From the NCBI RefSeq assembly GCF_000341105.1, contig NZ_ANBB01000050.1, positions 62,001 to 126,000 of the forward strand: 64,000 bases of DNA, written 5' to 3'. Source of the stretch: Nocardiopsis potens DSM 45234 (lineage in GTDB: Bacteria; Actinomycetota; Actinomycetes; Streptosporangiales; Streptosporangiaceae). The notes beneath the pieces are model-generated. The model saw nothing but the letters and a program-made list of their open reading frames with translations, did not search any database and had not been told where the DNA came from. The position numbers were made by a program, and so were the translations under genes. Of this stretch, positions 1 through 64,000 are shown in pieces. How positions within the stretch are numbered: the stretch's first letter is position 1; every line of letters starts with the position of its first letter.

Positions 1-169
1 CGTCCTCTTCGACCCGGACACCGTCGCCGACACCGCCACCTTCGACGAGCCGCGCAGCCTCCCCGAGGGCATCCCGCACGTGCTCGTCTCCGGCGAACCG
101 GTCATCCGCGACGGCCGCCGCACCGACGTCCTGGCGGGCCGCTCGGTCCGCCGCACCCCGCTGCCCTAG
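1..169 (+). CDS. N-acyl-D-amino-acid deacylase (D-aminoacylase), 3' end only
   Basis: Only the last ~55 codons are in the window; the reading frame starts at base 2 and ends at TAG 167-169. The tail contains VLFDPDTVADTATF, then GIPHVLVSGEPVIRDG. This is the typical C-terminal beta-strand region of D-aminoacylases and other amidohydrolase-superfamily enzymes, which hydrolyse N-acyl-D-amino acids in the cytoplasm. The metal-binding residues lie upstream of the window, so activity cannot be judged. A strong hairpin follows 22 bases after the stop. Confidence 0.75.
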   Translation, partial: VLFDPDTVADTATFDEPRSLPEGIPHVLVSGEPVIRDGRRTDVLAGRSVRRTPLP

Positions 170-191
170 AAGCCCTCCGGACACCACCGCG

Positions 192-229
192 CCGCCGCCC
201 GGCCCAGGCCCCTCCGGGCCGGGCGGCGG
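192..229. terminator. Bidirectional hairpin terminator
   Basis: A perfect 14-bp G/C stem (192-205 with 216-229) around a 10-base loop sits between two convergent genes. It directly abuts the stop codon of the leftward gene at 230, so it can end transcription from both sides. There is no clear U-tract, as is common in actinomycetes. Confidence 0.75.
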
Positions 230-826
230 TCAGCCGAAGGCCGGCCCCAGGGCGGACAGCTCCGGGTGGTGGCGCAGGTTGTCCTCGCCGAACACCAGGT
301 AGACCAGGAGCACCGCGAGCCAGGGGGCGGCCGGCCCCTGCCAGCGCACCGGCTCGCAGTCGGGGAACATCTGCACCACGGCCCATTCGCCGAGCAGCGC
401 GTGCACCTGGACGTTGCCCTGGTGGTACCAGGACAGCCACCGGGTGCCGTCCACCAGCGCGAGCAGCCGGGTGCTGGTCACGTACACGGTGACCTGCTGG
501 AACTCGCGCCACTGGGCCCGGGCCATCGCCTCCGCGCGGCCGCGCGCCGAAGCGTTGCCGATCGCGTCCGCGGCGAGCCCGGCGGCGACGAACACCGGCG
601 ACCCGAAGTAGAAGTTGGAGTTCTGCTGGTAGGTGACGTCCATCCCGTAGTACCGGGAGTAGTCGAGGACGACCGCCGCGTGCGCCTTCTCCTCGGGCTC
701 CAGCCGGACCGGGACGTAGGGCATCTCCGGCAGCGGCTCCCCGCCGAGGAGCGCCGCGCGGAGCTCCACCGCGGACTGCCAGCCCTGGTTCCAGACCCCG
801 TCGAGGGTCGGCACGTTGTCGGTCAT
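230..826 (-). CDS. Hypothetical protein, 198 aa
   Basis: I do not recognise the family. The start chosen is the ATG at 826 (MTDNVPTLDGVWNQ); the frame stays open further upstream but becomes Arg/Pro-rich, as expected of non-coding GC-rich sequence. The middle (GSPVFVAAGLAADAIGNASARGRAEAMARAQWREFQQVTVYVTSTRLLALVDG) resembles small actinobacterial proteins that bind membrane or act as phenotype modifiers, but this is impression only. The C-terminus (WLAVLLVYLVFGEDNLRHHPEL) has one hydrophobic stretch too short for a confident membrane span. It converges on the upstream deacylase gene across a hairpin. Confidence 0.7.
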   Translation of the reverse strand: MTDNVPTLDGVWNQGWQSAVELRAALLGGEPLPEMPYVPVRLEPEEKAHAAVVLDYSRYYGMDVTYQQNSNFYFGSPVFVAAGLAADAIGNASARGRAEAMARAQWREFQQVTVYVTSTRLLALVDGTRWLSWYHQGNVQVHALLGEWAVVQMFPDCEPVRWQGPAAPWLAVLLVYLVFGEDNLRHHPELSALGPAFG

Positions 827-984
827 GGTGTGCTCCGTCGCATCACGATCGGCAAGGGGAGGTCCACGCCCGCCCCGGCGGCGGAACGCCCCCGCCCCAC
901 CGGTTCCGGTACGTCGACGGGATTCTACGCAGTACCGCCCCACTCCAGGACGGACAGGCGGCCGCCCCGGGAACGGCCGGTGCT

Positions 985-1046
985 TCCTCCTGCACCGCCC
1001 CCGGCCCGGAGGGCCGAGGCGCCGCTTCATGCGCCCTCGGCCCTCC
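985..1046. repeat. Diverged copy of the hicA-hicB junction
   Basis: These 62 bases align without gaps to 1623-1684, the junction holding the end of hicA and the spacer before hicB; I count 10 mismatches. Both copies carry the inverted repeat CCGGAGGGCCGAGG / CCTCGGCCCTCC. Here the frame equivalent to the hicA C-terminus reads RAEGA followed by TGA, against RAEDA and TAA in the intact gene, so this may be a scar of a second, decayed hicAB copy. The rest of 827-1103 shows no convincing gene. Confidence 0.5.
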
Positions 1047-1103
1047 AGGGCGTCTCAGCGGCGCCCCGACGGCCTCGCCGCGCCCCCGGGGCGGCCGAAC
1101 CGT

Positions 1104-1172
1104 CTAGGAGGGGGACTCCCAGATGGTCAGCTCGATGGTGTTCTCGCCTCCGCCTTTCGGAGCCGCGGTCAC
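1104..1172 (-). CDS. Possible 22-aa micropeptide downstream of hicB
   Basis: GTG at 1172 opens a 22-codon frame ending at TAG 1104-1106 (product VTAAPKGGGENTIELTIWESPS). Most third positions are G or C and the composition is not the Arg/Pro noise seen in shadow frames here. It begins 37 bases after the hicB stop, so it could be the last cistron of that operon. No convincing Shine-Dalgarno is present and no family is recognised. It could equally be the remnant of a longer coding sequence. Confidence 0.25.
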   Translation of the reverse strand: MTAAPKGGGENTIELTIWESPS

Positions 1173-1208
1173 CTCGGAGCAGGCCGGGAGGCGTCGGCCT
1201 TCCGGAGG

Positions 1209-1622
1209 TCAGGCGGCTTCGCCGGCGCGGTGGTCGTCGTCCCTGGTGAGCTGGGAGACCCGCTGGTAGGAGATGCCGAGGGCCCGCCCGGCGTCGCGGA
1301 CGGTGAAGCCTTTGCGAGTGAGGACGAGGGCGGCGTCCTGGAGGGAGCGCTGCTTCGCGGCCTCGGCCCGTTCTGCGGCCTCGCGGGCCTGCCGGGCCGC
1401 TTCGATGGCCTGGGCGGCCTCCTCGTCCTCCGGAGCGAGGCGGATGTCGAAGGAATCGGCGGGAACGTCGAGCAGCCCGGCGATCGCGTCCCGGGCCATC
1501 TCCTCGGCCTCGGTCCAGTTCCGCCCCTGGGTGAATCCGGCGGTGTTCTCCGGCAGGTCGTGGATGGTGACGGACCAGAACCGCCCGTCCCGTGCGGCGG
1601 TCGCTCTGAAAACGGTCAACAC
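1209..1622 (-). CDS. hicB: HicB-family antitoxin with C-terminal HTH
   Basis: A 137-aa protein. The N-terminal ~65 residues (FRATAARDGRFWSVTIHDLP...TQGRNWTEAEEMARDAIAGLL) match the partial RNase-H-like fold of HicB antitoxins, with the usual substrate-mimic sequence followed by a helix. Residues ~75-95 form an Ala/Glu-rich helix. The C-terminus (LTRKGFTVRDAGRALGISYQRVSQL) is a helix-turn-helix and should bind the operon promoter. HicB neutralises HicA by direct binding and represses transcription as a complex. It is the second gene of the pair; the start ATG at 1622 lies 42 bases beyond the hicA stop and has an AGGAGGAG sequence just upstream. Confidence 0.85.
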   Translation of the reverse strand: MLTVFRATAARDGRFWSVTIHDLPENTAGFTQGRNWTEAEEMARDAIAGLLDVPADSFDIRLAPEDEEAAQAIEAARQAREAAERAEAAKQRSLQDAALVLTRKGFTVRDAGRALGISYQRVSQLTRDDDHRAGEAA

Positions 1623-1664
1623 TCCTCCTGTACTGCCTCCGGCCCGGAGGGCCGAGGAATCGCC

Positions 1665-1853
1665 TTAAGCGTCCTCGGCCCTCCGGATGATCGCCTTGGC
1701 GGTGCCCTCGGCGATCTCATTGTGCCTCGGGACCGGGATGCGCAGTCGGCCGAGGAGCCAGATTTCGTGCGCTCCCTGTCTCACGAGGACGAGGTCGACC
1801 TCCTTGTCGGTTGCGATCTCCCGGAGTCGTCGCATGAGGTCTTTCCTCTTCAC
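1665..1853 (-). CDS. hicA: HicA-family mRNA interferase toxin
   Basis: A 62-aa protein from GTG 1853. The sequence KRKDLMRRLREIA then VRQGAHEIWLL and IPVPRHNEIAEGTAKAIIRR follows the HicA double-stranded-RNA-binding-like fold. His29 in GAHEIW occupies the catalytic His position (usually G-S-H). HicA cleaves mRNA when HicB is lost. An alternative start is the ATG at 1835, which has a better ribosome-binding site (AGAGG) but would remove the conserved first beta-strand/helix; GTG 1853 keeps the full family length and may be read from a nearly leaderless transcript. Toxin-first order is normal for hicAB. Confidence 0.85.
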   Translation of the reverse strand: MKRKDLMRRLREIATDKEVDLVLVRQGAHEIWLLGRLRIPVPRHNEIAEGTAKAIIRRAEDA

Positions 1854-1860
1854 GGTCGGT

Positions 1861-1908
1861 AAGTCTAGGTTAGGCGAACAGAAATTGTCTAAGCAAGGCG
1901 AACAGAAA
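1861..1908 (-). promoter_or_regulatory. hicAB promoter and tandem-repeat operator
   Basis: Two adjacent 24-base direct repeats (1861-1884 and 1885-1908) share the exact core AGGCGAACAGAAA, and each also carries a GTCTA block. On the minus strand they overlap a plausible promoter: TTGCTT (complement of 1891-1896), 18 bases, then TAACCT (complement of 1867-1872), a few bases before the hicA GTG. Head-to-tail sites one pair of helical turns apart suit cooperative binding by the HicB HTH. Confidence 0.6.
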
Positions 1909-2029
1909 GGTGTCGGGGGCCCGCTAAGGAGGGAGGAGAGGCGGGGTGCCGCCCGGAGCTGCGCAGCGGGCGGAACGCGAAGAAGCGGCCGGACATGGCC
2001 GCCGATGGCCGAACGCGGGGCGGGGGCGG

Positions 2030-2052
2030 GCGATACCGTACGGAACACACCG
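2030..2052 (+). promoter_or_regulatory. Conserved promoter-like block before the first beta-helix/AAA gene
   Basis: GCGATACCGTACGGA followed by ACACACCG is repeated with few changes at 5561-5583 before the paralogous gene, at similar distance from the start codon (about 70-95 bases). Intergenic DNA elsewhere between the paralogs is unrelated, so conservation implies function. TACCGT here and TAGCGT in the other copy would fit an actinobacterial -10 element. Confidence 0.45.
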
Positions 2053-2122
2053 TTGGGGGCGTGTGTCCGGGCCCTGCGGTGCGGAAGAGGGTTCGCGGCG
2101 ACTGGTTCTCTGGGGTGCATGG

Positions 2123-5100
2123 ATGTTCACGGTCCAGGTGTCGAAGACCGCGCGCGGCGCCGCGTCGGACCTCAATGAGATCCTGCGGCACCCGCAGTGC
2201 GCGGGCATGGACCTGTACCTGCACGTCGACCCGGGCGAGTACGTGGTGCCCGAGGCGCACCTGGTGGACCGGCACGTCGTGGTGGTGCCGACCGAGGGGC
2301 CGGGGACGGTGACGGTGGCCGTCGGGCGGGCGCCGGTGTTCACCGTCGCATCCGGGCGGCTGGAGCTGTACGGGGTGGACCTGGTCGGCGGCTCCGAGGA
2401 GGACCCGCCGGTGTCGCTGCACCCCGGGGCGTCGTTCTACGCCCAGGACTGCACGTTCACCGCGCCCTCGCAGATCGACGCGCACCAGGCGCCGGTGGAG
2501 CTCGTCCGGTGCCGGTTCGAGGGCGGCGGGCTGGCCATGTTCGGCGGCGGCGGGAGCGTCACCGAGACCGTGTTCGACGGCGCCTGGCTGACCGTGGGCG
2601 GCGCCGGAGCCGCCCAGCTGGAGGGGCTGTCCTTCACCGGCTCCGGCGGCGCCGCGGGCATGGCGGTCACCGCGCAGGCCGAGCCGGTGGTGCGGGACTG
2701 CTCCTTCGAGGGGGCGGGCTCGGCGGAGAAGCCGGCGCTGCTGGTCGCGGACGGGGCCGCCCCGGTGCTCACCGGCTGCAGGCTCGGCGGCAGCCCCGAC
2801 ATCTCGGTGCTCGTCACCGACCGGGCCCGCGCCGTGTTCACCGGGCTGACCGTGGACGGCGGCGGCCCCGGCCGCGCGTCGGTGCACGTCGAGGGCGAGG
2901 CCGAGGCGGTGCTGGACGGCTGCGAGATCACCGGCGCCGGCATCGGCCTCTACGTCAGCGGCGCCCAGGCGCGGGTGGCCGACCTGCGCGTCACCGGCCC
3001 GTCCTGGCAGGGGATCCTGGTCGACGGCGGGCGGATCACCGGCGAGGGGGTGCGGATCGAGGACCCCGAGGCCAACGGACTGCACCTGCGCGAGGCGCGG
3101 GCGCTGCTCTCCTCGGTGGAGATCACCGGCGCCGCGGCCGGCGCGGACGCCGCCTACCCCAGCCTCTACCTGGAGGAGAGCCGGGTGGAGCTGGACGGGC
3201 TGCGGGTCCTGGGCAACCGCGGCAGGCAGGCGGTGACCGCGCAGGGCGGGGGCGGGGCGCTGCGCCGGGTGGAGCTCTCCGACATCGGCGGCGGCCTGTG
3301 GGTCGCCGAGGGCTGCTCGCTCACCGTCGACGGGCTCACCGCCACGATGTGCGGCAGCAACGCGATCAACGTCATGTCCGGCGGCTACGTCGAGGTCACC
3401 GGGGCCAAGGTGCGCACCACGGTCAGCGACGGGGTGCACGTCGGCGACGGCGGCCGGCTGCTGATGAAGGAGTCCGTGGCCGGCGGCGCCGCGGGCGGCG
3501 TGGGCGTCATCGACGGCGGCACCGCCACCCTGGAGGACACCCTGCTCTCCGGGGCCGGCCGGGCCGGGGCCGCGGTCACCGGCGGCGGCCGGCTGCACAT
3601 GGTGCGCTGCACGGTGCGGGACAACGGCGAGCCCGGCGTGTACGCGGAGGAAGGTGCGGTGCTCCAGCTGGTCGACACCGAGCTGGAGGGGGTGGAGCAG
3701 CGGGTCGGCGCGTTCACCGGCGACGAGGAGAACGGGCAGGCCTGGGCGGTGGTCGGCACCGACCGGCCCGCCCCGGGCCCCGCCCCCGACCCGGTGGACC
3801 CGCCGCCCGCCGCGCCCGCCGAGGGCGCCCGCCCGCTGGAGGAGGTGCTGGCCGAGCTGGACGCGATGGTCGGCCTGGACGGGGTGAAGCAGGAGGTCCG
3901 CTCCCTCATCGACCTGCAGCGGGTGAACGAGCGGCGGCGCGGCGCCGGCCTGCCCGAGCTGGACTTCAGCCGGCACCTGGTGTTCTCCGGCCCGCCGGGG
4001 ACCGGCAAGACCACGGTGGCCCGCATCTACGGGGAGGTGCTGCGCTCGCTGGGCATCCTCCGGGAGGGCGTGTTCATCGAGGCCTCCCGGGCCGACCTGG
4101 TCGGCGAGCACCTGGGCGAGACCACCCGCAAGACCACCGAGCTGTTCGAGCGGGCCCGAGGCGGGGTGCTCTTCGTCGACGAGGCCTACGCCCTCTCCCG
4201 CACCTTCGGCTCCGGTTCGGACTTCGGGCAGGAGGCCATCGACGCGCTGATCAAGCTGATGGAGGACCTGCGCGACGAGGTCGTGGTGGTCTTCGCCGGC
4301 TACTCCGACGAGATGCGCACCTTCCTCGCCGCCAACCCCGGCCTCAAATCGCGGGTCTCGCGCACCATCGCGTTCGAGAACCTCGGCCCCGACCAGCTCA
4401 CCGCGATCTTCACCGGGATGGCGGAGGGCAAGGGGTACGTGCTCGGCCCCGGCGTGCACGACCTGGTGGTCCGGCACTTCCGAGCGCAGGTGCGGGACGA
4501 GTCGTTCGGCAACGGCCGGGAGGCGCGGCGGATGTTCGAGGAGGTGGTGCAGCGTCAGGCCAGCCGGCTCGTCGCGGACGGCGGGACCACCGCCCGCGAA
4601 CTCGCCCTGGTGCTCCCCGCCGACCTGGAGGGCGTGGTGGACCCGGGGCTGGCCGCCCGGCTGGGCGCCCCGCGCGACGAGCGGCAGGCGCGCGCCCTGA
4701 CCGCCCGGCTGGAGTCGATGGTCGGCCTGCACGACGTCAAACGCGAGGTGGCGGAGCTGACCAGCCTGATCTCGGCGGGCCGGCGGCGGCAGGCCGCCGG
4801 ACTGGAGGCCCGGCTGCCCTCCCGGCACCTGGTCTTCGCGGGCCCGCCGGGGACGGGGAAGACCACGGTGGCCCGCATCTACGGCGAGCTGCTGGCCGCG
4901 CTCGGCGTGCTGGCCCAGGGCCAGGTGGTCGAGGTGGGCCGGGCCGACCTGGTCGGCCAGTACGTGGGGCAGACCGCGCAGCGCACCCGGGAGGTGTTCG
5001 AGAAGGCCCGCGGCGGGGTGCTCTTCATCGACGAGGCCTACGCCCTCTCCCGCGCCGCGGGCGCGGCCGATTTCGGCCAGGAGGCGGTGGACACGCTGCT

Positions 5101-5497
5101 CAAGCTGATGGAGGACTTCCGCGACGAGGTGGTGGTGATCGCGGCCGGCCACACCGGCGAGATGCACGGCTTCCTCACCGCCAACCCCGGCCTGGCCTCC
5201 CGCTTCTCCCGGACCGTGGTCTTCGCCCCCTACACCGCCGAGGAACTGGCCGCGGTGTTCGCCGCCACCGCCGCCGAGGCCGACTTCGCGGTCCCCGAAG
5301 CCACCCTGGCCGCGGTCGGCGGCGCCGTCCGCGCCGACCCGGACCGCTTCGCCCACGGCAACGGCCGCGAGGTGCGCAAACTCTTCGAAGAGAGCACCGC
5401 CCGCCAGGCCCGGCGGATCGAGCGAATGGCCCTGTCCGGCGAGGACCCGACCATCGAGCAGCTCCGCGACCTGCTCCCGGAGGACGTCCGCCCCTAG
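2123..5497 (+). CDS. Beta-helix protein with two CbxX/CfqX-type AAA+ domains (paralog 1)
   Basis: A 1124-aa protein from ATG 2123 ([20 protein letters not shown]). Residues ~1-545 are short beta-rich repeats ([32 protein letters not shown]) typical of a right-handed parallel beta-helix. A Pro/Ala linker (~545-568) precedes AAA+ domain 1 (Walker A GPPGTGKT at 623-630, Walker B D686-E687) and domain 2 (Walker A from 907, Walker B D970-E971), both of the CbxX/CfqX (SpoVK, EccA-like) class. Such ATPases remodel partner proteins; the beta-helix is presumably the target-recognition part. No signal peptide or membrane span is seen, so it is cytosolic. The start is set by homology with the paralog, which shares the TGCATGGATGTNCACGGTCCA context. 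Substrate unknown. Confidence 0.85.
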
Positions 5498-5560
5498 CAC
5501 ACGGGCCGGAGCACACCTCCCGGAACCCTCCGACCGGGCTCGGGATGCCCTACAGGGCAG

Positions 5561-5616
5561 GCGATAGCGTACGGAGCGCACCGCCGCGAACACCGGTGGT
5601 CCGGAGCGCGGCGGTG
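5561..5616 (+). promoter_or_regulatory. Promoter-like block and hairpin before paralog 2
   Basis: GCGATAGCGTACGGA (5561-5575) repeats the block at 2030. It is followed by an inverted repeat, CACCGCCGCG at 5579-5588 with CGCGGCGGTG at 5607-5616, which would form a 10-bp stem in the 5' leader or act as an operator. Paralog 1 has only a weak counterpart of the stem. Confidence 0.45.
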
Positions 5617-5654
5617 CGGACGTCCTCCCGATCCCGGTCCAATGGAGTGCATGG

Positions 5655-8600
5655 ATGTACACGGTCCACGTGTCGCAGACGGCTTACGGCGCGGTGTGGG
5701 GCATCGAGGAGGCCCTGAGGCATCCGCACTATGCCGGGGCCGACCTCTACCTGCACGTGGACCCAGGGCACTACACGGTGTCGAACACCCAGGTCATCGA
5801 GCGGCACGTGATGATCGTGCCCACTCAGGGGCCGGGGACCGTGGCGGTGTCTCTGGTGGGCGAGCCGACCAACGTGTTCAACGTGCGCAAGGGGCGGCTG
5901 GAACTCTACGGCCTCGAGGTGAACAGCCGGGCCGAAAAATATCCACCGGTGTACATGCATCCGAAGACGTCTCTTGTGGCCGTGGACTGCGTGTTCAAAG
6001 TGGAAACCGAGGTCTACGCGAAAGACGCGCAGATCGAGGTGAAGAAGTGCAGGTTCATCGGCAGCGGCCTCGATGTGAACCGTACCGGCGGGTTGGTCCT
6101 CGACACGGTCTTCGAGAAGTCGTGGGTCGTGGTCCGAGGAGACGCGGACGTGGAACTCAGAGGGCTCCGCTTCTTCGACTCGGTGGGCAAGTTCAATGCC
6201 CTGTCCATCAAGGTGGGTGCCAGGCCGCACGTGGCGGACTGCTTGTTCGAACACGCGGGCGGGCCGGACCGTCCTGTGGTGTGGATCGGCGATTCCTCCC
6301 CGCGGATCCACAACTGCCATCTGGTCGGTAGCAAGGGGACACCGGTCTGGGTGCAGGGAAAGAGCGATGCGTTCTTCTCCCGGCTCGACATCGAAGGAGG
6401 AGGACCCGGACGAAGTGCCGTCGGTGTCCGCTCGGGAGCCCGGATCACGATCGAGGGCGGCCGAGTGGCCGGTGTCGAGGGAAGCGGGCTGGACGTTGAG
6501 GATGCCGTGGCCACCGTGTCCGATCTTCGACTCGAGGACACCGGGCGGAACGGCATCGCTGTGGGAAACGGGCGCATTACGGCGAAGCAGGTCCAGGTCA
6601 TCGGGGCCGGGAGAAGCGGGGTCAACCTGGAGGACGGTACGGCGGCGCTCGAAGACGTGGAGGTCACCGAGCGGGCTGAGGGGAGCGTCGATAAGACGTA
6701 CCCCGCCGTGATCCTCGACGGGACCCGTACCGAAGGGCGCCGATTGAACATCAGCGGGGGAGGGCAGAAGCTGGGCCTCACGATCGACGGGGGCACGGCG
6801 TTCCTATCGGATCTGCGGATCTCCGACGTCAAGGGAGGGGTTTTCGCCTGGAACGACGGGGTCGTCAAGATCGACGGCCTGACCTCGGAGGAGAACACGG
6901 GGAACGCCCTGAGCGTCTGGGGCGGGAGCCACGTAGAGGTCGTCCGTGCGCAGTTGGCGCTCTCCGGAGAGGCCGCCGACCGGGTCACCACCGTGTACGT
7001 GAAGGACGGTGGCCGGGTCGTGCTCAAGGACTCCGCCGTCCATAAGGGGATCCAGGGGATCGGGGTCGCTGCAGGTGGAAACGCCACGGTGGAGGAGACC
7101 GTGTTCTCAGGGGCAGGCGAGAACGGTGCCGTGGTCGTCGAAGGCGGCCGCCTCCGCCTCGTCCGCTGCACCCTGCGCGACAACGGCACCCCCGGCGTCT
7201 ACGTCGAGGACGGCGCGATCCTTCAGCTTGAGGACACCGAGATGGAGGACGCCGGTCCCGAGTTCACCGATGGGACCTACGGCATGGTCAAGGTCCCCGC
7301 GGGCAGCGGTGGTGCGGACTCTTCCGGCCCCTCCTCGGAGGACGGCGCCCGGCCGCTGGAGGAGGTGCTGGCCGAGCTGGACGCGATGGTCGGCCTGGAC
7401 GGGGTGAAGAAGGAGGTCCGCGCGCTGATCAATCTCAACCGGGTGAGCGAGCAGCGGCGCGAGGCCGGGCTGCCCGAGCTGGAGATCAGCCGGCACCTGG
7501 TGTTCTCCGGCCCACCCGGCACCGGCAAGACCACGGTGGCGCGGCTCTACGGCGAGATCCTGTGCTCGCTCGGTGTGCTCAGCGGCGGCGGGTTCATCGA
7601 GGCGTCCCGGGCCGACCTGGTCGGCCAGCACTTGGGTGCGACCACCGGCAAGACCACCGCGCTGTTCGAGAAGGCGCGCGGCGGGGTGCTCTTCATCGAC
7701 GAGGCCTACGCGCTGTCCCGGAAGTTCGGCTCCGGATCCGACTTCGGGCAGGAGGCCATCGACGCGATGATCAAGCTGATGGAGGACCTGCGCGACGACG
7801 TGGTGGTGGTCTTCGCCGGCTACTCCGACGAGATGCGGAAGTTCCTCGCCGCCAACCCGGGGCTGAAGTCGCGGGTGTCCAGGGTCGTCGCGTTCGAGAA
7901 CCTCGCCCCGGAGCAGCTCACCACGGTCTTCGCCGGTATGGCCGAGGGCAAGGGCTACGTCCTCGGAGAAGGGGTCCGCGAACTGGTCCTGCGGCACTTC
8001 CAGAACCAGGTGCGGGACGAGTCGTTCGGCAACGGCCGGGAGGCGCGCCGGATGTTCGAGGAGGTCATGCAGCGCCAGGCGGGCCGGATCGTCGACACCG
8101 GGGCGACCAGCGTCGAGGACCTGACCCTGGTGCTGCCCGAGGACCTGGACGGGGTGGTCGACGCCGGCCTCACCGCCAGGGTCGGCGAGGCCCGGGACGC
8201 GGGGCAGGCCGAACGGCTCCTGGAACGGTTGGACGGGATGATCGGCCTGGCCGCGGTCAAACACGAGGTGTCCGAGCTGACCGCCCTGATCTCGGCCGGC
8301 CGGCGGCGGCAGGCCGCCGGGCTGGAGGCGCCGCTGCCCTCCCGGCACCTGGTGTTCGCCGGGCCGCCCGGGACCGGCAAGACCACGGTGGCCCGCATCT
8401 ACGGCGAGCTGCTGGCCGCGCTCGGGGTGCTCGCCGAAGGGCAGGTGGTCGAGGTGGCCCGGGCCGATCTGGTCGGCCAGTACGTCGGGCAGACCGCGCA
8501 GCGCACCAGGGACGTCTTCGAGAAGGCCCGCGGCGGGGTGCTCTTCATCGACGAGGCCTACACCCTGGCCCGGCGGGGAGGCAGCGGGCACGACTTCGGC

Positions 8601-9035
8601 CAGGAGGCCATCGACACGCTGCTCAAGCTGATGGAGGACTTCCGCGACGAGGTGGTGGTGATCGCGGCCGGCTACACCGGTGAGATGGACGGGTTCCTCG
8701 CCGCCAACCCCGGCCTGGCATCGCGGTTCTCCCGGACCGTGGTCTTCGACCCCTATACCGCGGACGAGCTGGCCGCGATCTTCGGCGGGACCGCCGAGGC
8801 CAAGGAGTACACCGTCCCCGAGGCGACGCTGGCCGCGGTCGGCGGCGCCGTCCGCGCCGACCCGGACCGCTTCGCCGACGGCAACGGCCGCGAGGTGCGC
8901 AAGCTCTTCGAGGAGAGCGTGACCCGGCAGGCCCGGAGGATCGAGCGGATGGCGCAGCAGGGGGAGGAGCCCGGCGTCGAGCAGCTCCGCGAACTGCTTC
9001 CCGAGGACGTCGCCCCGGAGTGCGGGGCGCACTGA
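5655..9035 (+). CDS. Beta-helix protein with two CbxX/CfqX-type AAA+ domains (paralog 2)
   Basis: A 1126-aa paralog of the preceding gene ([20 protein letters not shown]). The same layout is present: beta-helix ~1-540, short Ser/Gly linker, AAA+ domain 1 (Walker A from residue 619) and domain 2 (Walker A from residue 903). Both have intact Walker A and FIDEA Walker B motifs. The N-terminal half is strongly diverged from paralog 1 and visibly AT-richer in third positions (~5700-7100). From about 7140 onward the DNA becomes almost identical in style and sequence to paralog 1. This suggests recombination or gene conversion of the ATPase half with a swapped recognition half. The start ATG follows GGAG. 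Confidence 0.85.
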
Positions 9036-9227
9036 ACCCGGGCGTCTCCGCCGGGGTGCCGGGCGGGCCGCTCCGGTGCGGGTTCGGTGGGGGCGGCGGT
9101 GTGACACGGCGGATACCGGGCCGCTCCACCGCCGGGGTCGAGCGGAACGGTGGCCGAGCGGAGATAAGGTGACGTTCCGTCCCCCGCGCGATCACTCGCG
9201 ATCACTTGAGGAGAGCAGGCGGAGCAG

Positions 9228-9881
9228 GTGTCCACCCCCGGTTCTGAGCAGAGCGGCTCCGACGGCGACGGCTCCGGAGGCCCGCCCGGCGGGCGGTTCC
9301 GGGCGCGGTGGGCCTCCTGGACGGACCTGTTCTCCTGGGTCGTGTGGTCCGGCGGCATGCTCTGCCTGGGCGGCGCGCTCCTGCTGGTGGTGCAGTTCAC
9401 CGCGCGCCTGGGCGACCTCGGCACCCCGACCAGCCGGGTGTGGATCCCGCTGGTCGGCGGGATCGCGGTGCTGGTGGTGCTCGGCGGGCGCGTCGTGCAC
9501 CGCACCGGCCGCCCCCGGGAGGCGCCCGCGGCCGCGCCCCGGGTCCGTCCGGCGGAGCGGTCGGCCATCCGGGCCGCCGCGCTGCTGGTGGCCTCCAGCG
9601 CGGGCTGGGCGGCGATCCGGGTGATCCCCGGCGGCCCGCTCCGCTCGGTGCTCCCCGAGTTCACCCGGGGCTGGCCGTGGTACACCCACGCGCTCTGGAT
9701 CGCCTGCCTGATGCTGCTGGTCGGCGGGGTCCTGCTGGCCTTCGCCGGGGAGGGCGACCGCTCCGGCCGGACCGACCGGACGGACCGCCCCCGCGCGCCC
9801 GGCGGCCGGTGGATGGCCTACGCCTTCGCGGGCCTGATCTTCCTGACGGTGGCCGGCGCCGGCGCGACGGTCTACGCCTGA
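9228..9881 (+). CDS. Small polytopic membrane protein, unknown function
   Basis: A 217-aa protein from GTG 9228, preceded by GGAG at good spacing. The N-terminal ~25 residues are Ser/Gly-rich. Five hydrophobic segments follow: WVVWSGGMLCLGGALLLVV, IPLVGGIAVLVVLGG, AALLVASSAGWAAI, LWIACLMLLVGGVLLAF and AFAGLIFLTVAGAGATVYA. I do not recognise a family. Its last codons overlap the 3' end of the convergent HxlR gene by 10 bases. Confidence 0.75.
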   Translation: MSTPGSEQSGSDGDGSGGPPGGRFRARWASWTDLFSWVVWSGGMLCLGGALLLVVQFTARLGDLGTPTSRVWIPLVGGIAVLVVLGGRVVHRTGRPREAPAAAPRVRPAERSAIRAAALLVASSAGWAAIRVIPGGPLRSVLPEFTRGWPWYTHALWIACLMLLVGGVLLAFAGEGDRSGRTDRTDRPRAPGGRWMAYAFAGLIFLTVAGAGATVYA

Positions 9882-10333
9882 CCCTGTGCCTGACCCCGCG
9901 CCCGCCCCTGCGCCGGCGCCGACCGCGCGTCATAGGCCTCCTGGGCGGCGATCACCTCCGGGGCGCGCCGGGCGATCCAGTCGACCAGTCCGCCCAGCGG
10001 CTCGGTGAGCTCGGCGCCCAGCGCGGTGAGCGAGTAGCTGACCTGCGGCGGGGTGGTCGGCTCCACGGTGCGCTCCACCAGGCCGTCGCGGGCGAGGGTG
10101 CGCAGGGTCTGGGAGAGCATCTTCTCGCTGATGCCGCCGATCCGGTCGCGCAGCCCGGCGAAGCGCACCGGGCCGCCGGCGAGGGTGCGCAGGATGAGGA
10201 CGCCCCACCGGCCGGTCACGTGGTCCAGCACGATGCGGGCCGGGCAGTCCGGGTCGAAGACGGTGCCGGCGGCCGGCGGATCCCCGGCGGCCTGCCGGGA
10301 GGGAACCTGTGTGCGCTGCGAACTTACGTCCAT
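9872..10333 (-). CDS. HxlR-family winged-helix regulator
   Basis: A 153-aa protein. The core (CPARIVLDHVTGRWGVLILRTLAGGPVRFAGLRDRIGGISEKMLSQTLRTLARDGLVER) is a clear HxlR-type winged helix that includes the conserved family start C-P-A. HxlR proteins sense aldehydes, quinones or redox stress and usually control the adjacent divergent gene. Here that is a DsbA/FrnE-like oxidoreductase starting 63 bases away, so redox control is likely. The Gln/Gly/Ala-rich C-terminal tail is probably disordered. Confidence 0.9.
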   Translation of the reverse strand: MDVSSQRTQVPSRQAAGDPPAAGTVFDPDCPARIVLDHVTGRWGVLILRTLAGGPVRFAGLRDRIGGISEKMLSQTLRTLARDGLVERTVEPTTPPQVSYSLTALGAELTEPLGGLVDWIARRAPEVIAAQEAYDARSAPAQGRARGQAQGQA

Positions 10334-10355
10334 GCCCGGAGCCTACCTTGAAGTG

Positions 10356-10365
10356 GGTACTTACC
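10356..10365. promoter_or_regulatory. Candidate HxlR operator
   Basis: GGTA-CT-TACC lies between the divergent HxlR gene (start 10333) and DsbA-like gene (start 10396), within AAGTGGGTACTTACCTAGAG. The half-sites are inverted with a 2-base spacer. The position fits autoregulation and control of the oxidoreductase. Confidence 0.4.
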
Positions 10366-10395
10366 TAGAGAAAGCCGCACACCTATGGTGAGCCC

Positions 10396-11208
10396 ATGAG
10401 CGATGCGAACGGTACCGGAGCGGGCGGCGCGGCCCCCGTCTCCGTCGAGGTCTGGACCGACCTGGTGTGCCCGTGGTGCTACATCGGGAAGCGGCGGCTG
10501 GAACGCGCGATACGGCTGGCCGGGCTGGGCGAGCGGGTGCGGGTGCGGTGGCGCAGCAGCGAGCTGGACCCGCACGGCGGCCCCGGCGGCGACCTGGCCC
10601 TCCCCGACTACATGCGGCGCCAGGGCCTCTCCGCGGCGGAGATCGCGCTCCGCCTCTCCTCGGTCGGAGCCCAGGCCGAGGAGGAGGGCCTGGCCTACCG
10701 GTTGGACCGGGCCCGCCCGGTCAACACCCTCGACGCGCACCGGCTGGTCCACCTCGCCGAAGAGCGGGGCATCGGCGGCGCGGTCCAGGAGCGGCTGATG
10801 CGCGCCTACGCCTGCGAGGGCGCGGTCCTCTCCGACCGGTCCGCCCTGGTCGGCCTGGCGGCCGAGGCCGGACTGGAGGCCGGGGCCGCCGCCGAGCTGC
10901 TGGAGAGCGGTCGGCACACCGACACCGTCCGCGCCGATGAGGCCCGCGCCGCCTCCCTCGGCCTGCACGGCGTCCCGTCCTTCCTGTTCGGCGGGGAGCA
11001 CGCGGCGTCCGGAGCCCGCTCCGCGGAGGAGCTGGCCGCCCACCTCCGCCGCGCGGCCGGCGCCTCCGCCCCGCCGCCCGGCGGAGCGGCCCCGCACGGC
11101 TCCGCCTGCCCCGTCGGAGGCGGCCGCTCCGGTGACCCCGGGGACGGTGCCTGCGCGGCCTCCCCGGCGGCCGCCGAGCCCGCCTCCGAGGGGACGTCCG
11201 CCCCCTGA
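10396..11208 (+). CDS. DsbA-family (FrnE-like) oxidoreductase
   Basis: A 270-aa thioredoxin-fold protein. The active site CPWC is at residues 25-28 in VEVWTDLVCPWCYIGKRRLE, the signature of the FrnE/2-hydroxychromene-2-carboxylate isomerase-like DsbA branch. The cis-Pro loop is seen in LHGVPSFLFGG. Members catalyse thiol-disulfide exchange in the cytoplasm; no signal peptide is present. The C-terminal ~55 residues (Ala/Pro/Gly-rich, with two Cys) extend beyond the usual domain. It is divergent from the HxlR regulator, and a strong terminator follows the stop. Confidence 0.85.
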   Translation: MSDANGTGAGGAAPVSVEVWTDLVCPWCYIGKRRLERAIRLAGLGERVRVRWRSSELDPHGGPGGDLALPDYMRRQGLSAAEIALRLSSVGAQAEEEGLAYRLDRARPVNTLDAHRLVHLAEERGIGGAVQERLMRAYACEGAVLSDRSALVGLAAEAGLEAGAAAELLESGRHTDTVRADEARAASLGLHGVPSFLFGGEHAASGARSAEELAAHLRRAAGASAPPPGGAAPHGSACPVGGGRSGDPGDGACAASPAAAEPASEGTSAP

Positions 11209-11215
11209 CCGGAAA

Positions 11216-11244
11216 GAGCCCCCGGCCGTTGCGGCCGGGGGCTC
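11216..11244 (+). terminator. Hairpin terminator after the DsbA-like gene
   Basis: A perfect 12-bp stem, GAGCCCCCGGCC with GGCCGGGGGCTC, around a GTTGC loop, starting 7 bases after the stop codon. Confidence 0.8.
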
Positions 11245-11419
11245 TCTGCGCAGCGGACACGTCCCGCAGGTGCGGGGCGGGCGGCCTTCCCCGGAAGGAA
11301 GACCCGGCCCCCGCCGGAGCATCCCCGCAGGCCCGGGGCGGGCCCCTGCCGGTGTGCGATCTTCTCGGCCGGGGCGGGCGTCCCCGAAGAGCCGCAGCCG
11401 CCTCGCCGCCCGCGGACCG

Positions 11420-12394
11420 CTACTCGGAGACGGAGAGCACCAGCTTGCCGGCGACGCGGCCGGTTTCGCCCTGGCGGTGCGCGTCGGCCGCCTTCTCCAG
11501 CGGGAAGACCCCGGCGACCTCCGGGCGGAGGGCGCCGGAGCGGGCCAGGGCCGCGATGGCGCGCATCCCGGCGTGGTCGTCCTCGACGATCATCTCCACG
11601 CCGCGCACGCCCAGTTCCGCGGCGGCCGCAGGGAGCCGGTCGGTGCCGGTCGGCAGGATGCTGACCACGATCCCGCCCGGGCGCAGCGCGCGCAGCGACC
11701 GGATCGGGGTCTCTCCACCCAGGGTGTCCAGGACGACGTCGACCTCGCCGGCCGCCTCCACCGGGTCCTGCTCCCGGTGGTCGACGACCTCGTCGGCGCC
11801 CAGCCCGCGCACGAACCCGTGCTTGGGGGCGCTCGCGGTGCCGATGACGTACGCGCCGCGGGCCTTGGCGATCTGCACCGCGAAGTGGCCGACCCCGCCG
11901 GCCGCCGCGTGCACCAGCACCCGCTGCCCCGCCTGCACGTCCGCCGTGTCGACCAGGGCCTGCCAGGCGGTCAGCGCGGCCAGCGGCACGGCGGCCGCCT
12001 GCACGTGGTCCAGCTCGGCGGGCTTGGCGGCGAACGCGCGGGCCGGCCCTACCGCGTACTCCGCGTGCGCCCCCGCGCCCCACGGGTAGGGCAGCATGCC
12101 GAACACCTCGTCGCCCGGCCGGAACAGGGTCACCCCGAGGCCGACCGCGGCGACCGTCCCGGAGACGTCCCAGCCCAGCACGTACGGCGGGTCGCCGAGG
12201 AACCGGCGGCCGGAGCGGTGCTTGTAGTCGGTGGGGTTGACCCCCGCCGCCCGCACCTTCACCAGGACCTCCCCCACCCCGGGGGAGGGGACCTCCTTCT
12301 CGACCAGGTGCAGCACCTCGGGGCCGCCGTGCTCGTCCTGGGAGACCGCCCGCATCGCCGCGGGCACCTGCGGAGTGTCGTTCGCTTCGCTCAT
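11420..12394 (-). CDS. NADPH:quinone oxidoreductase (zinc-less MDR family)
   Basis: A 324-aa medium-chain dehydrogenase/reductase. The N-terminal GroES-like domain contains AAGVNPTDYKHRSG and VLGWDVSGTVAAVG. The Rossmann motif is VHAAAGGVGHFAVQIAKARGAYVIGTAS. The Cys ligands of zinc alcohol dehydrogenases are absent, which places it with quinone oxidoreductases using NADPH. The start chosen is ATG 12394 (MSEANDTPQ), although GGGAGG lies unusually close to it; a longer frame runs to 12466 but would overlap the divergent regulator's start. It is divergent from a GlxA-type regulator, its likely controller. Confidence 0.85.
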   Translation of the reverse strand: MSEANDTPQVPAAMRAVSQDEHGGPEVLHLVEKEVPSPGVGEVLVKVRAAGVNPTDYKHRSGRRFLGDPPYVLGWDVSGTVAAVGLGVTLFRPGDEVFGMLPYPWGAGAHAEYAVGPARAFAAKPAELDHVQAAAVPLAALTAWQALVDTADVQAGQRVLVHAAAGGVGHFAVQIAKARGAYVIGTASAPKHGFVRGLGADEVVDHREQDPVEAAGEVDVVLDTLGGETPIRSLRALRPGGIVVSILPTGTDRLPAAAAELGVRGVEMIVEDDHAGMRAIAALARSGALRPEVAGVFPLEKAADAHRQGETGRVAGKLVLSVSE

Positions 12395-12429
12395 GCCTCC
12401 CAGGATGCCGCCCGCACCCCGGCGGGGAA

Positions 12430-12445
12430 ATGGCATGATCGCCAT
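12430..12445. promoter_or_regulatory. Candidate operator of the divergent oxidoreductase/AraC pair
   Basis: ATGGC-N6-GCCAT is an exact inverted repeat between start codons at 12394 (minus) and 12465 (plus). Confidence 0.4.
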
Positions 12446-12464
12446 CATTCGATACGATCCGGCC

Positions 12465-13457
12465 ATGCACCGTGTGGCCGTACTCGCCCTGGACGGCGTC
12501 TACCCGTTCGAACTCGGCATCCCCGCCCGCGTCTTCGGCTCCGCCGGGGACCTCTACCAGGTGGTGACCTGCGGCGCCGGCCCCTCCGGGGCCGTCGCCA
12601 CCCAGGCGGACTTCCGGATCGCCGTGGACCGGGGCCCGGAGGCGATCGACACCGCCGACACCGTCGTCGTCCCGCCGTTCTCCGCGGAGCCGCTCCTCTC
12701 CGCCGGGCAGGCGCCCCCGGGCGCGGCCGCCGCGCTGCGCAGGGTGCGCCCCGGCGCCCGCCTGGTCTCCATCTGCACCGCGTCCTTCCTGCTCGCGGCG
12801 GTGGGCCTGCTGGACGGCCGGCGCGCCGCCACCCACTGGCGCCAGGCCGACCTGATGCGCAGGGCGTTCCCCCGGGTCCGGGTCGACCAGGACGCGCTCT
12901 TCGTCGACGAGGGCGACGTCCTCACCTCGGCCGGCGCCGCCTCCGGCATCGACGCCTGCCTGCACCTGCTCCGCCGGGACCACGGCGCGGAGACCGCCAA
13001 CCGGGTGGCCCGGCTGTGCGTGGTGCCGCCGTGGCGGGACGGCGGCCAGGCCCAGTACATCGAGCGCCCGGTCCCCGAGGAGGGCGACACCGGCACCGGG
13101 CCGACCCGGGAGTGGGCGCTGCGCCGGCTGCACCGCCCGCTGAGCCTGGCCGAACTGGCCGCGCACGCGCGGATGAGCGAGCGCACCTTCGCCCGGCGGT
13201 TCCGGATGGAGACCGGCACCAGCCCCGGGCGCTGGCTCACCGGGCAGCGCGTGGCCCGCGCCCGCGACCTGCTGGAGGCCACCGACCTGCCGGTGGACCG
13301 GGTCGCCGCCGAGGTCGGCTTCGCCACCGCCGCCTCGCTCCGCCGGCACATGCACGCCGAGATCGGCGTCGCCCCGCTGGCCTACCGGCGCACCTTCCGC
13401 TCCGCGGCGGACCGGCCCGGGGCGGGGGAGGCGGCGCCGACTATCGTGAAGGCGTGA
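12465..13457 (+). CDS. GlxA-type AraC-family regulator (DJ-1/PfpI + HTH)
   Basis: A 330-aa protein. Residues ~1-170 form a DJ-1/PfpI-like domain (MHRVAVLALDGVYPFELGIPARVF; nucleophile-elbow region VSICTASFLLAAVGLLDGRRAATHW). Residues ~215-315 are two AraC helix-turn-helix motifs (LAELAAHARMSERTFARRFRMETGTSPGRWL and VDRVAAEVGFATAASLRRHM). This GlxA/FtrA architecture senses small metabolites and activates neighbouring genes. The divergent quinone oxidoreductase is the probable target. Confidence 0.9.
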   Translation: MHRVAVLALDGVYPFELGIPARVFGSAGDLYQVVTCGAGPSGAVATQADFRIAVDRGPEAIDTADTVVVPPFSAEPLLSAGQAPPGAAAALRRVRPGARLVSICTASFLLAAVGLLDGRRAATHWRQADLMRRAFPRVRVDQDALFVDEGDVLTSAGAASGIDACLHLLRRDHGAETANRVARLCVVPPWRDGGQAQYIERPVPEEGDTGTGPTREWALRRLHRPLSLAELAAHARMSERTFARRFRMETGTSPGRWLTGQRVARARDLLEATDLPVDRVAAEVGFATAASLRRHMHAEIGVAPLAYRRTFRSAADRPGAGEAAPTIVKA

Positions 13458-13525
13458 ACCCGCCCCGGCCGGCGTGGAGGAACCGGGCCTCCGCACCCGC
13501 CGGGGCCGCTGCCGGAAGGGACCCG

Positions 13526-14386
13526 ATGAGCGCCGAGAACGCCCGCGCCGACTCCGAGCGCCGCCGCACCGAGCTGCGCGACTTCCTGCACAGCCGCCGG
13601 GCCCGGCTCACCCCCGCCGACGTCGGCATGCCCGACGCGGGCCGCCGCCGCACCCCCGGGCTGCGCAGGGAGGAGGTGGCGGTGCTCGCCGGGGTCGGCG
13701 TCTCCTGGTACACCCGGCTGGAGCAGGGGCGCGCGGAGAACGTCTCGGCGGAGGTGCTCGACGCCGTCGCCCGCACGCTGCGGCTGGACCCGGCCGAGCG
13801 GCGGCACCTGTACCTGCTGTCCGGGCTGAACCCGCCGCTCGCCCCGGCCGCGCCGGACGGCGGGGTCCCCGCGGAGCTGCACCGGCTGCTGGAGGCGTGG
13901 GCGCCCCGGCCCGCCTACGTCCGGGACCGGCACTGGAACCTGGTGGCGTTCGGCCCGACCGTCCCCGAACTCCTCGGCTACGGCGAGAACGACCACAACT
14001 GCCTGGTCACCTTCTTCACCAACGCCCGCTACCGGGAGCTGCAGCCGGAGTGGGAGCGGGCCGCCCGCAGCGTCGTCGCGCGGTTCCGCGGCGACGCGGC
14101 GCGCTACCCGGACGACCCGCGCTTCGAGGCCATCGCCGACGACCTCAAGGCGGTCAGCCGGGAGTTCGCCGAGCTGTGGGCGCTGCACGAGGTGGCCGAG
14201 GGCGGCCGGGCGGTCAAGGCCGTGATCCACCCCGACCACGGAGACCTGGTCTTCGAGTCGACCCTGCTGACAGTACCCGACCTGCCCGGGTACGACATCG
14301 TGCTGTACAACCCGAGGCCGGGCACGGGCACCGCCGAGGTCCTGGAGCGGATCGCCGACCGGGACCGCCCGGCCCGGGTGGGCTGA
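13526..14386 (+). CDS. XRE regulator with MmyB-like ligand-binding domain
   Basis: A 286-aa protein from ATG 13526, with GGAAGGG upstream. The N-terminal XRE HTH (ELRDFLHSRRARLTPADVG then PGLRREEVAVLAGVGVSWYTRLEQGRAENVSAEVLDAVARTLRL) is followed by an MmyB-like domain (WNLVAFGPTVPELLGYG, FFTNARYRELQPEW, VAEGGRAVKAVIHPDHGDLVFESTLLTVPD) that binds fatty-acid-like ligands in characterised relatives. Such genes usually sit next to an SDR or aldo/keto reductase. Here the SDR and AKR genes lie just downstream across a palindromic repeat. Confidence 0.9.
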   Translation: MSAENARADSERRRTELRDFLHSRRARLTPADVGMPDAGRRRTPGLRREEVAVLAGVGVSWYTRLEQGRAENVSAEVLDAVARTLRLDPAERRHLYLLSGLNPPLAPAAPDGGVPAELHRLLEAWAPRPAYVRDRHWNLVAFGPTVPELLGYGENDHNCLVTFFTNARYRELQPEWERAARSVVARFRGDAARYPDDPRFEAIADDLKAVSREFAELWALHEVAEGGRAVKAVIHPDHGDLVFESTLLTVPDLPGYDIVLYNPRPGTGTAEVLERIADRDRPARVG

Positions 14387-14421
14387 ACCGGGACGGCGGC
14401 GCCCGCGCGGGCGCCGCCCCT

Positions 14422-14485
14422 CGATGATCTTGGCGTTGCGGGGGTATCAGAGCGCTCTGATACCCCCGCAACGCCAAGATCATCG
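14422..14485. repeat. REP-like 64-bp perfect palindrome, copy 1
   Basis: Both arms are exact complements, centred on AGCGCT. The left arm begins CGATGATCTTGGCGTTGCGG. Related copies occur at 20078, 28363 and 63966, all between genes. Here it separates the XRE gene from the SDR gene and would form a 32-bp hairpin able to stop transcription. The recurring CGATGATCTTGACG core marks a dispersed family. Confidence 0.8.
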
Positions 14486-14585
14486 CCCTGGGGCGGGCGC
14501 TTTCCGGGCGCGCCAGGGTGGCACCGGCAGTGCCAGGATCGCCCGGGTCTGCCGCCCCGCCCGCCCCGCCGCCAATATCGTCCCC

Positions 14586-15368
14586 ATGAACGGCAACGAG
14601 AACGCAGAGACCGCCACCGCACAGCGCTTCGCCGGACGGACCGCCCTGGTCACCGGAGGCACCAGCGGGATCGGCCTGGCCGCCGCGGCCCGGTTCCTCG
14701 CCGAAGGCGCCAGGGTCGTCATCACCGGCCGCGACGCCGGCCGGCTGGAGGCCGCGGCCAAGGAGCTGGACGCGCCGGGCCGGGTGCTGGCCGTGCGCGG
14801 CGACGCCTCCAGCGCGGCCGACCTGGACGCGCTGGCCGAGCGGATCCGGGAGTGGTCCGGCGGCCTGGACGCGGTCTTCGCCAACGCCGGGACGGCCTCC
14901 TTCGAGCACCTGGAGGACACCACCGAGGAGGAGATCGGCCGGGTCCTCGGCGCCAACTTCACCGGCGTCTACCTGACCGTGCAGAAGGCCCTGCCGCTGA
15001 TCCGCCGGGGCGGGGCGGTGGTGATCAACGCGTCCTGGACGCTGCACCGCTCCCTGCCGTCCTCCTCGCTGTACGCGGCGACCAAGGCGGCCGTGCACAA
15101 CCTGGCCCGCACCTTCGCCGTGGACCTGGCCGACCGGGGCGTCCGGGTGAACTCGGTCAGCCCCGGCTACATCACGACCCCCATGTTCCACGGGGCGGTC
15201 GACCCGGCGGAGATCCCCGCGCTGGAGTCCCGCATCCCCGCGGGCCGGCTCGGCGGCGCCGAGGAGGTCGCGCCGGTGGTGGCCTTCCTCGCCTCCGGCG
15301 ACGCCTCCTACGTCAACGGCCAGGACATCATCATCGACGGAGGGCTGACCACCGCGGCCGCCGCCTGA
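14586..15368 (+). CDS. SDR-family NAD(P)-dependent oxidoreductase
   Basis: A 260-aa classical short-chain dehydrogenase. The cofactor motif TGGTSGIG, NAG (DAVFANAG), catalytic Ser in VVINAS and YAATK, and the C-terminal SPGYITTPMF and YVNGQDIIIDGG are all present. The start is ATG 14586 (MNGNENAETATAQRF); frames further upstream run through the palindromic repeat and are not coding. The substrate cannot be deduced. It is followed 59 bases later by an aldo/keto reductase, probably co-transcribed. Confidence 0.9.
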   Translation: MNGNENAETATAQRFAGRTALVTGGTSGIGLAAAARFLAEGARVVITGRDAGRLEAAAKELDAPGRVLAVRGDASSAADLDALAERIREWSGGLDAVFANAGTASFEHLEDTTEEEIGRVLGANFTGVYLTVQKALPLIRRGGAVVINASWTLHRSLPSSSLYAATKAAVHNLARTFAVDLADRGVRVNSVSPGYITTPMFHGAVDPAEIPALESRIPAGRLGGAEEVAPVVAFLASGDASYVNGQDIIIDGGLTTAAAA

Positions 15369-15427
15369 CGGGCGCACTGCGGCGGAGGCCCGGGACACCA
15401 GCGGACACGAGCGGAAGAGGGACGGAC

Positions 15428-16441
15428 ATGCGCACACGACGGTTCCAGGGCGCCGAGGTCGGCGCGGTCGGCCTCGGGCTGATGGGGATGAGCTGGGCCT
15501 ACTCGGCCTCCGAGCGGGACGACGCGGCCTCGGAGGAGCTGATCCGGGAGGCGGTCGGCCTCGGCGCGACCTTCCTGGACACCGCCCAGGTCTACGGCGC
15601 CGGGCACAACGAGGAGCTGGCCGGCCGGGCCCTGAAGGGCCTGCGCGACCGGGTGGTGCTGGCCACCAAGACCGGGCTGGTGGTGGACGACGCCCGTACC
15701 CACGCCATGCACCGGGACGGCTCGCCCGAGCACGTGCGGCGCTCCCTGGAGGAGAGCCTGCGCCGGCTGGGCACCGACAGCGTCGACCTGTACTACCTGC
15801 ACCGGGTCGACCCGGAGGTGCCGCTGGCCGAGACCTGGGGCGCCATGGCGGAGCTGGTCGCCGAGGGCAAGGCCCGCCACCTGGGCCTGTCCGAGGTGAC
15901 CGCCTCCCAGGCGGAGCGAGCGCACCGGATCCACCCGGTCGCGGCGGTCCAGTCGGAGCTGTCGCTGTGGACCCGGGACGCCATGGGGGTCCCCGGCGGG
16001 ACCGCGAAGCAGGGGCCGGGCCTCCCCGCCGCCGACACCGGCGAGGAGACCGGCGATGTGCTCGGCTGGTGCGCCGCCAACGGCGCCGCCTTCGTGCCGT
16101 TCTCCCCGCTCGGCCGCGGCTTCCTCACCGGGAGCGTCACCGCCGGCGGGCTGGAGGAGGGCGACTTCCGCACCGGCAACCCGCGGTTCCGCGAGGAGGC
16201 GATGCGGGAGAACCGGCGGATCGTCGAGGTGGTCCGCCGGGTCGCCGAGCGGCACGGCAGCACCCCGGCCCGGGTCGCCATCGCCTGGACACTGGCCCAG
16301 GGCGACCACGTCATCCCGATCCCCGGCACCAAGAAGTCCCGCTACCTGCACGACAACGCGGGCGCGGCCGACCTCGACCTCACCCCCGCCGACCTGGAAG
16401 AACTCGACGCGGTCCCGGCGGCGGTCGGCGACCGCTACTGA
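15428..16441 (+). CDS. Aldo/keto reductase
   Basis: A 337-aa TIM-barrel reductase. Catalytic tetrad regions are visible: FLDTAQVYG (Asp, Tyr), VLATKTG (Lys) and DLYYLHRVD (His). The NADPH-binding end is IPIPGTKKSRYL. The strong ribosome-binding site GAGGGACGGAC precedes ATG 15428. The family reduces aldehydes and ketones; this subfamily (YafB/AKR13-like) is common in actinomycetes. It lies downstream of the SDR in the same direction. Confidence 0.9.
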   Translation: MRTRRFQGAEVGAVGLGLMGMSWAYSASERDDAASEELIREAVGLGATFLDTAQVYGAGHNEELAGRALKGLRDRVVLATKTGLVVDDARTHAMHRDGSPEHVRRSLEESLRRLGTDSVDLYYLHRVDPEVPLAETWGAMAELVAEGKARHLGLSEVTASQAERAHRIHPVAAVQSELSLWTRDAMGVPGGTAKQGPGLPAADTGEETGDVLGWCAANGAAFVPFSPLGRGFLTGSVTAGGLEEGDFRTGNPRFREEAMRENRRIVEVVRRVAERHGSTPARVAIAWTLAQGDHVIPIPGTKKSRYLHDNAGAADLDLTPADLEELDAVPAAVGDRY

Positions 16442-16634
16442 GCCGCCCCGCCCCTGGGCGGCGGGCTCGGCGCCGTCGCCGCCTCGACCGGCTTCGAGGC
16501 GGCGGCAGCGTCGGGACCATCGGGAGGGCGCGGCCCGGCGGTTGCCGGGAGGACGGCCCGGCGCCAGGATGGGTGCGGCCCGCCGGGGGCTTCCCCCGCG
16601 CGGCCGCACCCGCCGCCGATCCGGGAGGACCCGC

Positions 16635-17351
16635 ATGCCATCGATCCCTTCCACCAGCGCCGCGACCTTCCGGCAGGTCGTGCGGGCCACGGACCGGGCG
16701 CGCGAGCGGATCGGCGCGCTGACCGACGAGGACGTCCGCGCCCCCTCGCTGCTGCCCGGCTGGAGCCGAGGCCACGTGCTGAGCCACCTCGCCCGCCAGG
16801 CGGAGGGGCTCGGCCGGCTGCTGGAGTGGGCGCGCACCGGCGTGGAGAACCCCCAGTACCCCGACCGGGCCTCGCGGGACGCCGAGATCGAGGCGGGCGC
16901 GCACCGCCCGGCCGCGGAGCTCGCCGCGGACGTCGCCGCCACCGCCCAGGAGCTGAACAGGGCCTTCGCCGAGCTGCCCGCCCCCGCCTGGTCGGCGGAG
17001 GTGCGGCCGTTCAGCGGCGGGCCGTCCACCCCGGAGCGGATCCTGGTGTTCCGCCTGCGCGAGCTGGCGGTCCACCTCGTCGACCTGGACGTCGGCACCG
17101 GCTTCGCCGACCTGCCCGGCGACGAGTGCGAGACGCTCCTGGGCGACCTCGCCGCCTACTACCGCCGCCACCCGGACACCCCGGCGATGCTGCTGCGCGA
17201 CGACTCCGGCGCCGAGGCCGCCCGGTTCGGCTCCGGCGGCGCCGAGGTCACCGGCTCCCGGGCCGACCTCCTCGCCTGGCTCACCGGCCGCTCCCCGGGC
17301 ACCGGCCTGACCGCCGCCCCGGCGCTGCCCGCCCTGCCGCCCTGGATCTGA
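16635..17351 (+). CDS. Maleylpyruvate isomerase family (DinB-like) protein
   Basis: A 238-aa protein. The N-terminal four-helix metal-binding domain has LLPGWSRGHVLSHLARQAEGLGRLLEW, with the H-x3-H spacing of mycothiol-dependent maleylpyruvate isomerases, and a further His in LRELAVHLVDLDVG. A C-terminal MDMPI_C-like region follows. These enzymes use mycothiol, the actinobacterial thiol, for isomerisation or S-conjugation; the substrate here is unknown. ATG 16635 has GGGAGGA upstream. Confidence 0.85.
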   Translation: MPSIPSTSAATFRQVVRATDRARERIGALTDEDVRAPSLLPGWSRGHVLSHLARQAEGLGRLLEWARTGVENPQYPDRASRDAEIEAGAHRPAAELAADVAATAQELNRAFAELPAPAWSAEVRPFSGGPSTPERILVFRLRELAVHLVDLDVGTGFADLPGDECETLLGDLAAYYRRHPDTPAMLLRDDSGAEAARFGSGGAEVTGSRADLLAWLTGRSPGTGLTAAPALPALPPWI

Positions 17352-17673
17352 CCGCCGGGCGAGCCCAGGGGGCCGAAGCCGCGTTCCGGGGGGCTCTCCC
17401 GCCTCCCCGCGCCGGTCCGGCCCCGGCCGCGCGGCGGAGGACCCGGGGCCGTCGCAGGCGGCCCGATCTGCGCGACCGGGGCAGGCCGGCGGCCCCTTCC
17501 CGCTTCGCGGAGGCGGGGAACGGCAGGAGGGGCGGGCGGAGGCCGCGGCACGGGCCCGGGGATCGCGGGGAGTCCGCGCCGTCCGGGGGCCCGGCCTCTT
17601 TTCCCCGCTCTTTCCTCCTGCCTCTGCCCCCGGCACGCGTCCCGGGCCCGTGCGCCGGGGACGCGTGCCGCGG
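17352..17673. other. Intergenic region between convergent genes
   Basis: 322 bases without a credible gene. The only structure I can support is the hairpin at 17633-17668 (separate entry). The rest is GC-rich with fragments of near-palindromes. Confidence 0.6.
17633..17668. terminator. Bidirectional hairpin
   Basis: An 11-bp perfect stem, GCACGCGTCCC with GGGACGCGTGC, lies 6 bases from the plsC-like stop and downstream of the convergent isomerase gene. Confidence 0.65.
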
Positions 17674-18339
17674 TCAGCCCTCCCCGTCCCCGGTGCCGAG
17701 GAGGCGGGCGACCTGGGTGCGGGCCGCGCGGATGTCCTCGGCCGGGATGCCGAAGCGGACCGTCACCCGGGACGGGCGGAAGCGGCCGTCCCGGCCGAGC
17801 AGGGCGCGGGTGCCCTCGATCGCCGCCGGGACCAGGGGGACGCCCGCGGACGCGGCCAGCCGGGCGGCGCCGGAGCGGAACCGGGCCAGCGAGCCGTCGG
17901 CGGAGCGGGTCCCCTCCGGGTAGACGATGACCACCCGGCCCTCGCGCAGGAACCGCTCGGCGGCCAGCAGGTCGGCCGCGCCGCCGCCGCTCCGCCGGAC
18001 CGGGAACGCTCCGGTCAGCGTCCGCGCCGACCAGGCCCGGAGCGGCCGGGTGAACCAGTGGTCGTCGGCGGCCGCCACCACCGGGCGGCACCGGGCCGGG
18101 AGCGCGGCGATCAGCGCCGCGGTGTCGGCGTGCGAGGAGTGGTTGGCGACCAGGACGCACGGCCCCTGCGGCGGGGAGCCGAGGACGCGGATCCCGCCGG
18201 TCCCGGTCAGCGCCGTCCGCCACAGGGCGGTGCGGGCCACGGAGTCGAACGTCGCACCTCCCCGGGCGCGGCCGGGGGCCTCCGTCCGGGAGTGGGCGGC
18301 GGCCCGGCGGGCCGGGACGGTGGAGAAGAAGGCGGTCAT
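17674..18339 (-). CDS. 1-acylglycerol-3-phosphate acyltransferase (PlsC-like)
   Basis: A 221-aa acyltransferase. The catalytic NHSSHAD box (H-x4-D), the glycerol-phosphate-binding FPVRRSGG-type loop and YPEGTRS are all present. It would convert lysophosphatidic to phosphatidic acid at the inner membrane face. ATG 18339 has a perfect AAGGAG ribosome-binding site; the longer frame upstream is non-coding. It is third in a leftward group after a CDP-alcohol phosphatidyltransferase and CdsA, so the three could supply a dedicated phospholipid. The 205-base gap to cdsA leaves room for its own promoter. Confidence 0.88.
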   Translation of the reverse strand: MTAFFSTVPARRAAAHSRTEAPGRARGGATFDSVARTALWRTALTGTGGIRVLGSPPQGPCVLVANHSSHADTAALIAALPARCRPVVAAADDHWFTRPLRAWSARTLTGAFPVRRSGGGAADLLAAERFLREGRVVIVYPEGTRSADGSLARFRSGAARLAASAGVPLVPAAIEGTRALLGRDGRFRPSRVTVRFGIPAEDIRAARTQVARLLGTGDGEG

Positions 18340-18544
18340 CGGGATCTCCTTTCTGCGGACGCCCCGGCTCCGGGCCGGGGCGGACGCGGATTCCTGCGGC
18401 ATCGGGACCGGGCGGAGGCCGCCGCCGGCGCGGCTCCGCGCACCGGCCGGGAGGAGCGCGGCCCGGCGCCCGGCGGAGCCGGCCACCGCGGACCGGGCCG
18501 CCGCACGTTCCCGGTCTGGGCCCTGCCCGGTCGCGGAGGGGAGG

Positions 18545-19348
18545 TCATGACAGCACCACCGCCACCGGCAGGGCGAGGAGCAGCGAGTCGGCGCGGTCCA
18601 GCAGGCCGCCCATGCCGGGCAGCCAGGCGGCGGTGTCCTTCACCCCGGCGTCCCGCTTGACCATGGACTCCAGCAGGTCGCCGAGCGGGGCGGCGACGGC
18701 GACCGCGAGCACCAGCGCCGGGGTGGCCGCGCCGAACAGGAGGAGCACCGCCGTCCCCGCCGCCGCTCCGGCCGCCGCGCCGCCCCAGCGCTTGGCGGGG
18801 GAGAGCGGGGAGAGCCGCGGACCGCCGAGGAACCGGCCGCCGAACCACGCCCCGACGTCGGCCACCGCGACCGCGGTGCACAGCGCGAACGCCGCCGGGC
18901 CGAGCAGCACCAGCCCGGCGGGCGCGGCCAGCCAGACGGTGCCGAACAGCGCGCGCGAGGCGCGGCGCGCCCCGTCCTCGGCGTCCCCGGCCAGCACCGG
19001 GACGAGCACCACCGCCAGCGCGCCCGCCGCGAGCACCCGCCAGAGCAGCTCCGGGGCGATCCAGGCCACCGGCGGCAGCGCCGCGACCACGGCGCCGGCG
19101 ACCAGCGCCTCCGGCGGGCGCAGGCCGGCCGTCCGGGCGTACTCGGCCATGGCGACGGCGGCGAGGGCCGAGGCCAGCGCCGCCACCGCCGGGGCGCCCA
19201 GCGCGAACGCCCCGCCGACCACCAGCGCGATCAGCACCCAGCTGGACCAGCGCCGGATCAGCTCGGCCCGCCGGGACGCCCACACCCCGGCCCCGGAGAG
19301 CAGCAGCGCGCCGCCGATGAACGGGGCCGCCTCGACCGCGCCGGTCAT
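18545..19348 (-). CDS. cdsA: Phosphatidate cytidylyltransferase (CdsA)
   Basis: A 267-aa integral membrane protein of about eight hydrophobic segments. The family signature is clear: SMVKRDAGVKDTAAWLPGMGG then LLDRADSLL. In most CdsA proteins the motif reads PGHGG; here the His is Met, so catalysis may be altered. CdsA forms CDP-diacylglycerol from phosphatidate and CTP. The start ATG 19348 overlaps the stop of the CDP-alcohol phosphatidyltransferase gene by ATGA, implying translational coupling. It is probably a paralog of a housekeeping copy elsewhere. Confidence 0.88.
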   Translation of the reverse strand: MTGAVEAAPFIGGALLLSGAGVWASRRAELIRRWSSWVLIALVVGGAFALGAPAVAALASALAAVAMAEYARTAGLRPPEALVAGAVVAALPPVAWIAPELLWRVLAAGALAVVLVPVLAGDAEDGARRASRALFGTVWLAAPAGLVLLGPAAFALCTAVAVADVGAWFGGRFLGGPRLSPLSPAKRWGGAAAGAAAGTAVLLLFGAATPALVLAVAVAAPLGDLLESMVKRDAGVKDTAAWLPGMGGLLDRADSLLLALPVAVVLS

Positions 19349-19989
19349 CGCCGACCACCCGCCCCGAGCGGAGCGGCGGCGGCCCCGGTGGCGGCCCCGT
19401 CGGGGGCCGGGCCGGTGCGCAGCGCCCGGGCGGTGCGCACCAGCCGGAGCGCCGCGGTGGCCAGCGAGCCGGCGATCATCAGGCCGAACACCAGCGGCGC
19501 GGCGCCGACCGCGGCGAACAGCACGAACAGGGCGCACCGCTCGGTCTTGCCGCACGGCCCGCCCTGCACCCGCGGCGCCCCGGCGGCCGCGCCGGCCAGC
19601 GAGATCCAGGACGGCAGGGTCGCGGCGCAGGCCGCGCCGAGCACCCAGGCCGCGGGGGCGGCGAACAGGCACCCCGCGAGCACCGCGAACTCGGCCAGCC
19701 GGTCGCCCAGCTCGTTGGCGACGTAGCCGAACCGGGTGGTCCGGCCGCTCTCCCGGGCCACCCCGCCGTCCAGGTTGGCGCAGGCCAGCCGGGCGACGAG
19801 CAGCGCCGCCACCGCGACCGCGCACAGCGGGCCCGGCGGCAGTACCGCCAGCGCCCCGCCGGCGGCCGCCCCGAACCCGACCCCGGCCCAGGTCAGCGCG
19901 GCGGGCGGCACCCGCCGTGCGACCAGCACCCGGCGCACCGAGGCCAGCCGGCCGGCGAACCAGGGCTTGAGTCCATAGAGTCCGTCCAT
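19345..19989 (-). CDS. CDP-alcohol phosphatidyltransferase family protein
   Basis: A 214-aa membrane protein with about six hydrophobic segments. The motif reads D74-G75-x2-A78-R79-x8-G88-x3-N92-x3-D96. The first Asp of the usual DxxDG is Ala71 and the third Asp is Asn92, a variant also remembered in YnjF/YnbA-like members. The family joins CDP-diacylglycerol to an alcohol. The gene overlaps cdsA by 4 bases and precedes plsC, an order recalling the E. coli ynbAB pair. The acceptor is unknown. Confidence 0.85.
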   Translation of the reverse strand: MDGLYGLKPWFAGRLASVRRVLVARRVPPAALTWAGVGFGAAAGGALAVLPPGPLCAVAVAALLVARLACANLDGGVARESGRTTRFGYVANELGDRLAEFAVLAGCLFAAPAAWVLGAACAATLPSWISLAGAAAGAPRVQGGPCGKTERCALFVLFAAVGAAPLVFGLMIAGSLATAALRLVRTARALRTGPAPDGAATGAAAAPLGAGGRR

Positions 19990-20044
19990 GCAGGTCAGGA
20001 TCGCCCGCTAGGCGCGCCTACGACATCGGCGCGCACCCCCACCC

Positions 20045-20110
20045 GGCCTGAGTAGGGCTACTCAGCCCGCCCCCGGTCGATGATCTTGACGCTGCGGTCC
20101 TGTCAGAGCG
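20045..20110. repeat. Short palindrome plus degenerate REP-like half element
   Basis: 20048-20065 is the exact palindrome CTGAGTAG-GG-CTACTCAG. Immediately after, 20078-20110 matches the left arm of the REP-like family (CGATGATCTTGACGCTGCGG, then CAGAGCG), but the right arm has decayed to a short CCGCTGCAAC near 20127. Confidence 0.6.
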
Positions 20111-20169
20111 GGCGGTTTCCAGTGGCCGCTGCAACACCGCACACCACAGAGGAGAGGAAGGGGCCGGCC

Positions 20170-20500
20170 GGTCGGTCGCCCGGGTGCGGCGCCCCATGGG
20201 GTGGGGGTTCAGGCGGGCGGCGACGGCGGCGGGGGGGGCGGGGCGGAGGCGGTCGCCCGGGTGTCGGGCCCCACGGGGCGGGGGTTCAGGCGGGCGGCGA
20301 GGGCGGCGGTGGGGACCGGCCGGTCGGTCGGTCGGGTACGGCACCCCGCAGAGCGAAGGTCAAGACGGGCGGCGACGGCGAAGGCAGGGCCGGGGCCGGG
20401 CACCCCAGCCGGGCGCGGCACCTCGCGGAGCGAAGGTTCAAGCTGGCGGCGACGGCGGCGGGTGGGGACCGGCTGGTCGGTCGGGTGTGGCAGAGCAGGG
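20170..20500 (+). repeat. Left array of ~77-bp degenerate repeats (four units)
   Basis: The landmark GGTTCA (or GGTCAA) plus GGCGGCGACGGCG recurs at about 20208, 20285, 20359 and 20437, giving a period of 74-78. Each unit also carries CGGTCGGTCGGGT and a GGCRCCYCGCGGAGCG block. The period is not a multiple of three, and no frame is conserved, so it is non-coding. An inverted array with the same units lies at 21080-21395. Confidence 0.7.
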
Positions 20501-20633
20501 AGGGGCGGCCGGGGCGGGCAGAGGGAGCGGGTTCGCCGTGTCCGCGTCGCCCCGGGCGTCGGGGCCGGCCGCCGCTGAAACCGCTACCCCTCTCTGAACT
20601 GGGCGAATACGCAGGGTGATGGTGGGGTGGGGT

Positions 20634-20932
20634 GCCCTGCGCACCGCGAGAGCACCCCGGTGATTCCCGGGCGCGCATCCTGGGCCGGATCGGGCCCCGA
20701 GAGGCCCGGTTCGCCCTGATCGGGCCGGTGACGGAGGGTTCGAGCCGCCCGCAAGGTCAGGATGCAGGGGGCCGGAACCCGGGGAGAGGCGGAGCGGGGG
20801 TGGGATGTCGCTTTTGTTCTCTCGGGGAGCCCCGTTTGGCCACTCTGGTGGATCGGGGAGGGGGTGGTCGGGGCTTGGGGGCTTACTACTCGCTGGTAGA
20901 TGTAATCGGGGTGCTCTCGCGGTGCGCAGGGC
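20634..20932. mobile_element. 299-bp segment bounded by 25-bp perfect inverted repeats
   Basis: 20634-20658 is exactly complementary to 20908-20932 (GCCCTGCGCACCGCG... against ...CGCGGTGCGCAGGGC). The interior has no credible ORF and is less GC-biased in its last third (TACTACTCGCTGGTAGATG). It looks like a MITE or IS remnant. No target-site duplication is visible, so a large non-mobile stem-loop is the alternative. Confidence 0.5.
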
Positions 20933-21079
20933 GCCCCTGCCTCCGCCCGATCCCCGCCGCAAACCAGGCATAAAGGGATAAGGCCCCCTGGTGGGGCCAG
21001 GCGGGCAGGCCCGCCCGCCTCCTCCGCCGGGGCGCCGCCCCCGCCGGGAGCACGCGCGGGCCGGGCCGGTGAACGCGGC

Positions 21080-21395
21080 GCCCGCCCACTCCCGCCCTCG
21101 CCGCCCGTTTGAACCTCCGCTCCGCGAGGCGCCGTACCCGACCGACTGGCCGGTCCCCCTCCCGCCGTCGCCGCTTGCTTGAGCCCGGGCCTCGTAGGGC
21201 GCCGCGCCCGGGTGAGACGCCCGGCCCCGCCCCTTCCTCTGCCGTCGCCGCCTGTTTGAACCTCGGCCCTGTGGGGGCGCTGCGTTCGGGTGATCACCTT
21301 CGCCTCGTCCCTGCCTTGGCCGTCGCCGCTGGTCTGGACCTTCGCTCTGCGGGGCGTCCCGCTGGACCGACCGGACGGGCCGGTGGGAACCGGTG
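21080..21395 (-). repeat. Right array of ~77-bp degenerate repeats (four inverted units)
   Basis: The complement of the left-array landmark (CGCCGTCGCCGCnnGnTTGAACC) recurs with TTGAA/TTGAG/TCTGGA at about 21109, 21179, 21256 and 21333, so spacings are 70, 77 and 77. The array ends about 70 bases before the next gene. Together with the left array and the element between them, 19990-21467 contains no protein gene I can support. Confidence 0.7.
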
Positions 21396-21467
21396 GGGGC
21401 GGTGCTCCGTCGAACGGCTCGCAGCAGGTCCGCCGCGGGGCGGGCCCCGGAACGGAACGGAAGTGCG

Positions 21468-22040
21468 ATGCACGGCTTGCAGGCGATGACCCGGCTGGTG
21501 GTCCGGCAGCGGATCCGGCCGATGGTCAACCAGTACGAGGTGCGGGCCGAGCGCCCGGACGGGTCGGAGGGCGAGATGGTGGCCTTCGCCCAGCAGAAGC
21601 GGATGGCCTTCAAGGAGCAGGTGACGTTCTACACCGACGACACGCGCAGCGTGCCGGTGCTCGGGTTCAAGGCCCGCCAGGCGATCGACCTGGGCGCCGT
21701 CTACGACGTGTTCGACGGCGCCGGCGCCCCGGTGGGTCTGTTCCGCAAGGACTTCAAGAAGTCGTTGCTCCGCTCCACCTGGCACGTCGAGCAGCCCGGG
21801 CTGCCGCCCGCGGTGGGGACGGAGCGGAACGAGACCCTGGCGCTGCTCCGCCGCTTCCTGGAGTTCCTCCAGTTCATCCCCTACCACTTCGACTTCACCG
21901 CGGACGGCCGGCCGCTGTTCAGCGTCGACAAGCGATGGGGGCTGCGGGACCGGTACACCGTCGAGATCCAGGAGCCGGCGATCGACCGCCGCCTGGTGAT
22001 CGCGATGGCCGTCGCCCTGGACGCGCTCCAGCAGCGCTGA
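21468..22040 (+). CDS. LURP-one-related (YxjI/Tubby-like) protein
   Basis: A 190-aa protein from ATG 21468, with GGAACGGAAG upstream. VNQYEVRAER, GEMVAFAQQKRMAFKEQVTFYTDD, FKARQAIDLGAVYDVFDGAGAPVGLFRKDFKKSLLRSTW and DKRWGLRDRYTVEI follow the beta-barrel of LURP-one-related and scramblase-like proteins. The role is unknown; members bind phosphoinositides or lie near membranes in other organisms. It stands alone between the repeat locus and a convergent DUF3592 gene. Confidence 0.85.
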   Translation: MHGLQAMTRLVVRQRIRPMVNQYEVRAERPDGSEGEMVAFAQQKRMAFKEQVTFYTDDTRSVPVLGFKARQAIDLGAVYDVFDGAGAPVGLFRKDFKKSLLRSTWHVEQPGLPPAVGTERNETLALLRRFLEFLQFIPYHFDFTADGRPLFSVDKRWGLRDRYTVEIQEPAIDRRLVIAMAVALDALQQR

Positions 22041-22050
22041 CCCCGCCCCG

Positions 22051-22126
22051 CGGCGCCGGCCCGGTTCCGTGGTGCCGGCTCAGTCCCGCGGCGCCGGCTC
22101 GGCCCCGGGGCGCCCGGTCAGCCCCG
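22051..22126. repeat. 19-bp tandem repeat, four units
   Basis: Units 22051-22069, 22070-22088, 22089-22107 and 22108-22126 follow CGGCGCCGGCTCGGCCCCG with 2-5 changes each. A weaker fifth unit begins near the preceding stop codon (22032). The last unit covers the stop of the convergent DUF3592 gene. The GGCGCCGGC cores can fold on themselves and may serve as terminator. Confidence 0.65.
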
Positions 22127-22606
22127 GGCGCGCAGGGTTCGGACCAGGGCGGCGATCGCCCCGGCCGCCGCGGCGGCGCCGAGCACCAGGGCGCCGATGC
22201 CGAGCGGGCGGAACAGGTCCAGCGCGCCCTCCTCGGTGCTCTGCACGGTCACCGGGGAGTCCGGGGCGCCGGGCTCGTAGGCGACGGTGAGCGTGTCGCC
22301 CTCGCCGTAGTCGTCGGCGTCGAGGCCGTTCAGGCGGACATCGGAGTAGTCGGTCCCGTCCACCTGGTAGCCGACGTACACGTCGTAATCGACCCGCTTC
22401 CGGCGGTCGTCGCCGGGCCTCCGGTCGATCTCCCGGTCCACCCGGGTGACCACGGCCTCGGCGCGCCCGGTGTGGCCGCTGTAGTCCTGGGAGCCCAGGA
22501 CGGTGAAGACCGTCCCGATGATCAGCAGGACCAGGGTGAACACCCCCAGCACCATGGGCAGGACGAAGCGGTTGCCCCGCTTCGGGGACTTCGGGCGCGC
22601 GGTCAT
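22118..22606 (-). CDS. DUF3592-like membrane protein
   Basis: A 162-aa protein with a basic N-terminus, a transmembrane helix (FVLPMVLGVFTLVLLIIGTVFTVLG), then an extracytoplasmic beta-rich domain (RAEAVVTRVDREID...YDVYVGYQVDGTDYSDVRLNG, GDTLTVAYEPGAPDSPVTVQS). A second helix (ALVLGAAAAAGAIAALV) precedes the RTLRARG end. The VxYxxdGxxy pattern and two-helix layout are those of DUF3592. No function is established. Its last codons enter the 19-bp tandem repeat. Confidence 0.8.
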   Translation of the reverse strand: MTARPKSPKRGNRFVLPMVLGVFTLVLLIIGTVFTVLGSQDYSGHTGRAEAVVTRVDREIDRRPGDDRRKRVDYDVYVGYQVDGTDYSDVRLNGLDADDYGEGDTLTVAYEPGAPDSPVTVQSTEEGALDLFRPLGIGALVLGAAAAAGAIAALVRTLRARG

Positions 22607-22670
22607 CGGGACCTCCGGGGGTGAGGCGGGTCGGTCTGCACCCGGGCGGGGCCCCTCGGAAGGGCGGGAC

Positions 22671-22702
22671 CGGGCCCTGCGGTTCTACCGCACCGGGGCC
22701 CG
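22671..22702 (-). terminator. Hairpin after the StyA-like gene
   Basis: CGGGCCC-TGCGG-TTCTA-CCGCA-C-CGGGGCCCG folds as a bulged stem whose distal arm abuts the stop codon of the leftward gene ending at 22708. Confidence 0.5.
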
Positions 22703-22707
22703 CCGGG

Positions 22708-23943
22708 TCACGCCGGGGCGCCGGATCGGACCAGGTCCAGGTACTCGTAGGCGCGCTCGGGGTGCAGGAACCAGCCGATCAGGTCGGACGGGTCGTCGAA
22801 GGCGGCGGCGAACCGGTCGGCGAGCCCGGGGTGGTCCGCGGCGGCGCGGAGCAGCTCCCAGGCGTGCGGCGGGCCGTCCAGCATCACCTCGCTCCAGGCG
22901 GTGACGTGCCGGGCGTGCCGCCAGTACGCGCTGAACGCGCCGCGCATGAACTCCTCGTCGAAGGGGCGGCCGCCGTGGTCCACGATGGCCCTGCGGTAGA
23001 CCTCGGCGCAGGCCGAGGCGGCGTTGGCGCCCTGGGAGGTGATGGGGTCGTTGACCACGACCGCGTCGGCCATGCCCAGCACCGCGGCGCCGCCGGGCAG
23101 CCGGCCCACCGGGTTGCGCACCGCCGGCGCGTACCCGCCGCGGGCCTCGGCCGCCGGGTCGGTGGGCCGCACCTCCGTGCAGCGCTCGTACACCCATGGC
23201 GCGCTGTCCCGCAGCACGTCGAGGATGCCCTCCAGCACCATGCCGGGCTGCGGCCGGGAGGGCACCGGGCGGTCCATCGGGCCGCCCGGGACGGCCTCCA
23301 CCAGCACCGCGTGGCAGCGCCCGGAGACGGTCAGCGCGGGCAGCGTGATCACCTCGCCGGCCCCGGGCACGGCGCTGCGGTGCATCACCGGCCCCTCCGG
23401 GTGCTCGGCCATGCCGTGCACGTAGGCCAGGGCCAGGGTGCGCCGCGGCCCGGCCGGCCGGGACCGGGCCCGATCCGGTTCGAACAGGGCGGACAGCTCG
23501 CCCTTGCCCGCGGCCACCACGGTCAGGTCGTAGGCGCCGCCGAACCACTCCAGGTCGGAGAGGGTGGCGCCGTGGTAGACGGTGCGCCCGCCGCGCCGCT
23601 CGAACTCCTCCAGCCAGGCGGCCAGCTTGACCCGCTGGTCGACCGACTGGGCGGGTTCGCGCAGCCGCCCGGTCCAGGACGCCTCCTGGGCGCCCTGCCC
23701 GTCGGCGATGACCATCCCCACCCCGGTGATCTCGGGGGCGTCGCCGTCCCAGAAGGCCAGCCGGTGCCGGCGCTCGCGGCGGAGCGCGGTGCCGAACAGG
23801 CACTGGGTGGACAGCACCCGGCCGGCGCGCAGCTCGTCCGGTGACTGGAGGGTGACCAGGGTGACGTCGTAGCCGTCGCCGAGGAGGCCGATCGCCAGCT
23901 GGAGCCCGGACTGCCCGGCGCCGACGATGAGGATCTTGCGCAT
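22708..23943 (-). CDS. StyA-type flavin-dependent monooxygenase
   Basis: A 411-aa FAD protein. The Rossmann motif GAGQSGLQLAIGLLGDGYDVTLVT, FGTALRRERRHRLAFW, RLPGGAAVLGMADAVVVNDPITSQGANAASACAEVYRRA (second FAD motif) and the tail match styrene/indole monooxygenase oxygenase components. These epoxidise styrene or indole with FADH2 supplied by a separate reductase (StyB). No reductase gene is adjacent, so an orphan enzyme served by a distant reductase is likely. ATG 23943 is preferred; the upstream extension is non-coding. Confidence 0.85.
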   Translation of the reverse strand: MRKILIVGAGQSGLQLAIGLLGDGYDVTLVTLQSPDELRAGRVLSTQCLFGTALRRERRHRLAFWDGDAPEITGVGMVIADGQGAQEASWTGRLREPAQSVDQRVKLAAWLEEFERRGGRTVYHGATLSDLEWFGGAYDLTVVAAGKGELSALFEPDRARSRPAGPRRTLALAYVHGMAEHPEGPVMHRSAVPGAGEVITLPALTVSGRCHAVLVEAVPGGPMDRPVPSRPQPGMVLEGILDVLRDSAPWVYERCTEVRPTDPAAEARGGYAPAVRNPVGRLPGGAAVLGMADAVVVNDPITSQGANAASACAEVYRRAIVDHGGRPFDEEFMRGAFSAYWRHARHVTAWSEVMLDGPPHAWELLRAAADHPGLADRFAAAFDDPSDLIGWFLHPERAYEYLDLVRSGAPA

Positions 23944-24294
23944 GCGGTTCCCGTCCTGTCGCGGAGGATCGTGGGGGCGGGGGAGCGGCCCGGACGGGAA
24001 CCTAGCAGCGGCCCGGCGGCGCCCCGATCCGCCCCCGGGCGGGGCGTCCGGCGACCGGGGCGGCCGTGCGGGGCGCGGTCCCGGTCCGCGGAACCGGCCG
24101 ACCTGGGGGTTCGGGCGGGCGGGGGCGGAGCGGGCGGTCCCGGGGCCGCCGGAGCGGCGCGCGGCGGCGGGGCGGGGCACCGCGGAACTCCCGGGTGCGG
24201 TCGCTCACACCGCGGCGGCGCGCCCGGCCCGCGGCGGCCCCCGGGCATGGAAGGACCCCGCGGCCGGCGCCGGCCGCGGGGTCGCCCCGCCGGG
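23944..24294. other. Intergenic region, 351 bases
   Basis: No credible gene. It should hold the promoter of the leftward monooxygenase gene near 23944 and contains the palindromic terminator at 24254-24283. Confidence 0.5.
24254..24283 (-). terminator. 30-bp perfect palindrome
   Basis: GACCCCGCGGCCGGC is followed directly by its complement, 11 bases past the stop of the leftward 38-aa gene. Confidence 0.65.
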
Positions 24295-24411
24295 TCAGCG
24301 CCCGGTCTTGGGGCCGTCGTAGGTCTTGGTGAAGAACGCTCCGAGAATGCCGGCGATGAGCATCATCGGGAGGCTGATGAACATCAGCACGGCTGCGACG
24401 GTACCGACCAT
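24295..24411 (-). CDS. 38-aa single-span membrane protein
   Basis: ATG 24411 is preceded by CGGAGGATT, a good Shine-Dalgarno, and a palindromic terminator follows the stop, so the small frame looks like a complete gene. The product is one transmembrane helix (VAAVLMFISLPMMLIAGILGAFFT) with a short charged tail KTYDGPKTGR. The frame is open upstream to 24588 but that part is Gly/Pro/Arg noise. Function unknown; small membrane proteins of this size often modulate larger membrane complexes. Confidence 0.6.
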   Translation of the reverse strand: MVGTVAAVLMFISLPMMLIAGILGAFFTKTYDGPKTGR

Positions 24412-24707
24412 GGGTGTGAATCCTCCGTTGTTCTGCCACGCGGCCGGGCAGGGAGGGGCGGCCCCCCGTGCTTCCTTCGTCGTCCCGGCATCGCCTCCTA
24501 CCGAGGATAAGGCGCGTTCGGGGCGGGGCGGCTCCGCCCCCGGCCGATCGGCGCGGCCCCCGGCGCCGGGCTCTGTGCCGTTGGTCACGGAGGGTGGTCG
24601 GCACCGGAACCCTTGATTTACGATCGGGCGAATAGGAAATAAGGGATGACCTGCCGCGATCCGTGCGGCCGTCCCGCCCCCGACCGCGAGCAGAAGGATC
24701 CCCTGCC

Positions 24708-25544
24708 ATGCGCCGCCGCACCGCCCTCGCCGCCCTCGCCGCCGCCCTCCCGCTGGCGGCCGCCTCCTGCGGCGCCCCCTCGGAGAACGCGGCGGGCGCC
24801 TCCGGGGAGGGGGAGGTCCTGCGGGTCGGCGCCACCGCGGTGCCCGCCGGCGAGATCCTCGCCTTCGTCCAAGACGAGCTCGCCGCCGACGCCGGCCTGG
24901 ACCTGGAGATCGTCGAGTACTCCGACTACATCGCCCCCGACGCCGCGCTGGCCGAGGGCGGGCTGGACGCCAACCTCTACCAGCACGAGCCGTTCCTGGA
25001 GGAGTTCAACGCCGGCAACGGCGCCGACCTGGTCGCCGTCCAGGACGTCTACCTGCCCCCGCTGGGCCTCTACTCCGACACCGTGGACGACCCGAAGGAC
25101 CTGCCGGACGGCGCCGAGGTCGCGGTGCCCAACGACCCCACCAACGAGTACCGGGCGCTGCTGCTGCTCCAGGAGGGCGGCCTGGTCACCCTCGCCGAGG
25201 ACGCCGAAGAGGGCTCCTTCTCCCTCTCCGACGTCGAGGAGAACCCGCGCGGCCTGGAGTTCCGCGAGGTCGACGCGGCCCAGCTGCCGCGCTCGCTGGA
25301 CGACGTGGACGCCGCGGTGGTCAACAACAACTACGCCCAGGACGCCGGGCTGAACCCCGCCGAGGACGCCGTCCTGGTCGAGGAGCTGGAGGGCAGCCCC
25401 TACGTCAACGTGCTGGCCGCCCGCTCCGACAACGCCGGCGACCCGCGCGTCACCGCCCTCGCAGAGCTGCTCACCGCGCCGGAGACGGTCGCGTTCATCG
25501 AGGAGGAGTACGCCGGCAGCGTCATCCCGGCCGCCGCGGAATGA
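24708..25544 (+). CDS. MetQ/NlpA-family substrate-binding lipoprotein
   Basis: A 278-aa lipoprotein from ATG 24708 (AGAAGGAT upstream). The signal peptide ends with lipobox AAASC at residues ~17-21. VLRVGATAVPAGEILAF, LDANLYQHEPFLEEFNAG, DLVAVQDVYLPPLGLYS and AVVNNNYAQDAGL are characteristic of the NlpA family, which delivers methionine (D/L) to the MetNI ABC transporter. No metN or metI lies next to it in the window, so it must work with a transporter encoded elsewhere or be a stand-alone binding protein. Confidence 0.88.
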   Translation: MRRRTALAALAAALPLAAASCGAPSENAAGASGEGEVLRVGATAVPAGEILAFVQDELAADAGLDLEIVEYSDYIAPDAALAEGGLDANLYQHEPFLEEFNAGNGADLVAVQDVYLPPLGLYSDTVDDPKDLPDGAEVAVPNDPTNEYRALLLLQEGGLVTLAEDAEEGSFSLSDVEENPRGLEFREVDAAQLPRSLDDVDAAVVNNNYAQDAGLNPAEDAVLVEELEGSPYVNVLAARSDNAGDPRVTALAELLTAPETVAFIEEEYAGSVIPAAAE

Positions 25545-25684
25545 ACCCGGGGCCCCCGGGGATGTAGGGTCCGCTCCGAGGGGAACGGAACGGCCGTCCG
25601 GCTCGTTGTCCTGGTACGAACCGAAGACCGACTCCCGAGCCGCCTCCCGCAGCCGCTCCACTGACCCCCGAAGGCGGAGGTGCG

Positions 25685-26041
25685 ATGGTGCCCTTCGAAC
25701 CGAACGTCCGCGTCCCCGGTGGCGCCCCGGTCCCCTATGGGGCCCGGACCCCCGACGAGTTCCTGGAGGCGATGCGCGAATACCGCTCGCGGGCGGGCGA
25801 TCCCTCCTACCGAGAGATGGCCTACCGCTCCGGGGGCGTGTGCACCGCGGAGCGGTTCCGGCGCACCCTGGAGGGGACGGAGCAGCTCACCGTCGCCTTG
25901 GTGGGCGCCTTCATCACCGCATGCGGCGGGGACGCCGAGGAATGCGGGCAGTGGACCACGGCCCTGCGCTCGCTCCGCCTGCGGATGGCGGAGCGTGCAC
26001 AGGGCCGAGGGTCCGAGCCGGGGATCAGTCCAGCCGGGTGA
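25685..26041 (+). CDS. Small XRE-type HTH protein
   Basis: A 118-aa protein from ATG 25685, with GGCGGAGGTGCG upstream. FLEAMREYRSRAGDPSYREMAYRSGG...RFRRTLEGTEQLTVALVGAFITACGGDAEECGQWTTALRSLR reproduces the HTH found at the N-terminus of many actinobacterial regulators (pattern R-AG-SYRE-A ... L-G ... V-AFI-ACGG). The C-terminal effector half of larger relatives is missing, so it may be a short stand-alone regulator. The 3' end overlaps the convergent 5'-nucleotidase gene by 17 bases. Confidence 0.75.
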   Translation: MVPFEPNVRVPGGAPVPYGARTPDEFLEAMREYRSRAGDPSYREMAYRSGGVCTAERFRRTLEGTEQLTVALVGAFITACGGDAEECGQWTTALRSLRLRMAERAQGRGSEPGISPAG

Positions 26042-27860
26042 TCCGGCCCTCGCCGCCCTCCGGGTAGTCGGCCGCGGTCACCGCGCCGCCCAGGTCGTTG
26101 CGGAGGAAGCCGGAGAGCGCCTGCTGGTGCACGGTCCCGACCGGGGTGAACTCCGCCCCGCGGAACGGGTACTGATCGCCGCCGGCGGCGAGGAAGTCGA
26201 TCGTCGCCACGGTGACCGGGGCCCCCTCGACCACCTTCCCGTCGGCGACCAGCACGGTGCCGTCGTCCAGCACGGCGTCGCGGACCCGCTCGCCCGGGGT
26301 GAGCACCTGGCCGGCGTCGTCCACCACCTGCGCGGTGCGGCTCGCGTCGTAGCCGAACTCCACCCCGGCCACCTGGGCGAACCGCCCGTCGGCCGCGGGG
26401 ATCCGGGAGACCGCGTTCTCCAGCAGCTCCTTGACCTGGGAGCGGGGCAGCTCCGGCACCACCGCGACCTGGTTGGTGAACGGCAGCACGGAGTAGGTGT
26501 CCAGCTCGGAGACGGGCCCGGCGGGCAGCACCGAGTTGTTCCGGATCCCGCCGCCGTTCTGCAGCGCGAGCTGCGGCTCGGGCACCCCGTACTCGCCGGC
26601 CTTGGCCCGGCCCGCGGCCAGCACCGCGTCGGCGACCAGGTCGCCCAGGTTGGTCTCGGCGGTGCGCACCCCCGGGTCGCGGACGCCGTCCAGCGGCACC
26701 TCGGAGGTGGCGGCGACGTCCTCGGCCAGCGCGTCCAGGTGCTCGCGCACCGGCTCGTGCACCTCGGCATGGACCTCCGGGTCCGGCTCGACCGCGTCCT
26801 CCCCGGTGCCGGAGACGCGCACCGGGCCGGAGCGGTCGGCGATGCGGAGCAGGTTCCCCTCGGCGTCGAAGTCGGCGACCAGCCGGCCGATGTACTTGTA
26901 GTCGGAGTTGGCCTGGACCACCGGGACCTCGGCGCCCGCGGAGTCCTGCGCCCACAGCGGGTAGCCCATCGGCTCGCCGGTCTGCGGGTCCTCGGTGACG
27001 GTGTCCCCGGGGACCAGCGGCGTGTCCGGGCCGGCCTGCACCTCCCCGCCGCCGCCGGCGATGACGATGTCCACGCCGCGCAGCTCGGAGACGAGCGCGC
27101 GCTCGTTGTTCACGTCCTGCAGGTGCGAGATGAGGACGATCTTGTCGACGCCCTCGTCGGTCAGGTCGTCCATTGCGCCCTGCACGGCCGAGGCGACCTC
27201 CGGGTCGACCACCACACCGCGCGGGCTGGAGATGGCGGGAAGCTGCGGGGTGAGCGCCCCGACCACGCCGATCTCCTCGCCCCGCTCCTTGAGCACGGTG
27301 CTCGGGGCGATCGCGCCGTCGGCGGCCAGCTCGGCCAGGCGCGGCTCGGCGGAGACGTCGGTGTTGGCGGAGAGGAACGGCGCGGTGCCGCCGGCCTCCC
27401 GGTAGGCCTCGATGTAGCCGGCGTAGAAGTCCGGGCCGAAGTCGAACTCGTGGTTGCCGAAGGCGATCGCGTCCCAGCCGGTGCGGGCGGCGGCGATCGC
27501 GTCGTAGAACGGTGCGCCCTCCTCGGCACTGGCCGAGAGCTCCGGGCCGGCCAGGTACATGTCCCCGGAGGAGAGGGTGACCACGCCGCGGCGCCGGGAC
27601 TCGCCGTCCTGGGCGGCGGAGGGCCGGCGCTCCTCGTCGCGGAGCCGGTCCATCAGCGCGGTGAACCGGGCCGCGCCGCCGTAGGCCTCGTCGGCGGGCG
27701 CGCCGAGCAGCGCGGACTCCAGGTCGTTGGCGTGCAGCACGGTCAGGGTGAAGTCGGCCCGCTCGGGCGGGGGATCGGCCCAGGCGGGGGCGGGTACGGC
27801 CAGCAGGACGGCCGCGAGCAGCGCGGGGGCGGCGGCGCGGCGCAGCGGGGGAAAGGGCAT
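26025..27860 (-). CDS. Secreted 5'-nucleotidase / bifunctional phosphatase (UshA family)
   Basis: A 611-aa exported enzyme. The signal peptide is RRAAAPALLAAVLLAVPAPAWA. The metallophosphatase domain shows VLHANDLES, SSGDMYLAG, GNHEFDFG and ISHLQD. The C-terminal 5'-nucleotidase domain has AETNLGDLVADAVL, LQNGGGIRNN and FLAAGGDQYPF. It would dephosphorylate nucleotides outside the cell to salvage phosphate and nucleosides. No sortase motif or C-terminal anchor is present. A metal-regulator-like sequence lies upstream near 27881. Confidence 0.9.
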   Translation of the reverse strand: MPFPPLRRAAAPALLAAVLLAVPAPAWADPPPERADFTLTVLHANDLESALLGAPADEAYGGAARFTALMDRLRDEERRPSAAQDGESRRRGVVTLSSGDMYLAGPELSASAEEGAPFYDAIAAARTGWDAIAFGNHEFDFGPDFYAGYIEAYREAGGTAPFLSANTDVSAEPRLAELAADGAIAPSTVLKERGEEIGVVGALTPQLPAISSPRGVVVDPEVASAVQGAMDDLTDEGVDKIVLISHLQDVNNERALVSELRGVDIVIAGGGGEVQAGPDTPLVPGDTVTEDPQTGEPMGYPLWAQDSAGAEVPVVQANSDYKYIGRLVADFDAEGNLLRIADRSGPVRVSGTGEDAVEPDPEVHAEVHEPVREHLDALAEDVAATSEVPLDGVRDPGVRTAETNLGDLVADAVLAAGRAKAGEYGVPEPQLALQNGGGIRNNSVLPAGPVSELDTYSVLPFTNQVAVVPELPRSQVKELLENAVSRIPAADGRFAQVAGVEFGYDASRTAQVVDDAGQVLTPGERVRDAVLDDGTVLVADGKVVEGAPVTVATIDFLAAGGDQYPFRGAEFTPVGTVHQQALSGFLRNDLGGAVTAADYPEGGEGRITRLD

Positions 27861-27975
27861 GTGCTCACTCTCGGGGGAGATGGAAAACGATTACACCTGC
27901 ACTGTCGGTCTCGGATTCTAGGCTTCGGCCATCGGCGGCGGAAGAGCGGCGGAAGAAGCGGAAGGCGGCGGCACC

Positions 27976-28368
27976 GTGACACCCGAGCAGATCATCGACA
28001 TGGCGCTGTGGTTCCCCGAGGCCGAGGAGACCGAGCCGTTCGGCCCCGGCATCCTGGTCTACAAGGTGCGGGGGAAGATGTTCGCCCTGGTCGGCGAGGA
28101 CCGCAGGCGCGGCACCGCCCAGGTCTCGCTCAAGTGCGACCCCGGCCTCGCCCTGGAGCTGCGCGCCCAGTTCCCCGGCGTCCGCCCCGGCTACCACCTG
28201 GCCAAGAAGCACTGGAACAGCGTCGACCTGGACGGCTCGGTGCCCGACGACGAGATCGCCGAAATGGTCCGGCACTCTTACGAGCGCGTCGTCGCCGGCC
28301 TGCGCCGCGCCGACCGGGACCGCCTGCTCGCCGTCCTCGGCGAGGACCTCCCGCCGCTACCTCGATGA
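27976..28368 (+). CDS. MmcQ/YjbR-family protein
   Basis: A 130-aa protein from GTG 27976. MALWFPEAEETEPFGPGILVYKVRGKMFALVGED, VSLKCDPGLALELRAQFPGVRPGYHLAKKHWNSVDLDGSVPDDEIAEMVRHSYERVVAGL is the full YjbR fold, described as DNA-binding-like but without a proven role. The stop TGA (28366-28368) is supplied by the first bases of a REP-like palindrome, so the last residues PLPR may be recent. Confidence 0.85.
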   Translation: MTPEQIIDMALWFPEAEETEPFGPGILVYKVRGKMFALVGEDRRRGTAQVSLKCDPGLALELRAQFPGVRPGYHLAKKHWNSVDLDGSVPDDEIAEMVRHSYERVVAGLRRADRDRLLAVLGEDLPPLPR

Positions 28369-28426
28369 TCTTGACGCTGCGGGGGCTTCGGAGCGTCCTG
28401 ATACCCCCGCAACGTCAAGATCATCG
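28363..28426. repeat. REP-like 64-bp palindrome, copy 3
   Basis: The same length as copy 1. The arms CGATGATCTTGACGCTGCGG and its near complement at 28407-28426 differ at one position in the outer 24 bases and diverge at the centre. It lies between convergent genes, overlaps the stop of the YjbR gene, and ends 16 bases before the kinase stop, so it can act as a bidirectional terminator. Confidence 0.8.
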
Positions 28427-28442
28427 GGGCGGGGTGCGGGCG

Positions 28443-29510
28443 TTACCCCGCGGGCGGGTGGAACCGGCTCCGGCGCGGCGGCTTCGGCGGCCGCACCGCC
28501 ACCCCGGTCCAGTCCCGGCGGAGCACCTCGCGCACCGCCGCCGCGCGCCCGGTCGGGCCGGCCGGGGGCTCCGCCCTGCCCGCCCCGTCGGCCCCGCCCG
28601 CCGAGAGCAGCGCGCCGAGCAGCTCCGGCGCGGGCGGCCGGTCCCCCGGGTCCTTCGCCATCGCCGCGGCCACCGGCCCCTCCAGCGCGGGCGGCAGCCG
28701 GTCGACGTCGGGGGCCTCGCGCACCGCCCGGCGGGCCAGCTCGGCCGGGGCCGCCACCCCGAACGGGTCGCGCGCCGAGGCCGCGTACGCCACCAGCGCA
28801 CCCCACAGGAACACGTCGGAGGCGGCCGTCACCCCGCCGCCCCGGTACTGCTCGGGGCTGATCCACCCCGGGGTGCCCAACCGGTCGCGCGGTCCGGGCA
28901 GCCGCTCCTCGCCCTCCGGCGCCGGATCGGGCAGCCGCAGGTCGCGCACGGCGCGGCGGTACCGGCGCAGCCGCAGCCAGCGGACGGCGTCCTCCCTGGT
29001 CTCCCGGTGCGCGATGCCGAAGTCGAGCAGCTTGGGGCCGGCGGGGGAGAGCACCACGTTGCCCGGGTTCAGGTCCCGGTGCACCACGTCCACCGCGTGC
29101 ACCGCGCGCAGCGCGTCGGCGCACCCCACGGCGAGCGCGAACAGCATGCCGCGGCGGAGCCGGCCGTGCCGCTCCACGTGCCGGCGCAGGGTCGGCCCGG
29201 GCACGAACTCGGTGGCCAGCCAGGGCCGCTCCGCCTGCACGTCGGCCCCGGCGAAGCGGGCCACGCACGGGCTGTTCACCCGGGCGAGCAGCCGCGCCTC
29301 CGCGGCGAACCTGCGCCGGAACGCGCCGTCGCCGGCGTGCCGCTCGTGCACCACCTTGACCGCCAGGTAGCCGCGGAGCCCGTCACCGGTCGCGGCGTAG
29401 ACGGTGCCCATCCCGCCCGACCCGACCCGGCCCACCAGGCGGTACCCGCCGACCTCGGCGGGGTCGCCGGGCAGCAGCGGGTCCAGGCGGCGCGGGCCGC
29501 GGGCCTTCAC
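28443..29510 (-). CDS. Ser/Thr protein kinase (cytosolic)
   Basis: A 355-aa Hanks-type kinase. The glycine loop GRVGSGGMGTVYAA, AVKVV lysine, HRDLNPGN catalytic loop, DFGIA and the SPEQ (APE) region are all intact. The segment between DFG and SPEQ is longer than usual (about 50 residues, Arg/Pro-rich), so activation-loop regulation may be unusual. No transmembrane helix or PASTA domain follows; the C-terminus is Arg/Pro-rich. It begins 18 bases after the MinD-like gene, so the two form an operon and the MinD-like protein is a candidate substrate or partner. Confidence 0.88.
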   Translation of the reverse strand: MKARGPRRLDPLLPGDPAEVGGYRLVGRVGSGGMGTVYAATGDGLRGYLAVKVVHERHAGDGAFRRRFAAEARLLARVNSPCVARFAGADVQAERPWLATEFVPGPTLRRHVERHGRLRRGMLFALAVGCADALRAVHAVDVVHRDLNPGNVVLSPAGPKLLDFGIAHRETREDAVRWLRLRRYRRAVRDLRLPDPAPEGEERLPGPRDRLGTPGWISPEQYRGGGVTAASDVFLWGALVAYAASARDPFGVAAPAELARRAVREAPDVDRLPPALEGPVAAAMAKDPGDRPPAPELLGALLSAGGADGAGRAEPPAGPTGRAAAVREVLRRDWTGVAVRPPKPPRRSRFHPPAG

Positions 29511-29528
29511 CGGGCCCGCCCCACCGGG

Positions 29529-30545
29529 TCACGCCCCCTCGGGCCGGCCGCCGGCGCCCCCGCGCGCCCGGCCGAACCCCTCGGTGATCTCCACTGCGAG
29601 CTCCAGCAGGCCGAGTGCGGTGGCGGCGCGCACCCCGCCGAGCTCGACCGGCCGCCCCGCGGACAGCTGCGGGTCCTCGGGGAGCAGGAGCGCCCCGGCG
29701 CACCGGTCGGCCAGCTGCCGCCGCAGGTCCTCCACCCCGGGCCCGGTGCCGGCCCGGTCGACGACGATGGTGCAGCCCGCGGCCAGCTCGTCGAAGCCCA
29801 GGTCGCGCAGCTCGTCCAGCACGGTGGCGGCGCGCCCGGCGCCCTCCTTGGTCGGGGCGCAGACCAGCACCAGCCGGGTGGCCCGGGCCAGGACCGCGGG
29901 CATCGCCGGCTGCCCCAGCCCGCTGCCGGCGTCGACCAGCTGCACCGGGTAGTGCCGCTCCACCGAGTCCGAGATCCGCCGGAACCCCTCCAGGCCCAGC
30001 GGGCGGGAGGCGGTGTCCTCCGGCCGGGACGCCAGTACGTCCAGGCCGCCGGTGGTCTGCGCGGTGAACCGGTTCATGTCGGAGAACCGGACCGCCGCCT
30101 CCTTCGAGGCGATCAGGTCCTGCAGCGGCAGCTCCGCGTGCCACTTGAGCGGGAGCCGCTCGGTGAGCGGGGCGTGCTCGGCCTCCGCGTCCACCGCGAT
30201 GATCCGGTCGCCCCGGTGCGCGGCCAGCACCGACCCCAGGCCGAGCGCGACCGTGGTCGCACCGACCCCCGGGTCCGCGCCGAGCACCACGATGGACTGG
30301 TGCTCCTCCGGCAGCACCGCCCGGCCCACCGACGCCTCCAGCTCCTGGCGGCGCCGCTCGGTCTTGGACTCCCCGGGGTTGAACCGGCCGCCGGTCACGG
30401 TGTAGAGCGCGCGGCGCCAACCGCCCTTGGGCGCGGGCCGCTCCCGGCGGATCAGTGCCTCCGCGCTGAGTTCGCCCAACGGGTCGGGGACGGGCCCTCG
30501 GCCGCCGCCGGACGCGGGATCGGGTTGGGGGGAGCGAACAGACAC
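29529..30545 (-). CDS. MinD/ParA-like P-loop protein with degenerate Walker A
   Basis: A 338-aa protein from GTG 30545 (GAGGAAG 8 bases upstream). Residues ~1-80 are a Pro/Arg-rich linker, then a deviant P-loop fold: IVVLGADPGVGATTVALGLGSVLA, IIAVDAEAEHAPL, VQLVDAGSGLG and LVCAPTKEG. The Walker A position that should be Lys is Ala96 (GADPGVGAT), so canonical ATP hydrolysis is doubtful. It resembles SCO5717/EspI-type MinD-like proteins of actinobacteria. It is first gene of a two-gene unit with the Ser/Thr kinase. Confidence 0.8.
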   Translation of the reverse strand: MSVRSPQPDPASGGGRGPVPDPLGELSAEALIRRERPAPKGGWRRALYTVTGGRFNPGESKTERRRQELEASVGRAVLPEEHQSIVVLGADPGVGATTVALGLGSVLAAHRGDRIIAVDAEAEHAPLTERLPLKWHAELPLQDLIASKEAAVRFSDMNRFTAQTTGGLDVLASRPEDTASRPLGLEGFRRISDSVERHYPVQLVDAGSGLGQPAMPAVLARATRLVLVCAPTKEGAGRAATVLDELRDLGFDELAAGCTIVVDRAGTGPGVEDLRRQLADRCAGALLLPEDPQLSAGRPVELGGVRAATALGLLELAVEITEGFGRARGGAGGRPEGA

Positions 30546-30983
30546 CGCTGGACTTCCTCGGAGATCGACTCGTGCACGTGGCCCTATCCCGCGGCATTTT
30601 ACGCAGGGTCGCCGGTAAGCGACGGGGCAGGGCGTTCCGCCGCGCCCGATTCCGGCGCGGGGATGAACCGTTCCGCCGCTCCGGCCGTCAGACCGGAGTA
30701 CGCCGGGACCGCAGGGGAAAGGGGCCGATGCACTCGGATTACCCGCCGCGGCGGTCTCCACACCGCTCCGCCCTCCCACCTGCGGTTCGACCCGCCCGGT
30801 CCGCCGCCCGGCCCCCGCTCCGGGGAGCCGGCCGCCGGTCCCGCGGCGGCCCCGGGCCCGCCGGGGCCGGCTCCACCGCGGGCGGGCGGAGACCCCCGCC
30901 GGTGATCTGAGACCCACCCCGCGCGCCCGCGCCCACCGACCCCCGCCCACCGGCGGGCCGGAACCGAATGGAGAAAGACCTCC
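30546..30983. other. Divergent intergenic region, 438 bases
   Basis: This lies between the leftward MinD-like gene and the rightward membrane-protein gene. It holds one doubtful small ORF (30728-30910) with a good ribosome-binding site; otherwise only GC-rich sequence with unmarked promoters. Confidence 0.4.
30728..30910 (+). CDS. Doubtful 60-aa Arg/Pro-rich ORF
   Basis: ATG 30728 is preceded by GGGGAAAGGGG at good spacing, the sole argument for expression. The product (MHSDYPPRRSPHRSALPPAV...) is basic and Pro-rich like random GC-rich frames, and another frame is equally open. It may be a leader peptide for the downstream gene or chance. Confidence 0.2.
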   Translation: MHSDYPPRRSPHRSALPPAVRPARSAARPPLRGAGRRSRGGPGPAGAGSTAGGRRPPPVI

Positions 30984-31490
30984 GTGTACACACCCCACCC
31001 CCAGTACGCCTACGGCCCGCCGGCTCAGCAGGAGCCGCCGCCGATCCCGGGCAGCGTCACCGCGGTGCGCGTGCTGATGTTCCTCGGCGGCTGCCTCGGC
31101 GTGCTCACCGCGCTGGCCGTCGCCGTACTGCTCGGCGCCGTCATGGGCATGTCCCCAGGCGAGGTGTCGGACCTCTCCGACGCGCAGCGGGTCGCGCTGG
31201 AGTTCATGGCGGACGAGGGCGTCGACCCCGAGGTGATGGCCGTGATGATCGGCCTGTTCATCGGGGTCCCCGGGGTCACCGGCCTGGCCTCGCTCTTCCT
31301 GTCCGCGGTGGCCGGCCGCCGCTCCCGGCTGTGGCCGCTGTGCATCGTGCTCTTCCAGGTCCTGCTCGCCCTGGGCTACCTGGTGAACCTGCTCTTCCTC
31401 AACCTGCTGGCGCTCGTCCCGCTGGCGCTGTGCATCCTCAAGATCTGCCTGATCTGCGGCCCGCGCGCCCGCGCTTACTACGCCTCCTGA
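30984..31490 (+). CDS. Small membrane protein, four spans
   Basis: A 168-aa protein from GTG 30984 (GGAGAAAGACCTCC upstream). The N-terminal Tyr/Pro/Gln segment (YTPHPQYAYGPPAQQEPPP) is followed by VLMFLGGCLGVLTALAVAVLLGAV, an acidic loop with EVSDLSDAQR, VMIGLFIGVPGVTGLASLFLSA, LCIVLFQVLLALGYLVNLLFL and LALVPLALCILKICLICG. Such Pro/Tyr-headed proteins are common in actinomycetes; the function is unknown. Confidence 0.75.
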   Translation: MYTPHPQYAYGPPAQQEPPPIPGSVTAVRVLMFLGGCLGVLTALAVAVLLGAVMGMSPGEVSDLSDAQRVALEFMADEGVDPEVMAVMIGLFIGVPGVTGLASLFLSAVAGRRSRLWPLCIVLFQVLLALGYLVNLLFLNLLALVPLALCILKICLICGPRARAYYAS

Positions 31491-31505
31491 ATCGCCCCTC
31501 GGGCA

Positions 31506-31550
31506 CCGGCGCCCCGCCCCCGCCCGGAGGGGCGGGGAACGGGGCGCCGG
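31506..31550. terminator. Bidirectional hairpin
   Basis: The outer stem CCGGCGCCCCG / CGGGGCGCCGG (11 bp, exact) encloses an inner CCCCGCCC...GGGGCGGGG stem between two convergent genes. Confidence 0.75.
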
Positions 31551-31562
31551 CGCCGGGCGGGC

Positions 31563-32486
31563 CTACCCGGTGGTGGGGCCGTCCGCCGCGCCGAGGTGCC
31601 CCAGGACGGTGTCGGCCACCTCGGCGACCGCCTCCGGCGCGATCGGGTGCCCCATGTCCGGCACGAAGTGCATCCGGGCGCCGGGGATCTCCGCGGCGAT
31701 CAGCGGGCCGTGCCCCGGCTTGACCGGCTCACAGGCGCCCTCCATGACCAGGGTCGGCGCGGTGATCCCGGGCAGCAGGCCGACCGGCTCGAAGTCCGGG
31801 TCGGCGGCGGCCGCGAGGCGGTGGTTGGCGACCGTGGCGGGGTCGCGGTCCCGGTCCAGCAGCCGCTCCTCCAGCCGGCGCTGGGCGTCGGCGTCGAACG
31901 GCAGGTTCGGGCCGTTGAGCACCCGGGCCGTCTCCACCTGGAACGCGATCAGCTCCTCCCGCCCCTCCGGCGGCGCGGCGAACGCCTTCCGGAACAGCTC
32001 GACGAACTCGGCCTTCGGCCCGGGGAGGGAGCCCTCCGGCTGGGCCTCCCCGGCCAGGGCGCGCATGATCACCTTCCCCTCCCCGCGGCCGAGCGGGGAG
32101 GACCCGATCACGGTCAGCGACCGCACCCGCTCCGGGCGGAGCGCGGCGATCCACTGCGCCAGCAGGCCCCCCGCCGAGTGGCCCACCAGGTGGGCCGAGC
32201 CGATGCCGAGCGCGTCCAGCACGCCCAGCGCGTCGTCCCGGATCGCCTCCCAGGTGTAGGGGGCGGCCGCGAAGTCGATGGCGGACGAGCGGCCGGTGTC
32301 CCGGTGGTCGTACCGGACCACCCGGTACCCGGCCGCGGCGATCCGCCCCACCAGGGCGTCCGGCCACGCCGCGCCCTGCGACATCGACCCCATGACCAGC
32401 AGCACCGGCGGGTGCGACGGGTCGCCGAACTCCTCGGCGTGGATCTCGATGCCGTTCACCGCGAGCATGTGTTCCTGAGCGGTCAA
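31563..32486 (-). CDS. Alpha/beta hydrolase
   Basis: A 307-aa protein. The nucleophile elbow GHSAGG, VLLVMGSMSQG oxyanion region, acid in APTLVMEGACEP and catalytic His in PDMGHPIAPEA give a complete triad. The TTG at 32486 is chosen as start because GGAGGAGG lies 5 bases upstream; ATG 32468 is an alternative. Family members include esterases, haloperoxidases and C-C hydrolases, so the substrate is open. Confidence 0.85.
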   Translation of the reverse strand: MTAQEHMLAVNGIEIHAEEFGDPSHPPVLLVMGSMSQGAAWPDALVGRIAAAGYRVVRYDHRDTGRSSAIDFAAAPYTWEAIRDDALGVLDALGIGSAHLVGHSAGGLLAQWIAALRPERVRSLTVIGSSPLGRGEGKVIMRALAGEAQPEGSLPGPKAEFVELFRKAFAAPPEGREELIAFQVETARVLNGPNLPFDADAQRRLEERLLDRDRDPATVANHRLAAAADPDFEPVGLLPGITAPTLVMEGACEPVKPGHGPLIAAEIPGARMHFVPDMGHPIAPEAVAEVADTVLGHLGAADGPTTG

Positions 32487-32613
32487 AGCGCCTCCTCCGT
32501 CGTTCTCCGTCGGAGACCACTCTTCCGCGGCGGGCCGCCGGTGCCATCCGTAGGACCACTGGTGCCGGCGCCGGTGGACCCCGGTGCCCCCGCCGTCCCC
32601 GGTGCCCCCCGGG

Positions 32614-33642
32614 TCAGCGGCGGCGCAGCCGCTTCTCCGCCAGGGCCGGCGGCAGGTGGAAGGTCGGGTCGCGGACCACGTCGGTGCCGGGCGGGACGAT
32701 CTCGTCGATCCGGTCCAGCACCGAGCCGTCCAGCCGCACCCCCGCGCCGGCCAGCAGCCCCTCCAGCTGCTCCTGGGTGCGCGGGCCGATGAGCACCGAG
32801 GTCACCGCCGGATGCGCCAGCACGAACGCCAGCGCCAGGTGCGGCAGCGGCACCCCGGCGTCCGCGGCGACCTTCTTCAGCTCGGTGACGGCGGCCAGCT
32901 TCGCGGCGTTGCCCGGCAGCGCGGTGTCGTACATGCTGCCCAGCATCGGGCTGCGGTGCGCCTCGCCCGGGTCCGCGCCGTCCGGGCCGCCGTACCGGCC
33001 GGACAGCCAGCCGGCGCTGAGCGGGCTCCAGGTCAGCACCCCCATGCCGTACCGCTGCGCGGTGGGCAGCACGCCCGCCTCGATGCCCCGGGCCAGGATC
33101 GAGTAGGGCGGCTGCTCACTGCGCGGCAGGACGTGGCCGCGCCGCTCGGCGGTCCACCGCGCCTCCACCAGCTCCTCGGCCGGGAACGCCGAAGTGCCGT
33201 ACGCCCGGATCTTCCCCGCCCGGACCAGGTCGGACAGGGCGGACAGGGTCTCGTCCAGATCGGTGTCGGGGTCGGGCCGGTGCACCTGGTAGAGGTCGAT
33301 CCAGTCGGTGTCCAGCCGGCGCAGGCTGCCCTCCACCGCCCGCACGATCCACCGGCGGGAGTTGCCCCGGTGGTTGGCGTCCGGGCCCATCGGATTGTGG
33401 AACTTGGTGGCCAGCACCACGTCGTCCCGGCGCCCCTTGAGCGCCTTGCCGACGATCACCTCCGACTCGCCGTCGGAGTACATGTCCGCGGTGTCGACGA
33501 AGTCGATCCCCGCGTCCAGCGCGGTGTGCACGATCCGCGCCGCAGCCCCGTGGTCGGCGGTGCCCCACGCGCCGAGCATCATCGTGCCCAGCGCGAACTC
33601 GCTGACCGAGATCCCGGTGCCGCCGAGAATGCGTCGCTCCAT
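32614..33642 (-). CDS. Aldo/keto reductase
   Basis: A 342-aa reductase. FVDTADMYSDGESE (Asp, Tyr), VLATKFHNPMG (Lys) and DWIDLYQVHRPDPDTDLD (His) are in place, and SVLIGPRTQEQLE is the NADPH end. It is divergent from an XRE/MmyB regulator (start 33787), the usual partner pairing, so ligand-induced expression is likely. ATG 33642 is used because the longer frame is the regulator's shadow. Confidence 0.9.
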   Translation of the reverse strand: MERRILGGTGISVSEFALGTMMLGAWGTADHGAAARIVHTALDAGIDFVDTADMYSDGESEVIVGKALKGRRDDVVLATKFHNPMGPDANHRGNSRRWIVRAVEGSLRRLDTDWIDLYQVHRPDPDTDLDETLSALSDLVRAGKIRAYGTSAFPAEELVEARWTAERRGHVLPRSEQPPYSILARGIEAGVLPTAQRYGMGVLTWSPLSAGWLSGRYGGPDGADPGEAHRSPMLGSMYDTALPGNAAKLAAVTELKKVAADAGVPLPHLALAFVLAHPAVTSVLIGPRTQEQLEGLLAGAGVRLDGSVLDRIDEIVPPGTDVVRDPTFHLPPALAEKRLRRR

Positions 33643-33786
33643 GACAGTTCGCCCCCATGCAGTGGTGGTCCGGTTCCGGCGGGCCGCGCGGCCCGCCGCG
33701 GTGACCACCGTCCCGGGTCCGCGCCGGGGGGACCAGGCCCGCCGCGACCTGGGTCCGCCGGTACCAGGAACGGCTATTTTCGGTGC

Positions 33787-34662
33787 ATGGTGCAATCGGC
33801 CGCAGAACTGAGCCTCTTCCTCAAGGCCCGCCGGGACGCGCTCGCCCCGGAGGACGTGGGCCTGCCCGGCGGGATCAACCGGCGCCGGGTCCGCGGGCTG
33901 CGCCGGGAGGAGGTCGCCCAGCTCGCCGGGGTCAGCGTCGACTACTACACCCGCATCGAGCAGGGGCGCGGCGGCGCCGTCTCGGACGAGGTGCTGCAGG
34001 CGCTCGCCCGCGCCCTGGTGCTCTCCGCGGACGAGCGCCGCTACCTGCACAACCTCGCCGGGAACGCGGTCCGCCGCTCCACCCGGGCGGCCCGCCCGGC
34101 CGAACCCTGCACCCCGCCCGACGTGCCCCGGCAGACCGTCCGCCCCGAACTGCACGCGCTGCTGCACGCCATGGCGGGGGTGCCCGCGGCGGTGCTCGGC
34201 CGGGGGCTGGACATCCTCGCCTGGAACCCGCTGATGGGCCGGCTCTGGCCCGGCCTCGACGACCTCCCCGAGGCCGAGCTCAACCTGCCCCGGCTGCTCT
34301 TCACCGACCCCGGCACCGCCGCCCTGCACGCAGACGCCGGCCTGCTCCGCGCCGAGGTGGTCGCCCGGCTCCGCGCCGACACCGGCCGCGACCCCGAAGA
34401 GCCCCGGCTCTGCGCGGTGGTGACCGGCCTGCAGCGGTCCAGCGCCCTCTTCCGCGAACTGTGGGAGGCCCGCGAGGTCAAGGAGGCCCCGAACGGCGCG
34501 CACCGGCTGCGCCACCCCCGCGTCGGCGAGCTGGACCTGTACTTCGAGAAGCTGCCGCTGCCCGCCGACCCCGGCCGGTTCCTCCTCGTCTACTCTCCCG
34601 AGCCCGGTTCCGCCTCAGAGGAGCGCCTCCGCCTGCTGGCCTCCGCCGAGCAGCCCGCCTGA
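33787..34662 (+). CDS. XRE regulator with MmyB-like domain
   Basis: A 291-aa protein. The HTH LSLFLKARRDALAPEDVGLPGG...GLRREEVAQLAGVSVDYYTRIEQGRGGAVSDEVLQALARALVL is followed by an MmyB-like domain (LDILAWNPLMGRLWPGL, VTGLQRSSALFRELWEAREV, RHPRVGELDLYFEKLPL). It is a paralog of the gene at 13526. It probably represses the divergent aldo/keto reductase. A very strong hairpin follows. Confidence 0.9.
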   Translation: MVQSAAELSLFLKARRDALAPEDVGLPGGINRRRVRGLRREEVAQLAGVSVDYYTRIEQGRGGAVSDEVLQALARALVLSADERRYLHNLAGNAVRRSTRAARPAEPCTPPDVPRQTVRPELHALLHAMAGVPAAVLGRGLDILAWNPLMGRLWPGLDDLPEAELNLPRLLFTDPGTAALHADAGLLRAEVVARLRADTGRDPEEPRLCAVVTGLQRSSALFRELWEAREVKEAPNGAHRLRHPRVGELDLYFEKLPLPADPGRFLLVYSPEPGSASEERLRLLASAEQPA

Positions 34663-34664
34663 GC

Positions 34665-34702
34665 GGCCCCCGGGGCGGCCGCGGCGGGCCGCCCCGGGGG
34701 CC
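34665..34702. terminator. Bidirectional 16-bp hairpin
   Basis: GGCCCCCGGGGCGGCC (34665-34680) pairs exactly with 34687-34702 around a 6-base loop, between convergent stops at 34662 and 34711. Confidence 0.8.
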
Positions 34703-34710
34703 GACCGGGG

Positions 34711-35010
34711 TCAGCCGCGGTGCTCTTCGGCGGCGCGGCGCGCCTCGCGCCGGCCCGCGTAGCGCTCCCTGCGGTTCTCGGCCCTGACCATCCGCTGCCA
34801 CTCCCTGGTGCAGGAGCGCCGGTTGCAGCCGGCGCAGCAGCTCCAGCCGAGCATCACGCCGGGGTCCTCCCAGCGGCAGCGCGTGCCGGGGGTCTCACGG
34901 GTCGGTCCCGGGGGCAGGTCGCAGGGGCCGTACCGGTGGTCGTGGAGCGGTCGGGGGCCGTGCTCTATCTGCCGCACCCACAGCGGCTTGGTGTTGTCCG
35001 TACGGGACAT
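34711..35010 (-). CDS. Cys-rich actinobacterial protein, probable zinc binder
   Basis: A 99-aa protein from ATG 35010 (GGAAGG upstream). Conserved-looking HDHRYGPCDLPPGPTRE, TRCRW and WSCCAGCNRRSCTREW give six Cys plus His able to bind metal. The C-terminus is an Arg/Glu/Ala helix. I recall similar short proteins of unknown function across Streptomyces and relatives. A 9-bp inverted repeat lies in its 5' leader. Confidence 0.7.
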   Translation of the reverse strand: MSRTDNTKPLWVRQIEHGPRPLHDHRYGPCDLPPGPTRETPGTRCRWEDPGVMLGWSCCAGCNRRSCTREWQRMVRAENRRERYAGRREARRAAEEHRG

Positions 35011-35030
35011 CTCGTTCCTTCCGGAACCCG

Positions 35031-35059
35031 CCGCCCGGACTCCCGGAACCTCCGGGCGG
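35031..35059 (-). promoter_or_regulatory. 5' leader inverted repeat of the Cys-rich gene
   Basis: CCGCCCGGA (35031-35039) is complementary to 35051-35059, 21 bases upstream of ATG 35010. It could be an operator or an RNA hairpin. Confidence 0.35.
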
Positions 35060-35191
35060 GCGGCCGGGTCGACCGTTCCACGGCGACCACGCTCCCTGTC
35101 TCCGTTCGGGGCCCGTTCCGGGCCGCACTCCGCCGCTGTGCGGAGAGCCCTGCAGGATATCGGCGCCCGGCGAGGGCGGACAAGGGCCCCG

Positions 35192-37954
35192 CTACGGGGC
35201 CAGCAGCCGGGCCAGCTCGGTCCGCGAGCCGATGCCGAGCTTCGGATACACCTTGTACAGGTGGTACTCGACGGTGCGCGGGCTCAGGAAGAGCCGCGCC
35301 GCGACGTCCCGGTTGGAGGCGCCCTCGGCGACCAGGCGGGCGATGCGCAGCTCCTGCGGGGTGAGCGCGTCCAGCGCCCCGGGGGCGGCCGGCTCCGCGG
35401 CCTCGCCCGCGGCCCGCAGCTCCCCGGAGGCCCGCCGCTCCCAGGGCGCCGCGCCCATCCGCCGGAACGCCTCCGCGGCCGCGCGCAGGTGCGGCCGGGC
35501 CTCGGCCGGGCGGCGGTCGCGGCGCAGCCGCTCGCCGAGGAGCAGCGCGGTGCGGGCCCGGTCGAAACCGGCCCCGTCCACCCCGGCGAGCGCCTCCAGG
35601 GCCTCGCGGAGCAGACCGATCCCCTCCGCGTCCGGGAGGGTGAGCGCCTCGCACCGGGCGAGCAGCGCCCGGGCGCGCGGCGCCTCCCGCTCCGCCGTCC
35701 ACCCGGCCAGGAACGCGGTGGCCTCCCGGGCCGCGCCGAGGTCGCCCGCGGCCACCGCCGCCTCCACCCGGTCCGCGGCCGAACCCCAGGCGTTGACCGG
35801 GGCGCCCATGCCCGGAGCCGGGGAGGCCAGCGGGGCCAGCCGCTCGTGCGCCCGGGCGAACCGTCCCGCCCCCAGGTCGAGCAGGCCCAGCGCGTAGACC
35901 GCGACCCCGGCGCGCAGCCCCAGCCGGTGCGGGACGGCGACGGCCAGCGCCTCCCGGGCGTGCGCGCGACAGCCCTCCTCCCGGCCGCGCAGCGCGTCGC
36001 AGACGGCCAGGTTGGCGTGGTGCGCGGCGGCGGAGTTGACCGCCCCCGACTCCTCGGCCAGCAGCAGCCCCTCCTCGGACAGCGCGGCGCTGAGCGCGAT
36101 GTCGCCGTTGAACCGCTCGCTCGTCGCGGCGTTCTCCAGCACCACCGGCAGGGTGCCCGCGACACCGGCGACCCGCGCCGCCCGGCCCGCGCGCGCCCCG
36201 TACGCCGCGGCCGCCGAGGCGTCGCCGAGCATGCTCGCCGCCGAGGCCGCCCAGAGCAGCAGTGCGGGGTCGTCCTCGCCGGCGGGCAGGCCGCGCAGGG
36301 CGCCGCGGAGCAGGGCGGCGCCGCGCCCGGCATCGCCCCGGGCCCGCGCCCCGTCGCCGGCCAGCACGTCGCGGAGGAACCGCTCGGAGCCCCCGCCGGG
36401 GACGGGGAGCGCCTCGGCGAGCGCGCCGACCCGGGCGGCGGCGCCGGTGTCGCCGACGTAGGCGGCCGCCTCCGCCGCGTCGGCCAGCACCCGCCAGGCG
36501 AGCGGCCCGGCGGCGCCCTCTCCTGGGGCGGGCCCGTCGGCGGTGTCCTCCATGGCGCCCTCTGCGGCGGCTTCCCCGGCGGCGAGCAGGATCCGCAGCG
36601 CCTCGGCGGCGTCCCCCGAGGCCAGCTCGAACCGGCCGCGGAGCCGCTCCAGGGCCAGCCGCGCCTCCGGGGCGCGGGCCTCGGCGCGGGCCGCCGCCAG
36701 GCTGCTCTGCGCCTGGCCGGGCAGCCCGCCGAGCCAGGCGGCCTCGGCGGCGTCCCGCAGCCGGCCGGCGCGGGCCTCCCCGGGCGGCGACAGCTCGGCG
36801 GCGAGCCGGTACGCCCCGGCGGCGTCGGCGTGCCCGCCGCGCGCCCCGGCCCGGTCCGCGGCGGCGGCGAGCGCCGCCGCGGCGTCCTCGTCCGGGCCCA
36901 CCGCGGCGGCGGCCCGGTGCCGTGCCGCCCGGTCGGGGTCGCGCGCCTCCAGCAGGCCGGCGAGGAGGCGGTGGACGGCGCGCCGCTCGGCGGCGGAGGC
37001 GGAGGCGACGACCGCGGACCGGACCAGCGGGTGCCCGAACCGCACCCCGCCCGCGCCCAGCTCCACCAGCCCGGCCTCCTCCGCCGGGCCGAACGCCTCG
37101 GCCGAGCCGCCCACCGCGGGGTCGCCGGAGCCGTCCAGCGCCACCGCGAGCAGCGCCGACCGGCTCTGTGCGGGCAGGCCGGCGATCCGCTCCCGGTAGA
37201 GCGCGGTGACGCCCTCCCCGGCGGGCAGCGGGTCGGGGAGCGGCGCCGCGCCGGTCAGCTGGGCGGGGGTGAGCAGGCGGGCCGCCTCGCGGAGCGCCAG
37301 CGGGTGGCCGCCGGTCGCCTCGGCGACCCGGGCGGCGACGGCCGGGGCCGGGGGCTCCGGGGCGTGCTCGGCCAGCAGCCGGGCCGCGTCCGCGCCGCCC
37401 AGCCCGTCCAGCCGCAGCTCGGGCAGGCCGCGCAGCAGGTGGCGGGTGTCCGGGTCCTCCCGGGCGCCGAACAGCAGCCCGACCGGGTGGGCGTCCAGCC
37501 TGCGGGCGGCGAACAGCAGGGCGTCGGCCGAGGCGCGGTCGGCCCAGTGCACGTCGTCGACGATGCACAGCAGGCCGCCCGGCTGCGCGGCCTCGGCCAG
37601 CAGCGAGGTGACCGCCGCCGACACCAGGAACCGGTCGTCGGCCCCGGAACCGAGGCCGAGTGCGCCGCGCAGAGCGTCCCGCTGCGGCTCCGGGAGGGCG
37701 TCGGCGAACCCCAGGGCAGGGCGGAGGAGCTGGTGCAGCAGGGCGAACGCCATCCGCCCCTCGGCCTCGTCGGCGGTGGCCCGCAGCACCCGGACCGGGG
37801 CGGCGGCCTCCGCGTACCGCAGCAGCGCGGACTTCCCGATCCCGGGGCGGCCCCGCACCACCAGCCGGGCCCCGCCCCCGCCGCGGACCTGCTCTAGGAG
37901 CCCGTCGATCCGGGCGGCCTCCGCCTCCCGCCCCACCAGGTCCCCGTCGGCCAT
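35192..37954 (-). CDS. LAL-type LuxR-family transcriptional regulator
   Basis: A 920-aa protein from ATG 37954 (GGGAGGG 6 bases upstream; another ATG at 37978 is less likely). The N-terminal AAA/STAND ATPase has Walker A GRPGIGKS at 35-42 and LLCIVDDVHWADR as Walker B. A long alpha-helical, TPR-like middle follows. The C-terminal LuxR HTH is ALTPQELRIARLVAEGASNRDVAARLFLSPRTVEYHLYKVYPKLG. LAL regulators switch on secondary-metabolite or catabolic genes after ligand binding; no obvious target cluster adjoins. Confidence 0.92.
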   Translation of the reverse strand: MADGDLVGREAEAARIDGLLEQVRGGGGARLVVRGRPGIGKSALLRYAEAAAPVRVLRATADEAEGRMAFALLHQLLRPALGFADALPEPQRDALRGALGLGSGADDRFLVSAAVTSLLAEAAQPGGLLCIVDDVHWADRASADALLFAARRLDAHPVGLLFGAREDPDTRHLLRGLPELRLDGLGGADAARLLAEHAPEPPAPAVAARVAEATGGHPLALREAARLLTPAQLTGAAPLPDPLPAGEGVTALYRERIAGLPAQSRSALLAVALDGSGDPAVGGSAEAFGPAEEAGLVELGAGGVRFGHPLVRSAVVASASAAERRAVHRLLAGLLEARDPDRAARHRAAAAVGPDEDAAAALAAAADRAGARGGHADAAGAYRLAAELSPPGEARAGRLRDAAEAAWLGGLPGQAQSSLAAARAEARAPEARLALERLRGRFELASGDAAEALRILLAAGEAAAEGAMEDTADGPAPGEGAAGPLAWRVLADAAEAAAYVGDTGAAARVGALAEALPVPGGGSERFLRDVLAGDGARARGDAGRGAALLRGALRGLPAGEDDPALLLWAASAASMLGDASAAAAYGARAGRAARVAGVAGTLPVVLENAATSERFNGDIALSAALSEEGLLLAEESGAVNSAAAHHANLAVCDALRGREEGCRAHAREALAVAVPHRLGLRAGVAVYALGLLDLGAGRFARAHERLAPLASPAPGMGAPVNAWGSAADRVEAAVAAGDLGAAREATAFLAGWTAEREAPRARALLARCEALTLPDAEGIGLLREALEALAGVDGAGFDRARTALLLGERLRRDRRPAEARPHLRAAAEAFRRMGAAPWERRASGELRAAGEAAEPAAPGALDALTPQELRIARLVAEGASNRDVAARLFLSPRTVEYHLYKVYPKLGIGSRTELARLLAP

Positions 37955-38041
37955 CGGACCCTCCCGCCCCCTCGGCACCGGCCCCGGCCGGCCGCCGGAG
38001 CGGACAAGATCATCCCACCGCGGATCGCGCCCGGCGGCGGA

Positions 38042-38521
38042 TCAGAGCCGCTCCGCGGCCGCGCGCAGCGCCTTCACCAGCGGGCTCCACTCGGTGCGGG
38101 GGCCGCCCAGGCCGAGGCTCCGCTCGGCCTTGTCCAGCGCGTCCTCCAGCAGGGCGTCGTGCAGCGGCCGGTACACCAGCGGCCAGCTCACCCGCGCCGG
38201 TCCCACCGGCTGGACGGTCAGCAGGTGCCGCAGCAGCACGCCGCCGTCGGTCTCCTCGACCGAGAACCCGTGGTGCCCGAGGAACCCGGCCGGCGCCTCG
38301 AACCTGAACCGGATCCTCCGGCCCGGCAGGTACTCCACCACGCTGTACCGCACCGGCCCGTGCCCACCGCGGGCGCCCACCCCCAGCGGCCGGTCGAAGC
38401 GCATCGCCGGCCAGTCCTCATCCGGCCAGAGCGGGTCCCGGTCCGAGGCCAGCCCATCGATCAGCGCCCCTACCTCGTCCACCGGCGCGGCCAGCAGCCT
38501 CCGGTGCTCGTTCCAGACCAT
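38042..38521 (-). CDS. SRPBCC (START-like) family protein
   Basis: A 159-aa protein from ATG 38521 (GGGGAGG 5 bases upstream). HRRLLAAPVDEVGALIDGL, DRPLGVGARGGHGPVRYSVVEYLPGRRIRFRFEAPAGFLGHHGFSVEE and a final amphipathic helix (LLEDALDKAERSLG) fit the SRPBCC hydrophobic-pocket fold (polyketide cyclase/dehydrase-like). The ligand is unknown. It is immediately downstream of a small hypothetical gene in the same direction. Confidence 0.8.
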   Translation of the reverse strand: MVWNEHRRLLAAPVDEVGALIDGLASDRDPLWPDEDWPAMRFDRPLGVGARGGHGPVRYSVVEYLPGRRIRFRFEAPAGFLGHHGFSVEETDGGVLLRHLLTVQPVGPARVSWPLVYRPLHDALLEDALDKAERSLGLGGPRTEWSPLVKALRAAAERL

Positions 38522-38618
38522 GCGGGCCTCCCCGACGCGTTTCCGAATATGGGTTCTCAGTACACGCCATGATCGGCCGGGCGGGGAGGCCGGTGGTGCA
38601 CGGCGGCGTCCGAGCGCT

Positions 38619-39044
38619 CTACCCGAGCAGCCCGAGCAGGTGCGCGGCGGTGGCCATGGCGGCGAACGGCACCCCGAAGGCCAACGCCTCCAGCGCGGCC
38701 CGGTGCCCGTCCCGCCTGCGGCGGCGCCGTCCCGCCTCCGGGGCGGGGCGGGAAGGGGGCGGGGGAACGGGCAGGGGAGAGTCGAACCCGCCGGCCACCG
38801 GGGCCCGATGCCGTCCGATGCGAGGTGGGGGCGGTCCGAGCTCTTCGTGTGCGGACCGCAGCCAGTCCGGCACCGGAGGCGCGGCGCGGGCATGGGGCGA
38901 GAGCAGCAGCGGCGGCCGGGGAGCGGGCACGGCGGCGGTGCCGGTCCGGGGGCCGCCGGGGGCACTGAACCGCCTCCCGCGCGGGCGCGCGGTGCGGGCG
39001 TGCAGCCGGTCGATGGTCGAGACCGGCGGAATCGACGGAGCCAT
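38619..39044 (-). CDS. Hypothetical Pro-rich protein with C-terminal membrane helix
   Basis: A 141-aa protein from ATG 39044 with GAGGTGA 7 bases upstream. The first ~110 residues are Pro/Arg-rich and probably disordered. The end (ALEALAFGVPFAAMATAAHLLGLLG) is a hydrophobic helix that could anchor it. No family is recognised. It follows the HATPase gene in the same direction after a hairpin. Confidence 0.5.
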   Translation of the reverse strand: MAPSIPPVSTIDRLHARTARPRGRRFSAPGGPRTGTAAVPAPRPPLLLSPHARAAPPVPDWLRSAHEELGPPPPRIGRHRAPVAGGFDSPLPVPPPPSRPAPEAGRRRRRRDGHRAALEALAFGVPFAAMATAAHLLGLLG

Positions 39045-39109
39045 GCGGAATCACCTCGGAAAGTCAGAGCGGATCGGGGAGAGGGGAGAGGAGAAGGCCG
39101 GAGTGAGGC

Positions 39110-39141
39110 GCCCGCCCCGCCCCCTCCAGCGCGGGGCGGGC
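39110..39141 (-). terminator. Hairpin after the HATPase gene
   Basis: GCCCGCCCCGC (39110-39120) pairs exactly with GCGGGGCGGGC (39131-39141), 22 bases beyond the stop codon. Confidence 0.7.
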
Positions 39142-39163
39142 ACCTGTGCGCGGTGGTCCGCCT

Positions 39164-39721
39164 TCAGGAGGCGTTCCAGGCGCTTCCGGTGAGGTCGTAG
39201 GCCAGGTGGAACCAGACGTGGCGGTAGGAGGCCCGGCCGTTGTCGCCCCAGGCGCTGGCGAGCACGGCGACCATGGCCAGGCCGCGGCCGCGCGCCTTCT
39301 CGATGCCGAGCGGCTCGGGGCGCAGCGGGGCGTCGTCGCGGGCGGTGGTGAGCACCCCGGGCGGGACGGTGCCGTCGTCGCGGCAGGTCAGGGTGAGCCC
39401 GCCGATACCGCGCCGCACCACGAGGGAGTAGCTGCCGCCGGGGCGGCCGGAGCGGGAGTGCGCGATGGCGTTGGTCGCCAGCTCGCTTCCGAGCAGGGTG
39501 AAGAGGTAGCGGTAGTCGCGGTCGTGCTCGGCGGCGCAGGTGTCGAGGAAGGCGCGGACCAGCGGCAGGAACCCGGGCCGGCCGGGGAAGTCGTAGCGGC
39601 GCGTGGAGTAGTAGGGGCGGTCGGGGCGGCGGTTGAAGTAGTGCCGGTATCCGGGCGGGATCAGGTCGTCCAGCGCGACGGTCACCTCGGGCAGCGGCGG
39701 CACGGGGGCCAGAGCGGGCAT
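39164..39721 (-). CDS. ATP-binding regulatory protein (HATPase_c, anti-sigma/AbaA type)
   Basis: A 185-aa protein from ATG 39721. YLFTLLGSELATNAIAHSRSG (N-box, E...N), LTCRDDGTVPPG (G1, D-x-G) and EKARGRGLAMVAVLASAWG (G2) define the RsbW-like GHKL fold with no His-phosphoacceptor domain. Such proteins bind sigma factors or regulators. Next to it, divergently, are WhiJ-like and DUF397 genes, the classic Streptomyces abaA-like developmental cluster, so joint function is likely. Confidence 0.85.
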   Translation of the reverse strand: MPALAPVPPLPEVTVALDDLIPPGYRHYFNRRPDRPYYSTRRYDFPGRPGFLPLVRAFLDTCAAEHDRDYRYLFTLLGSELATNAIAHSRSGRPGGSYSLVVRRGIGGLTLTCRDDGTVPPGVLTTARDDAPLRPEPLGIEKARGRGLAMVAVLASAWGDNGRASYRHVWFHLAYDLTGSAWNAS

Positions 39722-39886
39722 GCGGACACACTCCTCCTGCGAGAGCAGTGGACAGGATCGGGGAAGGCGCCCGCACGGACTCGCTCGATCACCGGTCAGG
39801 GCAGCGGACACCCAGGTAGCGTGACCATCGGGTACTCGGAGTGATGTATCGGTCACTGACTACATGTGCCACGCTAAGTCGACATC

Positions 39887-39937
39887 GTAGAGTTCTGCAA
39901 TAGCTTTCGCCTACGAAGTAGAGTTTTCTTTCGCTAG
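39887..39937. promoter_or_regulatory. Direct-repeat operator candidate upstream of the WhiJ-like gene
   Basis: GTAGAGTTCT...CTTTCGC (39887-39910) is repeated as GTAGAGTTTTCTTTCGC from 39918, just before ATG 39947. This AT-rich stretch stands out and probably includes the promoter and XRE sites. Confidence 0.45.
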
Positions 39938-39946
39938 GGTTCTCCC

Positions 39947-40810
39947 ATGACCACTCCCCACAGCCCCACGCTCCGGCTCCGCCGGCTCGCGGCCATGCTG
40001 CGCCGAGCCCGCGAACGGGCCGGCTACACCACCTCCCAGGTAGGCGCGAAGTTCAAGTGGAGTGCGGGCAAGGTCTCCAAGATGGAGACCACCGAGACCA
40101 AGCGGATCAGCCCGAATGATCTCGACAGGCTCATGGACCTCTACGGCGTCACCGATCAGGCGGAGCGCGAGGGGATGCAGGCGCTGGCCCGGGATGCTCG
40201 GCAGCGCGGCTGGTGGTCCAAGTACAAGAAGGTCTTCTCGGACCACGCCCTGCCCGACTTCGAGGCCGAAGCATCCCTCATCCGCACCTTCGAGGCCCAG
40301 ATCGTCCCAGGGCTCCTGCAGACACCTCAGTACGCTGAGGCGCTGCTCAAAGGCGGCCGCTACACCGACCCCGAAACGGTTCGGCAGAAGGTGGAGGCGC
40401 GTATGGCCCGGCGGGACATCCTCACCCGTCCCGAGCCGGCCCGCCTGCGAGCGGTCATCGACGAAGCCGCGCTCCGGAGGCCGATCGGCGGTACCGAGAC
40501 GCTGCGTGGGCAGCTGGCGCACCTGCTCTACATGGCGCAGCTGCCCAACATCGACGTCCAGGTCCTGCCTTTGGACGCCGGGGCGCACGCTGCTCTAGGG
40601 GCGCCGTTCACTCTCCTGGACTTCCCCGATCCCCTCGATCTCCCGATCGTCTACATCGACACCGCAGGCGAAGGGGTGTTCCTGGAGGACCCGGAAGAGG
40701 TCGAAGCCCACAGTGCTACCTTCGGCGATATCCAAGGATCCGCGCTGAGCACCACGCGCTCCGCCGCCGTCATCACCGACCTCCTCAGAGCACCAGAGAG
40801 CGAATCATGA
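39947..40810 (+). CDS. WhiJ-like XRE regulator (DUF5753)
   Basis: A 287-aa protein. The XRE HTH (LRRLAAMLRRARERAGYTTSQVGAKFKWSAGKVSKMET) is followed by DUF5753 (EAEASLIRTFEAQIVPGLLQTPQYAEALL, RRDILTRPEPARLRAVIDEAALRRPIGG, FTLLDFPDPLDLPIVYIDT). In Streptomyces such proteins (WhiJ, AbaA-OrfA) pair with DUF397 partners and modulate development and antibiotic production. Its stop overlaps the DUF397 start by ATGA, so the two are translationally coupled. Confidence 0.92.
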   Translation: MTTPHSPTLRLRRLAAMLRRARERAGYTTSQVGAKFKWSAGKVSKMETTETKRISPNDLDRLMDLYGVTDQAEREGMQALARDARQRGWWSKYKKVFSDHALPDFEAEASLIRTFEAQIVPGLLQTPQYAEALLKGGRYTDPETVRQKVEARMARRDILTRPEPARLRAVIDEAALRRPIGGTETLRGQLAHLLYMAQLPNIDVQVLPLDAGAHAALGAPFTLLDFPDPLDLPIVYIDTAGEGVFLEDPEEVEAHSATFGDIQGSALSTTRSAAVITDLLRAPESES

Positions 40811-41115
40811 GTGCCGACCTGACGTTCCGCAAGAGCAGCTACAGCGCCCACTCGCAGAACTGCGTGGAAGTGGCATCCTTCCCTGACTTCCGGAAGAGCA
40901 GCTACAGCGCACAGGATCAGAACTGCGTGGAAGTGGCCTCCTCCGACTATCGGAAGAGCAGCCACAGTGCACAAGACCAGGACTGCGTCGAAGTCGCCGA
41001 CTCCTCCCACGCCGTTGCCATCCGTGACTCCAAGCACGCCGAGGCCGGCCACCTCGCCTTCTCTTCGGCGGAGTGGGACGCTTTTCTGAGAGGGGCCAAG
41101 GCCGGCGGCTTCTGA
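40807..41115 (+). CDS. DUF397 protein with triplicated motif
   Basis: A 102-aa protein. The DUF397 N-terminal signature, normally present once, appears three times in tandem: FRKSSYSAHSQNCVEVAS, FRKSSYSAQDQNCVEVAS and YRKSSHSAQDQDCVEVAD. It is followed by the usual end VAIRDSKHAEAGHLAFSSAEWDAFLRG. The DNA units begin at 40825, 40888 and 40948. It acts with the upstream WhiJ-like protein, possibly as antagonist or toxin-like partner. Confidence 0.9.
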   Translation: MSADLTFRKSSYSAHSQNCVEVASFPDFRKSSYSAQDQNCVEVASSDYRKSSHSAQDQDCVEVADSSHAVAIRDSKHAEAGHLAFSSAEWDAFLRGAKAGGF

Positions 41116-41135
41116 CGTGGTCGGAGCGGGGCGCT

Positions 41136-41567
41136 CTATCGGTTCCGCCTGCTCCTGACGAGGTCGGCGACGTGTTCGGCGGCGATGGTCGGATCCTCGT
41201 GTTCCCACACGCGGACGACCTGCCAACCCTGTTCCGTCAGTAGCCGGTTGGTCTCCTCGTCCCGTTCTCGGTTGCGCCTCACCTTTTCGGCCCAGTAACC
41301 GGCGTTGGTCGCCGATTTCGTATGGTGTTCGGGGCAACCGTGCCAGAAGCAACCGTCGAGGAAAACGGCGACCTTGACACGGGTGAACACCATGTCCGCC
41401 GTTCTTCTGATGGCCGGTTCCGGACGGATGGACACGCGATAGCGCAGCCCCAGAGCGTGCACCGCCCGGCGGAGGGCCAGTTCGGGTTTGGTGTCCCTCC
41501 CCTTGTTGGACTGCATGCTCTTCCGTACACCGGGACTGGAGGCACTGGTCGGCCGGGGAGCGCTCAT
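41136..41567 (-). CDS. vsr: Very short patch repair endonuclease (Vsr)
   Basis: A 143-aa endonuclease. NKGRDTKPELALRRAVHALGLRYRV, the metal-binding Asp in IRRTADMVF, VKVAVFLDGCFWHGCPEHH and the C-terminal WEHEDP are the Vsr fold. Vsr nicks next to T:G mismatches created by deamination of 5-methylcytosine, so it accompanies cytosine-5 methyltransferases. Two such homologs lie just beside it, divergently. ATG 41567 is chosen (GTG 41573 possible); no Shine-Dalgarno is seen, so the mRNA may be leaderless. Confidence 0.92.
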   Translation of the reverse strand: MSAPRPTSASSPGVRKSMQSNKGRDTKPELALRRAVHALGLRYRVSIRPEPAIRRTADMVFTRVKVAVFLDGCFWHGCPEHHTKSATNAGYWAEKVRRNRERDEETNRLLTEQGWQVVRVWEHEDPTIAAEHVADLVRSRRNR

Positions 41568-41663
41568 GAGCACACCGTACTAAGAGGGCGCACCGGGGAG
41601 CATACGATCGGTTTCCGGGAACGGGAAGCAGGGGCGCGGTTCGTGGAAGAGGAGTCGACCTCG

Positions 41664-42671
41664 GTGCGGTTCAGAAGTCTGGATGTGTACGCGGGAGCGG
41701 GAGGACAGGCGCTCGGTTTGGAACGGGCCGGCTTCGATCCGGTGATGCTCATCGACGACGACGCCCATGCCTGCGCCACGCTGCAGGTGAATCGCCCGAA
41801 CTGGGACGTCCGCCGTACGGATCTTCTGGAGTTCGTCGGGAGCGACCACCCTCAGGTGTTGGACGTGGACCTTTTGGCGGCGGGGCCTCCTCGGATGAGG
41901 TTCTCTCGCGCCGGTAAGAGGAACCGCCCGGAGAGCGAGGACCGGGACACCTGGAAGGCCGTCGTGTGGTTGGCCTTGGAGGTGTCCCCGCGCGCGCTCC
42001 TCATGGAGAACGTTCCGCACCTGGTCAGAGAAGAGGCGTTCGCCGAGGTCAGAGCCTTCACCGAGGAGGAGCTGGAGAGGGCCGGATACCGGTGTTCATG
42101 GCGGGTGCTGGACGCTCGGTACTTCGGCGTCCCGCAGTGCCGTGAGCACGGCGTCCTGGTGGCGCTCAAGGACGACGGCATGGAGAGGTTCTCCTGGCCC
42201 GAGCCCGGGTCGGACGCCCCGGTCCTCGGAGATGTGCTGTACCCCTCCATGGCGAGTCGGGGATGGCCGCAGGCCGACGAATGGGCGGCGGGTGCGAACG
42301 AGGTCGCCCCCACCATCGTCGGAGGGGCGACGGGGCGAGGGGGAGCCGACCTCGGCCCGAGCGGCAGCAAGAGGAAGTGGGCGCGTCTCGGCGTGAACGG
42401 TGGGAGCATCGGCGACGAGCCGCCGGGGCCGGACTTCGTCATGGTCCGACCGGAGGACCCGGGAGACGCCCAGGCCAGGAAGGCGCTGCCCAAGCTGACC
42501 ACCGATCAGGTCAAGGTGCTGCAGGGGTTTCCGCAGGACTGGCGCCTCGAGGGCGGCAAGACGTCGGGGTACAGGCAGGTGGGACACGCGCTGCCGCCCC
42601 CGCTGGCATGCGCGTTGGGAGAGCGGATCGCCATCGCCCTGGAGAAACCGGAGACGGATCGGCACTCCTGA
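41664..42671 (+). CDS. C5-cytosine methyltransferase homolog lacking the catalytic Cys
   Basis: A 335-aa protein from GTG 41664, with AGAGGAG upstream. Motif I (LDVYAGAGGQALGLERAGF), motif VI (LLMENVPHL, ENV at 115-117), motif VIII-like QCREHG and motif X-like GHALPPPLA are present. Motif IV, normally GPPCQ, reads G74-P-P-R77-M78, so the nucleophile Cys is Arg and the Gln is Met. The rest of the frame is intact, with no stop or frameshift. It could be a non-catalytic DNA-binding or regulatory partner of the intact enzyme downstream. Confidence 0.85.
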   Translation: MRFRSLDVYAGAGGQALGLERAGFDPVMLIDDDAHACATLQVNRPNWDVRRTDLLEFVGSDHPQVLDVDLLAAGPPRMRFSRAGKRNRPESEDRDTWKAVVWLALEVSPRALLMENVPHLVREEAFAEVRAFTEEELERAGYRCSWRVLDARYFGVPQCREHGVLVALKDDGMERFSWPEPGSDAPVLGDVLYPSMASRGWPQADEWAAGANEVAPTIVGGATGRGGADLGPSGSKRKWARLGVNGGSIGDEPPGPDFVMVRPEDPGDAQARKALPKLTTDQVKVLQGFPQDWRLEGGKTSGYRQVGHALPPPLACALGERIAIALEKPETDRHS

Positions 42672-42764
42672 GGCGGGGGAGAGGCGAGGAACCAGGGTCG
42701 CGATCAGGTAGAGATCACGGGTCGTGAAGCGGAAGGGGGTGGAGAGCCCCGTTAGGATGACGCC

Positions 42765-43979
42765 ATGTCCGCCGCTTCCATCGATCCCATCAACATCGTC
42801 GACCTCTTCGCCGGCTGCGGCGGCTTCACCCAGGGGTTTCACGAATTCGTACCGGACGGTGCCTCGGAGTCACCGTTCCGGACCGTCGGCGCCGTCGAGT
42901 GGGACAAGGCGGCGGCCGCCACTTATGCGCAGAATTTCGCGAAAGAGGCCGGTGGGATAGAGAAGATCTTCGCCGGCAACATCAAGGATTGGAATCCGGG
43001 TGACGTCAACGCCGATGTTCAGGTGATTCTCGGCGGCCCACCCTGCCAGGGGTTCTCCGGGCTGGGCAAGGAGAACCCCGAAGACCCGCGGAACAAGCTC
43101 TGGCAAGAGTACGTCCGAGTGGTCGAGAAACTCAGCCCTGAGATCTTCGTCATCGAGAACGTGGACCGCTTCTTCAAGTCAGTGGAATATGCCGCACTGC
43201 TGAAGGCGCTGGACGGCGGCCCGCTGGCGGAGTATGAGATCAGCGGAGGCCACCTGGTCGCGGCCGATTACGGATCCCCGCAGACGCGGAAGAGAACCAT
43301 CGTGATCGCGACGCATAAGGACATCATCAAGGCCCATCCCACGCGGCGACCGATGGCACACCCTACACCGACCCATATTGAACCGGCCGACACGGACGGA
43401 ACCCTCTGGGAAGAAGAGACGGGCTTGCTCCCCTGGAATCCGGCGAGCGAAGTATTCGGACGCCCGGGAAATCCGAACCCTCTGGTTCCCGAAGAGACGC
43501 CATCCACTGAGCTGCCGATGGGGAAGGTGGAGTTCTCTGGAAAAATGTTCCCCGGGGCTTTCCGGACCGATCAGCTCCACATTGGGCGCAATCCCACCGA
43601 TCTTTCTCTTGAGAGATATGAGAGCATCCCTCCTGGGGGCAATCGGTGGGACATCCCGGACCGCATTTCCACGAAAAGCTGGCTGAATCACCGGAACGGC
43701 TCGGGTGACGTCATGGGGCGGATGCACCTCGACCGGCCGTCGGTCACCATCCGGACCGAGTTCTACAAGCCGGAGAAGGGGCGCTATCTGCACCCCTGGG
43801 CGCACCGCCCCATCACCCACCTCGAAGCCGCGCTGATCCAGGGCTTCCCCCGGGATTTCCTGTGGTGCGGAAGCAAGACCCAGATCGCCCGACAGATCGG
43901 CAACGCGGTCCCGGTGGACCTCTCGCGCGCGATCGCGAAACAGGTGTACGAGTACCTGAGAGAGGTCAAGCGGTCGTAG
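42765..43979 (+). CDS. DNA (cytosine-5-)-methyltransferase
   Basis: A 404-aa enzyme. Motif I NIVDLFAGCGGFTQGF, motif IV GGPPCQGFSG (Cys94), motif VI FVIENVDRF, motif VIII SPQTRKR and motif X IGNAVPVDL are intact, with a target-recognition region of ~150 residues between VIII and X. It would methylate cytosine within a defined sequence, marking self DNA. A C5 methyltransferase (DrmMII) is a component of class 1 DISARM. It is convergent with, and overlaps by 14 bases, a three-gene leftward operon. Base composition is visibly AT-richer here, especially 43300-43700. Confidence 0.93.
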   Translation: MSAASIDPINIVDLFAGCGGFTQGFHEFVPDGASESPFRTVGAVEWDKAAAATYAQNFAKEAGGIEKIFAGNIKDWNPGDVNADVQVILGGPPCQGFSGLGKENPEDPRNKLWQEYVRVVEKLSPEIFVIENVDRFFKSVEYAALLKALDGGPLAEYEISGGHLVAADYGSPQTRKRTIVIATHKDIIKAHPTRRPMAHPTPTHIEPADTDGTLWEEETGLLPWNPASEVFGRPGNPNPLVPEETPSTELPMGKVEFSGKMFPGAFRTDQLHIGRNPTDLSLERYESIPPGGNRWDIPDRISTKSWLNHRNGSGDVMGRMHLDRPSVTIRTEFYKPEKGRYLHPWAHRPITHLEAALIQGFPRDFLWCGSKTQIARQIGNAVPVDLSRAIAKQVYEYLREVKRS

Positions 43980-44871
43980 AGCCGCCTTCTCCCTCCTCGT
44001 CCTCCTTCTCCTTGTCCTTCTCACGTCCTCGGACCGGGGCCTCGGCGAACAGTCGCTCGAAGAGTGATGCCAGGGCGGCGACCGAATCCGGGTAGGTGCG
44101 TCCGTCGTCGGGGCCGTCCGGGAGGCGGTCGTAGGGGGTGAAATCCTCGTCGCCGGCCGCGATCCAGTCGTGGTAAGGAGCGGGGTCGGGAGAGGAGTCG
44201 GGGGCGATCGCCTCGAACGCGATCGTGCTGCCGGCGCTGTTCACCGCCTTCCCGAGGGCGTTGATCTCGCGTCCACCCTGGACCGCGCCCTTCGAGATCA
44301 GCGAGATGATCGCCTGTGCGGTCGGCCGATGAAGGACGGTCTCGAATCGGAGGATCGAGTTCAACACGTCCTGGTCCTTACAGGCCGTCACCACCGGTCG
44401 GTAGTCGAAACCGTCCCGGAAGAGTTCCGCCGCCCACCACAGGCGGGCGAACGCCTGGGTGTGGAACGGTCCGCAGAAACGTTTCGCGTTGATGGTCGGT
44501 ACAGGTTTCTTCTCGGTCGGTTTCGCGAGATGCCGTCGGCGGACGTAGTCGGGGGCGACACGGAGGGCGAGGTGATTCCACAGACCGCTTTCGGCGGCCT
44601 CGCGGCGGGTGATGCGCAGGGTGGAGTGAAGGCGCGGGGCCAACCAGGCGTCCGCGGCGGTGGCGGCGTCCTCCTCGAAGCGGGCCATGGCCTCGTTCAG
44701 CAGGTCACGGACCCGTTCCGTCTCCCAGCGGGCCTCATCCGGAAGCTCCTTCGAGGCCTGGTCGAGGGCGGCGGCCGGAGGACGCTCGTCACCTCGGAGG
44801 ATCCCGGAGGTGAGGTGCTTCACCGCGATCTCGTCGGGGAGGAGGGCGAAGCGTTTCGGAGTCGTGCTCAA
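43966..44871 (-). CDS. DUF6339-like protein (island component)
   Basis: A 301-aa protein, third in a leftward operon; ATG 44871 overlaps the upstream stop by ATGA. It is helical and basic in the middle (RVAPDYVRRRHLAKP, CGPFHTQAFARLWWAAELFRDGFDYRPVVTAC) with VETVLHRPTAQAIISL-type sequence, and it ends in a Lys/Glu-rich charged tail. From memory it resembles DUF6339, a family of unknown function; I see no catalytic motif. Its coupling to the HTH-GHKL gene implies a shared complex. Confidence 0.7.
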   Translation of the reverse strand: MSTTPKRFALLPDEIAVKHLTSGILRGDERPPAAALDQASKELPDEARWETERVRDLLNEAMARFEEDAATAADAWLAPRLHSTLRITRREAAESGLWNHLALRVAPDYVRRRHLAKPTEKKPVPTINAKRFCGPFHTQAFARLWWAAELFRDGFDYRPVVTACKDQDVLNSILRFETVLHRPTAQAIISLISKGAVQGGREINALGKAVNSAGSTIAFEAIAPDSSPDPAPYHDWIAAGDEDFTPYDRLPDGPDDGRTYPDSVAALASLFERLFAEAPVRGREKDKEKEDEEGEGGSTTA

Positions 44872-45836
44872 CGGGTCTCCTCGGAGGCGCGGCGGGTGGA
44901 ACGGATCAGGGCGCCGATGTTGCGATACTGCCGGGCCTGCAACGCGGCGGAGCGGCGGATCCGGTTCTGTAGATCACCGCCGCCCTCACCGGAACGGCAC
45001 CGTGCGACGGCCTCCTGAAGGGCCTCCCGGGGGGAGAGGTCGGGGAAGGCTCCCGGAAGGAGCTTCTTCAACACCCCTTCTCGCCAGCCGCCCGGCCATT
45101 CGGCGCGCTCGTCCTCATCGATCTCGGCGGCGAAGAGGGCGTCGTTGAACAGGGTGACCCAGGCGTCCTTGGCGATCTCCGACGCGATTGCCTCACGCAC
45201 CTCGCGTTCGGGGGCGCGTGCGTGCTTCAGGATCTCCTCCAGCCCTTCGACCTTGCGGTTGAGGTAGATCAACGGTTCCTGGCCGGTGGTCTCGACGTAC
45301 CAGGGGTCCTGGCGATAGTCGTGCAGGTGGGGGTTGGCCTCGTCGGAGAAGTCGGCCCAGGTCACCTTGATCGAGTTCTCCCGGGTCGGCGTCGTGGCCT
45401 GGAGATCGACCGTCCACGGAGCATCGACCCCCCCGATGATGCGTCCCGGAACGCCCCCGACGGTCGCGGTGATCTGTCCGCCGATCTGCACGCGCCCCAA
45501 GTGACGGTCGGCGAAGACGGTGATCTCCCCGACCCAGGAATCACCGTCCCGTTCCTTCAAGACGACGACGTCGCGCGTGTTCGTACGGCGCTCGAACGCG
45601 ATGACCTGCGGAAGCACCTCCCGCCAGTCGCCGTTCCGAAGCTCCTCGACCGGAGTCCGAAGGCGCACGGAGAGACGGGCCTCCCCCCACTTCTCGCGTT
45701 CCGCCCGGTGGAGGGCGACGGTGCGCTTCGACGGGGCCACCATCCTGTAGTCGAGCGGGACGCCGTCGAGCCGTACCTCCGTGATGTCCAGAGCGATCTC
45801 GCCGGCCAGGACGGGGTAAGGGACCAGACGCCTCAT
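44868..45836 (-). CDS. Unknown protein, middle gene of the leftward island operon
   Basis: A 322-aa protein from ATG 45836; both ends overlap neighbours by ATGA. The N-terminal ~190 residues are beta-rich (ITEVRLDGVPLDYRMVAPSKRTVALHRAER, ARLSVRLRTPVEEL, GRVQIGGQITATVGG). The C-terminal ~130 are helical (EILKHARAPEREVREAIASEIAKDAWVTLFNDAL). I do not recognise a family. The tight coupling to a GHKL ATPase and a DUF6339-like protein argues for a three-subunit unit. Confidence 0.75.
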   Translation of the reverse strand: MRRLVPYPVLAGEIALDITEVRLDGVPLDYRMVAPSKRTVALHRAEREKWGEARLSVRLRTPVEELRNGDWREVLPQVIAFERRTNTRDVVVLKERDGDSWVGEITVFADRHLGRVQIGGQITATVGGVPGRIIGGVDAPWTVDLQATTPTRENSIKVTWADFSDEANPHLHDYRQDPWYVETTGQEPLIYLNRKVEGLEEILKHARAPEREVREAIASEIAKDAWVTLFNDALFAAEIDEDERAEWPGGWREGVLKKLLPGAFPDLSPREALQEAVARCRSGEGGGDLQNRIRRSAALQARQYRNIGALIRSTRRASEETR

Positions 45837-47908
45837 CGCTCCTCCCCTCTTCCTCGTTCCAGATCGACCTCGACCATGGCCATGTCCGCTGCGACGGGGT
45901 GGTCGTTCACGTCGCTCACGCCCTCGAACGTCGCATGGCGCGCCCCCGGGTCGGATTCCAGGCGGTGCAGATCGCCCTCGGCGAGGACGCAGCCTCGGAC
46001 GGGGGTCAGGTCGGCCCAGGCGACCCTCGGGTGAGGGCCGGAGCGGGTGACGAATCTGAGGACGGGGCGGAACTCCCACGGATCCTTGCGTTCGGGGAAC
46101 CTGACCTCGACGCGCAGGCGCCAGGAGCCGTCCGCCCCGACCTCCCCGTCGATGTCCTGGACCGTCGGATGACCCGGACTGCGCGGTGGCGGCGGCGGGT
46201 CGAGGTTCAGCATGTCCTTGAGGACCTTGGGGGTCTCCTCGGCCGTGGCGACGACGGGACGGAGGACCTCCCGCAGCCGGTCGTTGACCGCCTTCCGGAA
46301 CTCCTTGATCCGGGTGGCCGCGCCACGGACATAGGTGGCGGTCAGGTCGTCGGTCGGTCGCCAGTCGTTGTGCTCCGGGGGTTCGGCGCTGCGCAGGAAC
46401 CTCTCCGCGGGCTCGGTCTCCTCGGTCGGGCCCTGTGTCGCGAGGCCCGCGAGGAGGATCGCCTCGAACGGCTCGGTGCCGAGCGGTACGTCGTAGAAGC
46501 GCCGATCCGTGAGGACCATGCGGTTGCCGCGCATCCACACGACGTGGTTGGGCCGTTCGGCGTCGGGAGAGGAGGAGGTCACCAGGAGCACGGCCTTGTG
46601 GGTGATCGAGACGGACGCCTTGTCGCCGCGCAGCGCCGGTACGGTGAGCGGGACCTCGGTGGCGATCACGTCCTCGGCGTTCGTCTTCTCGGTGACGGTG
46701 GTGCCGTTCAGGAAGGCGTTGATGGCCCGGGAGCGTGCGGGTTCGTACTCGTAGGGGTTCACCCGCTCCTCGGAGAGGACGTCGCCGTTGCGTCGGATCG
46801 CGACGGTCGCCTCCAACGGGGGGTGCTCGCCGGGGGAGTCTCCGGAGACCATCGACGGCCAGAAGCTGTGCGCCAGTCCGCTCACCAGCGATCGTTTGAA
46901 CTCCTCGAGGGAGCCCGCGTTGCCGGTGGCGTCGTGCGCCCCCACGATGAGGAAGGAGGTGCCCGGGGCGCTCCCCTCACGGGACAGGCGGAGCCGCGTG
47001 ACGGTCTCGTCGTCTCCCCACCAGGAGCGGGCCGCCCCGTCCCGGTTCGGGTCCTCACGCCCCAGCCAGGCCGGACCTGCGTAGGACCTTCCGTTCACGC
47101 TGTGCCAGGGCAGGTTCAAGCGGCCCATCAGGCGATTGCGGCGGTGTCCCTCGTAAGGCTCGGACAGGGAACTGTTGACCAGCACCAGGCCGAACCTGCT
47201 GGTGGACCAGAGGGTGGCCTTGCCGAGGCCGTAGGATCCACCGGCGGTCGCGGACTTCCGGCTGTCCAACTGGCGGCGGAGGACCGCGGCGAACTTCCCG
47301 TCCTCGTACTCGTCCCCGGTCAGGCCGGAGGCGTTGTAGTCCTCGATGCGGAGCAGGGTGAGGGCGTTCGTCTCCCGGAGCTCGTCCAGGCCGCTGCGCA
47401 GGACACGGCCGACCTTCTGCGCCCCTTCGATCGCGGCCTGGAAGTGCTCCTCCAGGTCGTGCCAGCGCAGGGCCTCGAGAAAGTCCCACAGGTGTTCGCC
47501 CTCGAGTTCCTCCAGCACGTAACGGACGTGCACCGGGCGGTCGGAGCTCAGGCGTTCGTCGAGGCTGTTCTGGGTCGCCTCGCGGGTCAACACCGCCGGG
47601 TCGCCGTCGAAGGCGAAGGCGGCGGTGTCCCCGTACTCCCGCCCCCCATCGGCGTGGCCCGGGCGGTGGTACCAGTGGACCGTCTCGAAATTGTCGGGGA
47701 TCTCGGTCCGGCTCGCGGACGATCCGGTGTCCAACCCGAAGAGCCGTTCGATCGCCTCGATCTTGTCCCGGCGGGGCTCGGCTCGTCCGGTGACCCAGGC
47801 GGACACCGCCGCTCGGGTCACCGAGAGCTCCGAGGCCAGTTCCGCCTGGCTCAAGCCGGCCCTGCGGAGCTGGCGTCCCAGCCATACGCCGAAGTCTTCT
47901 GCCGTCAC
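45833..47908 (-). CDS. XRE-HTH fused to a GHKL-type ATPase
   Basis: A 691-aa protein from GTG 47908 (GAGGAA upstream). Residues ~1-60 are an XRE HTH (FGVWLGRQLRRAGLSQAELASELSVTRAAVSAWVTGRAEP). A GHKL-like ATP site follows: N-box LTREATQNSLDERL, a second motif around LRIEDYNASGLTG, and a glycine lid GSYGLGKATLWSTS. A long C-terminal region of unknown fold ends the protein. The HTH can bind the palindrome at 47972-47996, 64 bases upstream, giving autoregulation. It is first gene of the leftward operon and divergent from the helicase operon. Confidence 0.8.
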   Translation of the reverse strand: MTAEDFGVWLGRQLRRAGLSQAELASELSVTRAAVSAWVTGRAEPRRDKIEAIERLFGLDTGSSASRTEIPDNFETVHWYHRPGHADGGREYGDTAAFAFDGDPAVLTREATQNSLDERLSSDRPVHVRYVLEELEGEHLWDFLEALRWHDLEEHFQAAIEGAQKVGRVLRSGLDELRETNALTLLRIEDYNASGLTGDEYEDGKFAAVLRRQLDSRKSATAGGSYGLGKATLWSTSRFGLVLVNSSLSEPYEGHRRNRLMGRLNLPWHSVNGRSYAGPAWLGREDPNRDGAARSWWGDDETVTRLRLSREGSAPGTSFLIVGAHDATGNAGSLEEFKRSLVSGLAHSFWPSMVSGDSPGEHPPLEATVAIRRNGDVLSEERVNPYEYEPARSRAINAFLNGTTVTEKTNAEDVIATEVPLTVPALRGDKASVSITHKAVLLVTSSSPDAERPNHVVWMRGNRMVLTDRRFYDVPLGTEPFEAILLAGLATQGPTEETEPAERFLRSAEPPEHNDWRPTDDLTATYVRGAATRIKEFRKAVNDRLREVLRPVVATAEETPKVLKDMLNLDPPPPPRSPGHPTVQDIDGEVGADGSWRLRVEVRFPERKDPWEFRPVLRFVTRSGPHPRVAWADLTPVRGCVLAEGDLHRLESDPGARHATFEGVSDVNDHPVAADMAMVEVDLERGRGEER

Positions 47909-48386
47909 ACCGTTCCTCGCCCTCACGCGGTCATCTCGGTCTCGGCTCGACCGAGCAGCGGGACCAGTGTGTTTGACAAGGGGGTGTGGTGTCAAATAAA
48001 AGTTGACGCCAGCTCGTGTGGAGCGGTGGAGTGCGAGGAGCGGGCGGGGTCCGTGGTGGGGTCCGACCATGTCTCAGGAGTCGTTCTGCAGGTGGGTCTC
48101 CGTTGAACGGCAAGGGGTGAGGCGAAGTGCAGGTCTTTTTCCTCGCGGGGGTTGCAGAAAAGGTTTCGAGGTGAAATTCTTGGGCTCCCCGCTCCGGGTG
48201 ACGGGATAAGGTGAAACCGTTCACTGGTTCCTCCTGTCGTTTCCGTTGCTCTCCTCGATTCGCTCGGCGACCGTCGTGTCCTTCCGTCGTGAGCGTCGAC
48301 CCGTGGGCGGGTGGCGTTCTCGACGTAGGGCGCCTCGGAGACGCCGTTTTCCGTGGTGGCTTTTTTCGTGTCGAGAAGGGTTCGAA
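47909..48386. other. Divergent promoter region of the island, 478 bases
   Basis: This separates the leftward HTH-GHKL operon and the rightward helicase operon. It contains the palindrome at 47972-47996, a TTGAC at ~48002, and a long untranslated leader (~48010-48386) before ATG 48387. The leader has no credible ORF and is richer in T runs than flanking DNA. Confidence 0.6.
47972..47996. promoter_or_regulatory. Probable operator of the defence island
   Basis: TTTGACA-N11-TGTCAAA is an exact inverted repeat in an AT-rich patch between the divergent operons. Each half contains a -35-like TTGACA on one strand, so a bound repressor would block both promoters. The XRE domain encoded 64 bases away is the natural ligand. 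Confidence 0.6.
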
Positions 48387-51300
48387 ATGGCTTCTTCCTT
48401 TGGTGAGGGCTCCGTCCTTTCGTTGGTCGAAGAGCAGCGAGAGCGTGTCCTCGAGACGTATCGGATCGACCCCGGGCTCATTCAGGAGCACGCCAACGGG
48501 GAGCGTCGGATCCAGCAGGGCGGTTACGGGGACCGGCAGATATACGAGCTGGTCCAGAACGGTGCCGACGAGCTGCAGAACGAGGTGGGCGGGGAGATCC
48601 GCGTCGTCCTCACCGATGAGCGCCTGTACTGCGCGAATCAGGGAAGCCCGATGACGGTCGAAGGCGTGGACACCATTCTGCGCATGGGCGTTTCACGGAA
48701 GCGCGGCGGGCAGATCGGGCGGTTCGGCGTCGGGGTCAAGTCGGTGCTCGGTGTGACGGACACCCCCGAATTCTTCGGTCGTGAAGACGGGAAGAGCTTC
48801 GGATTCGCCCGTGAGTGGGCGGAGGAGCAGATCCGGGGCGTCAGGCCGGACGCCGGTGAGATCCCCGTGCTGCGCATCGCCAGGCCGTTGGACCGGGACG
48901 TGGAGGCCGCGGCGGACCCGATCCTGAAGGAACTCCTCGAATGGGCGACCACCGTCGTCCGTCTCGATCTCAAGCGGGGAAAGACGCTCCGGTTGGCCGC
49001 GGACCTCGAAGCCTTCCCGGTTCAGTTCCCCCTGTTCTCGCCGCACGTCGGAACGGTCACTCTGGAGGATCGGCGGGCGGGGCAGGGAAGGCGGCGCCGG
49101 CTCTCCCAGACGATCGAGGGCGACCGGCGGGTGCTGAAGATCCGCGACCTGTCGGGCAGGGAGACGGAAGAGAGCTGGCGCGTCTTCGAGCGGCCGCACA
49201 CCCCGAGCCCGGAGGCGCTGGCCGACGCCGGCGAACTGCACGACCGCCCCGTGATCGACGTCTCCTGGGCCGTCCCGGAGACCCAGGGGCGCTCGCATGC
49301 GCACGGGAGTTTCTGGGCGTACTTCCCGACCAACTTCACGACCACGCTCCGCGGGATCGTCAACGCTCCGTGGAAGACGAGCGAGGACCGGCAGAACCTC
49401 TACAGCGCCAACCGGTTCAACGAGGAGTTGATCCGGGTCGCGGCCGAGCTCGTCGTCGACTCGTTGTCGGAGCTCTCCCGCCCCGAGGACCGTTGTGCGC
49501 ACCTGGACGCGGTTCCCGCACGTGGACGAGAAGAACCGCAGTTCGCCGCGACCACCCTGGTCAAGGGGATCTGGGAGGCGAGCGCGGAGCGGCCCACCCT
49601 GCCCGATCAGGACGGTGCGTTCGGGAAGGCCGGGGACGTCCGGCTGCACCCGGCGGGACTGGAGCGCCGCTGGCTGCGCCTGTGGGCCGAACACGCCGGC
49701 CGGCCGCGGAACTGGTGCGACCACTCGCTTGAGAACAAACCGCACCGCCGTCCGAGCGCGGAGCGCCTCGTGTCGCAGGCGGGCGGCCGGGTCGCCACGG
49801 TAGGGGAGTGGCTGGAGGCGCTGGTGGAGGACGAGAGTCCGGAGGCGTCCGCCCGGGCCGTGCTCATCCTCGCGGACATGAAGGCCAAGAACCCGGGACT
49901 CGCGGAGCAGGCCGCCGGCGCCCGGGTCGTGCTGACGGAGAGGGAAGGGCTGGTCGCGGCCTCCTCGGGGGTGTTCCGGCGATCCGGGTCGGACGTGCTC
50001 GGCGACGACCTCCGCTATGTCGATGAGCGCGTTCTCGAACAGAACGTGGGAGAGACCGGAACGCCCGCTCACGTGCGTCGGGCGTTGGACGCGCTCGGCG
50101 TGTACGAGGCCGACGCCGCCGGCCGGTTCGCGGCCGTGCTCAAGCGCGGGATCGAAGGTTACGACGAAGCGGGCTGGGACGCCTTCTGGAGCCTCTCCCG
50201 GCAGGCGGGGCCCGCGGAGACGCTGTCCCTGTTCAAGGAGCATCGTGTCGACACCGTGAACGACGTGCACGTGAGGACGTTGGACGGCGGATATCACGCG
50301 GTGCGGGACTGCCTGCGTCCGGGACGGATCGTCCCCGAGGACGGCTCCCGTGACGCCGAGGTCGCCGTGGACATGCGCTTCCACACGCCCGACGCGGTGG
50401 TTCTCCGGGACCTGGACTTCGGACTGCTGGACGGGCCGGTCACACGCTGCGATCCGGAAGGCGAGAAATGGTTCGAGGAGTACAAGGAGGACGTCTGGCG
50501 GAAGTACTGCAAGACGCTTCCCGCCGAGGAGAAGAGGCCGCAGTTCGGCACGCTGCACTTCGAAGGCGCACCGCCGCCCGGCCCTCTCCATCTCCTTCCC
50601 CGGCTCTCCGAGGAGGGCCGGGCGGCCTTCCTCAAGGCGATCCCGGCCGGCGGGCTCGTCGGTGAATGGACGATTCGGGTCGGCAGGAGGGAATCGACGC
50701 GACGTCCGGTGTTCTCGCCGCTGGTGTGGATGGCCCATCGCCACGGCGTACTGCCCACATCGCTGGGGATCCGTTCCCTCAAGGAATGCGTGGGGTCGCA
50801 CCTGAGGCGCCATGAGGACGTGCTGCCCGTAGCGGACGTCTCCCAGGAGTTGTGTGAGGTCCTGCGGTTGCCGCGCAGGCTCGATCAGCTCGGCGCGAAA
50901 GTGTGGAGGACCCTGGCCGAAGAGGCCGCGGCCTCGGAGGACGACGAATTCCCGGGCAAGGTCTACGCCCTCTTCTTCGAGGCGGAGGCGGACTTCCCGG
51001 AAGGCGTGCCGACCCGTTGCCGGATCGGCTCCGAGTGGAGTCGGGAGATCGATGACGCGGAGATCGTGGTCACCTCCGATCTCGGTCGCTATCGGGAACT
51101 GATCCGGATCGGGGAGCCGGCGTTGCTGGTCCCCGATGAGAAGACGGCCGAGAACATGCGCGAAGTGTGGGGCCTGCGCAGCCCGGAGGACGCGATCCGG
51201 AAAGAGATCCGCCATGTGCCCGACGGAGACCCGGTCCCGCTCGTAGAGGAGTTCCCCTTCCTGCGCCTCACCCACAGGACCCAGATCGACGGATGGTCGC

Positions 51301-53078
51301 TCGTGCGCTGCTCCGAACTCGAACTGGTGGTGCGGACCAGGCACGGAATGCAGACCGAGACCCTCGACTCGGTGCACCAGGACCGCACGATCCTGGTGCA
51401 CGCCCCGGAGGACGACCTGGAGGCGCTGTCCGCGGTCGATCGCGAACTGCGTTTGGGACTGGGGCGCTCCAAATGCGAGGGGATCCTCCGGCGTCGGGTC
51501 GAGGAGGAGGAGAAGCGCCGCCGGAACGAGCGTGTGCGCAGGGCCCGTGAGGCGGACGGGGCGGCCGCGAAGCTGGTCGAGCTGATCGACCTCGAAGACC
51601 TCCGCGCCGGCATCACCGAGGGTGTTCTGACCCCGGATGAGGAGAACGACCCGATCCGGGTCGCCGAAGTCGCCGTGCAGATGCACGGGACGGCCGTCCT
51701 GTGGCACTACCGGAAGGCCATCGCGGCCAACGTGGAGGGGACGGTCGGAGGCTTCAAGGGGGACCAGGCGTCGATCCACTTCGTCAACCAGATCCGGCTC
51801 CCCATGGACTATGCGGGAGAGAAGGAGGAGAGGCTCGAGCCGAAGCTGGTGGTCTCGGGGCCTCGCAAGTTCCCTCGGCTCCACGACTACCAGGAGAAGA
51901 TCGCGTCCCGCATGTTCGACCTGCTGACCCGGTATCGGGGCGGCCGGGGGATGCTCTCCCTCCCGACGGGAGCGGGCAAGACCCGGGTCGCCGTGGAGGC
52001 GGTCATCCGCAAGGTGAAATACGACGGGCTGGACGGGCGCCCGGTGCTCTGGATCGCGCAGACCGAAGAACTCTGTGAGCAGGCGGTGCAGAGTTGGGCG
52101 TTCGTCTGGGAGAAGGTCGGCCCGGAGGAACCGCTGACCATCAGCCGTCTGTGGTCCACCCGCGAAGCGGCCGCGGTGACCGACGGCCCGCAGCTCGTGG
52201 TCGCCACCGATGCGAAGCTGAGGATGTGCCTGGGCGCCGACGAGTACGCCTGGCTCCGCGACGCCGCCCTGGTCATCGTCGACGAGGCGCACACCTCCAT
52301 CGGCTCCGGCTACACCGAGATCCTCGAGATGCTGGGGATCACGGCACGACGGTCCTCTCGACCTCTGGTCGGCCTGAGCGCCACTCCTTTCCGCGGGTTC
52401 AACGAGGAGGAGACCCGGCGGCTGATCGACCGCTACGGCGACAACCTGTTGTCCAAGGAGGTCTTCGGGGAGGAGGACCCCTACGTCGCGCTGCAGCGCC
52501 TGGGGGTGCTCGCCGAGATCGAGCACCGCGAACTGGCCGGCGCGACGACCGAGCTGACCTCGAGGGAACAGGAACAGCTGGAGAGGCTCCCGCGGCTGCC
52601 GAGCAGTGTGGAGCAGCGTCTCGCGACCGACGAGGAGCGCACGACCACCATCGTTCAGGCCCTCCGAGAGCTGCCTGACGACGGCCCGATCCTGGTGTTC
52701 GCCACCTCGGTCGATCACGCCCACGTCGTCGCCGGAAAGCTGAACCGGAGCGGGATCTCGGCCGCCGCGATCGACTCGAGCACCCCCGACGCACAGCGCC
52801 GGAGGCGGATCAAGGAGTTCGAGCGGGGGACCCTGCGGGTCCTCACCAACTACGGGGTTCTGCACCAGGGATTCGACGCCCCGGCGACGAGGACCGTCGT
52901 CATCGCCCGTCCGACCTACAGCCCCAACGTCTACCAGCAGATGATCGGACGCGGCCTTCGCGGCCCCCTCAACGGAGGGAAGAAGGTCTGCCGGATCCTC
53001 GACGTCCACGACAACATCACGAACTACCGGAAGAAGCCCGCCTTCACCGAGTTCGAATACCTCTGGGGGCGCAAATGA
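48387..53078 (+). CDS. Sacsin-like GHKL ATPase fused to SF2 helicase
   Basis: A 1563-aa protein from ATG 48387 (AGAAGGG upstream). The N-terminus has a GHKL site: N-box ELVQNGAD (E54, N58, D61), LYCANQGSPMTVEG and GRFGVGVKSVLG (111-122), as in sacsin/Hsp90-type proteins. A long middle region follows. The C-terminal third is a superfamily-2 helicase: HDYQEKIASRMF, Walker A LPTGAGKT (K1198), VDEAH (D1299-H1302), SATPFRG, and motif VI-like QMIGRGLRG. No nuclease motif is seen. Its stop overlaps the next start by ATGA. Such fusions occur in bacterial defence loci. Confidence 0.88.
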   Translation: MASSFGEGSVLSLVEEQRERVLETYRIDPGLIQEHANGERRIQQGGYGDRQIYELVQNGADELQNEVGGEIRVVLTDERLYCANQGSPMTVEGVDTILRMGVSRKRGGQIGRFGVGVKSVLGVTDTPEFFGREDGKSFGFAREWAEEQIRGVRPDAGEIPVLRIARPLDRDVEAAADPILKELLEWATTVVRLDLKRGKTLRLAADLEAFPVQFPLFSPHVGTVTLEDRRAGQGRRRRLSQTIEGDRRVLKIRDLSGRETEESWRVFERPHTPSPEALADAGELHDRPVIDVSWAVPETQGRSHAHGSFWAYFPTNFTTTLRGIVNAPWKTSEDRQNLYSANRFNEELIRVAAELVVDSLSELSRPEDRCAHLDAVPARGREEPQFAATTLVKGIWEASAERPTLPDQDGAFGKAGDVRLHPAGLERRWLRLWAEHAGRPRNWCDHSLENKPHRRPSAERLVSQAGGRVATVGEWLEALVEDESPEASARAVLILADMKAKNPGLAEQAAGARVVLTEREGLVAASSGVFRRSGSDVLGDDLRYVDERVLEQNVGETGTPAHVRRALDALGVYEADAAGRFAAVLKRGIEGYDEAGWDAFWSLSRQAGPAETLSLFKEHRVDTVNDVHVRTLDGGYHAVRDCLRPGRIVPEDGSRDAEVAVDMRFHTPDAVVLRDLDFGLLDGPVTRCDPEGEKWFEEYKEDVWRKYCKTLPAEEKRPQFGTLHFEGAPPPGPLHLLPRLSEEGRAAFLKAIPAGGLVGEWTIRVGRRESTRRPVFSPLVWMAHRHGVLPTSLGIRSLKECVGSHLRRHEDVLPVADVSQELCEVLRLPRRLDQLGAKVWRTLAEEAAASEDDEFPGKVYALFFEAEADFPEGVPTRCRIGSEWSREIDDAEIVVTSDLGRYRELIRIGEPALLVPDEKTAENMREVWGLRSPEDAIRKEIRHVPDGDPVPLVEEFPFLRLTHRTQIDGWSLVRCSELELVVRTRHGMQTETLDSVHQDRTILVHAPEDDLEALSAVDRELRLGLGRSKCEGILRRRVEEEEKRRRNERVRRAREADGAAAKLVELIDLEDLRAGITEGVLTPDEENDPIRVAEVAVQMHGTAVLWHYRKAIAANVEGTVGGFKGDQASIHFVNQIRLPMDYAGEKEERLEPKLVVSGPRKFPRLHDYQEKIASRMFDLLTRYRGGRGMLSLPTGAGKTRVAVEAVIRKVKYDGLDGRPVLWIAQTEELCEQAVQSWAFVWEKVGPEEPLTISRLWSTREAAAVTDGPQLVVATDAKLRMCLGADEYAWLRDAALVIVDEAHTSIGSGYTEILEMLGITARRSSRPLVGLSATPFRGFNEEETRRLIDRYGDNLLSKEVFGEEDPYVALQRLGVLAEIEHRELAGATTELTSREQEQLERLPRLPSSVEQRLATDEERTTTIVQALRELPDDGPILVFATSVDHAHVVAGKLNRSGISAAAIDSSTPDAQRRRRIKEFERGTLRVLTNYGVLHQGFDAPATRTVVIARPTYSPNVYQQMIGRGLRGPLNGGKKVCRILDVHDNITNYRKKPAFTEFEYLWGRK

Positions 53079-54970
53079 GCATCGAGAAGGACGGGGAGAG
53101 GCTCACTCCCGAACAGCGTTCCGTGGTCGAGCTGCCGGCCGACGCGTGCGCCCTCGTCACCGCGGGGGCGGGCGCGGGCAAGACCCACACCTTGATCCGC
53201 AGGCTGGACCTGCTGGTCGAGGAGGAGAGGCTCGCCCCGGACGAGATCCTGGTCCTCACCTTCTCCCGGGCCGCGGTGCGGGAGCTCAGGGAACGGCTCG
53301 GGGCGATCGACAGCGCCGCACGGTTCGTGCGGGCCCGGACCTTCGACTCCTGGGCCCTGGACCTCCTCCGGCAGGTGAAGGCGGAGGAGGACTGGGAGAA
53401 GCGCTCCTTCCGAGAGCGCATCGTCCGCGCCCGAGAGGCGATCGAGGAGGGGGCGGCCGAGGACCTCTACGGGCACGACCTGCGCCATGTCGTGATCGAC
53501 GAGGTCCAGGACCTCGTCGGGGAGCGTCGTGAACTGGTCGAGGTGCTGCTGGACGAATTCGACTGCGGCTTCACCGTCGTGGGGGACTCCGCCCAGTACA
53601 TCTATGGATTCACCGTTCCCGACGAGAGGGAACGGGCCGGGGAGGCCGATCGCTTTTCGACCTGGCTCAGGAACACGTTCGGCGATGACCTGGTGGAACC
53701 GCGCCTCACGGAGAACTTCCGCGCCCGCACCCCCGAGGCGAGGGTCGCCCTCCCCTACGGGGCGCGTCTGCAGGCGCTCTCCGAAGGGCGCGCCGACGAC
53801 GGGCGGAAGCTCTTCGAGGAGCTCAGGGACACCCTCCGCATGCGGGCCATGGACCTCGGCCGCCTCGACGAGCTGGCCTTCGACGCGCTCGGGTCCCACT
53901 CGGGCACGACCGCGATCCTCTGCCGGACCAACGGGCAGGCGCTGACGACGTCCGGAGAACTGGCGAAGGGCGGCGTCGCACACCGACTCCAGCGGGCCGC
54001 GACGGACAGGTCGGTCCCCGGGACGATCGCCCTGCTCTTCCGGGACGGAGGCGGGACCTTGATGAAGCGGAACCGGTTCGAGGAACTCGTGTCCGAGGCC
54101 GGTCTCGCTCCGGAGGAGGTCGACCGGCTGTGGCGGCTCCTGCGCCGTGGCGGCCGCGCACGCACCGGGGGAGAGGCCTTGGACCTCGCCGAGCTGCGCC
54201 GGGCCATCGCCGCCGGTGGTCTGCCCGACGAGTTGACCGCTCCCCCGCCGGCGGACCTGGTCGTCTCCTCCTTCCACCGGGCGAAAGGACTGGAGTTCGA
54301 CCGGGTCGTGGTGGTCGACCCGGGGGAACCCTGGGGGGACGGCGATCACGCGGAGGACGCTCGAGCGTTGTACGTGGCGATGACCCGCCCTCGAGAGGAA
54401 CTGCTGTGGCTCCCGACCGAGAAGTGGACCTCCGTTCTCAAGGACCGCGCGGTCGGCAGGTGGGCCAGGTACGGACCCAAGGGGCGGCGCGGCCGGCAGA
54501 GGTTCGGTCTGGAGATCGACGGGCGTGACGTGCACACCGACCATCCGGCCGGCGCACGGGTCGTCGAGGGGGATCCGCTCGCGCTCCAGGAGTACCTGGA
54601 GAGGGAGGTCCGGCCGGGGGACGAGGTCGCTCTGGTCCGGGACACCCCGGTCGCCTTCGAGCCGGACATGAGCCCGGACTACCGGGTGATGCACCGGGGC
54701 AGGGCGATCGGCATCGTCTCCGACCGCTTCAGGCGCGATCTCCTGCGCCTCGTCGGGCGGCCCGGAGGACGGGATCCCAGGTGGCCGGTGCGGATCACCG
54801 ACGTGCGGGTCGACACGGTGGAGACCGTGGTCGGCAGTGAGGCCGCCGGGAGCAGGGCCGGGCTGGGAGGGCACGGGGTCTGGTCGGCCCCCCGCCTCAT
54901 CGGCCTGGGGAGATTCGAATGGGAGAGGGACGTGATGGAAGAGGAGGCCGCCGTTGTCCAGGCACGCTGA
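53075..54970 (+). CDS. UvrD/Rep-like helicase
   Basis: A 631-aa superfamily-1 helicase. Q-motif-like LTPEQRSVVELPAD, Walker A AGAGAGKTHTL (K36), VVIDEVQDL, GDSAQYIYGF, LTENFRARTPEA, SSFHRAKGLEFDRVVVVDPG and ARALYVAMTRPREELLWLP cover motifs I to VI. The last ~140 residues (GRQRFGLEIDGRDVHTDHP...DTPVAFEPDMSPDYRVMHRGRAIGIVSD) form a small beta-rich domain I cannot name. It is coupled by 4-base overlap upstream and 17-base overlap downstream. Confidence 0.9.
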   Translation: MSIEKDGERLTPEQRSVVELPADACALVTAGAGAGKTHTLIRRLDLLVEEERLAPDEILVLTFSRAAVRELRERLGAIDSAARFVRARTFDSWALDLLRQVKAEEDWEKRSFRERIVRAREAIEEGAAEDLYGHDLRHVVIDEVQDLVGERRELVEVLLDEFDCGFTVVGDSAQYIYGFTVPDERERAGEADRFSTWLRNTFGDDLVEPRLTENFRARTPEARVALPYGARLQALSEGRADDGRKLFEELRDTLRMRAMDLGRLDELAFDALGSHSGTTAILCRTNGQALTTSGELAKGGVAHRLQRAATDRSVPGTIALLFRDGGGTLMKRNRFEELVSEAGLAPEEVDRLWRLLRRGGRARTGGEALDLAELRRAIAAGGLPDELTAPPPADLVVSSFHRAKGLEFDRVVVVDPGEPWGDGDHAEDARALYVAMTRPREELLWLPTEKWTSVLKDRAVGRWARYGPKGRRGRQRFGLEIDGRDVHTDHPAGARVVEGDPLALQEYLEREVRPGDEVALVRDTPVAFEPDMSPDYRVMHRGRAIGIVSDRFRRDLLRLVGRPGGRDPRWPVRITDVRVDTVETVVGSEAAGSRAGLGGHGVWSAPRLIGLGRFEWERDVMEEEAAVVQAR

Positions 54971-57900
54971 GCATTACGCCTTCCGGGGCGAACTGAAGGA
55001 CCGGCTGCGCCGGGACCTGCTCGGTCCGGTCGGGGGCGAGAACGAGGTCATCGGCGACGACCCGGTGACCGCCTACCCCGTCGGCGTGCTCTTCCCGCAG
55101 AGGGCGTCGGACGAGGACGAGCAGGAGACGATCGCCGCCCGGGACGACGAGGCCGAGGACGCCGCCGCGGGGCGGGACGAGGACATGGACGGCGGGGTCT
55201 CACTGGCGAACGTCAAGGCCCCCTCCGCGATGGGGATGACCTTCGCGGTGAGCCCTTTCCTGGCCTCCGCGATCACGCTGCGCGTGACGGCGGCCGTCTA
55301 CGAGTCGGTGGACGCCGACGGCGTTCCGGTGAGGGCCGAACGCGCGGAATGGCGTACGACCTCGGAGCGGCAGGTGTTCTGGCGTAGGCGACCGCTGGAG
55401 ACCAGGACGTTCGAAGTGGATCTCACCGCCGGGGAGAAGGCCCCCGAGGTCGTCGACTCCGGCCTCGAACTGAGGGTGCTGATCCGCCCGTCGGCTCGCG
55501 GAGAGACCGCCCTCGCGGTGACCGCGACCCTGGTCAACGTCAACCGGGTCGCCAAGGGGGAGCTGTCGGACCCGTACTGCTACTTCCAGGCCGGGATCGA
55601 GGCGATCGGTCCGGACGGCCGGGAGGTCTTCGTCGAGCGGACCGTCCCGGTCGGGGCGGACGACGCAGAGGTCAAGACGAATCGCCTGCTCTACCGGCAC
55701 GTTCCGACGTTCGCCGTGGGGCACGGCTGCGCGGCCGACTGGGACTGGGAGGCGCCGCCGCCCGGGGACCCGCGTCTTCTCGGCGCGAAGCCCGCGGCGG
55801 TCGCCGCGGTCAGGACGGCGCACGTTCCCAGCGCCGAAGTGCTGTTGATGGACTCCAACCCTCACATCGACGCCTCCGGTCTCGGGATGCTCCGTATCGC
55901 CGAGGCGCAGGACGAAGCCGTGATCGCGGGGCTGCGCGCCCTGGTGCGCGCCTATCGGGAGTGGATCGCGCAACGGTCCGAGGAGGCGCGCCTGTTGGAG
56001 GCGAACGCCGATCTGAGCGATGCCGCGGATGAACGGATCAAGGCGTGTCTGCAGGCCTGCGATCGGATGTCGGCCGGCGTCGACCTGCTCCGAGACGACC
56101 CCGACGTGATGACCGCCTTCCGCCGGGCGAACCGGGCGATGGCGGAGCAGAGGGCGCGTGCGGCATGGATCAAGAGAGGCCGACAGGGGGAGGTCGACCC
56201 GGGCTCACAGGATTGGCGCCCCTTCCAGATCGCCTTCATGCTCCTGTGCCTGCGCGGGATCGCCGATGACGAGCACGAGGATCGGGGGATCGCCGACCTG
56301 CTCTGGTTCCCCACCGGCGGTGGGAAGACCGAGGCCTATCTCGGACTGATCGCCTTCACCGCCTTCCTGCGTCGGAAGCGCAGAGGAGCGAAGGGGGGCG
56401 GCGTGACCGCGCTCATGCGCTACACGCTGCGCCTGCTCACCCTGCAACAGTTCCAGCGGGCCGCCGCGCTCATCTGCGCGATGGAACGGATCCGTTCGAA
56501 GAACCCCGCCGAACTGGGCGAGGAGCCCGTCTCCCTGGGCATGTGGATCGGCGGCTCCAGCACGCCGAACACGCTGAAGAGGGCGGCCCAGAGCCTGAAG
56601 GAGAAGCGCAATGGAAAGGAACTGCAGGAGCAGGACCCCGTTCAGCTGCGCGCGTGCCCTTGGTGCGGAACCGAGATGGACGCGTTCGACTACGAGGTCG
56701 AGGCGGATCTGACCCGGATGCGCATCCGGTGTCCTTCGGCGGACTGCGAGTTCCACCGGGGACTGCCGGTGCACGTGGTCGACGATGAGATCTATCGGGT
56801 CCGCCCCACGCTGATCATCGCGACCGTGGACAAGTTCGCGCAGATCGCCTGGCGACCGCAGGTGGCCGCGTTGTTCAACCGGGACAAGGACGACGGGGTC
56901 CCTCCCCCCGATCTCATCGTGCAGGACGAGCTGCACCTGATCTCCGGTCCGCTGGGCAGTCTCACCGGCCTGTACGAGACCGCGGTCGACATCGCGGCGG
57001 ACAAACCGAAGGTCATCGCGTCCACCGCGACCATTCGGCGTGCGAAGGAGCAGGGCGAGGCCCTGTTCGATCGGGAGGTGCACCAGTTCCCGCCGCAGGG
57101 GTTGGACGCACGGGACTCGTGGTTCGCCGTGGAGGCGCCGGCGGAGAAGAAGGCCTCACGGGAGTATGTCGGGCTGCTGGCCCCCAACACCAGCCAGGCG
57201 ACGCTCCTGGTGCGCGTTTACGCGGCCCTGCTGCACCACGCCCGAGCGATCGAGGCGGACGACGGGGCACGGGACCCCTACTGGACGCTGCTCGGCTATT
57301 TCAACAGCCTGCGCCTGCTGGCGGCGGCGGACCTCCAGGTCAACGACGACGTGCAGGATCGGCTCCGGCAACTCGCCGAACGCGACGGGAGCGAGCCGAG
57401 GGAGGTGGAGATCCCCACGGAGTTGACCAGCAGGGTGAAGGCGAGCGACATCCCGGAACGGCTCCGTCAGCTGGACCGCCGTTTCCCCGATTCCGACGCC
57501 ATCGACACCCTGTTGGCGACCAACATGATCTCGGTCGGCGTGGACATCGACCGCCTGGGTCTGATGGCGGTCATGGGGCAGCCGCAGACGACCGCCGAGT
57601 ACATCCAGGCGACCAGCAGGGTGGGCCGTGGTCACCCGGGACTGGTGGCGGTGCTCTTCAACGCGGCGCGTTCCCGGGACCGGTCGCACCATGAGAGCTT
57701 CGCCTCCTACCACGCGGCGTTGTACCGACAGGTCGAATCGTCCAGCGTCACCCCCTTCTCGGCCCGGGCGCGCGACCGGGGGCTGCACGCGGTTCTCGTC
57801 GGACTGGCGCGCCTGCTGCATCCGGGACTGAGGATGAACGCGGACGCCGCGAGGGTCGGCGAGTTCGAGAAGGAGATGGAGGAGATCGTCGACCTGATCC

Positions 57901-58160
57901 TCCTCCGGGTGAAGGGGACCGCCGAGGGGGAGTACGAGGAGACGGAGGAGGACCTGCAGTACGTCCTCGACGAGTGGCGGGAGATGGCCGAGGACGACCC
58001 AGACCTGCTGTACGAGGCGCCTCCTCGTCGTCACGGGCGCCGTGAGAACGGTTCGGCCCTGCTCAGGACGCATTCCGACGAGGACCTCACGGACGCGTTC
58101 AGCACCCTGTGGAGCCTGCGCGACGTGGACGTCGAATCCGATCTCTACCGGGAGCGCTGA
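54954..58160 (+). CDS. drmA: DrmA-like DISARM helicase
   Basis: A 1068-aa protein. TTG 54954 is used as start because GAGGAGG lies 5 bases upstream. The N-terminal YAFRGELKDRLRRDLLGPVGG and PVGVLFPQ resemble DISARM DrmA. The helicase core has FPTGGGKTEAYL (K458), QDELH (D658-E659), STATIRR, TNMISVGVDIDRLG and QATSRVGRG, plus a four-Cys insertion (CPWCGTEMD...CPSADCEFH) of zinc-finger type. In DISARM, DrmA pairs with DrmB to sense and block incoming phage DNA. It overlaps the UvrD gene by 17 bases and is followed 3 bases later by drmB. Confidence 0.82.
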   Translation: MSRHAEHYAFRGELKDRLRRDLLGPVGGENEVIGDDPVTAYPVGVLFPQRASDEDEQETIAARDDEAEDAAAGRDEDMDGGVSLANVKAPSAMGMTFAVSPFLASAITLRVTAAVYESVDADGVPVRAERAEWRTTSERQVFWRRRPLETRTFEVDLTAGEKAPEVVDSGLELRVLIRPSARGETALAVTATLVNVNRVAKGELSDPYCYFQAGIEAIGPDGREVFVERTVPVGADDAEVKTNRLLYRHVPTFAVGHGCAADWDWEAPPPGDPRLLGAKPAAVAAVRTAHVPSAEVLLMDSNPHIDASGLGMLRIAEAQDEAVIAGLRALVRAYREWIAQRSEEARLLEANADLSDAADERIKACLQACDRMSAGVDLLRDDPDVMTAFRRANRAMAEQRARAAWIKRGRQGEVDPGSQDWRPFQIAFMLLCLRGIADDEHEDRGIADLLWFPTGGGKTEAYLGLIAFTAFLRRKRRGAKGGGVTALMRYTLRLLTLQQFQRAAALICAMERIRSKNPAELGEEPVSLGMWIGGSSTPNTLKRAAQSLKEKRNGKELQEQDPVQLRACPWCGTEMDAFDYEVEADLTRMRIRCPSADCEFHRGLPVHVVDDEIYRVRPTLIIATVDKFAQIAWRPQVAALFNRDKDDGVPPPDLIVQDELHLISGPLGSLTGLYETAVDIAADKPKVIASTATIRRAKEQGEALFDREVHQFPPQGLDARDSWFAVEAPAEKKASREYVGLLAPNTSQATLLVRVYAALLHHARAIEADDGARDPYWTLLGYFNSLRLLAAADLQVNDDVQDRLRQLAERDGSEPREVEIPTELTSRVKASDIPERLRQLDRRFPDSDAIDTLLATNMISVGVDIDRLGLMAVMGQPQTTAEYIQATSRVGRGHPGLVAVLFNAARSRDRSHHESFASYHAALYRQVESSSVTPFSARARDRGLHAVLVGLARLLHPGLRMNADAARVGEFEKEMEEIVDLILLRVKGTAEGEYEETEEDLQYVLDEWREMAEDDPDLLYEAPPRRHGRRENGSALLRTHSDEDLTDAFSTLWSLRDVDVESDLYRER

Positions 58161-58163
58161 AGG

Positions 58164-60038
58164 ATGACGATGCGAGAGGGCCGCGGCCGTCGAGGGCGCG
58201 AGGAGCGGCGTGGACGCCGACGGACGAGCGACGTGTCGAGGGAGCCGTTGGGCCGTGTGCGGCGTGGCCAGATGATCACCACCTACGGGGTGGGGGCGAT
58301 GGTCGCGATCGGGGACAGGTCCTACATCGTCACCGGCATCGACCACTGGAACGTGGACGCCGAGAAGTTCGCGATCCACGAACCCCGACTGCAGCACCAG
58401 CTCAAGGTGAAGGGGTTCCGCCTCCCCCCGGCCTGGGACGAGCCGGCGGGGGACGGGGTCCGGGTCCGGCTCTTCCCCGAGATCCACTCGTGCCCCGAGT
58501 GCCACCGTCTTCAGGAGTATCGGCGGTTCGGCGCGGATCGGGACGGCCGCTGCGGCGGCTGTGGAAGGACGCTGGTCCCCTCACGGTTCGTGGTCGCATG
58601 CGAGAACGGGCATCTCGACGAGTTCCCCTACTACGAGTGGGTGCATCGCAAGACCGACGGCGAGACGGTGAGCGGTGACGGGCACAGGCTGAGCCTGCAC
58701 ACCACCGGGCGGACGGCCTCGCTGCGGTCGATCGTCGTCGAATGCTCGTGCGGGAAGAAGGCCTCCCTGGAAGGGGCCTTCGGCAAGAGCGCGATGAAGC
58801 GGATCTCCCTGCGGTGCAGCGGCGCGACTCCGTGGCTCGGGCGGGACGCCCGGGAGGAGGGGTGCCAGGCGACGCCGAGGACCCTTCAGCGAGGCGCCTC
58901 CGCAGCGTGGTTCCCGGTGTACCGGTCCGCGCTCTCGATCCCACCGTGGTCGCAGAGCATGCACAAACGGCTGAACGCCGACTACCCGATGTTGAAGCGG
59001 CTGTTGCAACTCGACCCGAGCGGGAAGGAGGCCATCGACTCCATCCGGGAGAAGGGACTGTTGAAGGAGGGAGCCGATCCGGAGAGCCTGCTCGCGGCGC
59101 TGCGGGAACGGATCGAAGACGAGGAGCGCGCCTCCGTGGAGGACCCGGAAGAGGCCGACGCATCGGTGATCGAGGTCGGAGGCAGGGTCCGCGAGGAGGA
59201 GTACGCCCAGCTCTCCGAGGGCACCGACCACGTGGAGCGGGGGGACGAGTTCGAGTGCGTCCGCCCACCCGAGGTGCCGGGCGTGCAGAGGCCCCCGAAG
59301 ATCGGCGGGGTCATGCTCGCCAAACGGCTCCGGGAGGTCCGTGCCCTGGAGTCCTTCACCCGGGTGATCGCGCCGGACGAGGGCATGGAATCGGTGCGTC
59401 TGGCGTCGATCTCGGGCGAGGAGATGGACTGGCTGCCGGCCATCGAGGTGAGCGGCGAGGGCGTCTTCCTCACCTTGGACCAGGAGGCCCTGAGGACATG
59501 GGAGAAGGGGGAGGGGCCGCGCCGGCGCGCGGATCTGCTCCGCGAGCGTCACCTGGGCGTACTGCGCAGGCGTGCGGAGGAGGCCGGTGAGACGAGGACG
59601 CCGAGAACTCCGGTGAGTCCCCGTTTCGTCCTCCTGCACACCCTCTCCCACATGCTCCTCAACGAGTGGAGCCTGGACGCCGGCTACCCGGCCTCGGCTC
59701 TGCGGGAGCGTCTCTACGTCGGGCCCGACATGGCGGGGATCCTCATCTACACCGCCACCAGCGACTCGGCCGGCAGTCTGGGCGGCCTGGTCGCGCAGGG
59801 GCGGTACGACCGTCTGACGACGAGCCTGCACGGGGCCCTGGGGCGGCACCGTTGGTGCTCACAGGACCCGACGTGCATGGAGTCGCATGCGAGCGGGGTG
59901 GACGGCCTGAACCTCGCCGCCTGCCACGCCTGTGTGCTGCTGCCGGAGACCAGCTGCGAGAACAACAACCTGTTCCTGGACCGGGCGATGGTCGTCGGAA
60001 CGCCGGAGGCCCCCTCGATCGGGTTCTACGGGGAATGA
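58164..60038 (+). CDS. drmB: DrmB-like protein (DUF1998)
   Basis: A 624-aa protein. Early RGQMITTYGVGAMVAIGDRSYIVTG, Cys pairs CPEC (110, 113) and CGGC (130, 133), CENGHLDEFPYYEW, a CSCG pair and C-terminal LLHTLSHMLLNEWSLDAGYPASALRERLY with WCSQDPTC and CHAC reproduce DUF1998/DrmB. It has no helicase motifs and in known DISARM forms a DNA-binding complex with DrmA. It begins 3 bases after the drmA stop and ends at a terminator shared with the convergent kinase-FtsK gene. No DrmC phospholipase gene follows. Confidence 0.85.
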   Translation: MTMREGRGRRGREERRGRRRTSDVSREPLGRVRRGQMITTYGVGAMVAIGDRSYIVTGIDHWNVDAEKFAIHEPRLQHQLKVKGFRLPPAWDEPAGDGVRVRLFPEIHSCPECHRLQEYRRFGADRDGRCGGCGRTLVPSRFVVACENGHLDEFPYYEWVHRKTDGETVSGDGHRLSLHTTGRTASLRSIVVECSCGKKASLEGAFGKSAMKRISLRCSGATPWLGRDAREEGCQATPRTLQRGASAAWFPVYRSALSIPPWSQSMHKRLNADYPMLKRLLQLDPSGKEAIDSIREKGLLKEGADPESLLAALRERIEDEERASVEDPEEADASVIEVGGRVREEEYAQLSEGTDHVERGDEFECVRPPEVPGVQRPPKIGGVMLAKRLREVRALESFTRVIAPDEGMESVRLASISGEEMDWLPAIEVSGEGVFLTLDQEALRTWEKGEGPRRRADLLRERHLGVLRRRAEEAGETRTPRTPVSPRFVLLHTLSHMLLNEWSLDAGYPASALRERLYVGPDMAGILIYTATSDSAGSLGGLVAQGRYDRLTTSLHGALGRHRWCSQDPTCMESHASGVDGLNLAACHACVLLPETSCENNNLFLDRAMVVGTPEAPSIGFYGE

Positions 60039-60044
60039 CGTCGG

Positions 60045-60068
60045 CGGGGCCGCCTGGGGGCGGCCCCG
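60045..60068. terminator. Bidirectional hairpin
   Basis: CGGGGCCGCC-TGGG-GGCGGCCCCG, a 10-bp perfect stem, fills the 35-base gap between convergent drmB and kinase-FtsK stops. Confidence 0.75.
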
Positions 60069-60073
60069 CTCCG

Positions 60074-62134
60074 TCACCGCCTCGAGCGATGCGCGACGAT
60101 CCGGTCGAACTCCTGCGGGGTGACGAGCGGGCACTGCACCCGGGTCGGTGCACGCCGGCCGCGGCCCAGCAGGAGGCCGTCCCCTTCGCCCAGGAGGCGT
60201 TCCGCCCCCGGGCCGTCGACGACCAGTTCGCTCTGCGAACGCAGGGCGGTGCGCAGGGCGAGACGGGTGGGGAAGCCGTTCCCGATCCTGCCGCCGAGAA
60301 CGGCCTGCTCGACACGGGCCGTCGCCGCGACGAGATGGATCCCGGTCGGTCGGGCCAGACGCCCGATCCGGTCGATGAGCCCCTCGACGCGCTCCGGGGC
60401 GTCGTCGAGGAGGTCCGCGAGCTCGTCGACGACGATCACGACGGTGGGGTGGGTCCCGTCGTCACCGATCGAGAGGTTCGGCGCCGGAAGGGCGCCGGAA
60501 CGCACCAGACGATTGAACTCGTCCAGTTCGCGGAGACCGCGGGCGGACAGGTCGTCGTAGCGCCGTTCCATCTCGTCGTGCGCCCATTGAAGGACGGCGA
60601 CGCCTCGTCCGGGCGCCCTGGTCACCGGAGAAAGAAGGGGAGCGAGGCCGTCCAGGCCGGCGAAGGAGTCCCGTTTGGAGTCGATGAGGAGCAGCCGGAG
60701 CGACGGGTCGTCGTGCAGGAGGAGGGAGGCCAGGACGGAACGGAGCGTGGTGGAGATCCCCGACCCGGGATCTCCGGCGATGAGGAGATGGGGCGCCTCC
60801 GCGAGGTCGATCAGGACGGAACCGTCGGAGCCCCGACCGAGGCCGACGGGAAGGCGGAGAGGGGGCGCCGCGGGTGCGTCCCTGAGCACGTCTCCCAGCG
60901 CCACCACGTCTCTGTCGGGGTTGGCGACCTCGAGCCCCACGGAGTCGCGGTCGCGCAGCGGAGAGCCGGTCGGTATGGAGGGGAGCAGCGTGCTCCGAAG
61001 ACCGTCGAAGGACGCGGTGAACGCCTCCGCGAGCGCGGTGACCGCGGACCGGGGGACTCCGGGGGCCGGGCGGATCTCGTAGAGGGTGACGGAGGGGCCC
61101 CGGTCGAACGTCGCCACGCGAGCGTCGACCTCGTTGCGATCGAGTACGCGTTGTGCGGTGTCGGCGATCGTCCGGTTCGCCCGGGTCCGTTCCCGGTGAG
61201 GGGTTCCGGAACCGAGCCGGGAGAGGAGAGGGCCGTCGGTCGACGGTGCGACGGGCGGTGCTGGCGAGGACGCCTTCCCGGGAACGGGCGCGAAACCGGT
61301 GGTGAGCTCCTGTTCGGCCTGTTCTCTCCGCCGTGTCAGCCGTTGGAGGAGTCGTTCCGTTTCCGCGGCGTCGGGTCGGGCGTCCGGATCCTTCAGGAGC
61401 AACCGCATGATCAGGTCGTCCAGCGCCCGGGGAATGCCGGTGCGATGCGTGGACGGAGGATCCGGCCGTTCGTTCAGGTGCCGTTCCCTCAGATGGCCGA
61501 CGTCGCCGATGAACGGCCGGAAGCCGGTCAGCGATTCGTAGAGGACGCACCCCAGGGAGTAGAGATCCGCTCGCGCGCTCGGTGCGCCGGCGAACTGCTC
61601 CGGCGCCATGTACGGAGGCGTTCCGATGACCGTCCATTCCGCCAGGTCGGTGTGGATCGGTCGGGCGATGCCGAAATCGCAGAGCTTCACCTGACCTTCG
61701 TCGGTGAGCATGACGTTGGCCGGCTTCACGTCCCGGTGCACGATCCCGTTCGAGTGTGCGGCGTTCAGCGCCCCCGCGATCGCCGAGCCGATCCGCAGCA
61801 CCTGCTCGATCGGTGAGCCCGTGGGGTGACGACGGACGTGGTCCGCCAGGTTCCCTCCGGAGAGATACTCCATCACGAAGTAGGGGCGCCCGTCGTACAC
61901 GCCGAAGTCGTGCAGCACGGTGATGCTCGGATGCTGCAGGCCGGCGGTGAGCAGGGACTCGGTGCGGAAGCGTTCGACCAGTTCCGGGTGATCGGCCTTA
62001 TCGGTGGAGATGACCTTGACCGCGATGGTCCTCCGCAGTACGAGGTCCGTCCCCTTCCAGACCTCGCCCATCCCGCCTCGTCCCAGCCGTCGGTCCAGCC
62101 GATAGCGGTCCTCGAGCTTCACACCGGTGTCCAC
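60074..62134 (-). CDS. Ser/Thr kinase fused to an FtsK/SpoIIIE-like domain
   Basis: A 686-aa protein. Residues ~10-270 are a complete kinase (GRGGMGEVW, AVKVIS, HRDVKPANV, CDFGIA, GTPPYMAPEQF). After a Pro/Ser linker, ~330-430 matches the FtsK alpha-type domain (GPSVTLYEIRPAPGV, DRDSVGLEVAN). Residues ~430-686 are an FtsK-like motor domain with Walker B VVIVVDELADLL. Its Walker A reads GDPGSGIST, with Ile460 in place of the essential Lys. ATP-driven translocation is therefore doubtful and it may be a sensor or scaffold. It is convergent with the DrmA/B operon. Confidence 0.88.
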   Translation of the reverse strand: MDTGVKLEDRYRLDRRLGRGGMGEVWKGTDLVLRRTIAVKVISTDKADHPELVERFRTESLLTAGLQHPSITVLHDFGVYDGRPYFVMEYLSGGNLADHVRRHPTGSPIEQVLRIGSAIAGALNAAHSNGIVHRDVKPANVMLTDEGQVKLCDFGIARPIHTDLAEWTVIGTPPYMAPEQFAGAPSARADLYSLGCVLYESLTGFRPFIGDVGHLRERHLNERPDPPSTHRTGIPRALDDLIMRLLLKDPDARPDAAETERLLQRLTRRREQAEQELTTGFAPVPGKASSPAPPVAPSTDGPLLSRLGSGTPHRERTRANRTIADTAQRVLDRNEVDARVATFDRGPSVTLYEIRPAPGVPRSAVTALAEAFTASFDGLRSTLLPSIPTGSPLRDRDSVGLEVANPDRDVVALGDVLRDAPAAPPLRLPVGLGRGSDGSVLIDLAEAPHLLIAGDPGSGISTTLRSVLASLLLHDDPSLRLLLIDSKRDSFAGLDGLAPLLSPVTRAPGRGVAVLQWAHDEMERRYDDLSARGLRELDEFNRLVRSGALPAPNLSIGDDGTHPTVVIVVDELADLLDDAPERVEGLIDRIGRLARPTGIHLVAATARVEQAVLGGRIGNGFPTRLALRTALRSQSELVVDGPGAERLLGEGDGLLLGRGRRAPTRVQCPLVTPQEFDRIVAHRSRR

Positions 62135-62299
62135 GCCGTCCCCGCGATTCCCGTCGATGCGACTTCGGTGTCCCGAATCCTGCCGGCAACCGAGGGCCGG
62201 CGTGTACTCGAGGCGTCGGGGACGGACGGGGAACGGTCCCGATCCCGGCGGTGACGTCGTCGTTCATGAGGAATCGGTCGATGGGGTGGGCCCGACCCT

Positions 62300-62872
62300 T
62301 CAGCCGACCGTAGAGGCCCCGACCACCAACCTCCAGGCGGTGTCGGCCGCCCGCCCGGCCGGAAGGGCGGGGGTGTTCGCCGTCCAGTGCGCGATCAGCC
62401 CGGTCAGGGCCCCCGCCAGGTAGGCCGCGTGCAGGTCGGCGGGGGTGTCGGTCGGGCCGGAAGGGCGCTCGCCTCGGGTGAAGCGGGTGGTGAGTTCCTC
62501 GGTCATGCGTTCGCGCATGCGGGCGGCGAAGCGGGGGCTGCCCTGGGGGCCGAGCATCTTGCGGTAGAGGGCGGCGTTGGCCGCGACGTGCTCGAAGAGG
62601 TCGCGGATGGGGGCGGGGGCGCGGTCGGGCGGGGCGTCCAAAGGGCAGACGGCGGCGGCGCGGGCCGCCTGGGAGAGGGCGTCCTCCATCGCGTCGGTGA
62701 GCAGCTCATCGGCGTCGCGGTAGTGGGCGTAGACCGTGGCGCGGTTGACGCCCGCCGTGCGGGCGATCGCGGCGACGCCGAGGGTGCCGGGGTCGGCGTC
62801 GGCGGCCAGGGTGAGCGCGGCCTCGCGGAGCCGGGCGCGGGTGCGCTGAGCGCGGGGGTCGTCCGGGTTCAT
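62300..62872 (-). CDS. TetR-family repressor
   Basis: A 190-aa protein. The HTH LREAALTLAADADPGTLGVAAIARTAGVNRATVYAHYRDADELLTDAMEDAL is typical, and the C-terminal ligand-binding half is TetR_C-like. It is divergent from a DsbA-like gene and shares a near-perfect 30-base palindrome with it, the probable operator. Confidence 0.9.
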   Translation of the reverse strand: MNPDDPRAQRTRARLREAALTLAADADPGTLGVAAIARTAGVNRATVYAHYRDADELLTDAMEDALSQAARAAAVCPLDAPPDRAPAPIRDLFEHVAANAALYRKMLGPQGSPRFAARMRERMTEELTTRFTRGERPSGPTDTPADLHAAYLAGALTGLIAHWTANTPALPAGRAADTAWRLVVGASTVG

Positions 62873-62904
62873 GCCGGTGATTCTACGGGGAGAACAGGGC
62901 TGAT

Positions 62905-62934
62905 CAACACCTGTTGTTTAAACGACAGGTGTTG
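62905..62934. promoter_or_regulatory. TetR operator
   Basis: CAACACCTGT-N10-ACAGGTGTTG is a 30-base palindrome centred between the TetR start (62872) and the DsbA-like start (62950). The 10-base arms are exact complements. Confidence 0.7.
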
Positions 62935-62949
62935 GTTAGTGTTCTCGGC

Positions 62950-63918
62950 ATGCGAATCGAGATCTGGGCGGACGTGGTCTGCCCGTGGGCCTACATCGGC
63001 AAGCGGAGGGTGGAGGCCGCCGCGGCGCTGCTCGGCGACGAGGTCGAAGTCCTCTGGCGCCCCTACCGGATCGACCCTTCGGCTCCGGCCGTCGCCGAGC
63101 CGCTGGAGGAGGCGCTGCGCGAGCCCATCGCCGACGGGGCGCTGGAGGCATGCTCGCCCGGCCTCGGCCACGAGGAGAACCGGGTGCGGGTCGCCGAGAT
63201 CGCCCGCGCCGAAGGGCTCGGACCGAAGTGGGGCGCGGTCTGGCGGACGGACAGCGGTCCCGCGCACCGGCTGCTCGCCCTCGCCTGGGAGCACCGCGGG
63301 GCGCAGGTGCAGAACGCGGTGGCCGAGGGCGTCATGCGGGCGCACTTCACCGAGGAGGAGGACATCGGCGACCGCGCGGTGCTGGCCCGGGTCGCGGAGC
63401 AGGCCGGTTTCCCGGAGGGGCCGGGCCTGCTGGACGCGGGCGGCGGCGAGCGGGAGGTGCGCGAGCTGCTGCTCTACGGCAAGGCGCGCGGGGTCGCCAC
63501 CTCGCCGACGCTGGTGGTCGGCGGCCGCTCCCTGGAAGGCGCGCAACCGGCCGAGGCGATCGCCGGGTTCCTGCGCGGCGGCACCGGCCCGGCCCCGCTT
63601 CCGCCGGAGGTGGAGCGGTTCCGACTGGCCGAGGCGCTGCTGGGCCGTCGCGACCCGCTCGGTGCGCTGGAGATGCTGGCGCCGATGCTGCGCAGCCACG
63701 GCGGCGACCGGGGCGTCCGGCTGCTGGCGGCCCGCTGCAGGTTCGCCTCGGCCCAGCTCAACGGGGCCGAGCGGGAGCTCCGCTCCCTGGTGGACGAGGA
63801 CCCCGGCGACTCCTACGCGCGGCTGCTGCTCGGCCGCACCCTCTACCGCCAGGGCCGGGACGCCGAGGCCGCGCCGCACCTGCGGATGGCCGCCGCGATG
63901 AACCCGGACTACGCCTGA
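62950..63918 (+). CDS. DsbA-family protein with CPWA motif and TPR-like C-terminus
   Basis: A 322-aa protein from ATG 62950, only 16 bases past the operator, so the transcript may be leaderless. IEIWADVVCPWAYIGKRRVE is the FrnE-like fold, but the second active-site Cys is Ala14 (CPWA), giving a monothiol site. Cis-Pro is in GVATSPTLVVGG. The C-terminal ~100 residues (LAEALLGRRDPLGALEMLAPML, LLGRTLYRQGRDAEAAPHLRMAAAMNPDYA) read as TPR repeats. It may act in glutathione-like or mycothiol reactions rather than disulfide exchange. Under TetR control. Confidence 0.82.
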   Translation: MRIEIWADVVCPWAYIGKRRVEAAAALLGDEVEVLWRPYRIDPSAPAVAEPLEEALREPIADGALEACSPGLGHEENRVRVAEIARAEGLGPKWGAVWRTDSGPAHRLLALAWEHRGAQVQNAVAEGVMRAHFTEEEDIGDRAVLARVAEQAGFPEGPGLLDAGGGEREVRELLLYGKARGVATSPTLVVGGRSLEGAQPAEAIAGFLRGGTGPAPLPPEVERFRLAEALLGRRDPLGALEMLAPMLRSHGGDRGVRLLAARCRFASAQLNGAERELRSLVDEDPGDSYARLLLGRTLYRQGRDAEAAPHLRMAAAMNPDYA

Positions 63919-63965
63919 GCGGCCACCGAGTGCGCGGCCGGGTGCCCGGGACGCCCGCCTTTCCC

Positions 63966-64000
63966 CGATGATCTCGACGTTGCGGCCCTATCGGAGCGGG
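63966..64000. repeat. REP-like palindrome, left arm, cut by the window end
   Basis: CGATGATCTCGACGTTGCGG followed by CCCTATCGGAGCG matches the left arm of the copies at 14422 and 28363. The right arm would lie beyond the window. Confidence 0.65.

What the first reader, a model, noticed from the sequence alone, without database searches (positions are those of the whole stretch)
41136..60038. Composite DISARM-like defence island with extra GHKL, UvrD and Vsr components
Seen: vsr, two C5-methyltransferase homologs, a leftward three-gene operon (HTH-GHKL, unknown, DUF6339-like) and a rightward four-gene operon (GHKL-SF2 helicase, UvrD-like helicase, DrmA-like, DrmB-like), nearly all with overlapping ends. 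Known: DISARM core is drmA, drmB and drmC, with a C5 methyltransferase and drmE in class 1. Here drmC and drmE are missing and other genes take their place. Inference: this is either a distinct DISARM relative or a new system in which the two GHKL ATPases and Vsr are integral.
Basis: partly seen in the sequence, partly recalled or inferred. Interest (0 to 1): 0.92.

Follow-up and report, generated by a model that had tools for sequence, protein, structure and literature searches.

The report
DISARM-like island with dead methyltransferase
This soil actinobacterium carries a mobile 24-kb island that looks like a bacterial antiviral system: a DISARM-type protein pair joined to two extra ATP-driven motor proteins, plus a second gene block that goes with a DNA methyltransferase that has lost its catalytic residues but kept its DNA-reading part.

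Summary
The genes are real and form a conserved unit. DrmA and DrmB are DISARM-family proteins by NCBI profiles and by match to the solved DrmAB complex. The operon GHKL-SF2 / UvrD-like / DrmA / DrmB keeps order and strand in 75 of 76 named actinobacterial loci. DISARM markers DrmC, DrmD and DrmMI were not found in the window's island. In a DrmA tree the window sits in a 31-row clade (SH-aLRT 100) apart from class 1 DISARM, which the same genome carries elsewhere. The divergent operon (HTH-GHKL-like, unnamed protein, DUF6339) is a second module: of 46 loci found by it, 33 adjoin this operon, 5 another DrmA class, 8 show no DrmA. This dead form occurs in 42 of 48 named loci with the second module and 0 of 28 without, beside an intact C5-methyltransferase in 42 of 42, under purifying selection. 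A sister genome has collinear flanks without the island. Verdict: a new variant of DISARM with a reader-like accessory module. Anti-phage function and sensing are inferred, not shown.

The parts
38535..62299 (.). Island: segment absent from a same-genus genome (G056) whose flanks are collinear
   Evidence: Flanks 89-91% identical; in G056 the matches ending at window 38534 and starting at 62300 lie about 685 bp apart. From 39.0 kb on G+C mostly 0.62-0.74; 0.76-0.83 in 37.0-38.5 kb
41136..41573 (-). vsr, very short patch repair endonuclease
   Evidence: TIGR00632 129.9 bits, cut-off 97.85; D27, E31, D60, H78, H83 at 97% or more; 57 of 76 loci
41670..42671 (+). MT1: catalytically dead C5-methyltransferase with NgoMIV/NaeI-type recognition motif (start approximate)
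   Evidence: Motif IV PPC is PPR; second Arg of motif VIII lost; Glu of ENV kept; GGADLGPS kept
42765..43979 (+). MT2: C5-methyltransferase with intact catalytic motifs
   Evidence: TIGR00675 159 bits; GGPPCQGFS and ENV
43966..44871 (-). DUF6339 protein, third gene of divergent operon
   Evidence: PF19866, PDC-M33C 2.3e-7; predicted all-helical, pLDDT 92, pTM 0.88, no PDB match at E<=0.001
44868..45836 (-). Unnamed protein B, second gene of divergent operon
   Evidence: No PADLOC family at E 10; predicted N-terminal strands and C-terminal helices, pLDDT 89, pTM 0.56; 47 of 76 loci
45833..48070 (-). HTH plus GHKL-like ATPase, first gene of divergent operon
   Evidence: HTH_31/HTH_3; PDC-M33A 1.8e-21, partial; REATQNSLDE, DYNASGLTG, GGSYGLGKA motifs conserved
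48071..48386 (.). Divergent promoter region between the two operons
   Evidence: In 47 such regions 8-mers CTTTGACA and CTGTCAAA occur in 16 each; maxima in 20 block shuffles 10-14: weak signal, may be -35 boxes; the window's own region does not stand out
48387..53078 (+). Sacsin-type GHKL fused to SF2 helicase
   Evidence: NF047352 67.2 bits, RadD-like helicase; N-box, glycine boxes, GxGKT and DEAH conserved
53075..54970 (+). UvrD/GajB-like SF1 helicase
   Evidence: PF00580 95.1 bits; GajB 3.2e-26; Walker A and DExQD conserved
54954..58160 (+). drmA (YprA-family SF2 helicase)
   Evidence: NF038325 1023.8 bits, cut-off 950; PDB 7s9v_A 7.5e-174
58164..60038 (+). drmB (DUF1998-type, MZB)
   Evidence: NF038324 479.3 bits, cut-off 240; PDB 7s9v_B 1.2e-75

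Best explanation
A mobile, DISARM-type anti-phage system of a distinct class with a second, reader-like module. Proposed working: an intact C5-methyltransferase (MT2, or another subfamily in Streptomyces loci) marks host DNA (inferred). DrmA-DrmB bind and move along incoming DNA that lacks the mark or has a 5' single-stranded end, as reported for the Serratia complex. The GHKL-SF2 fusion and the UvrD-like helicase stand where other classes have DrmD or nuclease-helicases and act as extra ATP-driven gates and motors that unwind or strip the DNA (inferred). The divergent module supplies site recognition: the dead methyltransferase binds its target, predicted to be GCCGGC-like from the conserved recognition motif, and the HTH-GHKL-like ATPase with protein B and DUF6339 turns that binding into a signal to the motors or an effect of its own (inferred). 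Vsr repairs T:G mismatches left by 5-methylcytosine deamination (established role of the family). Shown here: gene content, order, conservation, intact or lost active-site residues, co-inheritance, mobility. Not shown: any activity.
For: DrmA and DrmB match the solved DrmAB complex, whose ATPase is reported to be stimulated by unmethylated DNA (PMC9142583, passages). Order and strand of the four genes in 75 of 76 named loci; 23 of 23 wider loci chosen by GHKL-SF2 have DrmA and DrmB, 20 with UvrD and 3 with a NERD-SF1 type helicase instead. Helicase and GHKL motifs conserved in alignments of 75-76 rows. MT1 motif IV: R 38, S 5, C 1 of 44 rows; the C row is L104, another subfamily. Over all fetched loci 86 rows (72 distinct) have R or S, none with the second motif VIII Arg. 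dN/dS median 0.172 (65 pairs), DrmA 0.153. Dead MT1 in 42 of 48 module loci and 0 of 28 others, Fisher 2.7e-15; 42 of 42 also hold an intact C5-methyltransferase. Head-to-head arrangement in 46 of 48. On identical loci core against module r 0.94-0.97, MT1 0.90, Vsr 0.75 (n=34). The module also adjoins another DrmA class in 5 of 46 loci. Empty site.
Against: No phage assay of this class was found among the papers listed. No dedicated nuclease was recognised. 8 of 46 module loci show no DrmA in up to 20 kb (one, L186, at a contig end), and one of them (L217) has a Z1-domain protein instead. 6 of 48 named and 11 of 46 module-anchored loci show no dead MT1 in the DNA held. In the 14 loci with both methyltransferases the intact MT2 tracks the core better (0.86) than dead MT1 does (0.78), so tighter linkage of the dead one is not shown. 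Correlated divergence also reflects species ancestry. The GCCGGC specificity is recalled; 9 of 86 dead rows lack GGxDLGP. L042, in a full locus, keeps the Cys though not the motif VIII Arg.
Confidence: 0.5

Rival explanations
1. Two independent defence systems that travel together: a DISARM variant (GHKL-SF2, UvrD, DrmA, DrmB, intact methyltransferase, Vsr) and a stand-alone PDC-M33-like system (HTH-GHKL, B, DUF6339, dead MT1), neighbours because defence genes cluster.
For: 28 of 76 operon loci show no HTH-GHKL and 8 of 46 module loci show no DrmA; PADLOC has M33 as candidate models of its own.
Against: 38 of 46 module loci have DrmA beside them, in two DrmA lineages (tree for L155); tight correlation of divergence on identical loci (0.94-0.97); head-to-head arrangement in 46 of 48.
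Confidence: 0.25
2. The dead methyltransferase is a regulatory partner of the intact one (as DNMT3L is of DNMT3A), setting its site choice or activity.
For: Dead MT1 has an intact C5-methyltransferase in the same locus in 42 of 42; MT1 and MT2 divergence correlate at 0.77 (n=14) and both track the core.
Against: The intact partner belongs to different subfamilies in different loci, and 24 of 28 loci without the dead enzyme have an intact one alone.
Confidence: 0.2
3. A MORC/paraMORC-type restriction-modification system that took up DrmAB: GHKL proteins loop or clamp DNA between methylation sites and Vsr or a host nuclease cuts.
For: PMC2292703 (outline and passages) predicts systems of GHKL, SF2 helicase, C5-methylase and Vsr-fold nuclease; one module locus has a Z1 protein.
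Against: No restriction endonuclease recognised; Vsr is the loosest part. The MORC-specific motif was not tested.
Confidence: 0.15
4. Not antiviral: an island for DNA repair or control of plasmid transfer.
For: UvrD, RadD-like and Vsr proteins serve repair elsewhere.
Against: Patchy distribution, no protein B in five same-genus genomes, empty site, full-cut-off match to DISARM DrmA.
Confidence: 0.08

Closest known systems
DISARM class 1 (DrmD, DrmMI, DrmA, DrmB, DrmC)
   Same: DrmA and DrmB, a DNA methyltransferase in the locus, island setting
   Different: No DrmD, DrmMI or DrmC found; GHKL-SF2 and UvrD present; DrmA in a separate clade
SF1-helicase DrmAB loci on plasmids (Rhizobium, Azospirillum, Shinella, Tsukamurella with UvrD; Rhodococcus, Deinococcus with NERD-SF1)
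   Same: An SF1 helicase directly beside DrmA-DrmB; several with C5-methyltransferase and Vsr
   Different: No GHKL-SF2 and no HTH-GHKL module found; a NERD nuclease domain in the three tested by Pfam; the Rhizobium/Azospirillum/Shinella DrmA branch outside the window's clade
PADLOC candidate PDC-M33
   Same: HTH-GHKL matches PDC-M33A, DUF6339 matches PDC-M33C
   Different: Middle protein has no PADLOC match; HTH added; dead methyltransferase associated
MORC/paraMORC restriction-modification systems (PMC2292703)
   Same: GHKL ATPase, SF2 helicase, C5-methylase, Vsr
   Different: DrmAB and UvrD present; no recognised restriction endonuclease
ARMADA type II (PMC12458937)
   Same: YprA-family helicase plus a GajB-like helicase
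   Different: No BrxHII-like (DrmD) or PglX-like (DrmMI) hit in the island; DrmB is a separate gene
M.NgoMIV / M.NaeI-type C5-methyltransferases
   Same: Dead MT1 is 42% identical to the annotated neighbour of an NgoMIV-family endonuclease gene and shares its recognition motif
   Different: MT1 lacks the catalytic Cys and the second motif VIII Arg

Membership tests
DISARM | DrmA helicase | tested here: met
   NF038325 1023.8 bits, cut-off 950; 7s9v_A 7.5e-174
DISARM | DrmB (DUF1998) | tested here: met
   NF038324 479.3 bits, cut-off 240; 7s9v_B 1.2e-75
DISARM | DrmC PLD nuclease | tested here: not met
   A DrmC profile made from only 3 sequences hit nothing in the window beyond 38 kb and 1 of 76 loci (L060, an ORF that matches DrmD more strongly); no ORF with two HKD motifs. 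No DrmC hit among the ten window proteins in PADLOC. DrmC is reported dispensable (PMC9142583)
DISARM class 1 | DrmD and DrmMI | tested here: not met
   No hit in the window beyond 38 kb; DrmD-like in 3 and DrmMI-like in 1 of 76 loci
DISARM class 2 | DrmMII | tested here: not met
   MT2 scores 299.9 to DruM2 and 245.6 to MTase_II models against 138.5 to DrmMII: C5-methyltransferase yes, DrmMII subfamily no
DISARM class 2 | DrmE | tested here: inconclusive
   No DrmE hit in PADLOC, but the hypothetical protein in the DrmE position of a DrmMII locus also had none
DISARM | Protects against phage | not testable with these tools
   -
PDC-M33 | Matches to the candidate's components | tested here: inconclusive
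   A 1.8e-21 over part of the protein, C 2.3e-7, protein B none at E 10
MORC/paraMORC R-M | GHKL with SF2 helicase, C5-methylase, Vsr | tested here: met
MORC/paraMORC R-M | MORC-specific S5-domain motif | not tested
[quoted passage not shown]
   Profiles from the related DrmD and DrmMI hit nothing in the window beyond 38 kb; no ARMADA model was available

The most novel reading that the evidence does not exclude
A catalytically dead but site-specific C5-methyltransferase serves as a conserved reader subunit that, with a GHKL-like ATPase module, licenses DISARM-type motors: the module adjoins at least two DrmA lineages (and in one locus a Z1 protein), so sequence sensing and DNA-motor attack would be separable, exchangeable parts of bacterial immunity.
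Probability: 0.27. Interest if true: 0.87.

Novelty: new variant of a known kind. Interest (0 to 1): 0.73.

Why it matters
How DISARM destroys DNA when DrmC is missing, and what its less conserved parts do, is described as open in PMC9142583 (passages). This class puts natural replacements in one locus: two GHKL-type proteins, an SF1 helicase, and a protein that seems to read a DNA site without modifying it. It predicts a target sequence and clean gene-deletion tests in Streptomyces, which supplies many of the 76 named loci. It would also sharpen catalogues, since a search for DrmA plus DrmB alone lumps this class with classic DISARM.

Tried and rejected
Not borne out or left open: DUF6339 as a HEPN RNase (an R-x5-H pattern was seen; the predicted all-helical fold has no PDB match at E<=0.001; not excluded). 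A nuclease in the UvrD C-terminus: no PD-(D/E)xK-like pattern among the conserved residues; not folded. A shared operator in the divergent promoters: only a weak 8-mer signal. Protein B by fold: one Foldseek hit under E 0.001 (9.5e-4, TM 0.23), weak beta-sandwich matches. Names TmtA, PDC-M33 and DUF6339 in print: nothing relevant in the rows listed. My own earlier claim that the intact methyltransferase is less tightly linked than the dead one fell when I repeated the comparison on identical loci; I lowered the best explanation from 0.55 to 0.5, the novel case from 0.30 to 0.27, and raised the partner-enzyme rival from 0.15 to 0.2 for it. One search used a wrong family accession (HEPN); only its genome size and contig position are used.

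Limits: ORFs were called mechanically, so gene ends in loci are approximate. The 76 named loci (L054-L129) come from one pattern scan with the GHKL-SF2 protein, capped at 80 and reaching close relatives only, with flanks of up to 10 kb, some cut short; they cannot measure how often DrmA lacks GHKL-SF2. A DrmA-anchored set of 28 loci (27 of 296 genomes of the phylum, weak hits included, the window's own DrmA not) gave DrmMI type 10, NERD-SF1 5, GHKL-SF2+UvrD 2, sigma/helicase type 2, UvrD without GHKL-SF2 1, DrmC only 1, other 7. The DrmA tree has 73 rows: 26 of 76 named loci, L051-L053, the window, and 43 of 45 of L130-L174 (L136 and L172 left out); quick search, SH-aLRT only; class 1 support 93; long rows, L162 above all, may be misplaced. 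L104 was dropped from MT1 correlations.

Papers: PMC12458937 outline, passages, sections 5 and 8; PMC2292703 outline and passages; PMC9142583, PMC3710099, PMC12839542 and PMC10270631 passages; all others search listings only. Recalled, from no call: Ofir et al. 2018 and the class 1/2 definitions, GCCGGC specificity of NgoMIV/NaeI, DNMT3L, the roles of individual C5-methyltransferase and Vsr residues, and the placing of genus names in Actinomycetota.
Full report
What is there. The window lies in a 6.9-Mb genome (G000). Same-family genomes that carry the operon include contigs whose lengths equal named Streptomonospora, Actinomadura, Nonomuraea and Planotetraspora records, so the host is most likely an actinobacterium of that group (inference). 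Between 41.1 and 60.0 kb stand ten genes: vsr; two C5-methyltransferases, MT1 and MT2; a leftward operon of HTH-GHKL-like, unnamed protein B and DUF6339; a rightward operon of GHKL-SF2, UvrD-like, DrmA and DrmB. Scores and cut-offs are in the observation check. Protein B has no PADLOC match at E 10. The GHKL-like label of the HTH protein rests on motifs and on PDC-M33A; Pfam and PDB profile searches recognise only its HTH.

It lies in a mobile island. In the same-genus genome G056, window 30919-38534 and 62300-63918 match at 89-91% and the two inner ends lie about 685 bp apart, so some 23.8 kb is present here and absent there. The island is poorer in G+C than its left flank. The four same-genus genomes had no match to GHKL-SF2 and the five none to protein B.

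The four-gene operon is conserved. A scan with the GHKL-SF2 protein gave 76 named loci, all with actinobacterial names. Order and strand are kept in 75; L125 is broken. In one search, 34 of 150 genomes had a match at 1e-20, 23 of them (own included) along most of the protein.

It is DISARM-family but fits no known class. DrmA and DrmB match the solved Serratia DrmAB complex. DrmC, DrmD and DrmMI profiles hit nothing in the window beyond 38 kb; in 76 loci they hit 1 (doubtful), 3 and 1. The DrmC profile was thin (3 sequences). The host carries a separate DrmD-DrmMI-DrmA-DrmB-DrmC-like locus on contig C3 (L143). In a tree of 73 DrmA proteins the window is in a 31-row clade (SH-aLRT 100) whose rows all have the UvrD-like gene nearby, 29 of them with GHKL-SF2; class 1 loci group elsewhere (15 rows, 93); an 18-row group (96) mixes NERD-SF1, sigma/helicase and a DrmMII locus. 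UvrD beside DrmAB is not confined to the window's clade: four Rhizobium, Shinella and Azospirillum rows with UvrD plus NERD branch apart. GHKL-SF2 also occurs with L051-L053, inside the 18-row group, which argues for a functional tie to DrmAB.

The second module. In 76 named loci HTH-GHKL, B and DUF6339 were seen in 48, 47 and 46, head to head with GHKL-SF2 in 46 of 48. Loci found by protein B itself have all three in 46 of 46: 33 adjoin GHKL-SF2+UvrD+DrmA, 5 adjoin NERD-SF1+DrmA+DrmB, 8 show no DrmA in up to 20 kb. Of those 8, L186 ends at a contig end. I scanned eight large ORFs from the other seven: ordinary families (transporter, penicillin-binding protein, oxidoreductase, regulator, ATP-grasp, DEAD helicase), one without a match (L206), and a Z1-domain protein in L217. 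Protein B was found in 2 of 396 genomes of the phylum and 20 of 297 of the order (own genome counted in both) and 41 of 297 of the family of G320. DUF6339 is predicted all-helical with no PDB match at E 0.001.

The dead methyltransferase. MT1's motif IV Cys is Arg in 38, Ser in 5 and Cys in 1 of 44 rows; the Cys row, L104, is another subfamily. Over all fetched loci 92 rows score 300 bits or more: 86 (72 distinct) have R or S, none of these keeps the second motif VIII Arg, 85 keep the motif VI Glu. The 6 Cys rows are L042, a member of a full locus that lacks that Arg, and four plasmid genes (one held twice, as L174 and L177) beside NgoMIV-family, NaeI-family or HNH genes. The Rhodococcus one shares a locus with DrmAB and Vsr but no second module, a hint of where MT1 came from. 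GGxDLGP of the recognition domain is in 77 of 86 dead rows and 6 of 6 Cys rows, and in none of the other methyltransferases scored. dN/dS medians: MT1 0.172 (65 pairs), MT2 0.115 (14), DUF6339 0.176 (76), B 0.161 (83), DrmA 0.153 (181): the gene is maintained, not decaying. It is seen in 42 of 48 named loci with the module and 0 of 28 without (Fisher 2.7e-15; related loci are not independent, so the p-value is optimistic), with an intact C5-methyltransferase in 42 of 42. In module-anchored loci it is seen in 35 of 46. The intact enzyme is of another subfamily in the Streptomyces loci.

Co-inheritance. Over all available loci, identity matrices correlate at 0.95-0.98 within the operon, 0.91-0.96 with the module, 0.88-0.91 with MT1, 0.65-0.71 with MT2 and 0.56-0.58 with Vsr. 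Those sets differ in loci. On identical loci (n=34) core against module is 0.94-0.97, MT1 0.90, Vsr 0.75; on 14 loci with both methyltransferases MT1 is 0.78 and MT2 0.86; on 9 with everything MT1 0.75, MT2 0.77, Vsr 0.43. So the module moves with the operon, Vsr is loosest, and MT1 is not tighter than MT2 where both exist. Species ancestry inflates all of these.

Function. Shown: anatomy, conservation, intact motor motifs, lost catalytic residues in MT1, mobility. Inferred: antiviral role, from DrmAB and island behaviour; sensing by MT1; motor roles of GHKL-SF2 and UvrD. For Serratia DrmAB, ATPase stimulated by unmethylated DNA, preference for 5' single-stranded overhangs and dispensable DrmC are reported (PMC9142583, passages). 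Vsr is best read as the usual mismatch-repair companion of C5 methylation. No nuclease other than Vsr was recognised, so blocking, unwinding or a host nuclease would have to do the damage.

What is new. GHKL plus helicase plus C5-methylase plus Vsr was predicted as a restriction theme in 2008 (PMC2292703, passages). The YprA-family survey (PMC12458937) has no mention of GHKL or sacsin in its main text, and its one UvrD mention is of ARMADA's ArmD. The listings showed no description of this class or of a dead methyltransferase in such a locus; I read passages of six papers only, supplements were not open, and the library holds open-licence papers. I call it a new variant of a known kind and keep the bolder reading in the section on the most novel reading.

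Noticed in passing
G000 contig C3 158200-178100 (L143): The same genome carries a separate class 1 DISARM-like locus (DrmD, DrmMI, DrmA, DrmB, DrmC-like).
   Followed up: partly
window 60074-62134: Protein kinase fused to an FtsK/SpoIIIE domain, inside the island; relatives near 8 of 76 loci.
   Followed up: partly
window 39947-41115: DUF5753-HTH regulator with DUF397 partner inside the island, next to vsr.
   Followed up: no
L217 1207-16000: A Streptomycetaceae locus pairs the second module and MT1 with a Z1-domain protein and a C5-methyltransferase-like ORF in place of DrmAB.
   Followed up: partly
L130 6735-8129: On a Tsukamurella plasmid a RelA/SpoT-domain protein sits directly before UvrD-DrmA-DrmB.
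   Followed up: no
L132 8117-11938; relatives in L156, L158: Streptomyces plasmid DrmA-DrmB locus with a large sigma-70-like protein upstream and a small helicase downstream.
   Followed up: no
L136 7182-17386: Arthrobacter plasmid: C5-methyltransferase, sacsin-type GHKL, ATP-binding, PD-(D/E)XK and Z1 genes in a row, a related GHKL system without DrmAB in view.
   Followed up: no
window 18001-20000: G+C 0.805 with AT skew 0.354, an outlier in the window.
   Followed up: no
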